Assembly: GCA_030429235.1 (NCBI GenBank)
Contig: JAUIDB010000009.1
Location: 62,001 to 126,000 of the forward strand
Length of the DNA: 64,000 nt
Reading direction: 5' to 3'
From: Thermoanaerobaculia bacterium
Lineage (GTDB): Bacteria; Acidobacteriota; Thermoanaerobaculia; Multivoradales; JAIOJS01
Shown: piece after piece, positions 1-64,000 of the stretch
How positions within the stretch are numbered: the first letter of the stretch is position 1
Layout: each line of letters opens with the position of its first letter
Made by a program: the position numbers and the translations under genes
The notes under the pieces: generated by a model
The model's input: the letters and a program-made list of their open reading frames with translations, nothing else
What the model was told of the DNA's origin: nothing
Database searches by the model: none

Positions 1-667
1 CGTAGACTCCCAGACAACCCTGGCGCTCGCGAGCCACCGCCCGCAGGATCTCCGGCCGGCGCTCGTTCGATTCGGGATCGAGTGTGATCACCAGGCAGCG
101 TCCGTCCCGTTTATCGACCCGCAGCCGGAGGTCGCCGAGGCGCAAGACTCTGCCGACCCAGTCGTCCTCGAGGAACGGCTCGTCGCGGTCGGACTCCACC
201 AGGAGGTTCGGTCGAAACCTCCGGACGTCGAGGCTGCAACCGACGCTCTTCTCCAACTGTTCGATGGTCTGCGTCGTGATCAGGGATACGGGGAAGGCAT
301 CGAAGATGCCTCGGTCCTGCTTGATGACTCGGACCCCCTCGGGCACGAGTTCCTTCCCGAGCTCCGGGTCCGTGATCGCGAGGGTGCGCCCGGAGGGCGT
401 CTCTACCTCGACCCGGGAAGCGTCGGGGCGCCCGGGGTCGACGAAGGTAGGAACGTAGCGACTGAGTTTCGCCTGCTGCCGCAGAGTCAGCCACGGGAAC
501 CCACTCTCTGGCGCATCGTTGCGAATCAAGGCCCACCGACGATCGCCCAGGAAACCGTGCCAGGAAACCTCGACTTCGCGCAGTTCCTCGCCCGCCATCG
601 ACTTGACGGGGTAGCGCCACAGTCCCACGACGTGCCCTACCCGTCGGCGATCGGTCCTGGTGTTCAT
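1..667 (-). CDS. MOSC domain protein (3' end off the window)
   Basis: Reading the complement from ATG at 667 gives an open frame of 222 codons that runs off the left edge, so the C-terminus is missing. The N-terminus (GLWRYPVKSMAGEEL, then GFLGDRRWALI) matches the beta-barrel domain that precedes MOSC domains. Further on come the stretch ending RFRPNLLVES and the segment GRCLVITLDPE, whose cysteine sits where MOSC proteins have their conserved cysteine. MOSC proteins are thought to carry or transfer sulfur, often with molybdenum cofactor; the substrate of this one is unknown. It starts 9 bases after the stop of the VWA gene on the same strand, so the two are probably cotranscribed. Confidence 0.85.
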   Translation of the reverse strand, partial: MNTRTDRRRVGHVVGLWRYPVKSMAGEELREVEVSWHGFLGDRRWALIRNDAPESGFPWLTLRQQAKLSRYVPTFVDPGRPDASRVEVETPSGRTLAITDPELGKELVPEGVRVIKQDRGIFDAFPVSLITTQTIEQLEKSVGCSLDVRRFRPNLLVESDRDEPFLEDDWVGRVLRLGDLRLRVDKRDGRCLVITLDPESNERRPEILRAVARERQGCLGVY

Positions 668-676
668 ACCGGCTGT

Positions 677-2461
677 CTACTCCCGTCTTAGCTCGGGATC
701 CACTCTGGCGGGATCGAACTCTAGCCTCGTCGACAACACCTCGCCGGACAGCCGGTCGTGCAGTGACACCACCACCTCGTGCTTCCGCGTGCGGAGGGTG
801 ATCGTCGTCTCGAAGAACTTGTTCTGTCCCGGGCGGGGAGCCGCTCTTCCCTGTACGTTGATCGGCAGGACCGGAACCTCCACCGTGTCGCCCTTCTCGT
901 CGCGGACGGCGATGTGGAGTTCCATCTCGGCGTAGAAGCCACCTTGCACCGGTAGAAAGGTCACCTCGGAGAGCGGAATCGTGATCCACAGCGGTACGCT
1001 GACCTTGCCGAATCCAGCCTTGGTAGGCGGTCCGAACTCGACCGCCAGAGGGGCGGCGGTTGGCGGGCTGCCAAACAGGAGCGCGCTCTCCGCCATCATC
1101 GACACCTCGGTCTGGCGGGAGAGGTCCGAGTAGCTCTGCCGGCTGCGCACCGCGAAGTCCCGGCGCCGGGGTTCGACCACGATCTGATGCTCGGCGTCGT
1201 CGCCCTGCCAGTCCGGCGTGAAGCCGAGCCAGTAGTAGCTGCGGGTGTCTTCGACCACCCGGGCCAGTGCGTCCAGACTGTCCGCGTTCAAGAACGAGCG
1301 GCCGCCGGTCTCGCGGGCGATGAGATCGAGGGCGGCGTCCTCCTCTTCGTTGCGGTCGAGGCGCTGCCGCTGCTGGCGGCGAGCCAACTCGTCGACGGCT
1401 CGGTCGCTGAGTAGGCCGCGGGGCAGGTCGATCCCTGCGGTGCCCGCTCCGCTGGTGCCGCGTACGCTCGACAACCCGGGGACGTCGACCGAGTAGATCG
1501 TGTAGCTGAGGCGGTTGGCGGTTTCGATCAGCGGTCCGTAGAGCGTGTCGCCGCTCGGGAACTCCTCTTCGATTCCCGTCGACGCTCGGGTATCCGTGAC
1601 CCAGCGGGCCGGGCGGTTGGGCCAACCGCCGGCGGCGAGCAGGAGGACCTTGCGCCCGGGCGGCGCGGCAAAGCTACGGAGGGCGCTGCTGGCAGCCCGC
1701 ACGGCTCCCTGCACCTGGTCCGTGAGCCGCGCGATCTCCTGTCGTTCGTCGATCTGAGGAGGTTCGAACGATCCATCTCCGGCGGAGGGACGACCGTCGG
1801 CCAAGAGCAGGTCGTCCCGAGCCCGAATGGTGCGCGCCAGGTCGAAGGTTCGGATCTCGTCTCGCCGCTGGTGGCCGTAGGCCAAGCGCTCCTTGGCCCG
1901 CTGCAAGACCCGCTCGAGGTCCGTCGTGGACTGACTCCAGGTGCTCAGCATCTCGACCCGATCACCGTCGTAGGCAACGATCGCCATACGGTCCTCGGGC
2001 CGCAGCAGCGGAAGCTGGTCGACGAGGGAGTCGACCCAGCGATCGCGCTCGAGCGGTTCCGAGAAGTACTCGTCGAGGAATACGAGGTAGCTGGTTCCCA
2101 CGAGCTCGCCAGTGGAGAGGGCCGGCAAGGAAGCGGTCTCGGACTCTTCCGGCGCCGCTGCGGCGCGACCCTCGCGGACTTCGGTGAAGAACTCGATCCT
2201 CACCGGTTCGCCATCGACGGTGATGACGAAATCATCGGGCCCCAGTCCGGTCACCCGGCGGCCGTCGGCGGTGACCACGACCTCGAGGTTGACCACGCGC
2301 ACCTCGATCGCCTCGCCGAAGGCTCCCTCTCCCTCGTTCTGGGCCGCCAGCGGGACACTGACCCAGCAGGCGATCCAGGGCAGAAGGGAAAGCAGGAGGT
2401 GTCGAGGCAGCCGTCGCCAGCCGCGGGGGGAGTCGATTCTGGTGAAGGGGGTCGAATTCAT
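677..2461 (-). CDS. Secreted VWFA-related Acidobacterial domain protein
   Basis: This is a 594-residue protein with a basic N-terminus and a hydrophobic signal segment (about residues 21-40) ending near LAAQ. After the signal comes the typical opening of the acidobacterial VWA family (VVNLEVVVTADGRRV and DDFVITVDGEPV), then a von Willebrand A-like core with YLVFLDEYFS and DRMAIVAYDGDRVEML. Mid-protein it has ALDLIARETGGRSF and TRSYYWLGFTP, both family hallmarks. It should act outside the cytoplasm; the ligand is unknown. No clear ribosome binding site precedes the ATG. It is divergent from the membrane protein at 2668 and followed closely by the MOSC gene. The family is strongly tied to Acidobacteriota, which supports the taxonomic guess. 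Confidence 0.85.
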   Translation of the reverse strand: MNSTPFTRIDSPRGWRRLPRHLLLSLLPWIACWVSVPLAAQNEGEGAFGEAIEVRVVNLEVVVTADGRRVTGLGPDDFVITVDGEPVRIEFFTEVREGRAAAAPEESETASLPALSTGELVGTSYLVFLDEYFSEPLERDRWVDSLVDQLPLLRPEDRMAIVAYDGDRVEMLSTWSQSTTDLERVLQRAKERLAYGHQRRDEIRTFDLARTIRARDDLLLADGRPSAGDGSFEPPQIDERQEIARLTDQVQGAVRAASSALRSFAAPPGRKVLLLAAGGWPNRPARWVTDTRASTGIEEEFPSGDTLYGPLIETANRLSYTIYSVDVPGLSSVRGTSGAGTAGIDLPRGLLSDRAVDELARRQQRQRLDRNEEEDAALDLIARETGGRSFLNADSLDALARVVEDTRSYYWLGFTPDWQGDDAEHQIVVEPRRRDFAVRSRQSYSDLSRQTEVSMMAESALLFGSPPTAAPLAVEFGPPTKAGFGKVSVPLWITIPLSEVTFLPVQGGFYAEMELHIAVRDEKGDTVEVPVLPINVQGRAAPRPGQNKFFETTITLRTRKHEVVVSLHDRLSGEVLSTRLEFDPARVDPELRRE

Positions 2462-2667
2462 GTGTGGTTCGCGGTGATACCGTGCTCGTTCACTGTCTGG
2501 TGTACGGAGGGAACCGTGAATGGGTTGCCCGTCGCGTCGTTACCGAAGCCGGCCCTGGTGGCGCTAGAGTCGCCGATCCGAGGATGGTCGAAGGGGCGCC
2601 ACATTTGGGCCTGAGTCTGTCATGGCCCCATCACCTCCAGGGATCACAGCTTCGCCACACTGGAGGC

Positions 2668-3481
2668 ATGAGACACGAGAAGGCCCATCTGCTTCCCCTG
2701 GTCGTGGGGACGACTCTGGGACTCCTGACCCTGGCCGCGGTCTTGGTGGTGGTTGGGATCTTCAACGAGACCCTGGGCTGGGACCTTTTCGGCCCCCGAC
2801 TCGAAGCGGCTTTGTGGGGAGTCTTCAGTTCGTGCCTGGCCCTGGCTGCCATCGGAGTCGCCATGACTCTGGTGGCCGGAACTCGCTCGATCGTCCGCTC
2901 GTTCGAGCGATTGGAACGAGGTGTCACCGGACGTCCGGCGGTGCCCGAGCTGGCCCCTCGCCGGACGCTGCGCTACACCTTCACGCTCGCGGCGGGCCTC
3001 GCAATCCTCGTTGCGGCCCTGTCGGCGACCGACCGCGCGATTCTCCACCACCGGTCCTCGGTCTTCAAGCGACTGGCCTCTGAGCAGGCGCTTCGCTTCG
3101 GCGACCGCTTGCAGCCTCTGGCCCAGATCCTGCCCCGGGGTTTTGGTCCGCGCGACATGGAGCGCATCGATCTGGCCCTACGCTCTCTCCTGAACCTGCC
3201 CTTCGTGAATCGAGTGATCGTCTATCGTCTCGACCCGAACGACGCCGGGGCCTTTCTCTACTACGAGGCGCTCCCCTCCCCCGAGGCTGGCCGTCAAGGC
3301 CACCGAACAGCAGCTGACCCGAGCGCTGCAGGATGAAGACGGGGCGCTGGAGTGGCTGAACTCTGAGGAAGACTGGCGCTGGTACCACCTTGTGGTCGAC
3401 GAGGACCGTGAGCCGACCGCCCTGGTGGAGTTCGTCGGCAATCCTCGGGAGAACTACCAGGAGTACCCGTTGGGGAGCTGA
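2668..3481 (+). pseudogene. Membrane sensor-like protein, frameshifted
   Basis: From ATG 2668 the frame encodes three hydrophobic segments (roughly residues 10-30, 45-70 and 110-130) and a soluble domain with ERIDLALRSLLNLPFVNRVIVYRL. It then ends 15 codons after a C-run near 3270-3282. The next frame continues with convincing coding sequence (LAVKATEQQLTRALQDEDG to PRENYQEYPLGS) and stops at 3479-3481. Removing one C from the run joins the two parts into about 270 residues. The second half resembles an extracytoplasmic sensor domain, but I do not recognise the family. The frameshift may be real or a homopolymer sequencing error. A GGAGG lies only one base before the ATG, so the start is uncertain. 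Confidence 0.6.
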
Positions 3482-3520
3482 GCCAGGGTGGCCACTCTCG
3501 GTGGTTTGGGATGACATATC

Positions 3521-4105
3521 ATGCCCACGATGCCTCCTACCCGCGAGCTCGAGACGGCTCTGGTCCAAAGCCAGGGCCACGACCGTGAGGCGTTCGATCG
3601 CCTCGTGGGTCTTCTGTACCGGGATCTCCGGCGGGTCGCTCATCGCCAGCTCCGTCGGTTGCGCCCGGGCGACACCCTGGACACGACAGGACTCGTCAAC
3701 GAGGCCTATCTGAAGATGGTCGGTGGACAGGACTACGAGAGCCGCGCGCACTTCCTCAATGCCTCGGCTCGAGCGATGCGGCACATCCTGGTCAATGCAG
3801 CCCGTAGCAAGCTCTCGCTCAAGCGGGGTGGGGGGCAGCGTCCGGACACCCTGGTCGAGGAGGCGATCGGTGACCGCGTGCGACTCGAGCACGTGCTCGC
3901 CGTCCATCGGGGCCTCGACGGCTTGGCCGAGGTCGACGAAAGGTTGTGCCGAGTGGTCGAGTGTCGGTATTTCGCAGGGATGACCGAACTCGAAACCGCC
4001 ACCGCCCTTGGCGTGTCGGATCGCACGGTACGTCGCGACTGGCTACGGGCCCGCGCCTGGCTCCGTCGTGAGTTCTCCGCACGTGGCGGTGGGACGGAGT
4101 CGTGA
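3521..4105 (+). CDS. ECF sigma factor, kinase-associated type (module 1)
   Basis: This is a 194-residue ECF sigma factor. Region 2 covers about residues 22-100 (FDRLVGLLYRDLRRVAHRQL, then GLVNEAYLKM and RAMRHILVNAAR). Region 4 covers about 135-185, with ALGVSDRTVRRDWLRARAWL as the DNA-binding helix-turn-helix. The acidic DxED stretch usual in region 2.2 is replaced by LDTTGLV, with Thr55 and Thr56. Its stop overlaps the kinase start by four bases (GTGA), so translation is coupled. This sequence type and arrangement match the sigma group activated by a cognate Ser/Thr kinase rather than by release from an anti-sigma factor. A second ATG at 3530 could be the true start. Confidence 0.9.
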   Translation: MPTMPPTRELETALVQSQGHDREAFDRLVGLLYRDLRRVAHRQLRRLRPGDTLDTTGLVNEAYLKMVGGQDYESRAHFLNASARAMRHILVNAARSKLSLKRGGGQRPDTLVEEAIGDRVRLEHVLAVHRGLDGLAEVDERLCRVVECRYFAGMTELETATALGVSDRTVRRDWLRARAWLRREFSARGGGTES

Positions 4106-6729
4106 ACGAGATCGACCGTCGTCGCGCTGTGGACCGGCTCCTCAGTGCACTCCTCGACCTCGACCCAGAGGCCCGCGCCAACCGGTTGGCCGCCATCGCC
4201 GACGAGGGCCTGCGGGCCGAGGTGCACCAGATGCTGGAGTTGGCCCTGGAAGAGGGAGACGCGCTGGTGCCGGGAGGTGCCGTCACCCCGGATCTTCTCG
4301 CGGCGGTAGCCGCTGGCGGCGATCCGTTCGAGGACCGCGAGGGCCAGGTCCTGGGGCCCTATCGGCTGCTCGAACTCGTGGGCCGTGGCGGGATGGGCGT
4401 CGTCTACCTCGCCGACCGGATCGATGGCCACTTCGACCGCCAAGTGGCGATCAAGGTGATTCGCCGCGACCTTCCCGTCGATCGCGATCGTTTCCAGCGA
4501 GAGCGCCAGATTCTGGCCGATCTCGTCCACCCGGGGATCGCACGTCTCTACGACGGCGGGGTGACCCCCGAGGGCGAACCCTACTTCGTCCTCGAGTACG
4601 TCGACGGCGAGCCGATCGATGCCTACTGCGAGAGCCGGGCGCTCGGTTTACGCCAGCGCGTCGAGCTCCTGATCGAGGTCTGCGATGCCGTGGATGCGGC
4701 ACACCAACACCTCGTCGTCCACCGCGATCTCAAGCCATCGAACCTCCTGGTCGATCGCAAGGGTCGGCCCCGCCTCCTCGACTTCGGAATCGCCAAGGTG
4801 CAGGGGAAGCGTGCGGCCTCCGGACCCTCATCCGACGACCGCAGCGGAGCCGGCGAAGAGAGTCCTTCGCCAGAACTCACGGACGACCGGGTACCGATGA
4901 CGTTGCAGTACGCGACCCCCGAACAGCTGCGCGGGGAAGCGGTCACCGTGGCCTCAGACGTCTATCAACTCGGCCTGATCAGCTACCAGCTGGTGGCCAA
5001 TCGACGCGCCTGGGACCTGCGGGGACTCGACCTCGAGGTGGCGCTGGCCCGGCTGGAGACCTCACCTCCCCCGCCGCCTTCGCGAGTTTCCGGTCGAACG
5101 CCGGGTGGTGGCCTGTCCGTTCGAGATCTCGACGCGGTCATCCTGAAGGCGCTCGCTCCCGATCCCACGAACCGCCACCCGACGGTGGCCCACCTCCGGG
5201 AAGACCTGGAACGGGTCCTGGCTCGGCAGCCGGTTTCCCCGCTCGCCAGAAAGACCGGCTACCGCGCGTTGCGTTTCGTGCAACGCCACCCGGTCGGCAT
5301 CGGGGCCACGGCTCTGGCGGTACTGCTCCTCCTGGTCATGGCCGCCGCCTTCACGTGGCGGTTGGCCCGCGAGCGAGATGCTACTCGGGCCGAGGCGAGG
5401 CAGTCGGCCGAGGTTCTCGAGTTCGTCACGACTCTCTTCCGCCAGGCTGGACCTGAGAGGGGCGGGGGTCCCGACACGACGGTCCGTGAACTGCTGGACC
5501 ACGGCGCCGAGCGGATCCAGTCGCGCCTGGCCGATCAACCTCTCACCCGGGCCCGTATCCTTACCGAGATCGGCGGCATGTACGAGGTCCTCGGTCTCTA
5601 CGACGAGGCGCAGCCCCTTCTCGACCAGGGGTGGGAGTTGCGAAAGGAGCAGATGGAGGGCCCACCCGACGGCGTCGAGGAACTCGAACTCGCTCACAGT
5701 CTGCTGCATCTCGGTCGGCTCGACTACCGACTCGGCAACCTGGTCGAGGCCGAGGAGCGACTGAGCCGCGCTCTCGAGATCTATTCGACCGCCGGGCGGC
5801 CTCGGGACACGGCGGTCGTGCTTTCGAATCTGGGCAACGTCCAGAAGAGCCTGGGACGATACGACGCCGCTGCCGACTCGCTAGAGCGAGCACTCGACCT
5901 CTACGGTGCACTCGACGACGCCGTGGGTAATGCCGCAGCTAGGGTGAATCTGGCGAACGTTCTGGTCCACCTCGAGCGCCGATCGGAAGCGCGAACCCTG
6001 TTGGAGTCGGCCCTCTCGCAGTACCAATCGCTGACCGGGCCGGATCATGTCGGGGTGGCTACGGCGCTCAACAACCTGGCCATCCTATTGAGCGACGAGG
6101 GCAAGTCCGAGGAGGCGATCGAGCTGTACCAGACGGCTCTCGAGACCTACCGATCAGTCTATGGCCTCCACCATGCCACCGTGGCCCAGGCCCTCACCAA
6201 TCTCGGCAATGCGCATGGTCGGCTCGGCCGGCAGGATGAGGCGAAACGCTACCTCGAGGAAGCCCTCGAGGTCTTCCGCCAGGTAGCCGATACCCACTAC
6301 CAGCAGGGCGTGATCCTGATGAATCTGGGAGTGGCCGAGTTCCGAGCCGAGGAGTACGTCCGAGCGGAGTTGTACTACCGTCAGGCTCTCGAAGTACTCC
6401 GAGGCCACCTTCCGGACCGGCATCGAGAGATCGGTATCACCCTGGCCAACCTCGGAGAGGCGCTCCTGCTTCAGGGTCGACCGGAGGAGGCCGAGCCGCT
6501 GCTGTGGCAGAGCCAGGAGACTTTCGTCGAGATCGTGGGCGAGGAACACTTCCTGGTCTCCCTTCCCACCCTGTTTCTGGCCCGGATCGCAGCCGACCGG
6601 GGAGACCACGAGCAGGCGGGCGAACTCTTCGCGCGGACGGTCGAGCTGCGACAGGCCGCAGAGGGTCTCGACCCTGCGATGGTCGAGGAGGCGGTCGCGG
6701 CCTTCGAGGCGTTCCAGAACCGGGAGTAG
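4102..6729 (+). CDS. Ser/Thr protein kinase with TM and TPR sensor domain (module 1)
   Basis: The 875-residue protein starts with a short family-specific leader (about residues 10-50), then a PknB-like kinase. The kinase has the glycine loop GRGGMGVVYL near 94, VAIKVI with Lys118, the catalytic loop HRDLKPSN at 207 and DFG at 227. The activation segment ends in ATPEQLRGEAV. A single membrane span follows near residue 400 (ATALAVLLLLVMAAAF), then at least eight TPR repeats outside the membrane. The kinase is complete and should be active. It starts at GTG inside the sigma stop codon. The likely role is to sense an envelope signal or protein partner through the TPRs and phosphorylate its sigma factor. 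Confidence 0.92.
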   Translation: MNEIDRRRAVDRLLSALLDLDPEARANRLAAIADEGLRAEVHQMLELALEEGDALVPGGAVTPDLLAAVAAGGDPFEDREGQVLGPYRLLELVGRGGMGVVYLADRIDGHFDRQVAIKVIRRDLPVDRDRFQRERQILADLVHPGIARLYDGGVTPEGEPYFVLEYVDGEPIDAYCESRALGLRQRVELLIEVCDAVDAAHQHLVVHRDLKPSNLLVDRKGRPRLLDFGIAKVQGKRAASGPSSDDRSGAGEESPSPELTDDRVPMTLQYATPEQLRGEAVTVASDVYQLGLISYQLVANRRAWDLRGLDLEVALARLETSPPPPPSRVSGRTPGGGLSVRDLDAVILKALAPDPTNRHPTVAHLREDLERVLARQPVSPLARKTGYRALRFVQRHPVGIGATALAVLLLLVMAAAFTWRLARERDATRAEARQSAEVLEFVTTLFRQAGPERGGGPDTTVRELLDHGAERIQSRLADQPLTRARILTEIGGMYEVLGLYDEAQPLLDQGWELRKEQMEGPPDGVEELELAHSLLHLGRLDYRLGNLVEAEERLSRALEIYSTAGRPRDTAVVLSNLGNVQKSLGRYDAAADSLERALDLYGALDDAVGNAAARVNLANVLVHLERRSEARTLLESALSQYQSLTGPDHVGVATALNNLAILLSDEGKSEEAIELYQTALETYRSVYGLHHATVAQALTNLGNAHGRLGRQDEAKRYLEEALEVFRQVADTHYQQGVILMNLGVAEFRAEEYVRAELYYRQALEVLRGHLPDRHREIGITLANLGEALLLQGRPEEAEPLLWQSQETFVEIVGEEHFLVSLPTLFLARIAADRGDHEQAGELFARTVELRQAAEGLDPAMVEEAVAAFEAFQNRE

Positions 6730-6733
6730 TTCA

Positions 6734-6752
6734 GCCGGTCTGGTCGACCGGC
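6734..6752 (+). terminator. Short stem-loop after the module 1 kinase
   Basis: GCCGGTC and GACCGGC pair perfectly around a five-base loop, five bases after the kinase stop. There is no T-tract, so it may be only a weak terminator or an mRNA 3' structure. Confidence 0.3.
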
Positions 6753-6846
6753 GAAGCCCGTGTCCGGTTTCTGGTCCCTTCGGTGTATCCCAGGGTAGAG
6801 GCCACCGCAAGGCCCTGCACTGTCATACCCGTATTCTGGAGGAATC

Positions 6847-8412
6847 ATGCCCACGATCTCGATTCTTCGCTGGTCGGCCCAGCGTGGTCAGCTTCTCGCC
6901 GCCACGATCTTGCTCGGTGGCGGAACTCTGTCGTCGTCACCAGTGGTGGCTCAACTCGTCGTCGACGACAACCACCGTATCTTCCAAAGCATCATTCAGA
7001 CCATCGAAGCCAACGACCGTTTTGGCGCCAGCTTGGCTAGCGGCGACTTCGATCGCGACGGTTACGACGACCTGGCCATAGGCGTTCCGGGAGAGGCCAT
7101 CGGAACCCTCGACGACGCGGGAGCCGTTGCGGTGGTCTTCGGTTCCTCGGCGGGCCTGGGTTTCGGGAGTCGGAGCCCGGTTTGGCTTCATCAGAGCGTG
7201 GCTGGGGTTCAGAATGTCGCCGAGGCCGGTGACGAGTTCGGTCTCGCGCTAACGGCGGGCGACTTTGATGGCGACGGTTTCGATGAGCTGGTGGTCGGGG
7301 TCCCGGGGGAAGGCTTCGAGATCAGCCCTGGGGTCTTCATTCTTGAAGCAGGAGCCTTTCACGTGTTTCTGGGTGGGCCAGGAGGGATCGTTCCCGCTGC
7401 CGATCAATTCTTCCACGGTGACTCGTTCGAGGGGGTCTGGAACGATGGTTTCGGTGATCGTCTCGGTTCCTCGTTGGCGGCCGGTGACCTTACTGGCAAT
7501 GGGATCTTCGATCTCTTCGTGGGTGTTCCTGCCGCTGACACGATTCCCTCCTTCGACGATGAGGGAGCGGTTCTTCACCTGCTGGGTAGCCCGGCTGGCC
7601 TCGATCCCGAGAACGCCGGTGCCTTCGTTCCTCCCACTCGAGAGGCCGGTGATCGATTCGGCTCCTCCGTCGCGATAGGCAATCTGGATGGTGGTCCGCT
7701 GCGAGATATCGCCTTCGGAGCTCCTTTCGCCGAGATCGACCCTGCCCCAACCGATTCCGGGCGCGTTTGGACGATCTTGAACGGTAGCAATCTCTGGCTC
7801 ACTGGTGGGGGTCAGAACGCGCGCTTCGGCACCGCGCTCGCCTCCGGTGACTTCTCCGGACTCGGCTACGAGCAGCTCCTGGTGGGAGCCCCGGGAAACG
7901 ACACCGAGGGAGTCGACGAGGCGGGAGTGGTTTTTGCCTTCGACTTCGTTTCCACGGGGGTCGTGGGGCTCTGGCAAGGTGAGTCCGGGATCCTCGAGAC
8001 CCCGGAGCCGTTCGATCAGTTCGGTCAGGCCCTCGCCACCGGCGATTTCGATCGCGACGGCTATGACGACGCCGTGTTCGGCATCCCCGGAGAGAACCTC
8101 GAACCGGGGATCGAGAACGGCGTAGTTCAAGTGGTCTACGGTAGTGCCGCCGGTCTGCACTCCGCCGGCAACCAGCTCTGGAGCCTGGACGCGCCGATCA
8201 ACTTCGGTTCACTGTCGGGAGACCGCTTCGGGGCGGCCGTGGCTTCTGGTGACTTCGACGGTGACGGCGTCGACGACCTAGCGATCGGTGCGCCGGACGC
8301 AACCTGGGCTGGCCAGGTCGAGACCGGATTCGTGCAGATCCTCTACGGACGCGATCATGGATGGCTCTTCGCGGACGGTTTCGAGAGTGGCGACACTCTG
8401 GCCTGGGAGTGA
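6847..8412 (+). CDS. Secreted FG-GAP/integrin-alpha-like repeat protein with FADGFESGD tag
   Basis: This 521-residue protein has a signal peptide (to about residue 38). It carries about seven FG-GAP repeats, recognisable by recurring FG.SLASGDFDRDGYDDLAIGVPGE-like units: RFGASLASGDFD, FGLALTAGDFDGDGFDEL, RFGSSVAIGNLDGG, QFGQALATGDFDRDGYDD and RFGAAVASGDFDGDGVDD. The repeats should fold as a calcium-binding beta-propeller. It ends with LFADGFESGDTLAWE, the tag shared with other exported proteins here. GGAGGAATC precedes the ATG. It lies 117 bases downstream of module 1 in the same direction, so it could be a target of that sigma factor. The ligand is unknown. Confidence 0.88.
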   Translation: MPTISILRWSAQRGQLLAATILLGGGTLSSSPVVAQLVVDDNHRIFQSIIQTIEANDRFGASLASGDFDRDGYDDLAIGVPGEAIGTLDDAGAVAVVFGSSAGLGFGSRSPVWLHQSVAGVQNVAEAGDEFGLALTAGDFDGDGFDELVVGVPGEGFEISPGVFILEAGAFHVFLGGPGGIVPAADQFFHGDSFEGVWNDGFGDRLGSSLAAGDLTGNGIFDLFVGVPAADTIPSFDDEGAVLHLLGSPAGLDPENAGAFVPPTREAGDRFGSSVAIGNLDGGPLRDIAFGAPFAEIDPAPTDSGRVWTILNGSNLWLTGGGQNARFGTALASGDFSGLGYEQLLVGAPGNDTEGVDEAGVVFAFDFVSTGVVGLWQGESGILETPEPFDQFGQALATGDFDRDGYDDAVFGIPGENLEPGIENGVVQVVYGSAAGLHSAGNQLWSLDAPINFGSLSGDRFGAAVASGDFDGDGVDDLAIGAPDATWAGQVETGFVQILYGRDHGWLFADGFESGDTLAWE

Positions 8413-8468
8413 GGGCGCAGCGGCGGACGCTCGCCGAAGGGACGATCTCGAACCGTTGGGATACGCCC

Positions 8469-8502
8469 GAGGCACCCCGGGCCGAGTGGCCCAGGGTGCC
8501 TC
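8469..8502. terminator. Convergent terminator hairpin
   Basis: A 15-base arm (GAGGCACCCCGGGCC) pairs with its near-complement after a four-base loop, with one mismatch. It lies between the convergent FG-GAP and cytochrome genes and could serve both. Confidence 0.55.
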
Positions 8503-8510
8503 AGGAGTGC

Positions 8511-9158
8511 CTAGTTCGAGTCCGGAACGATCGGTTCCAGCGGCTCGGGGACGCGGTTGCTGATCGCCGGGATCGAGCGCAGGTACGCGTAGACCGCGCT
8601 CAGGTCCTCGTCGGTCATCTGGGCCAGGTTGGGCCAGGGCATGGGTGGAAGGATGGGCCGGGACTGCCCCCAGTGCCGCCCACTGCGCAGCGCGCCGACG
8701 AAGATCTCCTCGGTCCAGACACCCATCCCGGTATTCTCGTCCGGGGTGAGGTTGGTGGCGAAGCTCACACCCCAGGGGCCGGCGAAGGCGGTGTTGGTGT
8801 GGCTCCCCATCCATCCCCAGGGGCCACTGCCGAGCGTCGGCAGGTCGTCGATGACGATGCTCTCTGGGTGCCCGGAGAGCAGGCGAGAGAAATCGGGCTC
8901 GGGGCCGTTCTCCCCCATGTGGAACGGGGTGTGACAGTCGTTGCAGCCGCCCACCGTGACCAGGTACCGTCCCCGGTCGATCTGGGTCGGATCGGAGGGC
9001 AGCCCGGTGAGCTCGGGCTCAGCCGTGGCGGCAGGAGCGCCGAACGTGCCCGTGGGAAGCACCGTGCCGATGAGCAGCAGAAGTGTGGCACTCGAGGCGA
9101 CCGAAGAAACGAGACGCAAGGGTAGGGTCGACGACGCAAAGCCTTTGCGTTGCATCAT
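8511..9158 (-). CDS. Exported monohaem cytochrome c
   Basis: Translation from ATG 9158, preceded by AAGGAGGGG, gives 215 residues. There is a signal peptide (about residues 1-45) and one haem site CNDCH (Cys72, Cys75, His76) in GGCNDCHTPFH. The downstream PPMPWPNLAQMTDEDLSAVY provides the probable methionine axial ligand, followed by the C-terminal helix AYLRSIPAI. The layout resembles single-haem class I cytochromes that accompany dehydrogenases or oxidases in the periplasm. No oxidoreductase partner lies next to it, so the electron donor and acceptor are unknown. Confidence 0.88.
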   Translation of the reverse strand: MMQRKGFASSTLPLRLVSSVASSATLLLLIGTVLPTGTFGAPAATAEPELTGLPSDPTQIDRGRYLVTVGGCNDCHTPFHMGENGPEPDFSRLLSGHPESIVIDDLPTLGSGPWGWMGSHTNTAFAGPWGVSFATNLTPDENTGMGVWTEEIFVGALRSGRHWGQSRPILPPMPWPNLAQMTDEDLSAVYAYLRSIPAISNRVPEPLEPIVPDSN

Positions 9159-9339
9159 GGTGGGGCCCCTCCTTTGAGGGCCGAGCGTGGTGCAGACGCG
9201 AGTGGCACCGTGCCGCCGGTCCCCACGCTGGCGAAGGATCAGAACAGAGTCCCGAACCACTGTCAACGGGGTAGATGTCGCGTCCAGTTCTCGGGTCGAA
9301 TCGACTCCTGTGGATCGGAGCGCCGGACGGGGTTTCCCG

Positions 9340-9457
9340 GAGACTGCATTCGCTCCCGGTGCGTGCGATTGCCGACCGTCTGGAGATCTCGTCGGGAACG
9401 GTCAAGTCGCGTTTGTTTCATGCCCGGAAGAGACTTCGGGAAACTCTGGAGAACTGA
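9340..9457 (+). pseudogene. Remnant of an ECF sigma factor (region 4 only)
   Basis: The frame encodes LPVRAIADRLEIS followed by SGTVKSRLFHARKRLRETLE and a stop at 9455-9457. This is the helix-turn-helix of sigma region 4.2. Regions 2, linker and 4.1 are absent, and I found no sigma sequence in the other frames upstream to the cytochrome promoter. It sits three bases before a DUF6768 gene, a family usually found as the second gene after an ECF sigma. The whole first part of the sigma gene therefore seems to have been deleted. Confidence 0.65.
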
Positions 9458-9460
9458 CCC

Positions 9461-9850
9461 ATGAAGAACGAGACCGAGAATATCGACGCCTTGATTCGCG
9501 AGGCCCTCGACGATGAAGACCGCGCCTACTTCGACATCGACGAGCCGCCCCTTTCCGAACAGGTCTTCAGCCTGTTCCGAAGTCGTTGGCGGTGGATGAA
9601 TGCCCTGATCGTGTTCTTCGTGCTCGTCCTCTTCGTGGGAGCGGTGCTGGCCGGGATCCGCTTCTTCGAGTCGGGCCACGTACCGACGATGTTGCGTTGG
9701 GGCGCGGTCGCCTGGCTCTGCTGGTTCGGCGTGGGCTTCCTCAAGCTCTGGACCTGGATGGAGATGGAGCGGTTTGTCGTGGTGCGTGAAATCAAGCGCC
9801 TGGAACTGCAGGTGGCGAATCTCTCGGCGAGGTTGCGTGACGGGGAGTGA
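9461..9850 (+). CDS. DUF6768 family membrane protein
   Basis: This 129-residue protein starts with IDALIREALDDEDRAYFD and has two membrane spans (about residues 48-70 and 78-97). It ends in MEMERFVVVREIKRLELQVANLSARL, an amphipathic helix. The order and motifs (MLRWGAVAWL, FLKLWTWMEM, REIKRLELQ) match DUF6768, membrane proteins encoded after ECF sigma factors and suspected to control them. Here only a sigma remnant remains upstream, so it may have lost its partner. Confidence 0.75.
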   Translation: MKNETENIDALIREALDDEDRAYFDIDEPPLSEQVFSLFRSRWRWMNALIVFFVLVLFVGAVLAGIRFFESGHVPTMLRWGAVAWLCWFGVGFLKLWTWMEMERFVVVREIKRLELQVANLSARLRDGE

Positions 9851-9966
9851 GGGAGCGAGATCGATGGCGCACGTCGGCTCTGGGATCGGACACCCCGCTC
9901 GACAGGTTGGCGACCGGCGCCCGCGGAGCGGGACGGCGCTGAGGCTGGGTCGTATCGGTTGTTGCA

Positions 9967-9995
9967 TTGGGTTTAGGCCCGCTCTGCCGTATAAT
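9967..9995 (+). promoter_or_regulatory. Promoter for the gene at 10039
   Basis: A perfect -10 box TATAAT lies at 9990-9995. Seventeen bases upstream is a weak -35, TTGGGT (9967-9972). It predicts a leader of roughly 35 bases before the GTG start, containing the GGAGGT ribosome site at 10028-10033. Confidence 0.5.
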
Positions 9996-10038
9996 GGCTC
10001 GTCCTCTCATCAACAACAACCTCAACCGGAGGTGCCAA

Positions 10039-10788
10039 GTGTCGAGAACTCTACGTATCCTAGGGATCAGTTTGCTTCTCGGAGGTCTGAACGGAGTGGT
10101 GTTGGCGCAGGCCGAACACTCTGCGACCCCCGACCAACTCGTGCCGGCTCCACCCACCAACCCAGTCCTCGGTGGTGCCACGCCGGCGATCGTCTCCTGG
10201 ACTGGTGGCTCTGAATTCGCCATCTTCTACGGCGGTTCGACGGGCGACGTCGTGGGATTCCGTTTCATGATGAACTCAGAGATGGCCGTCGAGAGCCTGG
10301 GGGTCTGGGCCAACGACTCGACCGTTCCGGGGCTCACCAGCGACCATATGGTGGGAATCTGGGACGACACGATGACGCTCATCGCGTCGACAACGGTGAC
10401 TCCGGCCAGTCCGATGACGGGCGACTTCCGCTATGAGGCGATCGCACCGGTGAACTTGAGCACCGGCACGTTGTACACCATCGGGGCCCTGTACACCGCC
10501 ACCGACGACGATGCCTACGTGTCGTCCGCCGCGAACCTGGTCACGGATCCTGCGGTTTCGTTCCAGGGGGCTGTCTTCCCGTCGGTTGGCGACCTCGGGT
10601 TCGTTTTTCCGACGGAAGACAGCGGCATCGGTTCGCAAGGCCGATTCGGCCCGAACTTCATCCTCGGTCCTCCGGTATCCACCGCTCCGATCATCGAGGT
10701 ACCGACCCTGGGAATCCCCGGCATCCTCCTGATGCTGCTGATTCTCGGTGCCATGGCGACGATGGTGCTCCGTCGACGCCAGGCCTAG
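10039..10788 (+). CDS. Exported DUF4082-like protein with IPTL-type sorting tail
   Basis: I chose GTG 10039 because GGAGGT lies five bases upstream and the protein then opens with a signal peptide (SRTLRILGISLLLGGLNGVVLA). The product has 249 residues. The mature part (VVGFRFMMNSEMAVESLGVWA, HMVGIWDDTMTLIASTTV, NLSTGTLYTIGALY) looks like the DUF4082-type beta-sandwich found in exported proteins. It ends with VPTLGIPGILLM, a hydrophobic span and RRRQA. This is the motif-span-basic tail of IPTL-CTERM proteins, which hold the protein in the membrane until it is sorted. No processing enzyme is encoded nearby. Confidence 0.75.
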   Translation: MSRTLRILGISLLLGGLNGVVLAQAEHSATPDQLVPAPPTNPVLGGATPAIVSWTGGSEFAIFYGGSTGDVVGFRFMMNSEMAVESLGVWANDSTVPGLTSDHMVGIWDDTMTLIASTTVTPASPMTGDFRYEAIAPVNLSTGTLYTIGALYTATDDDAYVSSAANLVTDPAVSFQGAVFPSVGDLGFVFPTEDSGIGSQGRFGPNFILGPPVSTAPIIEVPTLGIPGILLMLLILGAMATMVLRRRQA

Positions 10789-10808
10789 TCGACCAGAGTC
10801 TCGTCCGA

Positions 10809-10843
10809 GAAACCCCATCCCCTCGATGAGGGGGTGGGGTTTC
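10809..10843. terminator. Strong 16-bp terminator hairpin
   Basis: GAAACCCCATCCCCTC (10809-10824) pairs over all 16 positions, with one G-U, with 10828-10843 around a three-base loop. It starts 20 bases after the stop of the upstream gene and faces a convergent gene, so it may end transcription from both sides. Confidence 0.75.
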
Positions 10844-10911
10844 GTGTTCTTGGCCTCGGGGGATCGGGAACCCAGCGACTCGACTCTAGTGCGCGGGGCC
10901 GCTTCGGCTCT

Positions 10912-10962
10912 GAAGGTCCAGCGGCTCAGAAGTTCCAGCGGCTCAGAAAGTCCAGCCGACGT
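10912..10962. repeat. Three-copy 17-bp tandem repeat at the 3' end of an outer-membrane protein gene
   Basis: Units lie at 10912-10928, 10929-10945 and 10946-10962. The first two differ at one position; the third diverges in its last bases. On the coding (minus) strand they read as repeated copies of the gene's own end (-GWTF stop, then RWNF stop, then RWTF). Confidence 0.7.
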
Positions 10963-11539
10963 TCACGATGACTCCGGAGAGACCGAGGCGCGAATCGGTG
11001 ACCGAGAACCCATGGTCGTCGTCATCGAAACCGAGGTCGAGGTCGAAGTCGATCGAGTCCTCCACGTCCCGGTATCCCACTTCGACGAAGAACCGAGGAA
11101 ATTGCAGGCCCGCTCGATAGTAGAGGCCCCATTCGTCGTCGAGGTCGTCGACGTTGGAGTTGATGGAGTAGACCGCGCCGCCACCCGCCAGGTAGAACGG
11201 ACCCGTCCCGACGTTGTAGCGAAAACCGAGTTCGATCGGGATCACCTCGGTATCGGCCGCGAAGAGGAACGTTTCCGATCCCACGTCGACCACGAATTCA
11301 GAGCTGAATTGCTCGTAGTACGTCGCCCCCAGCTCCATCTGGAACTTGCCCGGGAAGAAGGTGGCCCGCAGGCCCACGCCGTAGGAGTCGCCGATGGAGT
11401 CCGTATCCCAGTAGCTCCCCGAGAGAGACCAATCGGTAGCCCTCGCGGTGGCAGGTGTGAGACAGACTAGACAGGCGAACGCCGCCGTCACCGTGATTCT
11501 CCGAGGCCAGGTCCAAGTCTTCACCGCAATCCTCCTCAT
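10943..11539 (-). CDS. Outer-membrane beta-barrel protein
   Basis: The 198-residue protein has a basic start and signal segment (RRITVTAAFACLVCLTPATARA). It continues as alternating beta-strands rich in aromatic and glycine residues (WSLSGSYWDTDSIGDSYGVG, FYLAGGGAVYSI, FFVEVGYRDVEDSI). It ends in GVIVNVGWTF, a typical C-terminal beta-signal with terminal phenylalanine for outer-membrane insertion. The size fits an eight-stranded barrel. Two acidic loops (VDDLDDE and GFDDDDHG) may bind cations. Specific function is unknown. Its 3' end is partly duplicated in a tandem repeat. Confidence 0.8.
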   Translation of the reverse strand: MRRIAVKTWTWPRRITVTAAFACLVCLTPATARATDWSLSGSYWDTDSIGDSYGVGLRATFFPGKFQMELGATYYEQFSSEFVVDVGSETFLFAADTEVIPIELGFRYNVGTGPFYLAGGGAVYSINSNVDDLDDEWGLYYRAGLQFPRFFVEVGYRDVEDSIDFDLDLGFDDDDHGFSVTDSRLGLSGVIVNVGWTF

Positions 11540-11564
11540 GCCGAGCTATGGCTTCGTTGCCAAG

Positions 11565-12683
11565 CTATCCACTGTGTACTACTACGTTCGGCAGCGAGGA
11601 AGTTTCGAGCCTTGGTCCGCAGGCTCCAGCACTTCCCCTCCCCAACCCCGATGAGCTGCCGGTCACGGTCGGGACCCCGGGGGTTCGTGCACCGCTCGAC
11701 CAGCGTGTAGCGTCCCCGCTCTCGAAGCCGTCGGCAAACAGGAGAGAACCGATCGGAGCCGTGTTGGTGGCGTCGTCGAGTCGATGGACCCATTCCCCGT
11801 TGCCCGCGACTCCCGAGCGCAGCTCCCCCGGCGGTGAGCCGAGGCCACTGCTGTCGGTCACGACCGTGCCGCTCCCCTCTTCGAACCGATAGCTGCCGAC
11901 CAGCCCCGGAGTCGCGGGCGGAAGCACCCGCAGGCGAGTGCCCGCGATCTCGGCGGTGCTGCGGGCCACGTTCCAGATCCTCAGCTCGTCGACGAAACCC
12001 GCGAACGAGGGGTAGGAGGGTCCCGCGTCGTGCTTCTCGGCGGCTACGACCAGGTACCAGCCGTAGGGTGTGCGTTGTCCCGTGTCGCAGTTCCCGGTCA
12101 CGGGAATCCCGGCGTCGGGGTAGCTGAGGTCGGCGGTCGAGATCCCGGCGGAGCCGCGGAAGTCCTCCACGCCATCCACCACGATGGTCAAGTCGCCCAC
12201 TGCCGCGTCGCGCACCAGTGCGACGTGGTGCCACTCGCCGTCGAGCACGTCGACGTTGCCCTCGATCGTGTCGTTCGAAGGTCCGGCATCCCCCGAGTCG
12301 ACGCCGAAACGAACGAACCCGCCCGCCAGGCTGACACCGAACGCGTTCGCCGTGCCACACCACACATCGCGGTCGAGGACGATGTTGCCATCGATCCACG
12401 AGTAGTCGAAGAGCTCTACGTCCCCACCGGCGTTGGCAGTCGGGTTGTCGGCGACGAGACCTCGCAGCCAAAACTCCAGGGTGAAGCTCCCGGCCCCGAC
12501 GTCGATCGGCGAACTGTTGGCGCCGGGAACGTTGTCGTCGACGGGAATCAAGACGCGGTCTTGCTGCCCGGGCGGCCCAGCCCCGGTACCGTAGAAGCGC
12601 AGAGCTGACTCCGAAAGCGCCGAGCCGCCGAAGGCGGGCGTCGACAGCAAACCGAGTAGCAATGCGCTTCCTAGGGTGTTCAC
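11565..12683 (-). CDS. Exported LamG/concanavalin-like protein with FADGFESGD tag and an extra tail
   Basis: I start at GTG 12683 because it gives a clean signal peptide (NTLGSALLLGLLSTPAFG) and avoids overlap with the upstream gene; an ATG at 12827 is the longer option. The mature protein has a LamG-like jelly roll: GSFTLEFWLRG, then DGEWHHVALVRD, then FAGFVDELRIWNVARS, then LVGSYRFEEGSGTVVTDSSG. LamG domains often bind sugars. The tag LLFADGFESGDATRW follows. Here, unlike in its relatives, it is followed by about 40 low-complexity residues before the stop, suggesting loss of the original stop codon. Confidence 0.75.
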   Translation of the reverse strand: MNTLGSALLLGLLSTPAFGGSALSESALRFYGTGAGPPGQQDRVLIPVDDNVPGANSSPIDVGAGSFTLEFWLRGLVADNPTANAGGDVELFDYSWIDGNIVLDRDVWCGTANAFGVSLAGGFVRFGVDSGDAGPSNDTIEGNVDVLDGEWHHVALVRDAAVGDLTIVVDGVEDFRGSAGISTADLSYPDAGIPVTGNCDTGQRTPYGWYLVVAAEKHDAGPSYPSFAGFVDELRIWNVARSTAEIAGTRLRVLPPATPGLVGSYRFEEGSGTVVTDSSGLGSPPGELRSGVAGNGEWVHRLDDATNTAPIGSLLFADGFESGDATRWSSGARTPGVPTVTGSSSGLGRGSAGACGPRLETSSLPNVVVHSG

Positions 12684-12714
12684 CGATCGATCAAGAGACT
12701 TGGCGCAACCGCGC

Positions 12715-14049
12715 TCACGAGCGGTTACTCTGATCCAGCAGTTCGACGACCTCTGACCAGCCGAGGCTCTCCGCCAGGTCGCGGGCCGTGCGTCCGTCGT
12801 TCGTCTCCGCCGCTGGGTCTTCACCAAACTCCAAGAGCACCTTCACGATATTGCGATTCCCGGTCAAGGCCTCGGAGTGCAGCATCGTCCAGCCGTCATC
12901 GTCCCGTTCGAGGGCGAACCCCGGGGAGTCGATCAGGTGCTGACGCAAGGAGTCCTCCATGTTGAGGCTCATCGGATGGTCGACCGGCGGATGTTCTTCG
13001 GCGCTCTGGTCGGCGTTTTCTTCGGCAGGGCTCGGTACCAGGCGGACGGTTTCGGGGTCACCGAACTCGAAGCCCCAGGCCTCGTCGTGCTCTCGGCGCT
13101 CGCCGACGGCCATACGGCTTCGCATCAGCTGAACGGTAAACGCACCGTACACCCGATCGTCGGCGACGAGCATCCAGTCGCTGAGATCCTCGAGCCCGCC
13201 TTCGATGGGGTCGCCCTGCGACGCCCAGTCCACCCAGCGAGGTGAGTTCAGCAGGGTCCCCGCGATCAGATCCCCGTCGCATTCGAGGTCGCCGATCCAC
13301 ATGTGCTCGACCGGCGGCTGATCGTCGGTCGGATCTTCGATCGGGAAGGGCATCTTGACGGCGGCGAAGTCCAGGGCGGGAACGATCCGCCGCTGCTCCC
13401 AGGCCAGTTCGCGTAGCAGGTACTTGAAGGTCTCGCGAGCCCGCTCCGTGGCCCGGACAAACTCTGGGTCGCTGGCGTCGAAGAGGTGGACAGTCTCGTA
13501 GGCGCCAGCCTGGTCGACGGCTGGCCCCGAGTTCTCGTCCGGGGAAGCGGCTCCCTCCTCCCAGTAGGCCGGGTTGCCGAGAATCTCCTCGATCACCGTG
13601 GAGTCGTCGAGCGCCGCCACCTGCGGGACCTGGTCGAATCGGTGGTTCGAGTGGATGCCCGCGATTTCGATCGGACCGCTATCGACCGGGACGTAGTAGC
13701 CATCGAGGTAGACGTACTTCACGCCCTCTTTCAGGGTCTCGAGCATTGGGGTCATGCCCGCCAACCACTCGCCGACGAGGTCCTCGGTTGGCTCCTCTCC
13801 GAAGCGGCGAAGGTCCTCCTGCGCGATCGACTCCAGAGACCGCGGCACGTAGCTGGCTCTGGCGAAGGCGAAGGCCTTGCGGCAGCTCAGGCAACTGAAG
13901 AGCCAACCGCAGCCACACCAGGGGCAGTCCATCTGGCCTGGGAGCGAGACCAGCGACTCGGAACACTCGCACCAGGAGACCAGGTCGTCGGATTCCTTGA
14001 CCAGGTAGAGGCACCCCTCCCCGTTCCCTCGAAGCAATGTGCCAGCCAT
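12715..14049 (-). CDS. Cysteine-rich / DUF2314 / ankyrin-repeat fusion protein
   Basis: The start at ATG 14049 has GGAGA eight bases upstream; the product has 444 residues. The N-terminus holds clustered cysteines (CECSESL, CPWCGCGWLFSCLSCRKAF) like a zinc ribbon. A central part contains VEHMWIGDLECDGDLIAGTL and LEDLSDWMLVADDRVYGAFT, the signature of DUF2314 (YegJ-like). The last 80 residues form two ankyrin-type repeats (DGWTMLHSEALTGNRNIVKV and DPAAETNDGRTARDLAESL). No signal peptide is seen, so it should be cytoplasmic. Each domain is known alone; the combination suggests a protein-interaction role, with the partner unknown. Confidence 0.75.
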   Translation of the reverse strand: MAGTLLRGNGEGCLYLVKESDDLVSWCECSESLVSLPGQMDCPWCGCGWLFSCLSCRKAFAFARASYVPRSLESIAQEDLRRFGEEPTEDLVGEWLAGMTPMLETLKEGVKYVYLDGYYVPVDSGPIEIAGIHSNHRFDQVPQVAALDDSTVIEEILGNPAYWEEGAASPDENSGPAVDQAGAYETVHLFDASDPEFVRATERARETFKYLLRELAWEQRRIVPALDFAAVKMPFPIEDPTDDQPPVEHMWIGDLECDGDLIAGTLLNSPRWVDWASQGDPIEGGLEDLSDWMLVADDRVYGAFTVQLMRSRMAVGERREHDEAWGFEFGDPETVRLVPSPAEENADQSAEEHPPVDHPMSLNMEDSLRQHLIDSPGFALERDDDGWTMLHSEALTGNRNIVKVLLEFGEDPAAETNDGRTARDLAESLGWSEVVELLDQSNRS

Positions 14050-14457
14050 TGTCGTTTCTCCAAGTTCAGTAAAGCCTTCGACGCCTCGAGGACCGCCTCC
14101 GAAGCGCCCGCATGATGGATCCTTCACTCGAGCCTAGCACCGGTTCGGGCTGCGGCGACGAATTCGACACCGCGCTGGGCTCGGATCGGAGTTCCTGTTT
14201 CGTCGCGCCGTCGATCGCGAGGCTGGCTCGGGGGTCGAAGTGTGCCGCGGCTGGGACTGCGTGTTGCAGCGCTGACACAAATGCGGCCGCGGCCGGTTCG
14301 GTCGGCGAAGGCAACCCGGTCGGTGGCAGGCCCATGCGGACTGGGGTTCCAGCGCTTCCTCGGCTTCTCCACCACGTCCTGGTATTGGAGTTGCTCTAGA
14401 GGGTCGAGCCGGTGGTCGCTCGGATCGCTGGCGCTGGCCGATACAGGAGGAACCGAC
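14050..14457. other. Divergent intergenic region
   Basis: No convincing gene is seen. It should hold the promoters for the DUF2314/ankyrin gene (minus) and the beta-helix gene (plus). AGGAGG at 14445-14450 is the ribosome site of the latter. Confidence 0.5.
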
Positions 14458-16350
14458 ATGTTTTGCCACTGCCCTACACTGACAACCCGTCCTCTTCGAG
14501 CCCTGGTAGCGCTGCTGGGCGCGACTCTGGTCCTACTTCCCGGCGCGGCACGGGCGAGCCTGATCACCGTCGACACCAAGGTCGACGAGTTCTCGGCCGT
14601 GACCAGCGGAGACGCCGGCTGCTCCCTGCGGGAGGCGGTCCACGCGGCGAACACCAACACGCTCTACGGCAGCTGCGCGAGCGGGCAGCCAGGGGAGGAC
14701 ATCATTCTGCTGCCCTTCGAGATCGACGGCGACAACGGACCCTACGATCTGACCCTGACCGCGGAGGGTGACCTTCAGGTTACGGACGAGCTTCAGATCT
14801 GGGGTACCGGCGGCGCGCAGCCCCAGATTCACGCACAGGGCATCGACCGTATCTTCGATGTCGCCGCCTCCACGGAGAAGTTCACACTCTTGAGGCTTCT
14901 GCTGCGCGGCGGCGATGCCGGGTCGGAGGCCGGGGGAGCGATCACCACCCACGCCAGCGTAGCCCACACCTTCGAAGACGTCTGGTTCTGGGACAACCGG
15001 GCCACCACCGGAGGGGCGATCCACGTCGTGTCGTCGTTTGATCCCCCAGAGACCGTGTTCGACATGACCGACGTGACCTTTCAGGACAACGAGGCCAGCA
15101 TCGCGGGTGGCGCCCTCTATTTCGGTCAGTCTCCGACCACCGTGACCCTGGCGACGTGTACCGGCTGTTCGTTCGACGGGAACGTCGCTCCGGCGGGTGC
15201 TGCCATCTCCCTGCGTGGGGCTGCTCGGGTGCGTCTGGTGGAGAGCACGTTGACCGGCAACGAGTCGGGGAACGCAGGAGGCGGTCCGGCGGGAACGATC
15301 GACGGCAGCACCCTGAGCTGGACGACGCTCGAGCATTCCTGGCTCGGCTTCAACTCCAACGATGGGGAACGCGGTGCGGGCTACAACGGGGGCGGGGTCG
15401 TCATTCTCGACGACACGACCTTCAAGAACGGTATCTACCTGGTAGGGGGAACCCTCGAGGCCACGGACACTACCTTCGAGAACACCGAGAGGACAGCTCT
15501 CCATACTGTCAACCAGTCCGTCGTGACTCTTACGCGGGTGCGGGTGGTCGGCAGCCCCTGGTCCGGCGCCGAGACCACGGCGGCCGTCCGAGTCGACGGG
15601 CCCGTGGAGATCAGCGACAGCGTCTTCGAGGACAACGCGGGAGCCATCGACTGCCACAGCTGCCAGCTCGCTATCAGTTCCACTTCGTTCGTCGACAACG
15701 TCAACGAGGGCGATCAGGGCGGAGCGATTCACGCTAGCGGGGCCACGGTCGAGGTAGAACTCGAAAACTCCACCTTCTCGAGGAACTCGGCCAAGTTTGG
15801 CGGTGCGCTGTACTTGACCGGAGGAGCCCACTTCGAACTGCGCAACGTCACCATCGCCGACAACACTGCGGAGAAGGGAGGAGGGATCTTCGGCGTGAGT
15901 CTCAACGCTCTACCCCTCGTCTCCAACACGATCATCGCCGGCAACTCCGCCACGGTCACCGGATCCGACTGCGATTCGTCCCTACTCTCCGAAGGGTGGA
16001 ACCTGATCGGTATCGCCGACGACTGTACGGTGACCCCGACCGCGGGCGACCACTTCGGGACCGCGGTGTCGCCGATCGATGCCGGTCTGCAGCCGCTGGC
16101 CACGGTGGCTTCGAAGCCGGTTCACGGTTTGACAGTGGAAAGCCCGGCCCTCGATTCCGGCAACCCCAACCCTACGGGCACCACGGGATCCTCCTGCCGC
16201 CCAAGGGATCAGGTCGGTCAAGATCGCCCGGTGGATGCGGGCGGGGGACCGGTGTGTGACATCGGAGCGATCGAGGAAACCTCACCCGTTTCGATCCTCT
16301 TCGCCGATGGTTTCGAGTCGGGTGACCTGAGTGGTTGGGCGCTACCCTGA
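14458..16350 (+). CDS. Exported CSLREA-type parallel beta-helix protein with FADGFESGD tag
   Basis: ATG 14458, seven bases after AGGAGG, gives 630 residues. A signal peptide ends near GAARA. Just after it comes GDAGCSLREAVHAAN, the N-terminal CSLREA motif that marks large exported repeat proteins. Repeats of the type GGALYF, TFEDNAGAIDC, TFSRNSAKFGGALYL and NVTIADNTAEKGGGIF build a right-handed beta-helix, and SNTIIAGNSATVTGSDC closes it. The tail is ILFADGFESGDLSGWALP. Such proteins are usually surface or extracellular adhesins or polysaccharide-binding proteins; no catalytic motif is evident. Confidence 0.88.
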   Translation: MFCHCPTLTTRPLRALVALLGATLVLLPGAARASLITVDTKVDEFSAVTSGDAGCSLREAVHAANTNTLYGSCASGQPGEDIILLPFEIDGDNGPYDLTLTAEGDLQVTDELQIWGTGGAQPQIHAQGIDRIFDVAASTEKFTLLRLLLRGGDAGSEAGGAITTHASVAHTFEDVWFWDNRATTGGAIHVVSSFDPPETVFDMTDVTFQDNEASIAGGALYFGQSPTTVTLATCTGCSFDGNVAPAGAAISLRGAARVRLVESTLTGNESGNAGGGPAGTIDGSTLSWTTLEHSWLGFNSNDGERGAGYNGGGVVILDDTTFKNGIYLVGGTLEATDTTFENTERTALHTVNQSVVTLTRVRVVGSPWSGAETTAAVRVDGPVEISDSVFEDNAGAIDCHSCQLAISSTSFVDNVNEGDQGGAIHASGATVEVELENSTFSRNSAKFGGALYLTGGAHFELRNVTIADNTAEKGGGIFGVSLNALPLVSNTIIAGNSATVTGSDCDSSLLSEGWNLIGIADDCTVTPTAGDHFGTAVSPIDAGLQPLATVASKPVHGLTVESPALDSGNPNPTGTTGSSCRPRDQVGQDRPVDAGGGPVCDIGAIEETSPVSILFADGFESGDLSGWALP

Positions 16351-16368
16351 GTACGAGCAACCCAAGGG

Positions 16369-16399
16369 TTGCATATTACTCTCGGGCTGGGTAATATGC
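16369..16399 (+). promoter_or_regulatory. Promoter with overlapping ArsR-type operator
   Basis: TTGCAT (16369-16374) and TAATAT (16392-16397) are spaced by 17 bases, a good sigma-70 type promoter. The perfect inverted repeat GCATATTAC (16371-16379) / GTAATATGC (16391-16399) covers both boxes, so a bound dimer would block polymerase. The ArsR protein encoded two genes down is the natural candidate. The GCAACCC-AA-GGGTTGC hairpin just upstream (16357-16372) may end the previous transcript. Confidence 0.7.
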
Positions 16400-16415
16400 A
16401 CCCAGGAGGTTGCAT

Positions 16416-16868
16416 ATGACACCAAGCAAGGATCGAATCGAGAAGACCGTGCGACTGGCTGCCAGCCGATCTCGGGTTTGGCGGGCCGTGACCGACTCGG
16501 GTGAGTTCGGACAGTGGTTTCGGGTCGAGATGGAGGGGCCTTTCGTCGCCGGCGAGACGGTGAGTGGTCAGATCAAGTACCCAGGGTACGAGCACCTTTC
16601 GATGCACGTGATGGTCGACGTGATCGAGCCCGAGACCCGATTCTCCTTCCGCTGGTATCCGGGCCCTCAGGAGCCCGACGACCTGGAGGGAGCGCCCACG
16701 ACCACGGTCGAGTTCCTCTTCGAGGAGGCGGGAGAGGGAACGCTTCTGCGGGTGATCGAGTCGGGGTTCGAAGCCCTGCCTCCCGCGCTCCGCGACTCCT
16801 CGTTCCGCGAGAACGAGAAGGGCTGGAGGGAGCAGATCCGGAACATCGAGCGGTATGTCGACGGCTGA
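16416..16868 (+). CDS. SRPBCC (AHSA1-like) domain protein
   Basis: ATG 16416 follows AGGAGG by six bases and gives 150 residues. The fold signature is clear: KTVRLAASRSRVWRAVTDSGEFGQWF at the N-terminus, then GPFVAGETVSGQI, RFSFRWYPGP and a final long helix (ENEKGWREQIRNIERYVDG). This is the START-like AHSA1 family, small ligand-binding or Hsp90-cochaperone-like domains. They are often cotranscribed with an ArsR regulator, as here. Ligand unknown. The end overlaps the ArsR start by 14 bases. Confidence 0.88.
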   Translation: MTPSKDRIEKTVRLAASRSRVWRAVTDSGEFGQWFRVEMEGPFVAGETVSGQIKYPGYEHLSMHVMVDVIEPETRFSFRWYPGPQEPDDLEGAPTTTVEFLFEEAGEGTLLRVIESGFEALPPALRDSSFRENEKGWREQIRNIERYVDG

Positions 16869-17196
16869 GTCGACGAACGGCCTGCCGATCGGGGAGGCAG
16901 CGCCGCTGTTCGCGGCCCTCGGGGACGAGACCCGTCTGCGGCTGTTGGCTCGCCTGGCGGACCGAGGTCCCGGCTCGATCACGGATCTCTGCTCCGGGGC
17001 CCGGGTCTCCCGACAGTCGATTACCAAACACCTCGTGGTCCTCGAACACGCAGGCCTCGTACGGTCTCGCCGCGAGGGCCGCGAGCGAGTCTGCGAACTC
17101 GCTCCGGGCCGTCTGCAGGAAGCCCACGGCTACCTGGATGTGATCTCCCGCCAGTGGGACAGTGCGTTGGAGCGCCTGAGGTTCTTCGTTGAGTAG
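16855..17196 (+). CDS. ArsR-family transcriptional regulator
   Basis: This 113-residue winged-helix protein contains AAPLFAALGDETRLRLLARL, SITDLCSGARVSRQSITKHL and VLEHAGLVRSRREGRERVCEL, the standard ArsR order. The usual metal cysteine motif ELCVCDL is absent; only the single cysteine in DLCSGA is present near that site. It is therefore probably not an arsenic sensor but belongs to the ArsR subgroup paired with SRPBCC proteins. It likely represses its own operon through the palindrome at 16371-16399. Confidence 0.9.
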   Translation: MSTAESTNGLPIGEAAPLFAALGDETRLRLLARLADRGPGSITDLCSGARVSRQSITKHLVVLEHAGLVRSRREGRERVCELAPGRLQEAHGYLDVISRQWDSALERLRFFVE

Positions 17197-17291
17197 GGCG
17201 GACCAGTCGCCGGAAGTCCCAGGCGTTCGCGACGACCTACTGAAAGCGTAGAACGCTCGTTGCGAGGCGACTCACACGATCTCTCCTGGAT

Positions 17292-18632
17292 CTAGCGGGA
17301 CAGTGGTTTCGGGGGTGCGCTACTCGACCCGGGTCGACGCTGGGGATCCAGCACGGTCCGGCGCACGGCATCCAGGAGTTGGTCCAGGTCCTTCGCCTGC
17401 GCCTCGTCGAGCGTCAACTGCTCGCTGAGCGGAGCGCCGGTTTCGGTGGTAGAGAAGAGCCTCACCGCCCAACCTTGTTGCCGGTGCTCCACGAGATTTC
17501 CATTCCGATCGACCAGTGCCACCGCGAGAGGGGTTCCCGTGGCATCGTAAGCGTGCAGTACGGCGTGGTAGCCCCTGCTACGGTGTTCGACTGGACTGCC
17601 CTGGGCATCGAAGTAGCGCAGGGCCTTCCGTCGCAAACCGTCGTCATGCCACGTGATCTCCGCGTCGGAGTAGCCGGTTTCTGGGTTGTTGGCGGGTTGC
17701 CCTTCTAGATCGCGAAAAGAGTTCCAGATCAGGTTCCCAAACCGATCGTACTGTCGCTCGCTGCGCCACCAGCCATTCTCGTTCCAGGCTGGCTGTCCCG
17801 CAGCGTCGAGGTAGGTCGAGACAGACTCGTACCCGGAGGCGGTGAAGGTCTGAAGACCGCTGGCGATTCCTTGCATGTTCGCCGCAGCCCGTTGGCCCTG
17901 CTCGTCCAGGACGTCGTAGCGTAGAAGCTCACCGAAGCGCGAGATCGTGAACCGATCTTGAGCAAACCCAGTCGAGTCCGCTGTCACCTGCCCATTCTCG
18001 TCGAGGTGCTGCATCAACCGGACGTTACCGATCACGTCATAGTGAAGTCGGACTCGATCGAACTCGAAGCCTGGCCTCAACGGGACGGGCGTCCCGTCCA
18101 GAGCGAAGCGGCGTTCGATCACCGAGCCATCATCCTGATGTGTCCACTGGTAGCGGGCGACTCCCCAACGACTTTCCGTCGGCCGATTCTCCGCGTCGAG
18201 GTATTCGAGGCTGATCCGCCGGCCGAGTCCATCGAGCTCATATCGGCTCGTCACGACTCCGCCGTGAACCTGGGTCGGAGCGCCATGCTCATCGCGGTAG
18301 CGGACGAGCTGTAGGCTTTCGGAGGGATACTCGTAGTCTTCCGCTGCTGCGTACCAGAAGTAGTTGGCGGTGTGGTTCCTGGCTCTCAGCTGTCCGCCGA
18401 GTCGAAACGAGATCGCCGTCACCCGACCTTGGCCGTCGTATTCGAAGCGGTAGTGGTTCCGTTGGTCGGCCAACGCCGGATCGACTCGGTGTAACCCCTT
18501 GTGGGGTGAGAAGGGACTCTCCCGAAACGCAAGCGTTGCAAACAGGTCGACATGGGGGCTAGCGAACGTGGGTAGGGCGAATCCGAGGAGCAGCGATACC
18601 AAGCTGCAGTGTCGGATCAATGAATCGTGCAT
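17292..18632 (-). CDS. Secreted YD-repeat-like protein
   Basis: The 446-residue protein starts at ATG 18632 with GGAGG six bases upstream. The signal peptide is LIRHCSLVSLLLGFALPTFA. The mature part is built of repeated strands of the YD/RHS style, such as YRFEYDGQGRVTAISF, SRYELDGLGRRISLEYLD, RYQWTHQDDGSVIERRF, RSERQYDRFGNLIWNSF and DRNGNLVEHRQQGWAVRLF. It lacks the RHS core-processing motif and a toxin domain, so it is probably a stand-alone beta-rich surface protein. It lies 121 bases downstream of the CadC-like regulator on the same strand and is likely its target or partner. Confidence 0.7.
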   Translation of the reverse strand: MHDSLIRHCSLVSLLLGFALPTFASPHVDLFATLAFRESPFSPHKGLHRVDPALADQRNHYRFEYDGQGRVTAISFRLGGQLRARNHTANYFWYAAAEDYEYPSESLQLVRYRDEHGAPTQVHGGVVTSRYELDGLGRRISLEYLDAENRPTESRWGVARYQWTHQDDGSVIERRFALDGTPVPLRPGFEFDRVRLHYDVIGNVRLMQHLDENGQVTADSTGFAQDRFTISRFGELLRYDVLDEQGQRAAANMQGIASGLQTFTASGYESVSTYLDAAGQPAWNENGWWRSERQYDRFGNLIWNSFRDLEGQPANNPETGYSDAEITWHDDGLRRKALRYFDAQGSPVEHRSRGYHAVLHAYDATGTPLAVALVDRNGNLVEHRQQGWAVRLFSTTETGAPLSEQLTLDEAQAKDLDQLLDAVRRTVLDPQRRPGSSSAPPKPLSR

Positions 18633-18753
18633 GAATACCTCCTAGCAAGAGCGCTTGATCGCGCAGAGGCCAAGGTAGACCAGGCTGGGCGACAGGGTCT
18701 TGAGGGAGGTCTGAGTCGACGGGCGACTTCTGAGAATTCTCTGAGGGAGGGCC

Positions 18754-20676
18754 TCAGGGCACTTTGACGATGGCCAGATCGCGGTACTGACCTGTCGTCG
18801 CAACGTAGAGCACCCGGTTGCGCCGGGAATCCCAGACCGGTTGGGACAAACCGCAGGGGCGCGTGATTCGTGGGTCCTCCCAGGACTGCGGCGCCACCTC
18901 CGATCCGTTCCAACTGAAGCGAACTCCCGAAGGCGTGGGTTGGATCGTGATCTCGGCATCTCCGGCCACCAGTGGCGAGCCTGGACAGATTGCGGAGTGA
19001 AGGTCGGGTTCGAGTGGGTCTGACTCGAGGTGCACTTCACCCGAAGTCAGGTCGAGCGTCGACCGGCCTCCGAGACCGTCGAACGCAATCCGCTGGCCCT
19101 GGATCTGGAAGTGACCTGTCGTCGCGGGGAGCCTTCGTCGCAGCGCGGGGTCTAAAGAGAGACCGACCCATAGGTGGACGTAGGAGTTCGGTTCCTCCCG
19201 TAGCGTCACCCAGAGCCACTCCTGTTCGACGGATACCGCCAGGCGTACCACGAGCGACAGTTCGGTCAACCATTCGAAGCCGGAGACTCTCTGGTCGTTC
19301 CGATAGATACCGACAGAGCCCCCCCGATCGTCGACCTGCCACAGCCCACCTCGATCGTCGACCGCGACGGCCAGACTGCGAACCGGCCCTTGCTCTACGA
19401 CCAGGGGCTCGGTGCTCTCGACATCGAACCCCACCAGGTCCGTGCCCGACAGGTCGCGTGCGAGAACCAGCTCACCGTTGTCATAGGCGATATCCGTCAC
19501 CCAGCCCGTCTCGGCGAAGGCAAAGCGTTTCGTTCCCGGGCTGAATCGGGTGACGCCAGACTTCCAACCCGCTTCATGAATCGAGTAGATCTGTCCCTCG
19601 GCATCAGACGCCAGTTGGCGAATCGATCGGTACGCGTGGACCAGTTCCAGGCGTCCGTCCTGTACCGTGTAGAGTCCGTCGCCCTTGAGGCGGTGACAGG
19701 CAAGCCAGGTGCGTTCCTCCGGGTCGACGGTCAGGGCCACTGGGATTCGACAACCCTCGGCGGCGAGGCGCCGTGCAGGCGCTTCGGTGCCTCGATTGAA
19801 CTCGCGCAGCAGGATCTGGTCTCGACCCTCGCTTTGGGCGACCCCGATCCGATTCGGACCGATCCAACCGACGGCGTCGCCAGACGAGGAGTTTTCACAG
19901 TTTCCCAGGATCTGGGCTTCTCCGGTAGCGATGCGGAGAGAGACGATCGAACAGTCTTCACCGCGGACCACAAACGCGACCCTCGTCCCATCTGGTGAAC
20001 TCCGAGGGTGCGAAATCGAGCCCTCGGTTCCCCACACGCGTTGGGCCCCTTCGTCCGTCTCTGTTCCGATCCAGGTCTCGAGCGAGGTTTTGGCCACGAA
20101 GATGCGGCGGCCCGCGGGAATCGCCGCGAGGTACTCGTGGGCCGGATGCAGTTCCAGGGACTTGACCTCGATCGTAGGGGTCCAGGGCTCGAGGGGACCT
20201 GGCCGAGTCGCCTGGCTGCCTACGAGCCACCACCAAAACGAACCCGTGAGCCCAGCGAGCGCCACGCCAGCCGCCAGCCAGACCGCGCGCCGAAGCGTAC
20301 GAGAGGCTTGGTCGGGAGCGCTTCGATCAACCGCCGGCGACGACTGGATTGGTGTGGCCTGCACCACGAGCCGGTAGCCGAAGCCGTGCAAGGTCTCGAT
20401 CGCAGTGTCGTCCGTGAGCTTGGCGAACTGCTTCCGTAGCTCGTGCACGGCGCGCGCCACGGCATCGCCGCCAACGTAACGACCCTCCCAGACCGTTTCG
20501 ATGAGCCGATCCTTGCTCAGGGTTTGTTCTTCGGCGGCGACCAACGCTGACAGCAGGCGGAGTTGCTGCGGTGTGAGGCGTACGGTCCGTGTCTTCGACG
20601 CCAGGGAGGCTACCCCGGGCCGAAACGTGACCGAACCGAGTCGAAGATTTTCCGAGTCCCGCTGCGGCACCGCCAT
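18754..20676 (-). CDS. CadC/ToxR-like membrane regulator with periplasmic beta-propeller
   Basis: This 640-residue protein begins with an OmpR-type winged helix (about residues 10-105: VRLTPQQLRLLSALVAAEEQ, LIETVWEGRYVGGDAVARAV, IETLHGFGYRLV). One membrane span follows near 130-150 (VWLAAGVALAGLTGSFWWWL). About 480 residues remain outside, with blade-like repeats (HPRSSPDGTRVAFVV, DAVGWIGPNRIGVAQ, TDIAYDNGELVLAR) resembling TolB/PD40 propellers. It has no receiver domain, so it is a one-component sensor: the propeller senses and the wing binds DNA from the membrane. The YD-repeat gene directly downstream is the obvious candidate for control. Confidence 0.88.
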   Translation of the reverse strand: MAVPQRDSENLRLGSVTFRPGVASLASKTRTVRLTPQQLRLLSALVAAEEQTLSKDRLIETVWEGRYVGGDAVARAVHELRKQFAKLTDDTAIETLHGFGYRLVVQATPIQSSPAVDRSAPDQASRTLRRAVWLAAGVALAGLTGSFWWWLVGSQATRPGPLEPWTPTIEVKSLELHPAHEYLAAIPAGRRIFVAKTSLETWIGTETDEGAQRVWGTEGSISHPRSSPDGTRVAFVVRGEDCSIVSLRIATGEAQILGNCENSSSGDAVGWIGPNRIGVAQSEGRDQILLREFNRGTEAPARRLAAEGCRIPVALTVDPEERTWLACHRLKGDGLYTVQDGRLELVHAYRSIRQLASDAEGQIYSIHEAGWKSGVTRFSPGTKRFAFAETGWVTDIAYDNGELVLARDLSGTDLVGFDVESTEPLVVEQGPVRSLAVAVDDRGGLWQVDDRGGSVGIYRNDQRVSGFEWLTELSLVVRLAVSVEQEWLWVTLREEPNSYVHLWVGLSLDPALRRRLPATTGHFQIQGQRIAFDGLGGRSTLDLTSGEVHLESDPLEPDLHSAICPGSPLVAGDAEITIQPTPSGVRFSWNGSEVAPQSWEDPRITRPCGLSQPVWDSRRNRVLYVATTGQYRDLAIVKVP

Positions 20677-20946
20677 AGGGCTCGATCCTATACGGGGCCC
20701 GCCGGTCCTAGGCGTTCACCCGTGGCGGAAAGCCGGAGGACTTCGTGGCGCGGATTGGCCCTTGAGGCCGGGTGGTTCCGGCCCGGAACTGGAGCGGCGC
20801 CGATGACGTGTATCAGGACTCTCGCATTCTAGACCACGGAATGCGGGGGCCCGAGCCGGCGTTGGCTCAGCTGTCTCCGAGCAGGTCAGAACGGCACCGC
20901 AAGGTCGTCCTCCGTTCTGATCGAAGGCTTCTGAGGGAGTCTCCCG

Positions 20947-21588
20947 CTACTCGATGGAGAAGGTCATCAGTTCCACTGGTACCGCGCCCGCGATACTGAA
21001 CTCGATGTTGTCCGCTCTGGCGACTCTGGACCCGGAGAGTTCGGCGCGGGGGCCGATGTGGACGCTGATCGACAGTACCGAAGCGTCGGGTACGTTGAAG
21101 CTCCCGGCCAGGTTGAAGTAGCTCCCCATCTGGCCGAATCCGCCCATGATCTGGTGGTCGGAATGAAAGGTCGTGCAGTTCGCGTCGGTGAAGAACTCGA
21201 ACCGGAACCCGAGGGTGTTGCCGGTCGGGGTGTAGTTGTCGGCCTGGAAGTCGCCGTCGAAGAAGTAGTCCTGGTTCGACGGTTCTCCGCTGATGTCGAT
21301 GCAGGCGTCGTGCTGGGCCATGTCGCTCACCGTGCCTCCGCCCGAGGAAAACTCGGCGGTCCCACCGTCGATCGCGGAGTGCGCCAGGGTCGATCCTCCG
21401 AGGGCCGTCCATCCCGCTACCGAGGCGTCGAAGGTGGAGTTGGTGATAAGGTTCGGTTCCGCAAAGGAACCAGTTGGTAGGACGAAGATGCCGAGGAGGA
21501 TCATCGAGCCGGTGACCATCATCTGACGGTACAGGTTGGCTCGGGTTGCGCTCCGGTCGGCACGGCAAGATCTGTGAGTGCGACTCAT
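20947..21588 (-). CDS. Exported protein with carbohydrate-binding-like sandwich
   Basis: ATG 21588 has AAGGAG six bases upstream, fixing the start despite a long basic leader; the product has 213 residues. The signal segment is MILLGIFVLPTGSFA. The mature part opens with PNLITNSTFDASVAGWTALG, the usual first strand of carbohydrate-binding or discoidin-like sandwich domains (NGGFE..GW style). It ends in VPVELMTFSIE. It is divergent from the sigma gene of module 2, with about 160 bases between starts. Confidence 0.7.
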   Translation of the reverse strand: MSRTHRSCRADRSATRANLYRQMMVTGSMILLGIFVLPTGSFAEPNLITNSTFDASVAGWTALGGSTLAHSAIDGGTAEFSSGGGTVSDMAQHDACIDISGEPSNQDYFFDGDFQADNYTPTGNTLGFRFEFFTDANCTTFHSDHQIMGGFGQMGSYFNLAGSFNVPDASVLSISVHIGPRAELSGSRVARADNIEFSIAGAVPVELMTFSIE

Positions 21589-21748
21589 CGGTGACTCCTT
21601 CGAAGTCTCTGGGTGGAGGTGGATTCCGGCGAGAGCGGATGAGGTTCTCGCCTTTGACTCCTATCGCGCAGACGCGAGCAGAACGTGCTCATCTGATTTC
21701 GGCCGGGGCGAGGTTGCAGGTACTCAATGCGTCGACGTTTGGTCCTCT

Positions 21749-22360
21749 ATGAATCAGGCAGCAGCTGACATCACGGCGCTCCTTCGGGAGTGGTCGAACG
21801 GCTCGGAGGAGGTAGAAGAAGCCCTGTTCGCCGAGCTCTATCCCCACCTTCGGGCGGTCGCGGCGAATCGACTGATGAAGGAGGGGCCGGCGGCCTCGCT
21901 GCAGGTCACGGAACTCGTCCACGAGACCTTCCTGAAACTGGTCGACCAGCGCCGGGTGTCTTGGCACAGCCGCGTTCACTTCCTGGCGATCTCTGCTCAG
22001 GTCATGCGCCGCCTGTTGGTCGACCGATACCGCCGGCGAGCGAGTGCGAAACGGGGCAATCAACCCCGCCGACTCGCTCTCGAACAGGTCTATCTCGCCA
22101 CCTCCGAACCCGAGGTCGACGTCCTGGCCCTCCACCACGCGCTGCACCGTCTGGAGGAGGCTCACCCCGGGGCGGCGCAGCTCGTCGAACTTCGCTACTT
22201 CGGAGGCATGACCGTCGAAGAGGCTGCTACCTTTCTCCGGATCAGCCGGTCCACCGTGGTGCGGCGCTGGCAGTTCGCCCGCATCTGGCTGAAGAAGGCG
22301 CTCGAACCGAACCCAGCTGATTCGGCACCCGACGAACCTCTCACACCCTCTTATGTCTGA
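21749..22360 (+). CDS. ECF sigma factor, kinase-associated type (module 2)
   Basis: Starting at ATG 21749 the protein has 203 residues. Region 2 includes FAELYPHLRAVAANRLM and SAQVMRRLLVDRYRRR; region 4 includes RYFGGMTVEEAATFL and SRSTVVRRWQFARIWLKKAL. The region 2.2 segment reads SLQVTELVHETFLKL: no DxED acidic run, with Thr54 where modules 1 and 3 have Thr-Thr. The stop codon overlaps the kinase start by eight bases (ATGTCTGA). An upstream in-frame start at 21578 exists but would add 57 residues unlike any sigma. Confidence 0.9.
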   Translation: MNQAAADITALLREWSNGSEEVEEALFAELYPHLRAVAANRLMKEGPAASLQVTELVHETFLKLVDQRRVSWHSRVHFLAISAQVMRRLLVDRYRRRASAKRGNQPRRLALEQVYLATSEPEVDVLALHHALHRLEEAHPGAAQLVELRYFGGMTVEEAATFLRISRSTVVRRWQFARIWLKKALEPNPADSAPDEPLTPSYV

Positions 22361-25172
22361 ACACTACTCCGAACGGGCGCGAGAACTCTTCGAGAGGCTT
22401 CTCGGCGAGAGCCCCCAGGCCCGCGACGGAATCCTCGCCGAGGAATGCGTCGATCAGCCCGAACTGCGGCGCGAGGTCGCGTCGCTTCTGCGCCATGCGG
22501 AGACGATCGGGAGCTTCCTGGAGGAGCCGTTGGCCCGACCTCCCGGGGATCCGCATGCCGACCAGTGGATCGGAAGGGAGGTGCGCGGCTACCGGATCAG
22601 CGAGAAGATCGGTGAGGGTGGCATGGCCAGCGTCTTCCGCGCGGTACGAGCGGACGAGGTGTTCTCGAGAGAGGTGGCGATCAAGTTCGTCAAGCACCGC
22701 TCTGCCGTCGAACTCGAAGACCTCTTCGTTCGCGAGCGGCAGATCCTGGGCCGGCTCGAGCATCCCGGAATCGCCCGACTCCTGGACGCGGGTTCGACCG
22801 ATGATGGAGTTCCCTTCGCCATTCTCGAGCTGGTGGACGGGGTACCGATCACCCACTACTGCCAGACCCACCGGATCGACCTCGAGCGGCGACTGGATCT
22901 CTTCTGCCAGGTCTGTGAGGTCGTCGAAGCTGCCCATCGGCACTTGGTGGTTCATCGAGACCTGAAGCCTTCCAACATCCTCGTATCGAACGAGGGCGAG
23001 GTGAAGCTACTCGACTTCGGAATCGCCAGGCCCCTCGCCGACACTCTCTCTGACGAGGAGACGACGCGCACCCTCACTCCCAACTACTCGAGCCCCGAGC
23101 AGCTCCGCGGCGGACCGGTCTCGACCTCGATGGATGTCTACGCGTTGGGCGTGGTTCTGCACCAGATGCTGTGCGGGCAGCTACCCCACAACCTGGCGGG
23201 TCTCAACCTGAAGAGCGCTGTGGCTCAGCTCGAGTCGGAGACCACCCAGCCACCGAGTTCCATCGTACGAGCCGAAGCCGCAGCGAGCATGGGGCTTACC
23301 CCGAAGGCCTTGCGCCGGCGCCTCGCGGGCGATCTGGACACCATCGTCCTCGCCGCCCTGGAAGCCGATCCGGCGCGTCGTTATCGTTCGGCCGCGCACC
23401 TTGCCGACGAGATTCGACGCGTTCGGTCGGGATTTCCGATTCGGGCTCGATCGGCAGACCGCTTGTATCGAATCCGACGGTTCGCGCGGCGCAACGCGGT
23501 TTCGTTGGCCACCGGCGGTGCCGTCCTGGTGGCGCTGGCCACGCTCACCGCCTACAGCGTGGAGCAGGCTCGGTCCGCCAGGATCGAGCGAGACCGAGCG
23601 GAGAAGGTCACGGAGTACCTCATCGACGCCTTCGAACTCGCCGATCCGCGGGAGAATTTGGGAGAGACGATCACGGTGCGGGAGGTTCTCGACCGTAGTA
23701 GCGAACGGCTGACCGTCGACACCGTGGATGGGTCGCAACTCCGAGCCGCCCTGTCCCGAACCTTCGGCCAGGTCTACTCGGGGTTGGGCCTGTTTTCGGA
23801 AGCGCTTCCGTTCACCGACGCCGCGATCGGTCACGAGCGAGGCCAATCGAGGGTCGACGAGCGTCTTCTGGGCCGCGACCTGCTGACGCTCTCCGCGATC
23901 CACCATGGGATCGGGGATCTCGATGCCGCCGCCGCTGCCGCAGAGGAGGCGATCTCGAGGCTGGAAGAGAGCGAGGTCGAGGCGGTTCCTGAGGCCCTGG
24001 TGAGGCTCTCGCGAATCCAGCAGCTTCAGGGGGAGGTCGCCCTGGCGGACGAGACCAATCAGCGCGCCATCGGGCTGTACTCGGCCGCGGGTCGGGAGCA
24101 CGAGCCGGGTTTCCGGGAGGCGCTGGACGCCAGGGTCGAGATCCTGTGGCACCTGGAAAAGTTCGAAGAAGCCGAGGAGATCGTGCGCGACCTGCTCGAC
24201 CGCCGTCGGGAGGTTGCCGACCGCGAGCCGATCGAGCTCGCCCAGGCGCTGGGCAACCTCGCAGTGCTTCTGGTCAACCGTCAGCAGTACGGCGAAGCTG
24301 AACCGCTCCACCTGGAGGCGCGGGAGATCCAGGAGCGGGTCCTGGGACCGGAACACCCCGCCGTGACCACGACCCTCAACAACCTCGCCTTCCTCTACCG
24401 GGAACAAGCTCGCTTCGAGGAGGCCGAGGCACTCTTCCTCGACGTACTGCGCCGCTTGGCGAACGAGAGGGGACCGACGCATCCCTACGTGGTCTTCACC
24501 CAGACGAACTACGCCAACGTGTTGCTGGAATCGGGCCAGTACGCCCGCTCCTTCGACAGCTTCAACGAGGCTCTGGCCATTGCCCGCGAAGTCTGGCCTG
24601 ACGGCCACAGTCAGACTTCGATGATCCTGAACGGGATGGGGCTGGCCAAACACTATCTGCGAGATGACGCTGCGGCCGTACCGATCTTCGTCGAGGCGAG
24701 CCAAGTCGCCGAGGTTGCCCTCGGCGAGGAGAGTCTCCTCGCCGCGCAGATGAGGGGACACCTGGCGATCGCCAAGCATGGGGCCGGCCAGTGGGAAGAG
24801 GCCGAGGCGCTCTTCCGGGCCTCCCTCGAGACCAAGATCCAGCACGCTGGCGAGGACTCCCTGATGGTGGCCTCCGCGTTGAGCAATCTCGCCGAGTTTC
24901 TGACCGACGCAGGTCGGCTGGAGGAAGCCCGGGAGGCGGTCGAACGAGCCGCTCCCATCTACCGTAACGTGCTGCCCGAAGGACACTGGCGGATCGCGGT
25001 GGCGGACAGCGTGCGCGCCGCGGTGCTCTACGAATCCGAGCCATCGCCGGCAGCGTTCGAGTTGCTCGAGGAGAGCCTGCGGCGATTGGAGCAGGCCAAG
25101 GGTTCCCAGAACTTCTATACCCAGCGAGCGAGGGAACGCCGGGACCGGCACGCTTCCAGCACCACTCGCTGA
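22353..25172 (+). CDS. Ser/Thr protein kinase with TM and TPR sensor domain (module 2)
   Basis: This is a 939-residue paralogue of the other three kinases. The leader (FERLLGESPQARDGILAEEC) is followed by GEGGMASVFRAVR at 87, VAIKFVK with Lys111, HRDLKPSN at 201, DFG at 221 and SSPEQLRGG in the activation segment. One membrane span lies near 385-405 (VSLATGGAVLVALATLTAYS), then about nine TPRs including classic 42-residue forms (PAVTTTLNNLAFLYREQ, SLMVASALSNLAEFLTDAG). All catalytic residues are present. It is expected to control the sigma factor whose stop codon it overlaps. Confidence 0.92.
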   Translation: MSEHYSERARELFERLLGESPQARDGILAEECVDQPELRREVASLLRHAETIGSFLEEPLARPPGDPHADQWIGREVRGYRISEKIGEGGMASVFRAVRADEVFSREVAIKFVKHRSAVELEDLFVRERQILGRLEHPGIARLLDAGSTDDGVPFAILELVDGVPITHYCQTHRIDLERRLDLFCQVCEVVEAAHRHLVVHRDLKPSNILVSNEGEVKLLDFGIARPLADTLSDEETTRTLTPNYSSPEQLRGGPVSTSMDVYALGVVLHQMLCGQLPHNLAGLNLKSAVAQLESETTQPPSSIVRAEAAASMGLTPKALRRRLAGDLDTIVLAALEADPARRYRSAAHLADEIRRVRSGFPIRARSADRLYRIRRFARRNAVSLATGGAVLVALATLTAYSVEQARSARIERDRAEKVTEYLIDAFELADPRENLGETITVREVLDRSSERLTVDTVDGSQLRAALSRTFGQVYSGLGLFSEALPFTDAAIGHERGQSRVDERLLGRDLLTLSAIHHGIGDLDAAAAAAEEAISRLEESEVEAVPEALVRLSRIQQLQGEVALADETNQRAIGLYSAAGREHEPGFREALDARVEILWHLEKFEEAEEIVRDLLDRRREVADREPIELAQALGNLAVLLVNRQQYGEAEPLHLEAREIQERVLGPEHPAVTTTLNNLAFLYREQARFEEAEALFLDVLRRLANERGPTHPYVVFTQTNYANVLLESGQYARSFDSFNEALAIAREVWPDGHSQTSMILNGMGLAKHYLRDDAAAVPIFVEASQVAEVALGEESLLAAQMRGHLAIAKHGAGQWEEAEALFRASLETKIQHAGEDSLMVASALSNLAEFLTDAGRLEEAREAVERAAPIYRNVLPEGHWRIAVADSVRAAVLYESEPSPAAFELLEESLRRLEQAKGSQNFYTQRARERRDRHASSTTR

Positions 25173-25551
25173 CTGGACAGGTCGGTCTCTCCTCCGGGTC
25201 GCCACCCCGCGAGCCGAACGGGCTCGAGGGGCGAGAGCTGGAGAAACCCTGCCTCGACCTTTGGTAGCCTCAGAGGGCTCGAGGGCTTCGGGAGCTGTTG
25301 CGCCAGGGTGGGGCGGTGTGCCGTCGTTTGGGACGTGGCTTGAGCACGTCGTCGGCGTTTCTGCGCGATAGGTAGCAGAGGGGCCTCGCCTCGTACGCTA
25401 GGCCCCTTCTCGAGGCCTGGTGAGCAGGGCTCGTCGGAGCGTAGCCATCGGGAGCCCAGCCGGGAGCGCCTTCGCGTCCTCCTCGCGGGCTCGAAGAGTT
25501 GGGTAGCAAGGAAGGATCGAGGAGGAGCCCGGAGATGATTGGGGAAGGTCG
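25173..25551. other. Gene-poor stretch before the glycan cluster
   Basis: I see no credible gene. A 108-residue antisense frame (25270-25596) has no recognisable features and overlaps the glycosyltransferase start. An imperfect hairpin with GGGGCCT/AGGCCCC arms lies at about 25380-25406. Confidence 0.45.
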
Positions 25552-26412
25552 ATGCGGGTCGTAGCTGTCGTGTCCCTCGGCGCCGGTGACCACCACTACG
25601 TGGTCAACTGTATGAGACGCCTGAAGCGCGACGGTGTCTACTTCTTTCTCATCGACGATGCCCGTTGCGCAGACGCCGAACTAGTCGTGAACCACGTGGC
25701 GGGATACGACAACTGTCTGGGCACCAGCCTCTCGTGGCCGTCCACCGCGTTCTCCCTGAGGAGGCAACTCGAGCAGAAGCAGTACGTGGAGAGACGGCTC
25801 TCCTCCTTCGCCGACTGGTTCCTTCATCTCGACATCGACGAGGTACTGGAAAGCGATCGTGAGGGCGAGAAGCTGGCCCAGGCGGTCGGCCGCGTCGACC
25901 GTGAGGGGTACAACGTCGTCGATTTCGACGAATACGTGTTCATACCTATCGAGATGGAGTATCGGGCAGATTGTGATTCGTTCGAGGACCTCGCGCACTA
26001 CTACTTCTTTTCGCCTGACCAACGCAGATTGATGCGGGCGTGGAAGGCGGGTCAGGGATTCAGCAACGTTCGGAGTGGAGGACACGAAGTCGAGGGGGAT
26101 GGCGTCCGAATCTACCCGGAGCGCTTCTCGCTCGCGCACTACATCTTTCGCAACCAGGAGCATGCCTACACCAAGTACACCGAACGCCGCTATGACCCGA
26201 ACGAGGTTCGCAGGGGCCAGCACCGCAATCGAATCGGATTCAGTCGAGAGAGTTTCACCTTCCCGCCCCGCGACCGGCTGCGGCAAAGGCAATCCGGACG
26301 ACTCGACAACGGGGACCGCAAGTCGCTCCACTACTGGCAGTGGCCATCGCACGGCCCAACCTTCGGCCACCGGGGTGTAGCTAGCTACCGCGGAGACCTT
26401 GCTTCGGCATGA
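25552..26412 (+). CDS. Glycosyltransferase, family 2-like
   Basis: The 286-residue protein has a GT-A type N-terminus (MRVVAVVSLGAGDHHYVVNC) and the metal-binding DxD motif in HLDIDEVLE (Asp94, Asp96). It resembles the family of glycosyltransferases with Glyco_tranf_2_4-type domains. No membrane span is visible, so it is cytoplasmic or peripheral. Its stop overlaps the next gene's start by four bases (ATGA), making it the first gene of a coupled cluster. Sugar donor and acceptor cannot be read from the sequence. Confidence 0.78.
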   Translation: MRVVAVVSLGAGDHHYVVNCMRRLKRDGVYFFLIDDARCADAELVVNHVAGYDNCLGTSLSWPSTAFSLRRQLEQKQYVERRLSSFADWFLHLDIDEVLESDREGEKLAQAVGRVDREGYNVVDFDEYVFIPIEMEYRADCDSFEDLAHYYFFSPDQRRLMRAWKAGQGFSNVRSGGHEVEGDGVRIYPERFSLAHYIFRNQEHAYTKYTERRYDPNEVRRGQHRNRIGFSRESFTFPPRDRLRQRQSGRLDNGDRKSLHYWQWPSHGPTFGHRGVASYRGDLASA

Positions 26413-27149
26413 GAAGAATCGTCAGTTTGACCACGATTGCGACCCGAATCGCGATGTTGGAGCCGACCTTGACCAGTCTGCTTCGTCAGTCTGTCGCACC
26501 CGACGAGATCATCCTTTGGCTTCCTCGCAACTACCGTCGAGTGGGGCAGAAGCCGTTGACCGAGGTACCTGGCTTCATTCTGGAGTCTGGGATCTCGGTG
26601 AGGTGGTGCGAAGACCTCGGCCCGTTCACGAGTCTGGGCCCCAATCTCAGGCGAGAAGACTCGGACACCATTATCGTCACCGCGGACGACGACGTCCTCT
26701 ACCCGGAGGGCTGGTTCGAAGGCCTGGTGGCGGCCTCGGAACGCTTTCCGGACAGCGCACTCGGATATCGAGGTCGCATCTTCAAGGACTACGACGACAT
26801 GCGCTACCTGCACACCCACCTTTTCTATGGATCCGAGGTACCGCGCAAGATCGATGTCATCAGCGGTACCTGGGGGGCGCTCTACAAGGCCCGGTTTTTT
26901 GACGACACCATCTTCGATCTCGACAGCTTCCCCGACTCCTACCACAACGACGACCTCTGGATCTCGGGATACCTCGCTCGCAAGCGGATTCCGATCCACG
27001 TGTTGCCGGATCCTGGCATCGAACCGATCATGGAGATCGCCCTCCACGACAGCCTGTGGTCGACCAATCAACACGCTCCCTACAACGACGCGATCATCGC
27101 TCACTATGCAGAGGCATTCAGGGGACACCGTTCGTGCGCAGATTCCTGA
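26409..27149 (+). CDS. Glycosyltransferase (GT-A type)
   Basis: The 246-residue protein begins RRIVSLTTIATRIAMLEPTL, typical of small GT-A enzymes that act on short lists of acceptors. It has the motif IIVTADDDVLYPEGW (Asp93-95) and the late acidic motif SYHNDDLWISGYLARK. The last aligns with the catalytic acid region of this family (NDD/EDxxxS). It starts four bases inside the previous gene and its end overlaps the sulfotransferase by 16 bases. Probably a glycosyl transfer step in the same glycan as its neighbours. Confidence 0.75.
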   Translation: MRRIVSLTTIATRIAMLEPTLTSLLRQSVAPDEIILWLPRNYRRVGQKPLTEVPGFILESGISVRWCEDLGPFTSLGPNLRREDSDTIIVTADDDVLYPEGWFEGLVAASERFPDSALGYRGRIFKDYDDMRYLHTHLFYGSEVPRKIDVISGTWGALYKARFFDDTIFDLDSFPDSYHNDDLWISGYLARKRIPIHVLPDPGIEPIMEIALHDSLWSTNQHAPYNDAIIAHYAEAFRGHRSCADS

Positions 27150-27724
27150 TCACTGGTTTCGGCCGCTCGGGGACGACCTTTCTGTCGTCACTGATGAACC
27201 GGTCCGATCAATGGACGGTGCTGCACGAGCCTAGAAAGGCCTACGACGAGGAGCAGTACCGACGGAATCCCCACCACCTGCCGGCCAGGGTGCGAACCGA
27301 TTTCAGCCGGGACTATTACGGAGAGGTGAACTCTCGCCTTCGGTTCTGGTTCGACGAGGTGCCGGTCGACAAGAGGGGCGTCATCTTCCGAGACCCCCGG
27401 GACGTCGTGCTGTCGATCGCCAATCTCGGGTTTCCAGAAGTGAAGACCCTCGAGGTCGTCGAGGAGTTCGCGACCTACTACCGGCAGTTCCATGCCTGGA
27501 CGGCGGATCCGGGGGTTCTGAGTATCAGCTTCGCCAGGATGACACAGGAGGTGGACTACACCCAGCAGATCCTCCACGAGTTCGGGATCCACGACGTCGA
27601 GGTTTCGAGGTCGATGATTCTGGAGAAGCGCAATGCGACACGAGTGAAGAGATACGGGACCTTCGAGCAGCTTCCTTCGAAGGTGAAAACCCGGTTCCGG
27701 CAACTGACCTGGGGCCGGGCATGA
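27134..27724 (+). CDS. Sulfotransferase family protein
   Basis: Starting at GTG 27134 gives 196 residues. The sequence opens with FLITGFGRSGTTFLSSLM, the PAPS-binding 5'-phosphosulfate loop (residues 8-16). The 3'-phosphate motif is FRDPRDVVLS (85-94). Both match carbohydrate sulfotransferases that move sulfate from PAPS to a hydroxyl group. The start lies inside the preceding gene and the stop overlaps the FkbM start by four bases. The protein is shorter than many family members, so its acceptor-binding part is minimal. Confidence 0.85.
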   Translation: MRRFLITGFGRSGTTFLSSLMNRSDQWTVLHEPRKAYDEEQYRRNPHHLPARVRTDFSRDYYGEVNSRLRFWFDEVPVDKRGVIFRDPRDVVLSIANLGFPEVKTLEVVEEFATYYRQFHAWTADPGVLSISFARMTQEVDYTQQILHEFGIHDVEVSRSMILEKRNATRVKRYGTFEQLPSKVKTRFRQLTWGRA

Positions 27725-28320
27725 CCTACTCGCAGTTTGGCCAGGACGTTTGGGTCGTCCGCGACACCGGCGGTTTGCGTGGTGGGTTTTTCGTCGAGAT
27801 GGGAGCGAAGGACGGGGTCCACTTCTCCAATACCCTGCACCTCGAAGAAGCGTGGGGCTGGCGCGGTCTCTGCATCGAACCGCATCCGGTCCACTACCGC
27901 AACCTCGTGCGGAACCGGAACTGTCAGTGTGTGAACGCTCTGGTCGACGGTGAGGTCCGTGTCACCGAGTTCTGGCAGGCCGAGGATGGTCAAGGCGGGA
28001 TGATCCTTCCTGGTAGTTGCGTCGAGCGGATGCTGGAGAAGAAGGACGGCCGGGCGAAGAATCAGGTCATCCACCTCCCGACCCGACGGCTGGCGGACAT
28101 CTTCGTGGAACAGCGTGTCCCCCGCGAGGTCGACTACTTCAGTCTGGACGTCGAAGGTGCGGAGGAACGGATCCTTCGCGACTTCCCGCTAGACCTCTAC
28201 ATCTTCCACCGGTTCTCGATCGAGAGACCCACCGAACTCGTTCGCAGTCGGCTGTGGGATCACGGCTACCGGGAAGAAGCAGTGCTGGGCGAGGACACCA
28301 TCTTTCGGTACCGTGGCTGA
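27721..28320 (+). CDS. FkbM-family methyltransferase
   Basis: The 199-residue protein has the FkbM signatures SQFGQDVWV, GGFFVEMGAKDGVHFSNT (SAM-binding loop), WRGLCIEPHPVHYRNL and VDYFSLDVEGAEERILRDF. Members methylate hydroxyl groups of sugars or polyketides. In this gene set the target is probably a sugar of the glycan made by the upstream transferases. It starts within the sulfotransferase stop (ATGA). The next gene begins 78 bases on. Confidence 0.88.
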   Translation: MTYSQFGQDVWVVRDTGGLRGGFFVEMGAKDGVHFSNTLHLEEAWGWRGLCIEPHPVHYRNLVRNRNCQCVNALVDGEVRVTEFWQAEDGQGGMILPGSCVERMLEKKDGRAKNQVIHLPTRRLADIFVEQRVPREVDYFSLDVEGAEERILRDFPLDLYIFHRFSIERPTELVRSRLWDHGYREEAVLGEDTIFRYRG

Positions 28321-28398
28321 CCTCGCGCCAGCACCCAGGAGGGCCGGTACGTCGGTACCCAATCGATAAGGGGCTGGTTCCGCCGTCTCCTGACGCGA

Positions 28399-29127
28399 GT
28401 GCTGCCCCGTGATCTCAGGGTGGTTGCGATGCATCGCAGTGGGCACCACGCGGTCATCGACTGGATCAGGTTGCACAGTCGTCTGCCCACGGTGCACTAC
28501 AACGACCTGAACCATCCGACCACCGAGTTCCCGTCGCGCTTCGAGCACCCGGGTCGCAGCGACCTGCTGAACACCCTCGGGCTGTCGAGGACCATTCTCA
28601 GCTACGAGGACGTGTCGCTCGACTTCCTCGGGCAGTGTGAAGAGGCTCGGAACGACCTCGGCCTGTCGCATGGGTTGGTGGTTCTCATCCTCCGCGATGC
28701 CTACAACATGTTCGCCAGCCGTCTGGTCAAGGCCAGGGGCGTCTCCAGGTACGACTACGACCACTGGGTCGGCCCAGCGGCGATCGCCCTGTGGAAGCAG
28801 CAGGCCCGGCAGTACCTCGAAGCCGAGGCGGAGTCTTCTCGGAACGTCGTCGTCGTGAACTTCAACCGATGGGTATCGTCGGCAGCCTACCGTCGCCATC
28901 TGGCGGGACTCCTGAGGGTCAGGCTCGCGCATTCGGACCCGCCTGACGCAGTCTCGCCCTTCGGCGGCGGCAGTTCGTTCGACAAGTTCGACTATGCCGA
29001 TCGGGCGAGCGAGATGCGGGTGAACAGCCGGTGGCAGCGGTTCGCCCGAGACCGGGAGTATCGATCCCTGTTCGACGCCGAACTGCGGGCTCTCTGTGGG
29101 GAGATCTTCTCGATCGAGATCCGATGA
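28399..29127 (+). CDS. Sulfotransferase-like P-loop protein
   Basis: The protein is 242 residues from GTG 28399. The frame is open back to the FkbM stop, but no other standard start exists there; upstream codons encode WFRRLLTR, so the real start could be non-standard. It carries VVAMHRSGHHAVIDWI near the N-terminus, a variant of the PAPS-binding loop, and ILRDAYNMFASRLVKA as the 3'-phosphate motif. It also has VVVVNFNRWV. This subgroup is found in glycan clusters with glycosyltransferases. It may be a second sulfation step with another acceptor. Confidence 0.7.
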   Translation: MLPRDLRVVAMHRSGHHAVIDWIRLHSRLPTVHYNDLNHPTTEFPSRFEHPGRSDLLNTLGLSRTILSYEDVSLDFLGQCEEARNDLGLSHGLVVLILRDAYNMFASRLVKARGVSRYDYDHWVGPAAIALWKQQARQYLEAEAESSRNVVVVNFNRWVSSAAYRRHLAGLLRVRLAHSDPPDAVSPFGGGSSFDKFDYADRASEMRVNSRWQRFARDREYRSLFDAELRALCGEIFSIEIR

Positions 29128-29219
29128 CCCGACCGGCGCCCCGGCCGTGGGTTTGCCATAATGCAGTCCACCCAGCCACCTACACGGGGGGTCGCGACTG
29201 GCCCCCCAAGGGAGACTCC

Positions 29220-30395
29220 ATGCGCCAGATTCTCGCTTCGCTGTCCCTGTTGCTCGCGACGGCTTCCGGAGCGGCCCTCGTCGAATGGGAGGCCGGCGTC
29301 GCCGCGTTCGAGGCTGGCGACTACCCGAAGGCAGTACAGGAGTTCCGGCAGGTGGTCGAGCAGAGTCCGGAAGCCCACTCGGGGCACTACATGCTCGGGC
29401 TGTCGCTGGGGAGACTCGGTCGGGCGCAGGAATCCCTCGAGCACCTGCGTCGGGCCTATGATCTCAATCCCAACGACCTGGGAGTCAGGGTTGCACTGGC
29501 TCGAGCCTACTTCGCAGAGCGCCGGTATCTCGACGTTACGAAACTCCTCGATGGCGTGAGCGAGGCAGAACTCGCGCCGAAGCTAGCGCAAGCCATCTAC
29601 CAGATGCGAGCCGTAGCCCGTGAGCGGACCGGCCACCCGGCGGGTGCCCTCGAGGACTACGATCGATTGACTCGCATGGCTCCAGACGACGGCGAGATTC
29701 TGCTCCGCTACGGCGTCCTCCTCGCCGGGGCAGCCAACCTGGAGGAGGCATTGCGCGTACTCGAGCGAGCCCAGCGAGTCGAACCCACCAACCCAGAGGT
29801 TCTGGGTACTTACGGTCAGCTGTTGAAGCGACGGGCCAGGCTCGAGCGCGACCGCCAGGTGAAACAGCAGACCTATCTCGACGCCACCGAGGTAGCTCAC
29901 CGTCTCGTAGCGGTGGAATCCACCTACGAGAGCCACCTCTTCGCCTGTGAGGTGCGACTCGGGGCCCGTCTCTATTCTGAGGCGATCGACAGCTGTCAGC
30001 TAGCGCTGGCCAAACGCTCCGACCAGTGGTTGCCCCTTTTCTACGTTGGCCTCGCCCTCTGCTCGGAGGACCGCTGTGCCGAAGCGCTCGAACCGCTCGA
30101 ACAGGCGGCGCAGTTTGCGTCGGACGAAGACCTCGACCGCGTCTGGCGGCAGATCGGCTTCGTCCACGAGAAGCGCAAGGACTACGAACTAGCGATCGAG
30201 GCCTACCAGAGGGCCGGCGACGAAGTGGGCGTGGCCCGAGTCACCGAGAGCGAGAAGATCTCCACTATGAGCGCTGAGATCGCGGTCGAGAACGAACTGA
30301 TCGAGCAGGAGTACCAGAGCCTCGAGCAGATGCGTCGCGAGGCGGAGGAACTCGAAGAGCAGTTGCGGGAGTTGGAGGAGGGGCCCAATCGGTGA
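29220..30395 (+). CDS. Exported TPR-repeat protein
   Basis: ATG 29220 gives 391 residues with a signal peptide (RQILASLSLLLATASGAALV). TPR units follow: GVAAFEAGDYPKAVQEFRQV, GHYMLGLSLGRLGRAQESL, GVRVALARAYFAERRYLDV and IEAYQRAGDEVGVARVTESE. The last 45 residues form a charged coiled coil (EQEYQSLEQMRREAEELEEQ). A CATAAT -10 box lies at 29157-29162, so it may have its own promoter. It is probably a periplasmic scaffold for envelope proteins. The link with the upstream glycan cluster is only positional. Confidence 0.82.
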   Translation: MRQILASLSLLLATASGAALVEWEAGVAAFEAGDYPKAVQEFRQVVEQSPEAHSGHYMLGLSLGRLGRAQESLEHLRRAYDLNPNDLGVRVALARAYFAERRYLDVTKLLDGVSEAELAPKLAQAIYQMRAVARERTGHPAGALEDYDRLTRMAPDDGEILLRYGVLLAGAANLEEALRVLERAQRVEPTNPEVLGTYGQLLKRRARLERDRQVKQQTYLDATEVAHRLVAVESTYESHLFACEVRLGARLYSEAIDSCQLALAKRSDQWLPLFYVGLALCSEDRCAEALEPLEQAAQFASDEDLDRVWRQIGFVHEKRKDYELAIEAYQRAGDEVGVARVTESEKISTMSAEIAVENELIEQEYQSLEQMRREAEELEEQLRELEEGPNR

Positions 30396-30722
30396 GCCCC
30401 CGCCGGTCCTGTGTGGCGAGGTGCTACCGGTTCCTCGGTTCCCCACGTCCGATGCGCCACAACTCGCCCACGGACCTGGATAGGAACTCCAACCCCGGTT
30501 CTCCGACGGCTTCGAATCGGGAACACCGCCTGGTCGTAGGAGAGCCTCGGATCAGGGCACTCGGTCGAGGAGCGGGACCGAGGTCTTTCCGGTCCTGCGA
30601 GAGAGCGCCGAGCCGCACCGCCGCTGTCGAGTTGTCGAGACGAGCACGTCTTGGAACTCGCTGCGGTCGTCGAGAGCCCGACTCCTCTCGGTACTGACGG
30701 GCTTCTGCTAGAGTCCCCATCC
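30396..30722. other. Apparently non-coding stretch with a tag remnant
   Basis: No intact gene is seen. The one recognisable element is the decayed FSDGFESG coding sequence at 30499-30539, listed separately. Confidence 0.5.
30499..30539 (+). pseudogene. Frameshifted 3' remnant of a FADGFESGD-tag gene
   Basis: TTC at 30499 begins F-S-D-G-F-E-S-G. Shifting by one base at the G-run near 30519-30521 then reads N-T-A-W-S and stop (TAG 30537-30539). This reconstructs the usual ending FSDGFESGxTAWS with one missing base. An in-frame TAG lies at 30481, just upstream, so no long gene remains attached. Confidence 0.6.
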
Positions 30723-31049
30723 ATGGGCCGGTTTCGCATCATCCTGACACTGATCTGGATGCTGCTGGCGACCTCGGTCCAGGCCTCCGGCGTCCTGCAT
30801 CCCGTAGAGACCTCGGCGAGCATTTCCAGCGCGTTGCTCTCGGGGCTCAGGGTAGGTGGCACGGCTATCGTGGTCCGAGCGGAGTCGCCTCCCGTGCCGG
30901 TTCAGGATGCCAAAGCGCTGCCCTCGGTGGCAGCACCGATCTCGCCGCGGTCCTCGGCCTCTTGGCGGACGGCCGGCGACACGCTCGAGATCGTCGAACA
31001 ACTCTCGGCTCTGCCGTACCCGCCACGGGGTCCTCCCGGTCGGACCTGA
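30723..31049 (+). CDS. Small exported protein, unknown
   Basis: The 108-residue frame from ATG 30723 starts with a good signal peptide (GRFRIILTLIWMLLATSVQASG). The rest is proline-, serine- and alanine-rich (VPVQDAKALPSVAAPISPRS). No family is recognised. The signal peptide supports a real gene; the low-complexity remainder keeps confidence moderate. Confidence 0.5.
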   Translation: MGRFRIILTLIWMLLATSVQASGVLHPVETSASISSALLSGLRVGGTAIVVRAESPPVPVQDAKALPSVAAPISPRSSASWRTAGDTLEIVEQLSALPYPPRGPPGRT

Positions 31050-31105
31050 CCCTTCGTTTTTCTAAGTGAACAACCACTTCTGGCCCGCCAGAAGAAGGGG
31101 AAGGT

Positions 31106-31273
31106 ATGAGTATTGATGCCGGTGCCATCGTGTGCCTAGGGTTCCTATTATCATTCGTCGGTTTCATCGTCTGGCTGCAGGTCCAGTCTCGTCGGCAGCC
31201 GCTCGACAAGGAGCGGTCCGACTTGACCACGGAAGTTGGGAGTCGGAGTCCGTCGGACGAACGCAGGAACTGA
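31106..31273 (+). CDS. Small single-span membrane protein (55 aa)
   Basis: ATG 31106, preceded by GAAGGGGAAGG, encodes 55 residues. One membrane helix (AIVCLGFLLSFVGFIVWLQV) is followed by a basic then acidic polar tail (SRRQPLDKERSDLTTEVGS) and a TGA at 31271. The helix and ribosome site look genuine. No function can be assigned. It follows the small exported protein by 56 bases and may share its transcript. Confidence 0.5.
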   Translation: MSIDAGAIVCLGFLLSFVGFIVWLQVQSRRQPLDKERSDLTTEVGSRSPSDERRN

Positions 31274-31386
31274 GTCAGTTCTTCTGGAGCTGGCTCGGCC
31301 AACTGTTGGTCGAGCCAGCCTCCACGAAGGGAGGCATCGAGGTGGACGACCGGTTGGGTCCGCCCCCTGTACCGCCGTTGGAAGCG

Positions 31387-31857
31387 CTACCGGAAGTAGC
31401 GCCAGCCCGCCAGGATGTCAGGCTCCTGGAGGATCAGCTCGTCGCCGACCACCTCGTGCTTCAGTGCGATCGGCCGACAGACTCCGCTGCTCTCGTTGAC
31501 CCCCGACAGGCGGGTCGACGTTTCGCACTTGTTGTCGATGATCCACTCGCCCTGGGCCGAGAAACCCCGACGTGTCTTGTAGTGGTTCTCGCTGGTGTTG
31601 AATCCGACCTGCACCACGCCCTGTTCGTCGCGGCCCACCAGGAACTCGATCTCCTGATTGCCGGCATTGAGGAAGCGGTAGAAGCGGACCTCGAGCGGCG
31701 CGAAGTCGCGGAGATCGATCTTCACCACGCCGTCGATCGGTTTGACGAGCTCCAGCTTCGCCTTGCCGAACCAGGAGTCCGCAGCAAGTTCGAGCCCCAG
31801 GAAGAGGCCAAGAAAGCCCAGGACCAGGAAGGTACCGGTTTTTGGTGTGAGTTTCAT
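31387..31857 (-). CDS. DUF2318-like membrane-anchored protein with degenerate cysteines
   Basis: ATG 31857 has AAGGAG six bases upstream; 156 residues. A membrane anchor (TFLVLGFLGLFLGLELAA) is followed by VVKIDLRDFAPLEVRFYRFL, EIEFLVGRDEQGVVQVGF, GFSAQGEWIIDNKCETST and SGVCRPIALKHEV. The order matches the DUF2318 domain, which normally has CxxC pairs thought to bind metal or an Fe-S cluster. Here only single cysteines remain (NKCET, GVCRP), so the classic cluster is unlikely. It may have become a structural homologue. Confidence 0.7.
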   Translation of the reverse strand: MKLTPKTGTFLVLGFLGLFLGLELAADSWFGKAKLELVKPIDGVVKIDLRDFAPLEVRFYRFLNAGNQEIEFLVGRDEQGVVQVGFNTSENHYKTRRGFSAQGEWIIDNKCETSTRLSGVNESSGVCRPIALKHEVVGDELILQEPDILAGWRYFR

Positions 31858-32054
31858 GTCGTCTCCTTCCCGGGCGGTGCGAGCTATCGGCGGTCGTCCT
31901 TCGGGCTCTTCGGACGGGCGATTTCGGAACTCCTCTCGAACTCGCCGCGCCGTGGTCAGCACCAGAGCGACCACTGGGCTCGTCCTGACGATCGGATACT
32001 ACGCCAGACGAGTTCCTCCGTCGGTGACGACGAGGGATTGGGTTCCGACTCCCG

Positions 32055-32792
32055 TCAGAGCGTGGGAGGTTCGAGCCATCCACCAACGCCGGCCGGACTG
32101 GGTCGTCCATCGAGCGCTTCTGCGACGCCGTACCGGGCGAGAAGTCGGGTCGTGTCGAGGATCGGCAGCGGCGAGTTCCGGTCGTCGACAATGAGCGGGA
32201 TTTCGGTACAACCGAGGATGACGCACTCGGCCCCTTGCGCCGCGAGAGCTTCGATCGCGGCGACGAATCGATCCACGGTGGAAGGCAGGAAGCGACCCTG
32301 GCACAACTCGTCGAAGATGGCCGTGTCGATGAACTGTCGAGTCGCATCGTCGGGGATCAACCGCTCCAGGCCATGCTGCTCGAGTGCGGTCGCATAGACC
32401 GAGCCGGTCATCGTCCAGCGGGTACCCAGGAGTCCGACGCGTTTCCAGCCTTGCTTCGAGATGTCACGGCACACGACCCTGGCGATGTGGAGGCCCGGGA
32501 TCGGGAGAGTCTCGGCGATCTCCTCGAGCACGAGGTGGGCGGTGTTGTCCGGACAGATGAAGAAGTCCGCACCGGCGCCGGCCACCTCTTCGACGCCGCG
32601 GGCGAGGTGGGTCGCGACGACCGCATGGTTGCCGGACTCCCAGCCCGGCATGCTGAGGCCCATGGGAATCGCACTGACCACGATCTCCGGATGCAGATGA
32701 GGACCGAGTCGTTCGGCACCTACTCGGCACGCGGTCAAGAAACAGAGCGCGCCGCCTTCGGCACTATGGGCCACGATTCCTAGCTTTTTCAT
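32055..32792 (-). CDS. Aspartate/glutamate racemase family protein
   Basis: ATG 32792 with GAGGAG upstream gives 245 residues. Both catalytic cysteine motifs are present: FFICPDNTAH (Cys80) and VILGCTEIPLIV near residue 195. The start KKLGIVAHSAEGGALCF replaces the usual GGMG(P/W) loop, so substrate choice may differ. The family interconverts L- and D-aspartate or relatives without a cofactor. Members help make cell-wall or signalling D-amino acids. It is alone on its strand between exported-protein genes. Confidence 0.85.
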   Translation of the reverse strand: MKKLGIVAHSAEGGALCFLTACRVGAERLGPHLHPEIVVSAIPMGLSMPGWESGNHAVVATHLARGVEEVAGAGADFFICPDNTAHLVLEEIAETLPIPGLHIARVVCRDISKQGWKRVGLLGTRWTMTGSVYATALEQHGLERLIPDDATRQFIDTAIFDELCQGRFLPSTVDRFVAAIEALAAQGAECVILGCTEIPLIVDDRNSPLPILDTTRLLARYGVAEALDGRPSPAGVGGWLEPPTL

Positions 32793-32929
32793 CTGGTCGC
32801 TCCTCGTCGATGCGGTCAGGTCTCCGGGGCCACGACCCTCCGGGAGACCTCGAGGCGCGAGAGTATCAAGCCAGCAAACCTGGGGACAGGGGGCGGCTGG
32901 GTTCCTCACGAACCCTTGCGGAGGCCCTT

Positions 32930-33619
32930 CTAGCGGAAGCCCGTCGGTGCCGAAAGGCGGCGCGAGCGGGTCGGCATTCTTCGCAGAACGACCAGGGCGG
33001 TCAGGAGAAGAGCGAGACCTAACGCGAACAGGCCGTAGGTGTCCGCCGTCGGTACATCGAGAGGCGTGGGGAGGCCGGCCAGGGGAATAGAGCCGACCCG
33101 ATAGGGCCCTTCAAACGACGTTACCACCTCGATGGCCGGAAACAGGGAGCCCGTAGCAACGATGGGCGCACAGGATCCATTGATCTGCATCGCTGAGGCT
33201 ACGGTGATCGTCTCGGCCGCAGTCCCTGCGGGGAGCGCGTACAGGACAGCTCCCCCGGGCGGGTTGACGATCGAGGTCGCAAGGAAATGACGATCCTGGC
33301 TGGAGAGGAGGCCGGGAAGGTACGGGTTGCCGGTGCAGTCTGGCCCCGTGAAGTGGACGGGGCCGTTGGTTCCGACACCCCGGAGGAGGCTTGGCCCGGA
33401 AGCGACGACTCGAACCACGATCGGCTGGTCGAGGGCGAAGAGGACCGAGGTGGCGTAGTCGGGCGCGGGACTCTCCTGGTCGGTCATGTCGACGAGGATC
33501 CCGACGACCGCGTCGTTTCCATCGAGGAGTACCGGGATCCCGGTGCTGGCCGGTTGGGCCAAGGAAGGGGCAACCAGGCCGAGGATGGCGAGGACCATTG
33601 AGGCGTGAAGAGGGCGCAT
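32930..33619 (-). CDS. Exported protein with IPTL-like sorting tail
   Basis: I choose ATG 33619 (GGAGA seven bases upstream) rather than GTG 33661. The 229-residue product has a signal peptide (RPLHASMVLAILGLVAPSLA) and a beta-rich mature part with two cysteines near its centre (DCTGNPYLP and NGSCAPIV). Its tail is DVPTADTYGLFALGLALLL, then TALVVLRR and a basic end. The tail has the motif-span-basic form of IPTL/VPxx-CTERM proteins, like the gene at 10039. The function of the mature domain is unknown. Confidence 0.68.
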   Translation of the reverse strand: MRPLHASMVLAILGLVAPSLAQPASTGIPVLLDGNDAVVGILVDMTDQESPAPDYATSVLFALDQPIVVRVVASGPSLLRGVGTNGPVHFTGPDCTGNPYLPGLLSSQDRHFLATSIVNPPGGAVLYALPAGTAAETITVASAMQINGSCAPIVATGSLFPAIEVVTSFEGPYRVGSIPLAGLPTPLDVPTADTYGLFALGLALLLTALVVLRRMPTRSRRLSAPTGFR

Positions 33620-33729
33620 GGGCAGTTTCTCCGCGGTGGTGAGAGGGAAGGGTCTACTCACACCTGCGTCGGTTTGATCGATAAACTGCCATCGAAGACG
33701 TTCGGGTCAGGAAAAGCCGGCGCCGGCGA

Positions 33730-36597
33730 CTAGGAGCCACCGACCTCGATCGCTCCATCGAGACTCTCGGCTCGCAGTCGCTCGGCTCGGACCCCCTCGG
33801 AAACGGCCAGAGTGGCCCTGGCTCTCTCAACAAGGCCCTGGGCTCGTTGCTCCTGGCCGTGGTCTCGCACAGCCTGAGCCAGGGCCAGTGCGACTCGGGC
33901 ACGCTGCCAGTGAGATGCCGGTAGAGCCGACGTGGCGATGGCATCGGCCTCTTCGAGCAAGGAAAGGGCCTCGTCGTGTCTTCCCTCAGACCTGAGGGCA
34001 GAGGCGAGTCCCTCGAGGACTCGAATCGAATCTGGATGGTTCCTGAGCTCGTTTTCGTCGCGCAGTGCGAGCACTTCCTCGAGGAGGGCTATCGCCTTCG
34101 AGTGGTGCCCCAGTGAGGTTTGGGCCTGGGCCATCGACGCCATCACGTGGAGTTCGCGCACGTGCCCAGCCGAGAGAAGCCGCCGCAGGATCTCCCGAGC
34201 CTCCTCGAGGCTGGAAAGGGCTTGTGCCGGCTTTCCCTGCAACCGCAGGACGGTACCTCTGGCCGCGCGGTGGGTTGCGTAGTCGACGCTCTCCGAACCC
34301 CGAGTTCGCAACAGAATCGCTTGTGCTTGGTTGAGCAGAGCCAGGGCTTCGTCGAATGCACCGAGCTCCCCGAGGGAGATCGCCAGATTGTCGAGCGAGT
34401 AGGCGACGTAGGGGTGCTCGTCGCCCAACTGGGCACGGTCGAGCGCCAGCACTTCCCGATACAGCGACACCGACTCTTCGAACCGACCGAGGGACCGCGA
34501 GATCAGCGCCACATTGCTCATCTTGGTGGTGATCGACGGATGCTCGCTTCCCAGGCTCTCCCGAGCGATCTCCAGCGCCTCCCGGTAGAGCGGCTCGGCG
34601 TCGGTGTATCGCCCCCGATCCCTCAGCAGCCGGGCCAGGTGGCCCATCGTTGTCGCGATCCCGGGATGGCGAGGTCCCAGGACCTCGCGCTCCAGCTCCA
34701 GGGCACGTCGAAGCTGCCGCTCGGCCGTGGTGTAGTCTCCCTGGTCGCGCGCGATCCCGCCGAGACTCACCAGCTGGGACGCGATCCCGGCGCGCTGATC
34801 ACCCGGCAGGCCCTCGAAGAGATCGAGGGCCTCACGAAAACGTAGCGCGGCACCCTCGAGGTCACCGACCAGGTAGCGGGAGACACCGTGGTCCCCCAGC
34901 GTCAACGCCAGGGCGCGCCGGGTCTCGGGGCTATCGTCCGCGGCGGCCTCGCGTCGCTGGATCTCGAGGGCACGGTCGAAGTGGATCGCGGCTTCTTCGT
35001 GCCGGTCCAGATCGACCAACACTCGGGCCAGGCCTCTGGAGTCGGCCGCCTCGGCAGCGGCGTCGGCTCCGCCGCGGTCGCGACGTAGCTCGAGGGCTCG
35101 GCGCCAGAGCCCCTCCGCCCGCTCGAGCTGACCCAGGGAGCGACTCACTCCGCCGAGCACCCCGAGGAGATCCGCCTCGACGCCGGCGTTCGTGAAGTCG
35201 GTCTCGTCGATGCGGGCGATTCCGTGATCGACCAACTGCTCCGCGGTCCACGGGGCACCGCCGGTCTCGAAAGGATCGACCGACTCGAGCAGTGAGGCGA
35301 GGAATCTCTGAACCTCCTCCGCCTTCTGCGCCTGGGCCGTGGCCCGGTCGCGCTCGCCGGCGGCGATCCTGGCTTGCCACGCGACGCCGGCGAGTCCGAT
35401 CAGAAGCGATCCTAGGAGGAGGGTCGAAGTGATCGCGGCCACCCGGTGGCGACGCACGAACTTCCCGAACCGGTAGAGGGCTCCCGGAGCACGTGCCACA
35501 ACCGGGTGTCCCGCCAGGTAGCGACGGAGGTCCTCGGCCAGCGCTTCGACCGATCGGTACCGACGCTCCGGTTCCTTGGCCAGGGCGGTGGCCAGAACCG
35601 CATCGAGGTCGCCGTGCAGTTGGCGAGCCCTCCGGCTCTGGTCTGGATCCTGCTCTGCCCTGGCCACCTCCGATCCGAGTGGAGCTGGCGTCTCGCACAC
35701 CAGCCTTCGAACCTCCTCGGCCGACTCCATCGGCCCGCGATAGGGTGACCGTCCCACGAGGAGCTCGTACAGTACGACGCCCAGGCCGTACACATCGGAG
35801 CCAGTGGTCACCGGACGGCCCAGGACCTGTTCGGGAGAGGCATAGCCTGGAGTCAGGATCTGTCGTCCTTCGCGTGTCTCGTCGTCGGCGATCGATTCGG
35901 GGTCGAGCAACTTGGCGATTCCGAAGTCTAGGAGCCTCGGTTCGCCGTCGGTCGTGACCAGAAGATTGGAGGGCTTGAGGTCGCGATGGACGACGAGGCT
36001 CCGGTGAGCCGAGGCGACGGCGTCACAGACGCGAAGGAAGAGCTCGATCCGTTCGTCGAGCGACAGCCGATGGCTCTCGGCGAAAATGGTGATCGGCTCT
36101 CCTTCGACCAGCTCCATGGCGAACCACGGTCGCCCGTCGGAAGAGATACCCCCGTCGAGAAGCTGCGCGATCCTCGGGTGGTTGAGGGTGGCGAGGATCT
36201 GGCGCTCCCGCTGAAAACGGCGCTCGATCGCCTCCGAGTCCATTCCGCGCTTGATCAGCTTGAGCGCGACGCGCTGTTCGAACCCGCCTTCGACGCGCCG
36301 CGCGAGGAAGACCGTTCCCATACCGCCTTGGCCCAGTTTGGACACCAGCTGGTAGGGGCCGATCTTCGTCTCGAGCTCGGGCTCTCGATCGCCGGTAAGA
36401 AGCGTAGCCGCGGCCTCGACATCCAGGTCCAGTCGTAGGTCTTCGGCCTCGTAGACGGCGAGCAGAGACTCCACCTCGGCCACGATCTCCGCGTCACGGC
36501 ACTCGTGTCGCAGGTATTCTCTACGTCGGTCCTGAGGCAGGTCGACGCAGGCCGCGAAGAGCGACGAGACGAGATCGGAGTTGCGGGGGTTAGAGAT
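33730..36597 (-). CDS. Ser/Thr protein kinase with TM and TPR sensor domain (module 3)
   Basis: From the first standard start (GTG 36483) the protein has 917 residues. Homology to the other three kinases continues 38 codons further, through LFAACVDLPQDRRREYLRHE, with no ATG, GTG or TTG. The best start is ATC at 36597, which overlaps the sigma stop by eight bases, as in module 2, and has GGAG seven bases upstream. The kinase has GQGGMGTVFLARR, VALKLIK, VHRDLKPSN, DFGIAKLLDP and ASPEQVLGRPV. A membrane span (ITSTLLLGSLLIGLAGVAW) and about nine TPRs follow. Catalytic residues are intact. Confidence 0.88.
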   Translation of the reverse strand: MSNPRNSDLVSSLFAACVDLPQDRRREYLRHECRDAEIVAEVESLLAVYEAEDLRLDLDVEAAATLLTGDREPELETKIGPYQLVSKLGQGGMGTVFLARRVEGGFEQRVALKLIKRGMDSEAIERRFQRERQILATLNHPRIAQLLDGGISSDGRPWFAMELVEGEPITIFAESHRLSLDERIELFLRVCDAVASAHRSLVVHRDLKPSNLLVTTDGEPRLLDFGIAKLLDPESIADDETREGRQILTPGYASPEQVLGRPVTTGSDVYGLGVVLYELLVGRSPYRGPMESAEEVRRLVCETPAPLGSEVARAEQDPDQSRRARQLHGDLDAVLATALAKEPERRYRSVEALAEDLRRYLAGHPVVARAPGALYRFGKFVRRHRVAAITSTLLLGSLLIGLAGVAWQARIAAGERDRATAQAQKAEEVQRFLASLLESVDPFETGGAPWTAEQLVDHGIARIDETDFTNAGVEADLLGVLGGVSRSLGQLERAEGLWRRALELRRDRGGADAAAEAADSRGLARVLVDLDRHEEAAIHFDRALEIQRREAAADDSPETRRALALTLGDHGVSRYLVGDLEGAALRFREALDLFEGLPGDQRAGIASQLVSLGGIARDQGDYTTAERQLRRALELEREVLGPRHPGIATTMGHLARLLRDRGRYTDAEPLYREALEIARESLGSEHPSITTKMSNVALISRSLGRFEESVSLYREVLALDRAQLGDEHPYVAYSLDNLAISLGELGAFDEALALLNQAQAILLRTRGSESVDYATHRAARGTVLRLQGKPAQALSSLEEAREILRRLLSAGHVRELHVMASMAQAQTSLGHHSKAIALLEEVLALRDENELRNHPDSIRVLEGLASALRSEGRHDEALSLLEEADAIATSALPASHWQRARVALALAQAVRDHGQEQRAQGLVERARATLAVSEGVRAERLRAESLDGAIEVGGS

Positions 36598-37186
36598 GGC
36601 TCGACTCCGGTGCCTCCCGGTCCATCTCGCGGCGCAGCCAGGTCAGAGCGAACGTCGTGTCCCGGGCCACGGTCCGCTGGGCGATCTGTAGGGTCTCGGC
36701 CGTCTCGTCGACGGTGAGACCCCCGAAGTATCGACACTCCAGCACGCGGGCGGCGCGGGAGTGCGTCGCCGAGAGGTTCTCCAGCGCCTCGTCGACGGCG
36801 ACCAGCTCCTCGGCGAGGGCGTCGACCGCCAGGGTACTCTCGTCCAGGGTGATGGGCCTCGGGTCTCCACCGCGCTTCTTGCGCTTCCGACGACGGGCCG
36901 CGTCGACCAGCACCTGGCGCATCGCTCGCGCCGCCGCACCGAAGAAGTAGCTGCGGCTGCGGACGGGAAGCCGATCGGCATCGACCAGCTTCAGGTAGGC
37001 CTCGTGGACCAGGCCCGTGGTGTCGAGAACGCTCCGCGCCCGATCGCCGGCGAGCTGGGCCCGAGCCATCCGACGGAGCTCGTCGTAGACCAACGGTACC
37101 AGCCGATCGAAGAGCACTCGGTCCGGATCCGTCGACTCCTCTACCTCGGTCAAGACGAGCGTCACGCGATCCCGATTGGTAGTCAT
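36590..37186 (-). CDS. ECF sigma factor, kinase-associated type (module 3)
   Basis: The 198-residue protein has region 2 (FDRLVPLVYDELRRMARAQL, RAMRQVLVDAARRRKRKKRG) and region 4 (RYFGGLTVDETAETL, AQRTVARDTTFALTWLRREM). Region 2.2 reads VLDTTGLVHEAYLKL with Thr56-Thr57 in place of an acidic motif. It is divergent from the beta-helix gene at 37329, with 142 bases between starts, so one control region could serve both. The stop overlaps the proposed kinase start. Confidence 0.9.
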   Translation of the reverse strand: MTTNRDRVTLVLTEVEESTDPDRVLFDRLVPLVYDELRRMARAQLAGDRARSVLDTTGLVHEAYLKLVDADRLPVRSRSYFFGAAARAMRQVLVDAARRRKRKKRGGDPRPITLDESTLAVDALAEELVAVDEALENLSATHSRAARVLECRYFGGLTVDETAETLQIAQRTVARDTTFALTWLRREMDREAPESSHL

Positions 37187-37328
37187 CTCGTTTCGGGATT
37201 CTATCTATCGGCCCTCACGAGAGAGTCGATGGCAGATCACGGGCGACTTCGACGCAGGTATTCGGTAGGGGCAGAGCAGACCAGCGTCAGCCCGGTTGGA
37301 CTCTCGAACGCACGTCTCAGGAGAGATC

Positions 37329-38900
37329 ATGAATCGACGACTCATTCTGGCGGCTTCGGTACTGGTAGCCGTGGGCCTCCACTCGAGCGCCGACGCGGAG
37401 ACGCTCACCGTCTGCGCCGCGGGGTGCGATTGGACGACCATCCAGGGCGCGGTCAACGCCGCGGCCGCCGGCGACACGGTGCTCATCGCGGACTCGTACC
37501 ACACCGAGGCCGACATTCTCGTGTTCACCTCCGTCACCATCGAGGGAGTCCCGGGCATCACCACCCTCCAGGCCTCCGAGCAGCCCGGTCAGGGAGCGGG
37601 CAGAATGCTGGTGATCCCTGCGGGCACGACGGTCGAGATTCGTGACCTGACGATCCGCCACGGCGATACGGAGGACGCAGGCGGGGCCATCCACAACCTC
37701 GGGATGCTGACCCTCGACCGGGTGACTCTGCGGCGGAACTACGCGGCCCAGCGGGGGGGTGCGATTCACAACACGGGAACACTGACCATCGTGGACTCGG
37801 TTCTGTCCCACAACGAGTCGAACGCCAACGGAGGAGCCATCGCAAATACCGGAACCGGTCAGCTGCGCGTCTCCAGGAGCCTCTTCTACGGGAACTCGGC
37901 GAGCCTGAATGGTGGCCACATCCTGAACCTCGCGGGGGCCGAGGTGGACCGGACCGCCTTCGTGAACGGAGATGCCGTGCTCGGAGGAGGAGCCATCGCG
38001 AACGCCGGAGGTCTGATCGTCTCGGGGTACTTCGGCTCCAACGCAGCGCAGTCGTCGGGCGGAGCGATCAGGAACACTGGTGCGCTCGTCGTTGTCGAAG
38101 CCCAGTTCAGTTACAACACCGCCGACGACTCGGGGGAGGCGCTCTCCGTTTTGGCTGGGGACACCTGGGTGGAGGGTGCGACCTTCTACGGCAACGAAGC
38201 TTCTCGCGGCGGCGGCATCGATGTCCAAAACGGCCAGGCGGCTACCCTCGTCAACTCGACCCTGGCGGAGAACCTCGCCACCACGTCGGGAGGGGGGGCC
38301 TACCTCGGACCGAGCTCGCGGCTCTACCTGGCCTCGACTACGCTCGTCGGCAACGTCGCGGACCTCTGGGAGACCGGCGACGGCGACGGGGGCGGCATCT
38401 ACCTCGAGCCCTGCGTCGGTCTCTGCTCCACGACCAGGGCCCACCTCCAGAACTCGATCGTGGCGAACAACGAGGACCGGAGCCCTCCCGGGTACCCCGA
38501 CTCCGACGACTGCGACGGTGAGCTGACCTCGCATGGATTCAATCTGATCGAAGGGGCGACCACGCTCGGGCCCTGCCGCGTCGCCGGCGATCTCACCGGC
38601 GTGCAAGTGGGGATCGATCCGGACCTGGGGGAGATCGACGACCACGGTGGTCCCGAAGTCGATCCCTCCGGCACCGTCCCGGGTACCCTGCCGCCCAACC
38701 CCGGGAGCCCCGTGGTCGACGCCGGCGATCCGAGCGGCTGCACCGATTTCGATGGTGGTCTCTTGCCACGGGACCAACGGGGTGCCCTCCGGGTGGGCGT
38801 CTGCGACGTCGGGTCCTTCGAGCTCGGGGGCCTCTTCGACTCTCCGATCTTCGCTGATGGCTTCGAGAGCGGCGACACCACGGCGTGGAGCCTTCCTTAG
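37329..38900 (+). CDS. Exported parallel beta-helix protein with FADGFESGD tag
   Basis: ATG 37329 follows AGGAGAG; 523 residues. The signal peptide is NRRLILAASVLVAVGLHSSADA. The mature part starts TLTVCAAGCDWTTIQGAV, then repeats of the form GGAIHNLGMLTLDRVTLRRN, GGAIHNTGTLTIVDSVLSHN, GGAIANTGTGQLRVSRSLFY and GGIDVQNGQ. These are coils of a right-handed beta-helix with a choice-of-anchor style end (HLQNSIVANNED). The tail is PIFADGFESGDTTAWSLP. It is expected on the surface or released; the function is probably adhesion or glycan binding. Confidence 0.88.
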   Translation: MNRRLILAASVLVAVGLHSSADAETLTVCAAGCDWTTIQGAVNAAAAGDTVLIADSYHTEADILVFTSVTIEGVPGITTLQASEQPGQGAGRMLVIPAGTTVEIRDLTIRHGDTEDAGGAIHNLGMLTLDRVTLRRNYAAQRGGAIHNTGTLTIVDSVLSHNESNANGGAIANTGTGQLRVSRSLFYGNSASLNGGHILNLAGAEVDRTAFVNGDAVLGGGAIANAGGLIVSGYFGSNAAQSSGGAIRNTGALVVVEAQFSYNTADDSGEALSVLAGDTWVEGATFYGNEASRGGGIDVQNGQAATLVNSTLAENLATTSGGGAYLGPSSRLYLASTTLVGNVADLWETGDGDGGGIYLEPCVGLCSTTRAHLQNSIVANNEDRSPPGYPDSDDCDGELTSHGFNLIEGATTLGPCRVAGDLTGVQVGIDPDLGEIDDHGGPEVDPSGTVPGTLPPNPGSPVVDAGDPSGCTDFDGGLLPRDQRGALRVGVCDVGSFELGGLFDSPIFADGFESGDTTAWSLP

Positions 38901-38911
38901 ACCTGATCTCG

Positions 38912-38931
38912 CCGGGTCCGAAGAGACCCGG
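38912..38931 (+). terminator. Intergenic hairpin between two beta-helix genes
   Basis: CCGGGTC (38912-38918) and GACCCGG (38925-38931) pair perfectly around a six-base loop, 12 bases after the first stop and 22 before the next start. It could attenuate the downstream gene rather than end the transcript. Confidence 0.4.
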
Positions 38932-38952
38932 TGCACCGATGAGGAGACAACC

Positions 38953-40131
38953 ATGAACCTCCGATCTGAGCTGCGCCTCTCAGCGCTCGTCCTGGCCGCG
39001 ATGTCCATATTCCATTTCTCTCCCCTCTACGGCGCGGAGTTCGTCGTCGTCTCGGGGAGCAACGAGGGGGACTCGAACCCTGGAGACGGCCTGTGCCGGA
39101 CGCCCGGACAGTTCGGCGCCTGCAGCCTGCGAGCGGCGGTCGAGGAATCCAACGCGCTGCCGGGCACCGACACCATCGTGCTCGGCCCTGGATCGCACGA
39201 GGTACTGTCGCCCGAGCGCGTCCTCAGCGACCACGTGAACATCGAGGGCGTCAACGCGGCGGCCACGACCCTTCATTCGAACGGCGGGAACTACCGGCTC
39301 TTCAGGGTCGAAACCGGGGTCGTGGTGTCGATTCGCGACCTCACCCTGATGGGCTTCGGCGTGTCGGCCACCCCGGACAGCTACGGGGCCGCCATCGACA
39401 GCGAGGGCTCTCTGCTCGTCACCGGGGTGTGGTTCCGAGAGAACCATGCTTCCCAGGGGTGCGGTGCGGTGCGTAGCCGCGGACTGCTGGAGGTGCGGGC
39501 CTCGACGTTCAGCGGCAATGGCGCGGGCTTCGATCACGGGGCCGGTGCGCTCTGTGTGGTCGAGGGCGGTACCGCCGCCGTGTACAACTCGACCTTCTTG
39601 GGGAACCGCTCGTACCGAGGTGGTGCGATCGAGGTGTTCGGTAGCAGCTCGGTCCTCATCCTCTGGAGCTCGACCTTCGTCGACAACGTCAGCGTCGTTC
39701 CCATCGGCAGCCCGACCTCCAGCGTGCTCTTCCTGAACGGAGGAACGGTCGATCTGCAGCGGAATCTCATCGTCGGCGATTGTGTCTACGATGGTGGCAC
39801 CGTGACCTCCGACGGCGGGAATCTCGAGAGCCCCGGGCAGACCTGCCTCATCGGTGCTCCCGGTGACCAACCGAGCGTCCCGGCGCACACCCTGGATCTG
39901 GGATCCCTGGCGTATTGGGGAGGGACGGTCCCCACCGTTCTCCTGGGGCCTGACAGCCCCGCCGTCGACGCTCCGACCAGCCCAGCCGTCTGTCCGATCG
40001 ACGATGCCAGGGGTTTCCCGCGAGACGCGTCCTGTGACAGTGGTGCCTTCGAGCGGCAGCCGGGAGACGCGGTGCCGATCTTCTCCGACGGCTTCGAGAC
40101 CGGAGACACCAGTGGGTGGGGGTTACTCTAG
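38953..40131 (+). CDS. Exported CSLREA-type beta-helix protein with FSDGFETGD tag
   Basis: ATG 38953, with GAGGAGA eight bases upstream, gives 392 residues. The signal peptide is LRLSALVLAAMSIFHFSPLYG. The CSLREA-type N-terminal motif appears as FGACSLRAAVEESNALPG. Beta-helix coils follow (SYGAAIDSEGSLLVTGVWF, HGAGALCVVEGGTAAVYNS, YRGGAIEVFGSSSVLIL). It ends PIFSDGFETGDTSGWGLL. It lies 52 bases after the preceding beta-helix gene and is probably in the same operon, as a shorter paralogue. Confidence 0.87.
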   Translation: MNLRSELRLSALVLAAMSIFHFSPLYGAEFVVVSGSNEGDSNPGDGLCRTPGQFGACSLRAAVEESNALPGTDTIVLGPGSHEVLSPERVLSDHVNIEGVNAAATTLHSNGGNYRLFRVETGVVVSIRDLTLMGFGVSATPDSYGAAIDSEGSLLVTGVWFRENHASQGCGAVRSRGLLEVRASTFSGNGAGFDHGAGALCVVEGGTAAVYNSTFLGNRSYRGGAIEVFGSSSVLILWSSTFVDNVSVVPIGSPTSSVLFLNGGTVDLQRNLIVGDCVYDGGTVTSDGGNLESPGQTCLIGAPGDQPSVPAHTLDLGSLAYWGGTVPTVLLGPDSPAVDAPTSPAVCPIDDARGFPRDASCDSGAFERQPGDAVPIFSDGFETGDTSGWGLL

Positions 40132-40215
40132 GGATCGCACCGAGCCTGGTTTCTCGCCGGGATGTGGACTGGGATCGACGCCGTTGCCGGTTCTCTGGGC
40201 GCTCAGTCGAGATGG

Positions 40216-41313
40216 CTAACGAGGGTCCCCATGGGGAAGGAACCAGTCCACTACGAGGGTCAACACCTTCCTCCAGCCATCGACCGGCACCTCCCCCTCC
40301 GGCGGTAGGTCGAAGCTGTGGCCGGCCTCTGGAATCGAGCGGACAGTGACATCCTTGCCGTTCGAGACCAAGTGCGCCTGGGCGATGGTTAGCGTCTCCG
40401 GTGCGACCACCAGGTCGTTCTCGCCCTGGATCAGGAGGATCCTCGCCTCGGTGGCGGCCAGCTCTTCCATGGTCGAGTTGGCGAGGAAGCTGGCCCAACG
40501 TCGATAGGGGTGCCCCAGGAAGAAGTCGTTCGTGCTCTCCGGCTGCGACTGGATCTGCACCCAGGACGTGAGGACGTAGTCCACACGCTCTTCCGGATCC
40601 TCCGAGACCCAGGCCAGGAAGTGGCCCGATCTCGCCAGCTGCACCAGATCGTAGAGCTGGGTCGGGCCTCCGCCGGCCAGGGTCGCGACGTGGGTGACCA
40701 GTTCCCGATCCGCGGCGACCCGTGACGCCACGATACCGCCTTCGGAGTGGCCGACCACCAGGACCCGGCTGCCGTCGAGGCCGGGGAGGGCGAGCGTGGC
40801 CTCGAGCGCGGCCCCCACGGCCTCGGCCCACCGCTCCAGTGTGTGTTCTTCCCGGAACCGCTGCGATGAGTGTGGCCCCTCCCGCCCCGCGTCGAGGTAG
40901 CTGACTCCCGGTTTCTCCACGATCAGCAACCGAGCTCGATCCCTCACGACATCGGCCAGGGTGTTGTGGCCCCCGTGGCCGTCCACCGCTCGTTCGGGGT
41001 CGGTACCGGGCCGCGGCCGGAAGAGGGACCCGCTGCCGGAACCCTGTACGTAGGCCACCAGTGGCAACGTCTGATCGGTGGTCGGCTCGGAGACGTAGAA
41101 GGTGATCGTGCGGTCCAGCGCGTCCTGCGTGAAGTAGCGCTGGTACGGCTGCTGCGGCACGTGGGCGCTCTCTGCGACCGGTTGGTAGCCTTCGATTGGT
41201 AGCTCCTCGCCGGGCTCGAGGGCCGTGGCGCTCGGAGCTACCATGGCCCAGAGCAACCCGGCCAAGCTGAGAAGGCGCGTCGACCTCGTGCGCCGGCGGA
41301 TCGAGGGGTTCAC
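40216..41313 (-). CDS. Exported alpha/beta hydrolase
   Basis: The 365-residue protein starts at GTG 41313 with a signal peptide (RLLSLAGLLWAMVAPSATA). The hydrolase core has LPLVAYVQGSGSGSLF (oxyanion region), the nucleophile elbow VLVVGHSEGGIVASRV (GxSxG), an acidic residue in LLIQGENDLVVAPET and the final histidine in PEAGHSFDLPPEG. All three triad positions are present. It probably acts as a periplasmic esterase or peptidase; the substrate is unknown. Confidence 0.85.
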   Translation of the reverse strand: MNPSIRRRTRSTRLLSLAGLLWAMVAPSATALEPGEELPIEGYQPVAESAHVPQQPYQRYFTQDALDRTITFYVSEPTTDQTLPLVAYVQGSGSGSLFRPRPGTDPERAVDGHGGHNTLADVVRDRARLLIVEKPGVSYLDAGREGPHSSQRFREEHTLERWAEAVGAALEATLALPGLDGSRVLVVGHSEGGIVASRVAADRELVTHVATLAGGGPTQLYDLVQLARSGHFLAWVSEDPEERVDYVLTSWVQIQSQPESTNDFFLGHPYRRWASFLANSTMEELAATEARILLIQGENDLVVAPETLTIAQAHLVSNGKDVTVRSIPEAGHSFDLPPEGEVPVDGWRKVLTLVVDWFLPHGDPR

Positions 41314-41480
41314 GAGGCCGAGTGTATCGCTGCTCGACGTTCACGCACCTCGGGGGCGCGCGACCAAAACGGATGCAACCAAACGCCGAAGAACTGTGTC
41401 CTACAGTTCGAAGGCACCGGAAAGGCCGACGTACGAGCCGGCAGCGGGCCTTGGAACCAGCAATCAAGGAGACTCACAAC

Positions 41481-41915
41481 ATGATCGCCAGCAATATCGC
41501 CTTTTGGCTCTTCCTCGCCGTCTGCGTCGTCGCGTCGCTGACCTTCATCACCATCGTCGTGTGGGCCGAAAACCGGCGCAAGGAGCGCGAGGAGTTCTAC
41601 CGTTTCGAGTTTCGCAAGCGGCTCGTCGAGGCCGGCAAGATGGATGCCTCCACCGTGGCTGCCCTGGCCAAGTACGAGCACGACCTGCAACTCCGCCAGG
41701 GTCGCGAGAAGCTGGCGGTCGGTGGAATCGTGACTCTCGGGGTGGGGGCGGGAAGTTGCCTCGGTCTCTCCTTTCTCTCCAGCTCGGTGTGGATGTTGGG
41801 CCTCCTTCCTCTCACCCTGGGTCTGTGCATGCTCGGCTATGCCCTTCTGGTCGGTAAGCCGAGTCTCGATCCGCCGCCGGCCGGCTGGTCCCCCGATACG
41901 AGCCCGCAGGGTTGA
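41481..41915 (+). CDS. Membrane protein encoded before an ECF sigma factor
   Basis: ATG 41481 has AAGGAG upstream; 144 residues. One membrane span opens the protein (IAFWLFLAVCVVASLTFITIVVW). A charged cytoplasmic helix (ENRRKEREEFYRFEFRKRL, MDASTVAALAKYEHDLQLRQ) follows, then two more spans. The arrangement resembles DUF6249-type membrane proteins that sit next to ECF sigma genes. Its stop overlaps the sigma start by four bases (TTGA), so the two are translationally coupled. It is a likely sensor or regulator of that sigma factor. Confidence 0.65.
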   Translation: MIASNIAFWLFLAVCVVASLTFITIVVWAENRRKEREEFYRFEFRKRLVEAGKMDASTVAALAKYEHDLQLRQGREKLAVGGIVTLGVGAGSCLGLSFLSSSVWMLGLLPLTLGLCMLGYALLVGKPSLDPPPAGWSPDTSPQG

Positions 41916-42520
41916 GTCGGGGGTTCGGGTTGGGTTCCCCAAACCAGGAACGCGATGAGGACGAAGCCGCGGTAGGTCGGGTACTGGCGGGTGAGGTCGA
42001 CGCCTTCGAGGAGATCGTCGAGCGTTGGCAGGGACCGCTCTGCAATCTGGCCTACCGATTCAGCCGCAACCGAGGGCTGGCGGAGGAGATGGCCCAGGAG
42101 GCCTTTCTCAAGATCTACCGCAACCTGGGTCGTTGGCGGCGCGAGGCGAAGTTCTCCACCTGGATGTTCTCGGTGGCCCTCAACCACTTTCGTAGCGCCC
42201 TCCGGCGACAGATGCCCTCGGGTGTCGAACTCACCGAGCTCGACGCCGCCACCCGGGTCGGCGATCTCGAGGCGGAACTCGACGCCGCGGCCAACGACGA
42301 CATCGTGCGGCGGGCAGTGTCCCTACTGCCACCGAAGTACCGCGACACCATCATCGTGTTCTACTTTCAGCAGCAGGACGTGGCTGAGACGGCCGCCACG
42401 CTGGGCCTAGCGCCTGGCACTGTCAAGGCTCGGCTGCACCGCGGCCGCAAGCTGCTCGAGAAGAAGCTGACGGCGCTCGGACACCCCCTCGCCGTCTCTC
42501 CCCAGAAGGAGCCGAAGTGA
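41912..42520 (+). CDS. Classical ECF sigma factor (RpoE-like)
   Basis: TTG 41912 gives 202 residues. Region 2 has DAFEEIVERWQGPLCNLAYR, NRGLAEEMAQEAFLKIYRNL and FSTWMFSVALNHFRSALRR. Region 4 has LPPKYRDTIIVFYFQQQDV and LGLAPGTVKARLHRGRKLLE. The acidic residues in AEEMAQEAF make this a standard ECF sigma, unlike the four kinase-linked ones. Start and stop overlap the neighbouring membrane genes by four bases each, so it is probably held inactive by them. Confidence 0.9.
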   Translation: MSRGFGLGSPNQERDEDEAAVGRVLAGEVDAFEEIVERWQGPLCNLAYRFSRNRGLAEEMAQEAFLKIYRNLGRWRREAKFSTWMFSVALNHFRSALRRQMPSGVELTELDAATRVGDLEAELDAAANDDIVRRAVSLLPPKYRDTIIVFYFQQQDVAETAATLGLAPGTVKARLHRGRKLLEKKLTALGHPLAVSPQKEPK

Positions 42521-42888
42521 TGCACCAAGCACAGCTCGACGAGTTGGAACGGATTCTCACCAACGAGCCCCGGCACGAGCCGATGATCGGGTTCTCGACC
42601 CGGGTCCTGCGCCGAGTGCGGGAAGAGGCCGCTACCCCAGCCCCCATCCGCTTCCCCTGGGCTCGCCTCCTCCTCGGACTGGTACCCAACCTTCTACTGC
42701 TCCTGGCAGCCGTGGTCTGGGTAGCCAGGCAACCGGCCAGTGCGTGGGCTGGCTACCCGTTCGCCGCCGAGGGTTTCTCGCTCCCCGTGCAAGGGGCGCT
42801 GGCGGGGTGCGTCGCGATAGTGCTGAGCCTGGCCGTGGCCGGAGTGGCTAGTCGCTGGGTGGCTCCTCGGCGGAGTGCCGTCTTGTAG
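42517..42888 (+). CDS. Small two-span membrane protein, possible anti-sigma partner
   Basis: GTG 42517 (or ATG 42520) overlaps the sigma stop (GTGA). The 123-residue protein has a soluble N-terminus (DELERILTNEPRHEPMIGFSTRVLRRVREE) and two membrane spans (LLLGLVPNLLLLLAAVVWVA and ALAGCVAIVLSLAVAGVA). No zinc-finger anti-sigma motif HxxxCxxC is present. Position and topology suggest it holds the sigma factor at the membrane, but that is inferred from context. Confidence 0.6.
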   Translation: MMHQAQLDELERILTNEPRHEPMIGFSTRVLRRVREEAATPAPIRFPWARLLLGLVPNLLLLLAAVVWVARQPASAWAGYPFAAEGFSLPVQGALAGCVAIVLSLAVAGVASRWVAPRRSAVL

Positions 42889-43074
42889 ACGGCGCCTGAA
42901 AGAGGAGGCGTGCCTTCCTAGCAGCAGTCTGGCGTGAGCCGAAGACTCAGTACCCAACCAGGTTCTTGGGTGTCCGGAGCTGGAAATCTCGCCTACCGCT
43001 CTTTGGGGTGGGGAAGGCCGCTGGGGAACCAGGGGGCGGGGTTGGCCCAGCCACTCAGCCGAGGTCGATGTTCT

Positions 43075-45921
43075 TCAGAACTTGGTCTTGGGTCGCGCTG
43101 GAGGAGTTTGTGGTGACCGCGGGTGGCCGGAGCCGGTGGCAGTGCCTTCCGCCTGGTGGTCGAGCCAGCGCCGGAAGATGTGTCCGGGCGGCAAGTGTGG
43201 CTCGAGCGCGGCCCAGGTCGACACGGACGCGTGCCGAGCGGCGTCGGCCCCCTTGGGGTCGCCGTTCCGCTCGGCCAGCGCCGCCTCGGTAAGGTGGCGC
43301 ACATACCGCGCCATCAAGGTGGTGCTGTGGTCGGGGCCGTACAGCCGCTCGAGGCGCAACCCCGCCCCTTCCAGCCGTTCCTTCGCGGCGTCGAGCTCAC
43401 CCTGGACGTAGAGGAGTCGGCCGGTGAGGCTCTCGAGCTCGGCTACATCGGCGCCCTCGGGTTCCAGGCGCCGGTGGATCGAAAGGGCTCGACTCCAGGC
43501 ACGACCGGTGGCGTCGAGATCACCCTGCAGCTCGTAGGCCAGGCCCTGCATGCTCAGCGCGTTGGCGGCATAGCGGTTGTTCTCGTTGCCGAGCGCCTCC
43601 ACGGCGATCGTGTAGCTTTCCTCGCAGTGTGCGATGGCGGCGTCGACCCGGTCGACGAAGAGCTGGGTGAAGCAGAGGCTGCTGCCGAGGATCGAGGCGG
43701 CGAGGTGACGCTCTCCGTAGGCCGCCTGGTAGGCCGCCAGTGAGCCCTCAAGGGCCTCGATCGCTTCCTCGTAGCGTCCTACCCGCCGAAGCGAGAGGGC
43801 GAGACTGTTGAGGATCTGCCCGTAGAGGTAATGGTCGGGGCCGTAGATCTCCTTCTGGATGCGGGCGGCCTGTTCGAGAAGCGGTGCCGCTTCGGCGTGT
43901 CGGTCGAGGCGGGAGAGCTGATCGCCGAGGCGGGACATCGCCTGGGTGGTCAGGGGGTTGCGTTCGCCGTAGGTCTTCCTGGAGAGGTCGAGGGCCCGCC
44001 GGAGGAGCTGGAGAGCCTCGAGATGGTTCCCGCGTTTGGCGAGGAAAGCGCCCGCATCGTTGAGGGTCGAGATGCGGGTGGGCAGGAGCTCGGTTGCCAG
44101 CGCGTCGTCCGGAATCTCCAGAGCCTGGTCGAAGTAGTGCCGCGCCTGGTCGTGCTCGGCGAGTTGCTCGCTGGCCACGCCGAGGGCGTTGAGGCTGTAC
44201 AACCGTTGGCCCTCGTTCGGTCCCGCACGTTGCTGGATCGCCATCGCCTCGAGGAACGCATCGCGGGCCTCCTCGCTGCGGGTTGCGGCCAGGAGCGCAT
44301 CCCCGAGGTGGTTGAGGGCGAGGGCCAGCCCGTCCTCCGCCTCCAGGCGCTCCGCGGCGGTGATGTCACTCGCAAGCACACCGCGATAGCTCGCCACCGA
44401 GCGCTCGAGGAGCTCGATGGCCCGCTCGGGATTGGCGAGGCTCTGGAAGACCGAGCCGATGGTATCGAGCATCCGGGCCTGTAGAAGAGCGGAAGTGTCG
44501 AGCTCATCGACGCGAGAGAGGCCGGCCTCGAGCAGCTCGCGAGCCGTGCTCTCTTCGCCGAGGTGGACGCCGGGGTCGCTGGCGTCGAACAGGGTGAGGA
44601 GGAACTCGGTCACCGATTCGGCCCGCTCTGCGTGTCGCTGGGCCCGGTTCCGCTCGTCGACGGTCTGGCGCTGTTGGAGGGCGAGGCCGAGGATCAGCGA
44701 GCCGATGACCAAGCTGCTGACGAACGAAGCGGTCGAGGCGATCGGGTTGCGTCGCAGCAGCTTACCGAGGCGGTAGGTCAGGGTCGCGGGGCGGGCCGCG
44801 ATCGGCTGTCCGGCGAGGAACCGCCGCAGATCGGCGGCGAGTTCGGCCACCGATTCGTACCGCCGCTCGGGTTCCTTGGCGATCGCCTTGGCGACGATGG
44901 TATCGAGGTCCCCCTTCAGGGCGCGCGGCGTCCATGGCGGTCGCTCGTTCGCTGGCCGTGCCTCGATGACGCGCGACGGGCGCGGTGGCTCGCTCTCGCA
45001 GACCTCCCGCTCGAGTTCGCCGAACTTGAACTCGCGCGAGTCGAAAGGACGTCTCCCGGTGAGTAGCTCGTAGAGCAGGACACCGAGGCCCCAGATGTCG
45101 GTCGCGGTCGTCACGGCGTTGCCCCGGTACTGTTCCGGGGCGGCGTAGTCCGGGGTTAGAAGTCGCTGCCCGGCCCCGGTGTGCAGGCCGATCGCGGCTG
45201 TGAGCTCGGTCTCGCTCGGACTCGGGGCGAGCAGCTTGGCGATGCCGAAGTCGAGGAGCTTCGGCTGCCCGTCGGTGGTCACCAGTAGGTTCGATGGCTT
45301 CAGGTCCCGGTGCACGATCAAGCGTCGGTGGGCGTACTGAAGCGATCCGCACACTTCGACGAAGAGGCCCAGTACCTCGTCCAGGGGAAGCTGGCGCTGG
45401 CGACAGTGTTCGGTGATCGGGAGGCCGTCGATCAGCTCGAGGGCGAGATACGCGCGCCCCGAGTCGATGCCGCTGTCGAGCACCCGGGCGATGCCCGGAT
45501 GATCGAGACCGGCGAGGAACTGCCCCTCGGCGCGGAAACGACGGTGTCGCTGCGTCGGCGTCTCGGGGCCGAGCGCTTCGACCCGCAGGACCTTGAGCGC
45601 GACCCGCTGGTGGAGTGAGTCGCCCTCGCGCTCGGCGAGAAAGACGGACGCCATGCCGCCCTCACCGAGGATCTCGATCAGGCGATAGGGGCCGATCTGC
45701 TCGTCGATGCCGGGCGAGGGAGTGTGGAGCACCATCGAGAGCGGCTCGCTCTCGGCCCTCTCCTGGTCGGTCGCGACCTCGAGTAGGCGAGCGACCTGTT
45801 GGCGGAGATCGGGATCGTCGATCGTGTCCAGCACTCGTTGGCGTTCGGGCGGGCGGAGGTCGAGTGCTCGTTCGAGCCAGGGCTCCGCCTCCGTCCAACG
45901 ATGGAGCGGATCGAAGGTCAA
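43075..45921 (-). CDS. Ser/Thr protein kinase with TM and TPR sensor domain (module 4)
   Basis: The 948-residue protein starts at TTG 45921, overlapping the sigma stop by four bases (TTGA). The kinase has GEGGMASVFLAER near 86, VALKVLR (Lys110), VHRDLKPSNLLV, DFGIAKLLAP and AAPEQYRGNAV. A membrane span (VSSLVIGSLILGLALQ) and about eight TPRs follow (RLYSLNALGVASEQLAEHDQ, YLYGQILNSLALSLRRVGRY). The end is proline- and lysine-rich (RSPQTPPARPKTKF). The catalytic set is complete. It forms an operon with its sigma factor and is divergent from the beta-helix gene at 46640. Confidence 0.92.
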   Translation of the reverse strand: MTFDPLHRWTEAEPWLERALDLRPPERQRVLDTIDDPDLRQQVARLLEVATDQERAESEPLSMVLHTPSPGIDEQIGPYRLIEILGEGGMASVFLAEREGDSLHQRVALKVLRVEALGPETPTQRHRRFRAEGQFLAGLDHPGIARVLDSGIDSGRAYLALELIDGLPITEHCRQRQLPLDEVLGLFVEVCGSLQYAHRRLIVHRDLKPSNLLVTTDGQPKLLDFGIAKLLAPSPSETELTAAIGLHTGAGQRLLTPDYAAPEQYRGNAVTTATDIWGLGVLLYELLTGRRPFDSREFKFGELEREVCESEPPRPSRVIEARPANERPPWTPRALKGDLDTIVAKAIAKEPERRYESVAELAADLRRFLAGQPIAARPATLTYRLGKLLRRNPIASTASFVSSLVIGSLILGLALQQRQTVDERNRAQRHAERAESVTEFLLTLFDASDPGVHLGEESTARELLEAGLSRVDELDTSALLQARMLDTIGSVFQSLANPERAIELLERSVASYRGVLASDITAAERLEAEDGLALALNHLGDALLAATRSEEARDAFLEAMAIQQRAGPNEGQRLYSLNALGVASEQLAEHDQARHYFDQALEIPDDALATELLPTRISTLNDAGAFLAKRGNHLEALQLLRRALDLSRKTYGERNPLTTQAMSRLGDQLSRLDRHAEAAPLLEQAARIQKEIYGPDHYLYGQILNSLALSLRRVGRYEEAIEALEGSLAAYQAAYGERHLAASILGSSLCFTQLFVDRVDAAIAHCEESYTIAVEALGNENNRYAANALSMQGLAYELQGDLDATGRAWSRALSIHRRLEPEGADVAELESLTGRLLYVQGELDAAKERLEGAGLRLERLYGPDHSTTLMARYVRHLTEAALAERNGDPKGADAARHASVSTWAALEPHLPPGHIFRRWLDHQAEGTATGSGHPRSPQTPPARPKTKF

Positions 45922-46484
45922 CGAGCCGCATCCCGGTCGAGCAGCGCGTGCAAGAGGGTCCGAGCCTTCAGCCAGTTGCGCTTCACGGTGCTCGGTGAGA
46001 CATCGAGCGCCGTCGCGATCTCGTCGTTGGTCAGGCCGCCGTAGAACTTCATCTCGACCAGATGCACGAGCTCGGGGGCGCCGCGTCCGAGTTCCTCGAG
46101 GGCGCGTTCGAGATCGAGGGCCTCGATAGCTGGCTGGGAATCGCCGGCGCCGGAGCTGACGGTCAGTGTGGTGCGCTGCCAGTCCCCGCCCCGTTTGGCG
46201 GAACCCCGTCGGCGGAGCTCGTCGATGACCAGACAGCGCATCACCGTGGCGCAGACGGCGATGAAGTGGTTGCGCCCGGCCACCGGTGGGGCCGATTGTT
46301 GCAGTCGGAGGTAGGCGTCGTGTACCAGCCCGGCGGTATCGAGGGTGGCGCCCTGGAGCCGACGACGCAGTTGGGCGTGGGCGAGTCGTCGCAGCTCGTC
46401 GTAGGCGTCCGTCCAGTAGGCGTCGAGCTCGACGAGGGCGCCGCGACGGATGGCGTCCGCGACCCTGGTTACGTCGGCTGGCAC
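45918..46484 (-). CDS. ECF sigma factor, kinase-associated type (module 4)
   Basis: GTG 46484 gives 188 residues. Region 2 contains AYWTDAYDELRRLAHAQLRR and CATVMRCLVIDELRRR; region 4 contains MKFYGGLTNDEIATAL and SPSTVKRNWLKARTLLHALL. Region 2.2 is ATLDTAGLVHDAYLRL, with a single Thr50 and no acidic DxED. It shares its upstream region (155 bases) with the divergent FADGFESGD-tag gene at 46640. Confidence 0.9.
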   Translation of the reverse strand: MPADVTRVADAIRRGALVELDAYWTDAYDELRRLAHAQLRRRLQGATLDTAGLVHDAYLRLQQSAPPVAGRNHFIAVCATVMRCLVIDELRRRGSAKRGGDWQRTTLTVSSGAGDSQPAIEALDLERALEELGRGAPELVHLVEMKFYGGLTNDEIATALDVSPSTVKRNWLKARTLLHALLDRDAAR

Positions 46485-46639
46485 GCTCGCTCCGCGGTGT
46501 TCATCGCCGCGATGCTACCGCGACGCCTGCCCGGCGGTGACCCTCGAGCCGGCTCTTTTTCGGATACGAGGCTAGAGGGAGCGCCGTGCCGAGAGTCCGG
46601 CGTCCGACGCAAGCAACGACCAACGAGGGAGCTCCGCTC

Positions 46640-48340
46640 ATGAGACCGAGCCCGACAGCCAAGACGACGGTGGTGATTCTGACCTGGGTAGCCGTTTCGA
46701 TCACGTCGCCCCTGGGAGCGGAGACCATCACCGTCGGCGCGGATGCACTCTGCGACTACGATTCTCTCCAGGCCGGTTTGTTGCACACCCTGCTCGCCAG
46801 TGGCACCGATACCATTCGCCTGGCCAACAACCAGCTGTACACCGGCCCGTTCCTGGTGCAGAACCAGTCGGTGATCATCGAAGGGGGCTACACCAGCTGT
46901 TCCGATACCACCGCTCTGGGCACTACCGAGGTGCGTCGTCCTTTCGACGATCGGGCGTTCCTGATCAACAGTAGCGGCGGCTTCCCCGAGCTGGTGACGC
47001 TGCGTAATCTCGATATCAATTTCACCGGCAGCGCTCAGGTGGTCCTCGCCTATGGCGGACTGATCCTGGTCGAGGATGGGTTCAGCCTGGCGCTCGAACG
47101 GACCACAGTGCGGAACGGCCGTGCTACCAACGGGGGGGGCATCGCTCTGTACGATGACTCGCTTCTACGGCTGCGGGAAGGCTCGTCGATCGTCGTCAAT
47201 CGCGCCACCTCCGGGGGCGGCATCTACTGTGCCGGAGATAGCGTGATTTACATGACCGGCGGCTTGATCACCTCCAACGAAGCGACCGATGGCGGTGGCC
47301 TCTACGCCTCCGACTGCAGCGTGAGCGTTTCGGCCGGCGGATTCCTGCAGGGAGTGTTGGGCAATCAGGCCACCGAGGATGGCGGAGGCGTCTACGTCGA
47401 TGGCGGGGGTTCGGTAGCGTTCGGAAGTGAGATCGCTCCCGTGCAACTTAGCGGCAACGGTGCTCGGCGAGGGGGTGGTGCCTTCGTCGTCGACTCCGGC
47501 TCGATCGTTCAGGCATGGAATGCCGATGTGACCGGCAACGTGGCCAGTGAGGAGGGGGGAGCGGTCTGGGTCGGCAACCTCGCGCGCTTCTACATGGTCC
47601 GTGTCTTCGACCGCTGCTCCGAACCCTGCTCACGGCTCGAGGGGAACGACGCCGGGGGGGTCGGGGGCGGACCGAGCGGCCGGGGTGGCGCCGTCTTCGT
47701 GGAGGCGGGAGCTCGACTCGACGTTCGCCAGACGCTGATTCGCGACAACCGGGCTGGTAGGGGCGCGGTGGCGTTCCTCGACGGCGGAGCGGCCGCATTG
47801 CTCGAGAACGACGTCGTGGTCCACAATTTCGGCCACGAGATGGTGGCGGTCGGCGATGCCGAACTGTCGGTGGCGTTCGTCACGTCGGCCGACAATGGCC
47901 AGCTGCCCGGACAATCGGGTTCGCACGCCTTCTACACCAACTCGCATTCGGGGGCGACGACCGGGGTCTATTCCAGCATCCTCTGGGATCCGTTGGCCTG
48001 GGGAGGAGGCACGGCCGGAGCCACCCACACCCTCGACTGCGTGACCCTTTTCGACGACGGCTTCTTGCCCCCGGGCTCGCACCGTAGTCTCAGCACTCTC
48101 GATCCCCTCTTCGTCGATGCCCCCGGTGGGGACTACCACTTGACGCCGACCTCGCCGGCGGTCGATTCCTGTGATGACAGCGTCTACACACCCATCGACC
48201 CCGACATCGACAACGAGCTGCGCGGCTACGATGCACCAGGCGGTACTCCGGGTCGGTTCTTCGATCGCGGTGCCGACGAGATGGTCCCTCCGCTGTTTGC
48301 CGACGGATTCGAATCTGGGGACACCTCGGCCTGGGACTGA
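46640..48340 (+). CDS. Exported parallel beta-helix protein with FADGFESGD tag
   Basis: The 566-residue protein from ATG 46640 has a signal peptide (AKTTVVILTWVAVSITSPLGA). It continues TITVGADALCDYDSLQAGLL, then beta-helix coils (GGGIALYDDSLLRLREGSSI, GGGIYCAGDSVIYMTGGLI, GGGLYASDCSVSVSAGG, GGAVWVGNLARFYMV). The tail is PPLFADGFESGDTSAWD and then the stop, without the one to three extra residues seen in several relatives. It is divergent from module 4. The last codons lie inside a strong hairpin. Confidence 0.87.
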   Translation: MRPSPTAKTTVVILTWVAVSITSPLGAETITVGADALCDYDSLQAGLLHTLLASGTDTIRLANNQLYTGPFLVQNQSVIIEGGYTSCSDTTALGTTEVRRPFDDRAFLINSSGGFPELVTLRNLDINFTGSAQVVLAYGGLILVEDGFSLALERTTVRNGRATNGGGIALYDDSLLRLREGSSIVVNRATSGGGIYCAGDSVIYMTGGLITSNEATDGGGLYASDCSVSVSAGGFLQGVLGNQATEDGGGVYVDGGGSVAFGSEIAPVQLSGNGARRGGGAFVVDSGSIVQAWNADVTGNVASEEGGAVWVGNLARFYMVRVFDRCSEPCSRLEGNDAGGVGGGPSGRGGAVFVEAGARLDVRQTLIRDNRAGRGAVAFLDGGAAALLENDVVVHNFGHEMVAVGDAELSVAFVTSADNGQLPGQSGSHAFYTNSHSGATTGVYSSILWDPLAWGGGTAGATHTLDCVTLFDDGFLPPGSHRSLSTLDPLFVDAPGGDYHLTPTSPAVDSCDDSVYTPIDPDIDNELRGYDAPGGTPGRFFDRGADEMVPPLFADGFESGDTSAWD

Positions 48341-48362
48341 GAGTCTCAGGCCGAGGTGTCCC
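48318..48362 (+). terminator. 21-bp terminator hairpin that includes the stop codon
   Basis: The left arm (48318-48338) contains the codons for G-D-T-S-A-W-D up to the first base of the stop. The right arm (48342-48362) is its complement except for one G-U pair, around a three-base loop. It is the strongest hairpin I found and probably ends the beta-helix transcript, though there is no clear T-tract. Confidence 0.65.
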
Positions 48363-48476
48363 AGGTCTTCGGTCGTCGCGGGGCGGTGCCGGTCGCGCAT
48401 CTCCGCTTGGGAGTGAGGCCAGATCGAAGAGTCAGGTTTTGCGCCCGCGCAGGTTCGCAGGGTGCTGCGTCGGACC

Positions 48477-49190
48477 CTAGTCGCTCTGTGACGTCAGCTC
48501 TGGCGGGTAGAGGAGCAAGGCGCCGACCAGCGACGCCACCGTGACGCGTTCGTCGACTCCGAGGTCCGGCGAGAGCCAGACCCGTCCGTGGTTCAGGACC
48601 TCGACCGCCGCCACCACGACCCCGTCGCGCTCCACGGCATAGCCGGCCGGCTGCTCCAGCGGCAAGGGGGAGCCGTCGAGCTGGTGGACGGAGCGCACCT
48701 CGAATCGCGGTGAGACTCCGTCTCGGTGGGTCACGACGCCCCGCAGCTCGAGGCCGAGCCGAGAGCCGAGAACCAGTTGCAGCGTCTCCCCCCCTCCGAG
48801 GAGGCCACAGGCCAAGCGCGGAGTGAAGGCGTCGGTGAGATCCAGCGACCAACCATCGCGCCACGCCTCGATCGCGCGCCGACGGCATTCGACCTCTCGC
48901 ACCTGGCCTCCTGGAGCCTCGAGAACGAACCGAAAGCGCTGGCTCGCTGAGCCGCCGCGTACGCCGAACAGTTCGGTGGACCAACTGAACTCGACTCCTT
49001 GACGCACTCCTTCCACGCCGAACTCTCCGAACGACATTGGCTTCTTCGGGGTTCGGACGAGGTGCCCGGTGACATCGACCGGTAGGACCGAGCTCAGGGA
49101 CTCGGGTACCCGCATCGTCGCCTTCTTCCATCCGGGCAACAGTACGGCGCAGAAGAGCATCATCGACGCCACGACCGACTTGCTTCGCAT
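48477..49190 (-). CDS. Exported or membrane-anchored protein, unknown
   Basis: ATG 49190, preceded by GGAGG at good spacing, gives 237 residues. The start RSKSVVASMMLFCAVLLPGW is a signal or anchor segment. The rest is beta-rich (VEFSWSTELFGVRGGSASQR, RFRFVLEAPGGQVREVECR, LELRGVVTHRDGVSPRFEV). It ends with DERVTVASLVGALLLYPPEL, a hydrophobic stretch. No family is recognised. It is divergent from the exported protein at 49444. Confidence 0.6.
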   Translation of the reverse strand: MRSKSVVASMMLFCAVLLPGWKKATMRVPESLSSVLPVDVTGHLVRTPKKPMSFGEFGVEGVRQGVEFSWSTELFGVRGGSASQRFRFVLEAPGGQVREVECRRRAIEAWRDGWSLDLTDAFTPRLACGLLGGGETLQLVLGSRLGLELRGVVTHRDGVSPRFEVRSVHQLDGSPLPLEQPAGYAVERDGVVVAAVEVLNHGRVWLSPDLGVDERVTVASLVGALLLYPPELTSQSD

Positions 49191-49443
49191 CGGCTCCACC
49201 TCCGGTGCCGCCGAACAGGGCGGCAAGCGGCGGAGACTATACCGGCAGTTCACGGAGGCTGGATAGGTGGCTGGTGGCGACGTGTGGTTCGGTTGGCGAC
49301 GATTCCGCGCGCGAGCCGTCGGCGCGCCGCAACTCGACGAGGCTCTGCAGCGGCGGAGCACGAGGACCAGCGTGCGATTCCAGCCAGCCTGGCGTTTGAC
49401 TGGGCGACGAACCCAATGATCGGCGAACCAGGAAGGACATCGC

Positions 49444-50223
49444 ATGAGAGTACATACTCCCGGACCTGGTCCGGGCCGCAACCAGAGCCTCCGAGGCGTT
49501 TCGGTGCTCTGTCTCGTAGGGCTCGCTCTGGCGGTCGGGGTGCCCGCTGCCATGGCGAACGACTCGACGCCAGCGGAGGCCGAAGGTACCCTGGCGTGGA
49601 CCGACGAACAGATCGAGGCGGCAGTAGAGTCCGGGTGCGATTCCAGCCACAAGATCCGGCGCTACCGGGGAGCTGGTGCCCGCACCTTCGACATTCTCGG
49701 TCCGCTCTACCTGGTGGACGGCGGTGACGTACGCCCCCGCGGCGTCGTCCTGCCGACGTACCTCCGCCTTTTCCTCTACGGCTATCACCGGCGCTGCCGG
49801 GGCGTTTCTCTGGAGGAAGCCAGAACCCTGGCGGGGCCGGAGACCTGGGTGGTTTTGTGGCGTGCCGAGGACCCCTACCGGGGCCGCTCGCGCATGACCA
49901 GTTCGGATCAGCGGGTGTTGACCCCGACCGAGGTTCGAGTGCGGCGGGACAACCAGTGGCACGAGCCGGTCGAGACCCGACAGACGGATCGCTGGATCCG
50001 AACCTGGTTCGGTGACGACTGGAACGAGGAGGAGAGCCTGCTGGCCGTGTTCGACGAGCTTCCCTACGCCGGTTCGCTCTTCGTCGACTACGACGTCGAG
50101 GAAGGCGGCAGCTCCTACCTGACGGACTCCTCGATCTTTGGGCTGACGTCGTACCAGAAGAAGTGGTGGGCCCTCGCTCACGGCGAGCCAGAGCCGAAGG
50201 GAGGTTCGTGGTGGAAGCGCTGA
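49444..50223 (+). CDS. Exported protein, unknown
   Basis: ATG 49444 has AGGAAGG upstream; 259 residues. The signal peptide is GVSVLCLVGLALAVGVPAAMA. The mature protein includes ARTFDILGPLYLVDGGDVRP, TWVVLWRAEDPYRGRSRM and LVDYDVEEGG-like beta segments. It has tryptophan-rich parts (TDRWIRTWFGDDWNEEES and YQKKWWALAHGE). No family recognised. Its end overlaps the next gene by 16 bases, so the two are likely partners. Confidence 0.65.
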   Translation: MRVHTPGPGPGRNQSLRGVSVLCLVGLALAVGVPAAMANDSTPAEAEGTLAWTDEQIEAAVESGCDSSHKIRRYRGAGARTFDILGPLYLVDGGDVRPRGVVLPTYLRLFLYGYHRRCRGVSLEEARTLAGPETWVVLWRAEDPYRGRSRMTSSDQRVLTPTEVRVRRDNQWHEPVETRQTDRWIRTWFGDDWNEEESLLAVFDELPYAGSLFVDYDVEEGGSSYLTDSSIFGLTSYQKKWWALAHGEPEPKGGSWWKR

Positions 50224-50942
50224 AGTCCGGGCTGTCCGAGGCCGGAGCAGGCGCCTGGTTGTCGATCGGTCTCGTCGCCTTCGTCCTCTTCCTTTCGGCC
50301 TATGCGTACCGCCACTGGGCACAGCGGCGGAAGGCCCTGCTGGAACTGATGCCGGGGCTGGGATTCGCCCAGATCGACGAACCGCAGCCGGTGGACCTGA
50401 TTCCCGAGCTGCTCTTCCATCCGAACGAGTTCGAAGAGCCGCAGCCGGGGGTGGGGCCGATCGAGGACCTGCACCCCCGCGTGACCGCCGCTTGGACCGG
50501 GTCCTTGCTGAACGGCACCGTGACGGTGATGGACGTCTCCATCGCCCGCATTCACGGCCACCGCGCGAACGAGGAGCGGACCGGGATGACGCTCAATCGT
50601 ACCGTTCTGCGCTGCCCGACGCCCACCGGCGACTGGCCGCCGGACTTCCTGATCAAGGAACAGGTGCTGTTCAAGGGCCGCGTGACCCACCACCGCACGG
50701 TGCGCGGTACCGAGACCTTCGGCGACCACTACTTCGTATTCTCCAGCGCTTCAGACGAATCTCTGGGGCGCTGGATCACGCCGCAGGTGGAAGCCGCCCT
50801 GGCCCGACACCGGCAGTGGACGATCGCGACGCACGATGGTGTGTTCTACCTTTGCCGGGGAACGAAACACGAGGAGGCGCAGGGGATGGAGAGCTTTCTT
50901 CGGGAAGGGCAAGAGTTGTTGCAGGCTCTGCTTCCACGGTAG
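50208..50942 (+). CDS. Membrane protein with large cytoplasmic domain, unknown
   Basis: GTG 50208 (or GTG 50211) gives 244 residues. One span (GAGAWLSIGLVAFVLFLSAYAY) is followed by a soluble domain: LMPGLGFAQIDEPQ, TVTVMDVSIARIHGHRANEE, GRVTHHRTVRGTETFGDHYF, then RHRQWTIATHDGVFYLCRGT. The last resembles the end of DUF3137-like domains, but the match is weak. Coupled to the preceding exported protein by overlap. Confidence 0.6.
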   Translation: MVEALKSGLSEAGAGAWLSIGLVAFVLFLSAYAYRHWAQRRKALLELMPGLGFAQIDEPQPVDLIPELLFHPNEFEEPQPGVGPIEDLHPRVTAAWTGSLLNGTVTVMDVSIARIHGHRANEERTGMTLNRTVLRCPTPTGDWPPDFLIKEQVLFKGRVTHHRTVRGTETFGDHYFVFSSASDESLGRWITPQVEAALARHRQWTIATHDGVFYLCRGTKHEEAQGMESFLREGQELLQALLPR

Positions 50943-51546
50943 TCTGGCGAGGAACTGTCGCTCGATTCCCACCAACGCCCAACCTCGGCCCCTTGTCCCT
51001 CGAGAGGTTTGCCTCCGTCGGGAGACTCGTGGCACCTCCGTTGGCTCAGCCCTTCCCATTGGCTCTGGCGGGAACCTGACGGGCCACAGCCGACAGAGGG
51101 TTGCGCTGCCATTCGCGCCTAGTGGTCTGCAGTGGACCTACGAGCGACGGTCGGGGGAGCAACACCGCACGATCTTCCGAGCTACGAAGGGGCTGGCCTT
51201 TCGATGGACTCTGTGGCCGCCACCAGAGTAGGTACCGACGCAGGGTGAATGGGGTGTCCGCTGCTTCGGACCCTGTTGCGCTCCTCCGATCCGAGCCGAG
51301 CCAGAAGCAGTGTCCACACCTCTCGGTGAGAACTCCACGGTCGGCCGAGAACCAGGTCTGCCCCCTGGATTCGGTGCCTGATCGAACAGGACCGGGCGGA
51401 GAGTGCCGGGTAACACCGATGTCGTGATCCGAGTGGATCGTCCGATGAAGTAGGTGGAACCAACCTACGGCTCCAACGGGCCTCGGCGCTCCAGCGCGAG
51501 CTCGACGGGGCGAACTCCATCCACCGACTCAAAGAGGCGACCACCC
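50943..51546. other. Gene-poor stretch
   Basis: About 600 bases without a convincing gene. Short overlapping frames on both strands show no signal peptide, family motif or ribosome site. It may hold the promoter of the gene at 51547 or decayed sequence. Confidence 0.45.
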
Positions 51547-53394
51547 ATGCTGCAACGATGTGTTCTATTGACTCTCTCTACCCTGCTCTGGTTCAGTTCT
51601 GCCGATTTGGCGGAGGGGCAGGCTACCCTTCAAGTGTTGGTGGACTCGGACAACCTCGCGACCGGGTGTCTGGTGTCAACGGCCGACGGCGCGTTCGACG
51701 GGGTGGATGCCGTGCTGACGGTCCAAGTCGATCCGGCCGGGGGGCAGGTCGGGCCGTCGATGCTCGAGGAGTGTGAGGGAGGGGGATTCGGAGCTCCGCT
51801 GCCGGTCGACGGTGCGGTATGGCCGCTCGGAGAGGGGAGCGGGGTCGGAGGATCCGATCTCGCGGAGTTTCGCTACCCGCTCGATGCCTTCAAGCATGGC
51901 TCGCTCTTGCGGGTCGGATTCGTGTCGTGCACTGCAGGCGATGCCCTCCTCTGCGATGGCCACACCGGGAGTACCGACGCGTTGTTGACCAGGACCGGGA
52001 TGCCGGGAGGGAACGGCCTCTTCGTCGATCTTCGAACCGTCGTCGAGATTCCGACCGTTCGCGAGGTCGGGTTGGTGCTCCTTGCGCTTCTCCTGGCCGC
52101 TTGCACCCTCCGCGTTCTTCGGCGGGAACCCCACCTCAGGGCCGGGATGTTGACGGTCCTCTTGTTGCTGTCGGTCGGCAACGGTCTGCTGTGGGCCGCG
52201 GTGCTCCTGGATGGGTTGCCGGACGATTGGGTCGGAGTGTCGGAGTTCGCCAGCGATCCCGAGGCGGACGCGCCCGACGTGGACCTCGTCGCCGCGTTCG
52301 TGCAACTCGAAGGTGAGAGCGTCTTCTTTCGGCTCGATGCCCTGGTGGATGTCCCCCCGGCGGCGGCGGACGATACCGCCGTGCGGCTCGAGGACGATCT
52401 ACCGACTGCGATCGACGTGCTGGCCAACGACCTCAACCCCGACGGAGGTCCGATGCTGATCGAGAGTGTGACCCAGCCAGCGGCGGGCTTCGTCGAGGTG
52501 ACCGGCGGTGGGACGGGCCTCACGTACGCTCCCGATGCGGACGCGTGCAACGATGGAGTCCCGACCGACGACTTCACCTATACCCTCAGTCCGGGAGGCA
52601 GCATGGCCACGGTGCGGGTCGAGGTGGTGTGTGTGAACGACCCCCCGAGCTTTCTCACGGCTGGCGACCTACTGGTGGATATGAATGCCGGGACCAATTC
52701 GGGAGTCAACGAACTCGTCGGCTGGGTCTCTGATATCCAGCCGGGCCCCGCGAACGAGGCGGGACAGTCCGTATCGTTCCTGGTGACCAGTTCCAACCCC
52801 GAACTCTTCGTCGTCCAGCCGGCGGTGTCGGCCAGCGGAGACCTCAGCTTCACCACAGCATCTCGGGCGATCGGCGTGGCGACGATCACCGTGGTCGCCA
52901 TCGACAACGGCGGGACTGCGAACGGAGGCGACGACAGCTCCGCTTCGATGGATTCCGAGGTCGATGTATCGTGCACCGTCGTTCCCCCGGCGGACTACTT
53001 CAGCGGGCCCTATCTCATGCAGCAACTCAGCGGGCTCGATCCGTTCTACGCTGCCGAGACCTTCGGTGATACCCAGGTGGTGAACCTGGTCGCCGACGGC
53101 TTCCGCCGAAGCTTCGACTTCCTCTACTACCCGGGCATCTTCGACGCGGACTACAACTTCACGATGTACCTCTGCGGAGGCGAGATCTCGGTGGTGGGTT
53201 CGATCAACAGCGACGCCCTTGGTTGTGGTGGTGCCAACATCGGTTTCGCTACGGGATCCCCAGCTCAAACCTACGACCCGGCCTTTCCTGATCCCGACGA
53301 CGCCATCATGCTGGTCGACGTTGCGGACTTCGAACCCGATGGCAACTGCGAAACCGGTAGCTACCCGGTGGAACTCCGGTTTACCGAACAGTAG
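51547..53394 (+). CDS. Exported multidomain protein with an internal IPTL-type segment
   Basis: ATG 51547 gives 615 residues. The signal peptide is LQRCVLLTLSTLLWFSSADLAEG. An N-terminal domain ends at about residue 160. Then comes VEIPTVREVGLVLLALLLAA with LRVLRREP, a complete IPTL-type motif-span-basic unit, but in the middle of the protein. A second span (RAGMLTVLLLLSVGNGLLWA) and VVLLDGLPDDWVG-like sequence follow. Next are a Big/cadherin-like domain (DLPTAIDVLANDLNPDGGP), a further sandwich (VGWVSDIQPGPANEAGQ) and a C-terminal beta domain. Function unknown. Confidence 0.72.
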   Translation: MLQRCVLLTLSTLLWFSSADLAEGQATLQVLVDSDNLATGCLVSTADGAFDGVDAVLTVQVDPAGGQVGPSMLEECEGGGFGAPLPVDGAVWPLGEGSGVGGSDLAEFRYPLDAFKHGSLLRVGFVSCTAGDALLCDGHTGSTDALLTRTGMPGGNGLFVDLRTVVEIPTVREVGLVLLALLLAACTLRVLRREPHLRAGMLTVLLLLSVGNGLLWAAVLLDGLPDDWVGVSEFASDPEADAPDVDLVAAFVQLEGESVFFRLDALVDVPPAAADDTAVRLEDDLPTAIDVLANDLNPDGGPMLIESVTQPAAGFVEVTGGGTGLTYAPDADACNDGVPTDDFTYTLSPGGSMATVRVEVVCVNDPPSFLTAGDLLVDMNAGTNSGVNELVGWVSDIQPGPANEAGQSVSFLVTSSNPELFVVQPAVSASGDLSFTTASRAIGVATITVVAIDNGGTANGGDDSSASMDSEVDVSCTVVPPADYFSGPYLMQQLSGLDPFYAAETFGDTQVVNLVADGFRRSFDFLYYPGIFDADYNFTMYLCGGEISVVGSINSDALGCGGANIGFATGSPAQTYDPAFPDPDDAIMLVDVADFEPDGNCETGSYPVELRFTEQ

Positions 53395-53618
53395 CTGGTC
53401 GGTCCGGGGGTCTCCCGTCGGCGATCTCACCCGGAAAGAACGCTCCCTCGATGATCCATGCCACCGCTACACCTCTCCGAGCTGGCGGAAGTCTATTGGG
53501 AGAGTTGTGGACGGCGAGGTACCATTCGGGGGGCTCACTGGATACCCTTGCAGGGGTCTGGATGAGCTGGCTCGCAGGTCACTCTCCGAGTCTCAAGACT
53601 GCCTGTTCCTCCAAGACC

Positions 53619-55121
53619 ATGCGCCCAGAGACCGACCAGGAAGCCGCCGCCACTGCAGGATCGATGGCCCTCGGAGCACCCAGCCCCGTTGGCTACGGCG
53701 GACCTTCCTGGTGGCCCGCTTCGGTGCTACAGGAGTTGCCGCGGTCGGTCGGCCTACGGACGGTGTTGGTCGTATACCTCTTCGTCAGCTTAGCTGCGGT
53801 CGGCAGCGGGGTGCTGATGGTTGCCTGGGACTGGAGCGGCATTCCGATCACCGTGGCGACGGTCGCTCTCGAAGTCACCATCTATCCGCCCCTGGTGATC
53901 ACGTTTCTCCTGGTTGTCTGGCTCGGCCCCTCGTGGAGCGTGCCCGTCGCCTATCTGACGACGCTCCTTCTCGCTGTCTACAGCGGTATGTCGGTCGGTA
54001 TGAGCGCGCTCTTTGCCCTCGCGAGCCCGGTCGAGGTGCTCGTCTTCTGGGGTTCGATGGTCATCGTGGGGTTGAGCCCGTCGCTCCACCGAAGGCGTGA
54101 CCTCCTTCTGCTGCTGTTTGCGGCCCTCGTAGCCACCGTCGCCTCGTCGGTGGCGGTGCCCCTGTGGAACGCCGAGCACGGCCTCGACCTCCTCACGGGT
54201 CAGCGCGTCTGGCGTGGCTGGGTCATCGGTGCCGTTCTGCAGGTGGTTCTGATCGTCGCCCCGGCGATGCGTTGGGGTACCGCACCGGTGCAGCGCTGGT
54301 TGGCGCTCCAGATGCCGGAGCCACCTCGACACTCGTTGTCGATTCGCAAGAGCATCGTGCTCGTGGCATTGGTCTTCGTCATGCTGGCCATCCTGCTGTC
54401 GAGGGGAATCGTTTCGCTCCTCGAAGCGTTCGCCTCGGGTCAGCTGACGGTGGCCGAGGTTTCGACCAGTCCTCCGGAGCTCGTTCGTGGTCTGCTCGTG
54501 CTTCTCGGCCTGGGCTTTACGACGATGCTCCTGGTCCTGGTGGTGTTCACCTCGGCCCTCGCGCGGACCAACGAGCGGGACCGGATCCTTGCACTGGTCG
54601 ATCCGCTCACCGAGACCCTCAATCGCCGAGCCTTCCAGTTCCACTTTCGACAGGAGGTCGCCCGTACCAAACGACTGGGCCGTGGGCTGAGTCTCCTGCT
54701 CTTCGACATCGACCACTTCAAGCGGATCAACGACGAGTACGGACACCAGGTAGGGGATGAGGTGCTGAGGGCGCTGGCGTTCCTGGTGCGAGGGCTGATC
54801 CGGCCTACCGATTTCCTCTTCCGCTGGGGCGGAGAGGAGTTCGTGGTGCTCCTGCCTCACACGGATTTCGACGCGGCTCTGGAAGTGGCTCAGCGCCTCT
54901 GTGTCTCTGTGTCGTCGCGACGGCTGATCGAGCTGGGATCGGGAGAGGGGCCGGAGGTCACGGTCAGTGTCGGTATCGCTTCGGCTTTGACGGCGTCTGA
55001 CGCGGAGAGCCTGGTGTCCCGGGCCGATGCGGCCTGCTACGCGGCCAAGCGCACGGGACGCAACTGTGTCGTGGCCGACCCGCGGTCGGCGGACGGTACT
55101 ACCGCGCCAGAGCCGTCCTGA
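53619..55121 (+). CDS. Membrane diguanylate cyclase (GGDEF)
   Basis: Start ATG 53619 is the most likely of several; 500 residues. Seven or eight membrane spans occupy about residues 40-310 in a MASE-like arrangement, then a GGDEF domain (LALVDPLTETLNRRAFQFHF, LLFDIDHFKRINDEYGHQVG, FRWGGEEFVVLLP). The active site GGEEF is at 404-408. The inhibitory site RPTD lies at 395-398, so it can both make c-di-GMP and be inhibited by it. The PilZ protein at 59641 is a possible reader of the signal. Confidence 0.88.
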   Translation: MRPETDQEAAATAGSMALGAPSPVGYGGPSWWPASVLQELPRSVGLRTVLVVYLFVSLAAVGSGVLMVAWDWSGIPITVATVALEVTIYPPLVITFLLVVWLGPSWSVPVAYLTTLLLAVYSGMSVGMSALFALASPVEVLVFWGSMVIVGLSPSLHRRRDLLLLLFAALVATVASSVAVPLWNAEHGLDLLTGQRVWRGWVIGAVLQVVLIVAPAMRWGTAPVQRWLALQMPEPPRHSLSIRKSIVLVALVFVMLAILLSRGIVSLLEAFASGQLTVAEVSTSPPELVRGLLVLLGLGFTTMLLVLVVFTSALARTNERDRILALVDPLTETLNRRAFQFHFRQEVARTKRLGRGLSLLLFDIDHFKRINDEYGHQVGDEVLRALAFLVRGLIRPTDFLFRWGGEEFVVLLPHTDFDAALEVAQRLCVSVSSRRLIELGSGEGPEVTVSVGIASALTASDAESLVSRADAACYAAKRTGRNCVVADPRSADGTTAPEPS

Positions 55122-55527
55122 GCCCTGCTGCCCGGAGCGAGAAGCGAGCCGACCGGGGTCGGCCAACTTGAGGCGTTTGCAAGGCTCGGTGACGTCTCCT
55201 TCTCTTGGATCCCTCCAGGGGCGACGGTGACCTGAGACCCCATCAAGATGTGTGTTACCCCCACTCCCCGACTCGGGCTTCCCCGTTCGAAGGGTGTACT
55301 TTTTCTGCAGCGACTCGGGCTCACCTGTCCCTCCTCCACCGTGGGCGATCCGTCGTCGCCAGCTCCCATGAGAGAGCGCGCGGCGGGACTTGCTCTCCTC
55401 GTCGTCAGCTCCCGGCTTGGCAGGCAGCTCGTTGGCTCGATCGATCCTCTCGCGGTCGACCCGCGGTCAGGGCCCGCCTCCCGGTACCCCCAGGCCGAGA
55501 GGGTTCGCTTTCGGAGCCCCTCAGGGC
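55122..55527. other. Gene-poor stretch with one stem-loop
   Basis: GCCGACC/GGTCGGC (55148-55163, loop GG) is a probable 3' hairpin of the cyclase gene. I see no gene in the remainder. Confidence 0.4.
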
Positions 55528-55992
55528 CTAGAGCGTTGCCTGGTCGTTGGCAGGGTGGGGCCGGTCCCGGCCGGCGATGGATTCCGGCACCAGACTGGCC
55601 TCACCGGTTCCGGGGGGCTCCGTTTGGACCCTCAGTCTGGCCGATGCGTCGCCGGCTCCGTCCCTCGTCGAGCTCCCGACGTTCCGAGCCTCTGGCTCCC
55701 CGAGAGCTTCACTCGGCGGCATCGTCGTCCTGGGTGCGGCGGAAGCGGGATCAACGGGTATCGACCAGTGGTCTCGGCCGGCCCCGGATTCCCCGTGGCC
55801 CGCGAGATCGAGGGCGACGATCGAGAATCGATCTCGAAACGCCTCGATCTGTCGGGCCCAGATCTGGCGAGAATCGCACCATCCGTGTACGAAGACGAGA
55901 GGGGTTTCCGTTCCGGTTTGGCTGAAGGCCAACCGCAGCCCGTCGCTAGCGGTTGTGGTCAACGTGGTCTCGGTCGGCACGATGCCCATCAT
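55528..55992 (-). pseudogene. Truncated alpha/beta hydrolase
   Basis: The frame starts normally (TTASDGLRLAFSQTGTETPL, VFVHGWCDSRQIWARQIEAF, FSIVALDLAGHGESGAGRD), which is the first third of a lipase/epoxide-hydrolase fold with its oxyanion HGW motif. After residue 75 the sequence loses similarity and the nucleophile GxSxG and catalytic Asp/His never appear. The remaining 80 residues are low-complexity. It is probably a remnant left by a deletion. Confidence 0.6.
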
Positions 55993-56073
55993 AGACGCGC
56001 GTGTCGCAATGCTAGTTCGACTGCGTCAGGAAGTCCGGCAAAAGGGGCGAGTCCTTGGTGTAGGCTCCGGTTC

Positions 56074-57357
56074 ATGGTCGAGAAGCTCGGGTGCGGTTCG
56101 GGGGCAGGATCGGACTGTGCCGCGCGTCTGCGAGGGTCTTCGATCGATCGGGCCGGTGAGTGGTCTGGCTCGTGGCCCGCAAGGTTGGCTCTCGCCCTGG
56201 CGCTGGTTCTCGCCCTGGTCGGCTGTGAATTCGTCGGCGAGGTTCCCGGTAGCGACGACCCGGCGAGCGCTGACGGTGCAGGAGACGTAGCCCGTGAGAG
56301 CGGCCGATCGCTAGCCGACTCGGGTGCCGCAGGCGCCGGTGGGACGATTCGGTTGCCCGAACCAACCGGTTCCTACTCGGTGGCGTCTCGTCGCTATCGC
56401 TGGATCGATGCTTCGCGGTTGGAGGGCGGTTCGGAGGATCCGACGGACCACCGGGTGCTCCACGCTCAGGTCTACTACCCAGCGTTGCCCAACCTTGGGG
56501 AATCCCAGGACTACGTTCGGGGCCTGGCGAGCCTCGAACCGTGGTTGGATCCGGCCACCTTCGAGACCCTGAAGCGAGTCGAGGGACCAGTGGCCGCCGG
56601 GGGACCGATGGTCACCGCTGAAGGAGAGTTCCCAACCGTGCTCTTCGCCCACGGTTGGCAGTCGAGGAGTGATCACTACACCGCGCTGCTGGCCGACATC
56701 GCGAGCTACGGCTACGTCGTGGTCGCGATCGACCAGCCCTACCAGGGCCGGATCGTGTTGTCGGATGGTCAGGTGACCGAGCCGTCCGAGGACCACTTTG
56801 CGGACCCGATGGCCATGGTTCGCTACTACGGTCGTGACTTCGGTTTTGTCGTGCAGCAGCTCCAGCGAATCGACGACGAGGCCCCCTTCGACGGGAAGGT
56901 CGACCCTTCGCGGGTCGTGGCGGTCGGCCACTCCAACGGAGCGGTGACGGCGTTGGCCGCTGCGGCGTTCGGCGACGGCATCGCGGGTGTGGTCTCTCTC
57001 GATAGCTGGGATCCCGCGTTCGAGCAGATCTTTGCCCTGCCGGTCCCGTTCCTCCTCCTGAGAACGGCCGCGCCCGAAGGGCCGAGCCTCGCCTACCTCG
57101 CGGCCACGGGCGGAGTCGATGTCGCCCTGGATGGCCTCGAGCACTCCTCGGCCAGCGATTGGCCCTACCTGGAGGCGAGGTCGGTCGACGAACGCTCGAC
57201 GGCGGAGGCAGCGCTGCGCCAACTCCGCGAGTTCGTGGTCTATTTTCTCGACGGAGTCTTCGACTCTTCACGCGGCCCGTGGCTGGAGCGGGTGCCCGAG
57301 TCTCCCGGCGTCACGATTCGGGGCGGCTCGAACCCGCCACCGACCCCAAGCCCCTGA
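56074..57357 (+). CDS. PAF-acetylhydrolase-like lipoprotein
   Basis: From ATG 56074 the product has 427 residues. A lipobox (LALVLALVGCEF) marks a lipoprotein. The core has YSVASRRYRWIDASRLEGG, TVLFAHGWQSRSDHYTAL (oxyanion), YVVVAIDQPYQG, the nucleophile VVAVGHSNGAVTALAA and a late aspartate in VSLDSWDP. The order matches the platelet-activating factor acetylhydrolase/dienelactone family, which cleaves short acyl esters. It should sit on the membrane facing outward. No clear ribosome site precedes the ATG. Confidence 0.8.
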   Translation: MVEKLGCGSGAGSDCAARLRGSSIDRAGEWSGSWPARLALALALVLALVGCEFVGEVPGSDDPASADGAGDVARESGRSLADSGAAGAGGTIRLPEPTGSYSVASRRYRWIDASRLEGGSEDPTDHRVLHAQVYYPALPNLGESQDYVRGLASLEPWLDPATFETLKRVEGPVAAGGPMVTAEGEFPTVLFAHGWQSRSDHYTALLADIASYGYVVVAIDQPYQGRIVLSDGQVTEPSEDHFADPMAMVRYYGRDFGFVVQQLQRIDDEAPFDGKVDPSRVVAVGHSNGAVTALAAAAFGDGIAGVVSLDSWDPAFEQIFALPVPFLLLRTAAPEGPSLAYLAATGGVDVALDGLEHSSASDWPYLEARSVDERSTAEAALRQLREFVVYFLDGVFDSSRGPWLERVPESPGVTIRGGSNPPPTPSP

Positions 57358-57472
57358 CTGAAACATCGCTGGGGCCGCGGTCGATGGTAGCGAGTCGCTG
57401 GACTCTGCTCGCACCAGAGTCCACGTCCCGGTGGTGCAGAACAGTGAGCGGTGTCTTTCGCCGGTACCTCGA

Positions 57473-58075
57473 CTATCTCGCGGCGTAGTTCCTCTTGGCC
57501 ACGAGGCCTTGGGGGTTGGGGTCGGTGTTGCGGAGGTTGAAGGCGATGGAGTCGCAAGCGCTCCCCGAACCCGCGAGCCCCGGCAAGTTGGAACAGGGAT
57601 GGAGCGAAAGGTGCAGGTGGGGTACTCCGCCGGTATTTCCCGTGTCGCCGCTGCGACCTACGGGATCCCCTGCCTGCACCGACTGCCCCACCTCGACCAG
57701 GTTGCCGTTCTGGGTCAAGTGCGAGTAGAGCATGACCGTTCCATCGTCGTGCCGGATCGTCACCAGATTGGTTCCGCCACGGTCACCATCGACGATGCGA
57801 CCCACCGAGTGGACTACGGTACCGGCGCGCGAGGCGGTCACGAGGGTTCCGATCGGCATCAGGAAGTCGTAGCCGTGTTTCCAGTACCCCGAGTGCCCGA
57901 AACCGGAACAGTTCGCCTGGTCGACGAAGTAGCTCGTGCCCACCGGGTAGGGCAGAACGTAGGGGGAACTGTCCCAGGGACCGAAGGGACCGCAGTCCTC
58001 GGTCGCCTGCACGACTTCGGTGGGACTACTCTTGTTGCAGCCCGTTGGTAGGAGCAGGATCGCGCAGAGAGCCAA
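57473..58075 (-). CDS. M23 (LytM-like) peptidase lipoprotein
   Basis: The 200-residue frame opens at TTG 58075 with LALCAILLLPTGC, a short lipoprotein signal. Upstream codons encode a basic stretch but no standard start, so the N-terminus is uncertain. The catalytic domain has WKHGYDFLMPIGTLVTAS (HxxxD zinc ligands), VTIRHDDGTVMLYSHL, GQSVQAGDPVGRSGDTGN and HLHLSLHP (HxH). All zinc ligands of an active M23 enzyme are present. It likely cuts peptidoglycan cross-links in the periplasm. Confidence 0.83.
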   Translation of the reverse strand: MALCAILLLPTGCNKSSPTEVVQATEDCGPFGPWDSSPYVLPYPVGTSYFVDQANCSGFGHSGYWKHGYDFLMPIGTLVTASRAGTVVHSVGRIVDGDRGGTNLVTIRHDDGTVMLYSHLTQNGNLVEVGQSVQAGDPVGRSGDTGNTGGVPHLHLSLHPCSNLPGLAGSGSACDSIAFNLRNTDPNPQGLVAKRNYAAR

Positions 58076-58377
58076 AGCCAGGCCTACCCCTCTCCCAGCC
58101 GGTACGTTGCGAGGAAGACCGACACCGGGCGATGGTGATTGGCTGGGGGCAGGAGTGGAATCCCTGGTTGGGTGCAGGCGCGTGTCCTTTCTCGAATAGC
58201 GGCCGCCAAGACAGCTCGATTCCCGACGTTGGCCAAGAGGGCCGATTCGCGGTGTTATCCATGGTATCCGACCCTACTGGCCCGGGACTCAGATGCGGGT
58301 GGCGATCCAAAGCCACGTAGGCACGTGGCGTTCCGAACGCCGCTCCTCGAGAAGGCCTTGGCGAGTAGCTGAACCGC

Positions 58378-58383
58378 TACAAT
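58378..58383 (+). promoter_or_regulatory. -10 box of a possible leaderless promoter
   Basis: TACAAT ends eight bases before ATG 58391, which would place transcription at or next to the start codon. The intervening bases (TCCTCCC) are the opposite of a ribosome site. No good -35 is seen. Confidence 0.35.
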
Positions 58384-58390
58384 TCCTCCC

Positions 58391-58933
58391 ATGAGCTGGC
58401 TACAACGCCTCTTCGGATCCGCATCTCCCACCGAGGAAGAAGAAACGGCCGTACGCTCCGCGAGTCTCCGCCGAATCGCCGGCGAACTCGACGCGTTACC
58501 ACCCACCCGGGCTCACTTCGTCGCGGCCTTTGCCTACGCATTGGGCCGGGTCGCCTGGGCTGATCACCAGGTGAGCGACGAGGAGACCCAGGAGATGGAG
58601 CGGCTGGTGGCCGAGGTGGGTGGATTGCCGCCGGAGCAGGCGGTGTTGGCGGTGGCGATCGCCAAGGCGCAGCACCGGTTGTTCGGGGGCACGGAGAGTT
58701 TCCTGGTCTCGAAGGACTTCCAGCTCACCGCCGCCGAGGGGGATCGGAACCGGCTGGTGGAGGCGCTGTTCGCAGTGTCGGCGGCCGACGACTCGATCTC
58801 GGGCGAGGAGGAGGCGGTGATCCTGCAGATCACCAAGGAGCTGGGGCTGCGCAAGAAGGACTTCCTGGCGGCGCGTTCGCGGTGGTCGGAGAAGCGGTCG
58901 GTGATCCAGCGGTTGAAGTCGCGGCAGTCCTGA
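58391..58933 (+). CDS. TerB-like protein
   Basis: The 180-residue protein has the TerB/DjlA helical domain: FVAAFAYALGRVAWADHQVS, EETQEMERLVAEVGG, then RLVEALFAVSAADDSISGEE and AVILQITKELGLRKKDFL. The acidic pairs ADHQVSDEE and ADDSISGEE are the two conserved metal-binding-like loops. TerB proteins take part in tellurite resistance and membrane stress, but many act in other envelope processes. No ter partner gene is nearby. Confidence 0.85.
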   Translation: MSWLQRLFGSASPTEEEETAVRSASLRRIAGELDALPPTRAHFVAAFAYALGRVAWADHQVSDEETQEMERLVAEVGGLPPEQAVLAVAIAKAQHRLFGGTESFLVSKDFQLTAAEGDRNRLVEALFAVSAADDSISGEEEAVILQITKELGLRKKDFLAARSRWSEKRSVIQRLKSRQS

Positions 58934-59000
58934 CGAACTGTCGGCGCCGGTCCCGCGGCGAACGAGGACTCTCTTGGCCTCGGGCGGTGGGAGGTCCAGT

Positions 59001-59279
59001 TCAGGCGTGATCGATCTGGGCGATGAGATCGAAGTCCTTCTCGGTGACGCCTCCCTCCGAGTGGGTCGACAGCGTGACCTTCACCTTGGAGTAGCGGATG
59101 TCGAGGTCCGGGTGGTGGTCGGCGGCCTCGGCGAGTTCGGCGAGGTAGTCGACGAAGGCGATGGCGGCCCGGAAGCTGGGCAACTGGTAGGTCCGGGTCA
59201 CGGCCTTGCCGTCCTCGGTCACCGTCCACGAAGGGGCGGTCCGGTCGAGTCGAACCTGGATTCGCTCGGCTTTCATCAT
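59001..59279 (-). CDS. phhB: Pterin-4a-carbinolamine dehydratase
   Basis: ATG 59279 has AAGGAGG at good spacing; 92 residues, the normal length. The active site motif AEAADHHPDLDIRYSKVKV continues with LSTHSEGGVTEKDFDLI, containing the two adjacent histidines and the later histidine of the catalytic set. The enzyme recycles the oxidised pterin cofactor of aromatic amino acid hydroxylases. No such hydroxylase is in the window, so it may act in another pterin pathway. It is a single-gene unit. Confidence 0.92.
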   Translation of the reverse strand: MMKAERIQVRLDRTAPSWTVTEDGKAVTRTYQLPSFRAAIAFVDYLAELAEAADHHPDLDIRYSKVKVTLSTHSEGGVTEKDFDLIAQIDHA

Positions 59280-59640
59280 GGTGCAATCCTCCTTCTGCGT
59301 CCCTAACGAAGTGGCTTGGGACCAGTGTACACCTGCCCCGCGGCGCTCTGCGGGCCGCGCAGGGGGAGTCCCGCTGGCCGAGAGCGCCCGGACCCAGGTG
59401 GCGCCTGACCAGTTTGCCCGGGCGGCCTCGAGAACCCAGGGGAATGCTGGCTTCGAGGAGGCTCGCCGCGCGGGAGTCGACGCTGGTGGAGCCCGTGGGG
59501 TGGCACTCTGCCCAAGTCCAAGCCTTCGGGCGTGGTGTAGACTGAACTACGCCACGAGAGACCGGTTCGGGAATCGACTCCAGGATGAGACGCGGCGCTT
59601 CAACGAACCCGTACACCGAGTCCTCGAGTTGGAGGGTTGC
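59280..59640. other. Divergent intergenic region
   Basis: No gene is recognised. A frame from 59206 runs into the PilZ gene, but its first 145 codons overlap the dehydratase on the other strand and show no family features. I treat this region as promoter and leader. Confidence 0.45.
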
Positions 59641-60030
59641 GTGAGCGGGAACAGGACGGACGAATCGCACGATAAAAAGCGGCGATTCCCGCGTGCGGCG
59701 TCGGTCAACACCCTGCTGGTGACCGCGGTGGACGGCGAGCCGCTCGACGAGTTCCTCAAGACCCATAGCGTCGGCCGCGGGGGTTGCGGATTCGACTGCC
59801 CGCAAGAACTGGCAGTGGGTTCGACGCTCGATCTGATGATCGGGCTGCGGCCGGTGGCTTTTCAGGTGATAGCGCGGGTGGTGTACTGCAGACCGTCCGA
59901 TGATGGCTTCGAGGTCGGTTGCGAGTTTCTGGATCTGGGCGTCCCGGAGCAGCGATTGATCGATGCCGTGGTGGCGGCGCACCGGAGGGACGCAGCCTCG
60001 GCGGAGCGGGGAGCATCGGCCCGCCTTTGA
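59641..60030 (+). CDS. PilZ domain protein
   Basis: GTG 59641 gives 129 residues. The c-di-GMP binding motifs are KKRRFPRAASVNTL (RxxxR) and KTHSVGRGGCGFDCPQ (a variant of D/NxSxxG, with a Ser-Val-Gly-Arg-Gly-Gly loop). The domain end is YCRPSDDGFEVGCEFLDL. It should bind c-di-GMP, such as that made by the cyclase at 53619. An earlier in-frame start at 59206 is less likely because of the overlap with the dehydratase. Confidence 0.8.
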   Translation: MSGNRTDESHDKKRRFPRAASVNTLLVTAVDGEPLDEFLKTHSVGRGGCGFDCPQELAVGSTLDLMIGLRPVAFQVIARVVYCRPSDDGFEVGCEFLDLGVPEQRLIDAVVAAHRRDAASAERGASARL

Positions 60031-60161
60031 GCGGGTCACCAGGACATCCAAGCCGACCGGTCGAAGAAGGAGGCGGAGTCGATCCTCGACGGGGACCCGC
60101 TGGAGGCCATGGTCCTTCGAGGTTCAATGCCCGGAAGTGAGTCGACGTCCCGGAGGATTTC

Positions 60162-60761
60162 ATGGTTCGAAACCACCTGCTCTGTCTGACCCTGATTGCC
60201 TCCCCGCTCCTGGCCGGGACCGCCGGTCAGAACCTGGAGCTCCGACCGTCGCCTCGGCCAGGGCCCGAGATCGAGGCGGGTTCTCGCCTCTCAGAGGAGT
60301 CGCGACTGAAGGTCGAGTCCATCGTGGCCGCGGTGCGCGAAGAGATCACCGGGTTGGGGACCCACCATTGGGCCGGCGAGTACTACGCGGGGGACGGCTT
60401 TGGGTCCTACCGGTACCTCTATCTCGCGCCGGAGGCTGGTTTCGCGTTCGAGTGGCACGGGGGCCTGGGGCTCTACGACCGCAATTGGGGAACGGTGGAG
60501 CGGCAGGGTGAGTGGCTGGTGTTGCGTCCGACCCTGGCGAACGAGCACGGCAACCTTCGGGGAGCGCCCGAGCGATTGCGATGGGTGCAATGGGGAGAGC
60601 GGACGCACCTCGTTCCCGAGGACGAACTCGCGGGCTTCTGCGCCTGGCTGAGTCGCCGAGAGGGACCCGGAGTCTGGCTGGAGTTCCGCGACCGAGACCT
60701 CGAACTCCCCCCGCGCCGTGCGTTGCCGGTGGACCTGCAGGAATGCTGGCCGGCGGAATAG
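60162..60761 (+). CDS. Exported protein, unknown
   Basis: ATG 60162, with GGAGG six bases upstream, gives 199 residues. The signal peptide is VRNHLLCLTLIASPLLAGTAG. The mature part includes GTHHWAGEYYAGDGFGSYRY, LYLAPEAGFAFEWHGGLGLYD, NWGTVERQGEWLVLRPTL and THLVPEDELAGFCAWLSRRE. These short beta-strands look like a small barrel of a lipocalin-like type. I do not recognise a named family. Confidence 0.65.
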   Translation: MVRNHLLCLTLIASPLLAGTAGQNLELRPSPRPGPEIEAGSRLSEESRLKVESIVAAVREEITGLGTHHWAGEYYAGDGFGSYRYLYLAPEAGFAFEWHGGLGLYDRNWGTVERQGEWLVLRPTLANEHGNLRGAPERLRWVQWGERTHLVPEDELAGFCAWLSRREGPGVWLEFRDRDLELPPRRALPVDLQECWPAE

Positions 60762-60879
60762 CTCCCGGTGTGCCGACCGACAACGAGCCTCGCCCAGTAG
60801 GGGAACTTCTTCGCGGGGTTCCGGCCGGTCAGGGAACTCGATCGGGTCGCCCTGACGGCCGGCACCAAGACGGGTCGAG

Positions 60880-61464
60880 TCAGGGCTCGCGGAGCTCGAT
60901 CGATTCGATGATCCGGCGGCCAGTCTCCGACCACTCCGCGTCGAGTTCGCGGGTACAGTTGAAGGTCACCAGCAAGAGCCGCCCTTCGAAGGAGGTACCC
61001 ACCAGCAGGTTGCGGATCTGGGTGTCGACGGCCGGGGTCATCAGATCGAGTACGAAGAACTCGCGACCGCCGACGGTGGTGAGTTCGCTACGGTGCCAGG
61101 TGGCGGTGGGGTAGAGGTTCCTGAACATCCCGTCCATCGCCTGGTGGACCTCGCTGATCTGCGTGGGCTGGAGCGGGTTCGAGGTGTGGTTGAGCGCTAC
61201 GTTGACAGTGCCGCGAGGGTTGGTGAGGACCAGGGTGGGCCGTTGCTCGGCCGGGTACTTGGCCTTCATCGCCTCCTCGGTCATGGTCTCGAAGTCGGTG
61301 GGCACCAGGAGTTGGAGTCTCCCGCCCAGGAGCTCCCGGCCCTCGAGCGGTTGCGTGGGACCGGTCTCGCTGCCGGGCGCGGAAGCCAGGGAAGGCGGCG
61401 GGGAACCCGCTCCGAGCAGGGTCGGAGCCAGGAACAGGGAGGCGAGCAGCAAGGTGTGGCGCAT
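60880..61464 (-). CDS. Exported protein with DcrB-like fold
   Basis: ATG 61464 has AAGGAG eight bases upstream; 194 residues. The signal peptide is RHTLLLASLFLAPTLLGAG. The mature part (GGRLQLLVPTDFETMTEEAM, VNVALNHTSNPLQPTQI, REFFVLDLMTPAVDTQI, GRLLLVTFNCTRELDAEWS) has the mixed alpha/beta pattern of DcrB/PsbP-like stress proteins, which bind peptidoglycan or membrane components. The assignment is by pattern only. Confidence 0.6.
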   Translation of the reverse strand: MRHTLLLASLFLAPTLLGAGSPPPSLASAPGSETGPTQPLEGRELLGGRLQLLVPTDFETMTEEAMKAKYPAEQRPTLVLTNPRGTVNVALNHTSNPLQPTQISEVHQAMDGMFRNLYPTATWHRSELTTVGGREFFVLDLMTPAVDTQIRNLLVGTSFEGRLLLVTFNCTRELDAEWSETGRRIIESIELREP

Positions 61465-61780
61465 GATGGGTCTCCTTCTGCGGTCGTGGTGGGTGGAGCT
61501 ACGGGTCGGTTGCGGTCCTACGATGTCGCCGCAAGCACGCGGTCGCCATGGCATGTTCATGCTGCGGTGAAGGACGCTTTGCCGTCTCGGCCCCCGCGGT
61601 CGGTCGTCGGTTGATCACGTCGGCCTCCGAACGTCGTGTCTGTTGGGTAGAGGCAGGTGTGCCGCTCTGCGGATTCCAGTCTGGTCAATTGGTAACTACC
61701 GACGGCTCACCGACTCGTGTCTTCGGTTCTCATGGCCACCGAGTCCTGGACCGGCACACCTGCCCTGATTTCGCGCGGGC
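61465..61780. other. Intergenic region
   Basis: No gene recognised. It lies upstream of the exported-protein gene and downstream of the phosphoesterase gene on the same strand. Confidence 0.4.
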
Positions 61781-62839
61781 TCATCGTGGCTGGTCTCGGC
61801 GTCGGCGGCCCGCACCCCGTAGCATGAGGTTCATCGTCTTCGGCGTCACGGCCCGCAGGGCTGCGGCCTGCAGCGCGGAGTGGGCGTCAGCTTCGATCTC
61901 GCCCTCGAGTTCGAGCGTGACGACGGCGTCGGCGGGAAGTGCGGCCAGAGTCTGCCGCAGGGCGGTGGTTAGCCCCAAGGCGTCGAGGCCCTGGGCGGCG
62001 ATTCGGGCCCGGACCATCGGCCGCGCGGGGAGTGGGTGGAACTGCCAGCGCTCGAGTTTCCCGCCGGCGGCCCCGTCGACCCGGAACTCGAGGATCAGGT
62101 ATCCCTTCGCCTCGGCCCGTTCGGCGAAACTGGTGCGCTCGACCGAGCCGGGGTAGAAGACCGGGCAGGGCAGCGGACGCCCCGAGAGATCGCGGGTGAG
62201 CCGCTGATGGCGATGGATGTGGCCCGAAAGCACGGCGGCGAAGGCCGGTGGCAGGTCCCGACCCCGCACGACGTCGTCGGCGCCCCGAAAGGTGTAGTCG
62301 TGGTCGGGGTGGTGGCCCAGGGCGACGCGGGCCCCCTCGATCGCCTGGTGGAGGAGGAGTAGGCGCAGGGCGGCCGGCTCCGCCGACCACTCGGTGGCGG
62401 CCAGCAGTTCCGGGAACCGGCGCCGCGCCTCGCGGTGGAAGGGGAAACCGGCGACGGCGATGCGGCCGCCCGGTCGCTCGATCCGGACGGTGCGCGGCTG
62501 GTTGAGAACGTGGAGTCGGGGATGGTCAGCGACGAGCGGCCGCGGTAGGTGGGAGCGCTCGTGGTTGCCCGGTACCACCACCACGGGGACCTCGGCTTCG
62601 GCCACGGCTCGTAGGGGTTCGAAGGCCCGAGTCACGAGGCCTTGGGGGACGCGACTGCGGAACAGCAGATCTCCGCCGTGGAGCACGAGATCGACGGCTC
62701 CGCGGAGGGCGGGCTCGAGGGCCAGCTCGAAATTGCGGAAGAAGTCGGGGCCGCGCCGCCGGCGCTCGATCCGCGGCCGCGGCGGGTCGTCGAACCCGAG
62801 GTGGGTATCGGCCACGAGGAGGACACGGATCGAGGGCAC
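61781..62839 (-). CDS. Metallophosphoesterase, SbcD-like
   Basis: I choose GTG 62839; a longer start at 62923 would lie over the GntR promoter. The 352-residue protein has all metallophosphatase motifs in order: VLLVADTHLGFDDPP (DxH), VDLVLHGGDLLFRSRVP (GDxxxR), VVVVPGNHERSHLP (GNHE), LLLLHQAIEGARV and AVLSGHIHRHQRL (GHxH). The length and late beta domain fit SbcD/Mre11-type DNA exonucleases. No SbcC/Rad50 partner is visible, so it may act alone or on another substrate. Confidence 0.85.
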   Translation of the reverse strand: MPSIRVLLVADTHLGFDDPPRPRIERRRRGPDFFRNFELALEPALRGAVDLVLHGGDLLFRSRVPQGLVTRAFEPLRAVAEAEVPVVVVPGNHERSHLPRPLVADHPRLHVLNQPRTVRIERPGGRIAVAGFPFHREARRRFPELLAATEWSAEPAALRLLLLHQAIEGARVALGHHPDHDYTFRGADDVVRGRDLPPAFAAVLSGHIHRHQRLTRDLSGRPLPCPVFYPGSVERTSFAERAEAKGYLILEFRVDGAAGGKLERWQFHPLPARPMVRARIAAQGLDALGLTTALRQTLAALPADAVVTLELEGEIEADAHSALQAAALRAVTPKTMNLMLRGAGRRRRDQPR

Positions 62840-62888
62840 CCTTTGATTCTGTACCAGAAGACCGGTGGTGAGACGGGGACTCTGGGGC

Positions 62889-62944
62889 TTGACAGGCTGG
62901 TGTACCACTTGTACCATGCGCACGACGGGTACAACTGGTACACC
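62889..62944 (+). promoter_or_regulatory. Sigma-70 promoter with GntR-type operator
   Basis: A consensus -35 TTGACA (62889-62894) and -10 TACCAT (62912-62917) are spaced by 17 bases. An inverted repeat of 17-base arms (62899-62915 and 62928-62944, one mismatch, GGTGTACCA type) covers the spacer, the -10 and the likely transcription start. A regulator bound here would block initiation. It may also affect the divergent phosphoesterase. Confidence 0.8.
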
Positions 62945-62968
62945 CGATGAAGACCAAGGAAAACGTCA

Positions 62969-63349
62969 ATGGAAATCACAATCGACCTAGAGAGTCCAGA
63001 TCCGCTGTTCGCCCAGCTGATCGAACAGATCAAGGCGGCGGTCCAGAGCGGCGCGATCGAGTCCGGAGATGCGCTCCCTTCGATCCGCCAACTGGCGCGC
63101 GATCTGGAGATCAACAACAAGACGGTGGCCAAGGCCTACCGCCTGCTCGAACGGGATTCGGTCATCCAGACCCGGGGGTACCGGGGGACGTTCGTCCATC
63201 CCGAGGCCAAGGCCAACAGCACCATCGACCTGGTGGCGGTGGTCGAAGAGAAGCTGCACGCGGTAGTAGCCGAACTCAGAGAGCTCGGAGCGACCGATTC
63301 GGAAATTAGAGTGGCGTTCGGCGAGGTGCTGAACCGTCGCGGACGCTGA
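62969..63349 (+). CDS. GntR-family regulator, YtrA type
   Basis: The 126-residue protein opens with the GntR winged helix: DPLFAQLIEQIKAAVQSGAI, GDALPSIRQLARDLEINNKT and VAKAYRLLERDSVIQTRGYR. The effector part is short (about 45 residues, VEEKLHAVVAELRELGATDS), the mark of the YtrA subgroup. Such regulators typically control adjacent membrane or ABC transporter genes. It likely represses its own operon, including the membrane protein at 63360, through the palindrome at 62899-62944. Confidence 0.9.
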   Translation: MEITIDLESPDPLFAQLIEQIKAAVQSGAIESGDALPSIRQLARDLEINNKTVAKAYRLLERDSVIQTRGYRGTFVHPEAKANSTIDLVAVVEEKLHAVVAELRELGATDSEIRVAFGEVLNRRGR

Positions 63350-63359
63350 GGAGTTCGTC

Positions 63360-64000
63360 ATGGAATGGTATTCACTGCTTTTTTACCTACTGTTCGTCGG
63401 GCAGATCCTCCTGATCTCCTACTGGCTACCACGCCGCATGTCGGCTCGCGTGGCCTCGATCTTCGAGAACTACCCGCCGGCCGAGTACCCGAAGCTGTAC
63501 CCGAGGTCTCTCGACTACTACCAGTTGGGGCACAGCCTGTTCGTAGGGTGCAACCGAGCGATCCTCCTGCTGGGGTTCGGTATCCTGTTGGCGTTGCTCA
63601 CGGTGGTCGACCACGCCACCTTTGCCGACGACGGCTTCATTTCGGAAGCGTGGCCAGCGGGCTACGGCATGATCCAGGCCTTACCGTTCGTCCTGCTCGA
63701 GTGCATCGCCTTCAGCCAGTTCCGCCTGATGCGCGCGACCCAGAGTGACAGCACCCGCAAGGCCGAACTACGGCCCCGTCGGTTCTTCGATGCGGCCTCA
63801 CCCCGACTCGTCGTCGCCGCCGTCGCAGCGTTCCTGTTGTCGGTGGGGGTCGATCTCTGGATCCACGACTTCGTGCTGTCCTGGGACCACGACACCACGC
63901 AGCGGGCCTTCTGGCTCGTGGTCGGGAACCTCTTCATGGTCAGCATCGGACTCTGGCAGTTGTACGGTCGCAAGCAGGACCCGTATCAGTCGTTCTCCGA
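63360..64000 (+). CDS. Multi-span membrane protein (3' end off the window)
   Basis: ATG 63360, with GAGGAG eight bases upstream, opens a frame that continues to the window end (213 codons). At least five hydrophobic spans are visible: WYSLLFYLLFVGQILLISYW, AILLLGFGILLALLTVV, ALPFVLLECIAFSQF, VVAAVAAFLLSVGVDLW and WLVVGNLFMVSIGLWQLY. No family is recognised. It starts 10 bases after the GntR stop, so it is probably in that operon and controlled by it. Confidence 0.75.
   Translation, partial: MEWYSLLFYLLFVGQILLISYWLPRRMSARVASIFENYPPAEYPKLYPRSLDYYQLGHSLFVGCNRAILLLGFGILLALLTVVDHATFADDGFISEAWPAGYGMIQALPFVLLECIAFSQFRLMRATQSDSTRKAELRPRRFFDAASPRLVVAAVAAFLLSVGVDLWIHDFVLSWDHDTTQRAFWLVVGNLFMVSIGLWQLYGRKQDPYQSFS

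Follow-up and report, generated by a model that had tools for sequence, protein, structure and literature searches.

A C-terminal tag resembling the missing strand of a secreted jelly-roll domain suggests a possible, undescribed click-in docking system in Acidobacteriota

A C-terminal tag on exported proteins of unrelated folds

Why should exported proteins with unrelated folds end in the same short peptide? The question is raised by a stretch of 64,000 nucleotides of DNA (here called the window) from a Thermoanaerobaculia bacterium, in which a preliminary description had noted six such proteins; the motif is found in all six. An FG-GAP propeller protein of 521 aa (6847..8412, + strand; Pfam FG-GAP, E 2.9e-46) ends with the tag FADGFESGDTLAWE (8368..8409, +), and a CSLREA/beta-helix/choice-of-anchor Q protein of 630 aa (14458..16350, +; open reading frame, NCBIfam and Pfam matches) with FADGFESGDLSGWALP (16300..16347, +). 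Two beta-helix/choice-of-anchor Q proteins, one of 523 aa (37329..38900, +; open reading frame, NCBIfam) and one of 392 aa (38953..40131, +; choice_anch_Q, E 9.8e-14), terminate in FADGFESGDTTAWSLP (38850..38897, +) and FSDGFETGDTSGWGLL (40081..40128, +), respectively, and a beta-helix protein with POMP repeats of 566 aa (46640..48340, +; open reading frame, NCBIfam) in FADGFESGDTSAWD (48296..48337, +). In these five, 1-3 residues separate the Trp from the stop. The exception is a LamG (ConA-like) protein of 372 aa (11565..12683, - strand; open reading frame, Pfam), where FADGFESGDATRW (11700..11738, -) is followed by 44 more residues. All six tags were read directly, and all six proteins have a signal-peptide-like N-terminus, as the preliminary description had stated. 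A seventh site (30499..30540, +), found by pattern match and reading, is a frameshifted remnant with FSDGFESG in one frame and GNTAWS-stop in the next, upstream of which there is no intact open reading frame. One tag peptide is LFADGFESGDTTAW.

The motif is real and more extensive than first noted. Across the 4.85-Mb genome, FxDGFE[ST]G gives 89 matches versus 0 for a reversed-pattern control; 83 of them lie at most 26 residues from a stop codon, and 39 tags end exactly at the Trp. The residues F, D, F, E, G and W are invariant. All 89 tag 27-mers differ in DNA and their synonymous positions vary freely, so that conservation acts at the protein level; the reversed-pattern control and the 27-mer diversity together rule out chance or a DNA-level repeat as the source of the tag. 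By a signal-peptide heuristic, 80 of the 89 tagged proteins score positive versus 93 of 242 control reading frames, and the carriers span ~70 Pfam families. Among the carriers is a cupredoxin-like protein of 132 aa (L050:454-849). The description of a C-terminal cassette on signal-peptide proteins of unrelated fold therefore holds genome-wide, as does its distinction from PEP-CTERM, IPTL-CTERM and LPXTG tails. A hydrophobic span (18-residue window, hydropathy at least 1.6) occurs in one of 83 tails here and in three of 95 in other genomes, and K/R between tag and C-terminus is absent from 68 of the 83 tails and single in the other 15, short of a basic cluster. Neither Pfam nor NCBIfam has a model for the tag: its region in the six window proteins matches nothing in NCBIfam up to E 10, and no sorting-tail model figures among the 25 most frequent families of 79 tagged proteins. 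Literature searches found no paper with DGFESG or FADGFESGD, and nothing relevant on secretion in Thermoanaerobaculia.

Within the order, 46 of 72 genomes carry the tag, usually as FADGFESGDTSAWSxTVP-COOH, on some 80 exported proteins per genome and up to about 130. Matches lying mostly inside proteins, which the preliminary description would have counted against a sorting tag, are not the pattern in other genomes, where 95 of 107 sampled sites fall at the C-terminus (at most 26 aa from the stop); the tail is exactly 18 residues long in 79 of these 95 and conserved to its C-terminal ...SAWSxTVP. On choice-of-anchor Q and B proteins, the tag occupies the place of the known sorting signals of other lineages. 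The tag-bearing group comprises widespread, mostly uncultured soil and sediment Acidobacteriota.

Kinship of the tag with a jelly-roll domain

Sequence comparison identifies the tag as the first strand of a so far undescribed jelly-roll domain of ~200 residues, here named D. Strand 1 of full D is invariant at the very residues that do not vary in the tag, and choice-of-anchor B orthologues (51-55% identical) end with the tag in some genomes and in others with a D of ~197 aa that opens with this motif at the corresponding point. These comparisons show both homology between the tag and strand 1 of D and an interchange of tag and D among orthologues. The preliminary description had explained conservation across folds by a shared job 'rather than descent'; the latter words are not supported, because the tag corresponds to strand 1 of the larger domain D.

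The AlphaFold model of full D depends on its input, being poor with five sequences (pLDDT 55) and excellent with 42 (pLDDT 94.9, pTM 0.91; strand 2-6 ordered, pLDDT about 96). The predicted fold matches ConA-like domains. Closest to the model, at a sequence identity of just 15-16%, are TtX122, CBM22 and PL7/PL18-type folds, with a Foldseek E of 1.5e-8 and a TM of about 0.6 for the TtX122 domains of Teredinibacter turnerae (8q28, 8q2a) and a profile match at E 0.011 for CBM22 (4xup). To our knowledge, none of these folds is known as a split domain or docking partner.

Homology to strand 1 would also suit an inert relic, either the remnant start of a repeatedly truncated D or a copied cassette now without function. 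This is very improbable: the 89 copies keep near-invariant residues across some 70 Pfam families although their DNA is all different, and the tail of exactly 18 residues is kept in other genomes, which requires continuing selection.

A truncated secreted domain as candidate partner

The window's genome encodes a single D match, a protein of 215 aa (contig C62:68160-68804; mature chain from QNTVAV), here called D-deltaN, with no obvious anchor of its own and no significant match in Pfam, NCBIfam or PDB sequence searches. In tag-bearing genomes, the mature chain of D-deltaN begins just past strand 1. In about 35 genomes, standalone D proteins consist of a signal-peptide-like segment followed (almost) directly by D from about position 20, the strand-1 motif being absent; adding the tag to D-deltaN brings back the spacing seen in full D. 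Strand 1 is, by contrast, retained in one standalone D, which comes from a genome with few tags (L118).

A mechanism can be envisaged in which the tag would be the detached first beta-strand of the ConA-like domain D. The signal peptide would export each tagged protein with this strand displayed at its C-terminus, and the small exported D-deltaN, without exactly that strand, would be completed by it in trans (donor-strand complementation). Dozens of unrelated exported proteins would therefore dock non-covalently on one D-deltaN partner, which would keep its cargo at the cell surface or in the matrix by means of its lectin-like fold or, in relatives where it is fused to SLH or dockerin modules, by means of these. 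We consider it probable that the tag completes the truncated domain, giving many exported proteins a single secreted partner to dock on, and we lean towards a natural, genome-wide tag-and-catcher system in which this small strand-lacking protein gathers dozens of tagged proteins at the surface or matrix. The 'secretion or anchoring machine' first suggested to recognise the tag is narrowed to a different, secreted candidate, D-deltaN, which is neither a transporter nor a protease; we infer the sorting role, as well as physical binding, its compartment and retention at the surface. A point against docking is that a 1:1 partner would need high abundance.

The distribution of tag and D is consistent with a partnership. 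D is matched in 40 of the 46 tag-positive genomes; the six others include two fairly complete ones (G010, 93%; G030, 91%), the rest being under 82%. No D match was obtained in 21 of 21 genomes of the tagless genus g23, nor in G016 and G071, and two seeming exceptions (G001, G070) contain variant tags. With one g23 genome kept, a Fisher test of co-occurrence gives p 0.057 only, and the genomes are phylogenetically non-independent. Beyond the order, D-deltaN is a rarity, with 4 of about 282 sampled genomes having it: it shares a contig with the tag in G201, and in G260 an overlapping upstream gene has the strand-1 motif right after its signal peptide, while a search for the tag in G254, which has D-deltaN, found none. 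Conversely, G079 and G235 have the tag, and the search for D gave no match there.

Gene order points the same way. In genomes with few tags, D-deltaN is usually the neighbour of the tagged gene. It adjoins tagged peptidases in the low-tag genomes G008, G009, G068, G069 and G070, and tagged genes also in G019, G023 and the window's own genome. Likewise, the partner of MYXO-CTERM adjoins its target in some low-copy genomes (PMC11980579). The many-to-one spread of the tag, its C-terminal place and its choice-of-anchor context resemble classic sorting signals (PMC3237569), and the tag might be a conventional signal of this kind, read by a sortase-like protease or a translocon yet to be discovered, and owe its resemblance to strand 1 only to an origin from truncated D domains. 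We regard this as unlikely: the tag has no hydrophobic span or basic tail, and such a signal would explain neither why D-deltaN misses exactly the same strand nor why it lies next to the few tagged genes of low-copy genomes.

Fusions of D-deltaN bear on where the cargo would end up. SLH modules are fused to it in G008 (by reading) and in G009, G068 and G069 (by Pfam), and a dockerin in G201. They speak for retention and against the doubtful alternative that D-deltaN binds the tag as a periplasmic chaperone or secretion adaptor, delivering cargo for instance to a T2SS-like system, instead of serving as the final surface anchor. D-deltaN is small and anchorless in most genomes, many of the tagged families (ExeM/NucH, LapA-like aminopeptidase) count among T2SS-type substrates in other organisms, and a T2SS-like operon (GspE/F, secretin, pseudopilins) is present at 15 of 15 sampled loci, while nearly every genome has a secretin that matches, all of which would fit an adaptor. 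The same T2SS-like locus, however, occurs in tagless g23 and holds no tag-specific gene. Tag-positive and tagless genomes alike have the operon, and the tag does not follow T2SS presence. A GspD search at first appeared to part the two classes; its stronger match proved to be the pilMNOPQ (type IV pilus) operon, and with the true T2SS-like operon in both, the T2SS was rejected as the discriminating machine. SprA, the T9SS translocon, gave no match in the 72 genomes, where the control was likewise silent.

Proteins of roughly 2,000 aa with tandem D domains occur in several tag-rich genomes (G005, G006, G036, G037, G039, G040). The tag could be recognised by lectin domains of the D family in such proteins, building an extracellular matrix with D-deltaN as one of several partners, but this has little probability: several of the D copies read there start with their own strand-1 motif, and the window's genome, with its single D match, yielded no tandem-D protein. 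Completion of D-deltaN by the tag is the reading retained below.

Relation to known systems and biological meaning

As in GlyGly-CTERM/rhombosortase, MYXO-CTERM/myxosortase, PEP-CTERM/exosortase, IPTL-CTERM and LPXTG/sortase, a short C-terminal cassette is borne by many unrelated signal-peptide proteins, follows choice-of-anchor domains and stands in a many-to-one relation to one partner gene. Here, however, there is no transmembrane helix, basic tail, invariant Cys or LPXTG-like motif, and in place of the membrane protease of those systems the candidate is a jelly-roll protein that is secreted. The tag also shares with the C-terminal domains of T9SS substrates its position, the lack of a membrane helix and exported carriers of varied fold; those domains measure about 70-100 residues, and the tag only 13-18.

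In donor-strand complementation and exchange, as in chaperone-usher pili, an incomplete beta-sandwich takes its missing strand from another polypeptide. Similarly, in the standalone proteins examined the D-deltaN chain begins past strand 1, with one strand missing, and the putative donor is homologous to that strand. The pili use an Ig fold, whereas D is a ConA-like jelly-roll lacking its N-terminal strand, and the role of donor would here fall to a C-terminal tag shared by dozens of unrelated proteins; in the neighbourhoods of D-deltaN, no gene resembling an usher was noticed. In the engineered SpyTag/SpyCatcher pair, derived from a split CnaB2 domain, a peptide tag and a truncated partner make up one domain. 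The present system would be natural, apparently non-covalent and genome-wide, and would use the N-terminal rather than the C-terminal strand. Cohesin-dockerin scaffolds likewise rely on a C-terminal docking module common to many secreted enzymes and on one receiving partner; the short tag contains no EF-hand module, and in G201 it is the partner, D-deltaN, that is fused to a dockerin.

Mechanism aside, the tag stands as a robust C-terminal signal that lacks annotation, with a named and testable candidate partner. If the proposed docking is correct, secreted proteins would be held by a split beta-sandwich, without sortase, lipid or membrane anchor, and the pair would form a new family of natural peptide tags and catchers for protein engineering. 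As many as about 130 proteins per genome would use it in widespread, mostly uncultured Acidobacteriota, whose exported hydrolases, peptidases and beta-helix proteins would thereby, in their hundreds, be assigned a function.

A C-terminal tag shared by exported proteins

The six C-terminal tags (F-[AS]-D-G-F-E-[ST]-G-D-x3-W) listed in the preliminary description are all present at their positions when the sequence is read directly. The window lies on contig C23 (62001-126000) of a 4.85 Mb genome in 92 contigs, across which the strict pattern FxDGFE[ST]G occurs at 89 sites, every one retrieved for inspection, versus 0 for the reversed pattern. A stop codon follows within 26 residues of the tag in 83 of these 89 sites, the chain ends exactly at the tag Trp in 39, and Leu, Ile or Val directly precedes the first Phe in 85. 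Residues F, D, G, F, E, G and W are nearly invariant; the search pattern imposes F, D, G, F and E, but the conservation of Ser/Thr, Asp and Trp is independent of it. Because the DNA of the 27-mers is distinct in all cases (89/89) while the residues hardly vary, selection acts on the protein. Signal peptides, assigned heuristically like the gene starts, are found in 80/89 tagged proteins versus 93/242 control ORFs from the same regions.

Three other features are seen in the window. An orphan tag remnant with an internal frameshift (30499-30540, + strand) follows a TPR protein (29031-30395) and points to a tagged gene that has decayed. The LamG protein (11565-12683, - strand) has 44 low-complexity residues beyond the tag, an extension possibly due to a lost stop codon. 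Two large proteins (33730-36483 and 43075-45921, both - strand) associate a Ser/Thr protein kinase with TPRs.

Tagged proteins are diverse. In the window's genome, 79 scanned proteins match 71 Pfam families, including beta-helices, GSDH, subtilases, reprolysins, M28, GH44, endonuclease I and LVIVD. Many belong to kinds that bear known sorting signals elsewhere: choice-of-anchor Q in 11, CSLREA in 4, choice-of-anchor B in 2, ExeM/NucH, and relatives of M36 peptidases that depend on myxosortase or the T9SS. It is possible that a conventional sortase reads the tag. The tag itself is unlike known sorting tails, as first proposed from the sequence, with a hydrophobic span in 1/83 and no basic cluster (K/R are absent in 68/83), and no NCBIfam model covers it. 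In choice-of-anchor Q proteins of tagless or nearly tagless relatives, its place is filled otherwise. One such protein, in a few-tag lineage (L197, G069), ends in an IPTL-CTERM-like tail (VPTLGDAGKVLLAGLMGAAGLLLLRRKK). At five loci of G025, G026 and G016 (L195, L200, L209, L210 and L215), the proteins, choice-of-anchor Q ones among them, have as their C-terminus a small domain (C..I..G.....AG..I....GF) similar to the ‘3-coathanger’ type.

The tag as strand 1 of domain D

In the simplest reading, the tag would be a detached strand completing in trans D-deltaN, a small secreted form of the jelly-roll domain D devoid of strand 1. A few internal motif copies open a domain of about 200-265 residues, here D, for which there is no Pfam family. 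The clearest tag/D exchange occurs in choice-of-anchor B orthologues (51-55% identity), which end as ‘...RPDLENLVLPQLFADGFESGDTTAW*’ in the window's genome and read ‘...RPRMSAALFSDGFESGRLDAWSKIKG...’ followed by about 180 further residues in genus g13. The exchange point is the same for tag and D, and strand 1 of D has the same invariant residues as the tag. Judged by sequence, the tag is strand 1 of the larger domain D. Very large tandem-D proteins of about 1,300-2,400 aa, in which several D domains have their own strand-1 motif, are encoded in G005, G006, G036, G037, G039 and G040, and a ‘3-coathanger’-like domain is inserted within D at L120 and L124.

Searches of the order recover many small proteins whose match to the D profile does not start until about position 20. 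In these, a signal-peptide-like segment comes first, and the mature chain starts at strand 2 or a few residues earlier (e.g. ...CSASAFA followed by QNSLDVNADAAIVGNFGLEV), a pattern without strand 1 that holds across the examined loci in about 35 genomes. When D-deltaN bears SLH domains (G009, G068 and G069 by Pfam, G008 by reading), the profile match starts later and the preceding segment is the signal peptide, with no strand-1 motif; fusion to dockerin is found in G201. The sole match with strand 1 upstream lies within a larger protein of G005, as an internal D. The window's genome contains exactly one D-deltaN (C62:68160-68804, 215 aa, MKKTATIIGALSALLIGSAAMAQ followed by NTVAVDQ...), with two tagged PD40-GEVED genes downstream on the same strand, the first one frameshifted. 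In contrast, the standalone secreted D of the few-tag genome G018 (L118) retains strand 1. By manual count, about 10 residues separate Trp from the conserved Val of strand 2 in this full D; a tag ending in ...SAWSxTVP supplies 5 and the D-deltaN N-terminus 4-5. As counted, the Trp-to-Val spacing of tag plus D-deltaN fits full D.

Distribution and gene neighbourhoods

The strict pattern is found in 46 of the 72 genomes of the order (maximum 130 per genome) and is absent from 21/21 genomes of genus g23; G001 and G070 are tagless by this pattern, yet variant tags are present. Outside the window's genome, the commonest form is FADGFESGDTSAWSxTVP-COOH, and the tail length is exactly 18 in 79/95 C-terminal cases. 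Over a phylum-wide set of 297 genomes, high tag numbers are confined to members of the order, with one tag each in three genomes outside. In a codon-specific search of 84,980 named species, the matches are nearly all Acidobacteriota MAGs, many of which bear the label Thermoanaerobaculia, apart from one Oscillochloris, one MAG labelled Myxococcales and a few other bacterial MAGs. Outside the order, a related pair of ~300-aa proteins ends in the tag (L364 and L365, in G079 and G235); D is not found in either genome despite the tag, which was possibly acquired by transfer.

In the D profile search, D is absent from 21/21 g23 genomes, G016 and G071, and present in 40/46 tag-positive genomes, most of the six others being incomplete. 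Co-occurrence of tag and D has a p of 2e-10 overall and 0.057 with a single g23 genome kept; as a single clade drives most of this result, more weight is given to the variant tags of G001 and G070 and to the gene neighbourhoods and fusions of D-deltaN. The pilMNOPQ operon's PilQ-type secretin is also missing from the g23 genomes (G043-G063); elsewhere in the order almost every genome has it (reference L223, G000:C40). With tag and D missing too, this genus has apparently shed much of its extracellular programme.

Immediately before D-deltaN lie two tagged reprolysins in each of G070 and G068, and one in G069. A tagged subtilase adjoins D-deltaN in G008 and G009, and a tagged gene lies directly beside it in G019 and G023. 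In G201, outside the order, the one tag and the one D-deltaN share a contig. In G260:C2, also outside (L361, 6659-7570, - strand), a gene overlaps that of D-deltaN, and its product has a signal peptide with ETPIFGDDFELGNTDAWDEVVP directly behind it, which places the strand-1 motif (IFGDDFELGNTDAWDEVVP) at the partner N-terminus. A shared sulfatase family (PF00884) often flanks D-deltaN (L306, L308, L309, L313, L317, L318, L338 and L339), and the neighbours at L360 look similar.

Structure of D and proposed recognition of the tag

The AlphaFold2 model of full D (L118, 42-row alignment) has a mean pLDDT of 94.9 and a pTM of 0.91; over residues 1-10 the pLDDT is 96 on average, one strand spans 2-6 and the last one 193-202. 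In Foldseek it falls among ConA-like jelly rolls (TtX122 domains, alginate lyases, lectin domains and CBM22), folds in which pairing of the N-terminal with the C-terminal strand is usual. Since Asp197, one of two D-family invariants, sits in the last strand of the model, a contact with the tag Asp/Glu, perhaps via a metal, may be proposed as a testable guess. Possibly, D-deltaN acts as a chaperone. In the simplest reading, strand completion in trans, the binding of the tag by D-deltaN, its compartment and the retention of the tagged proteins are inferred.
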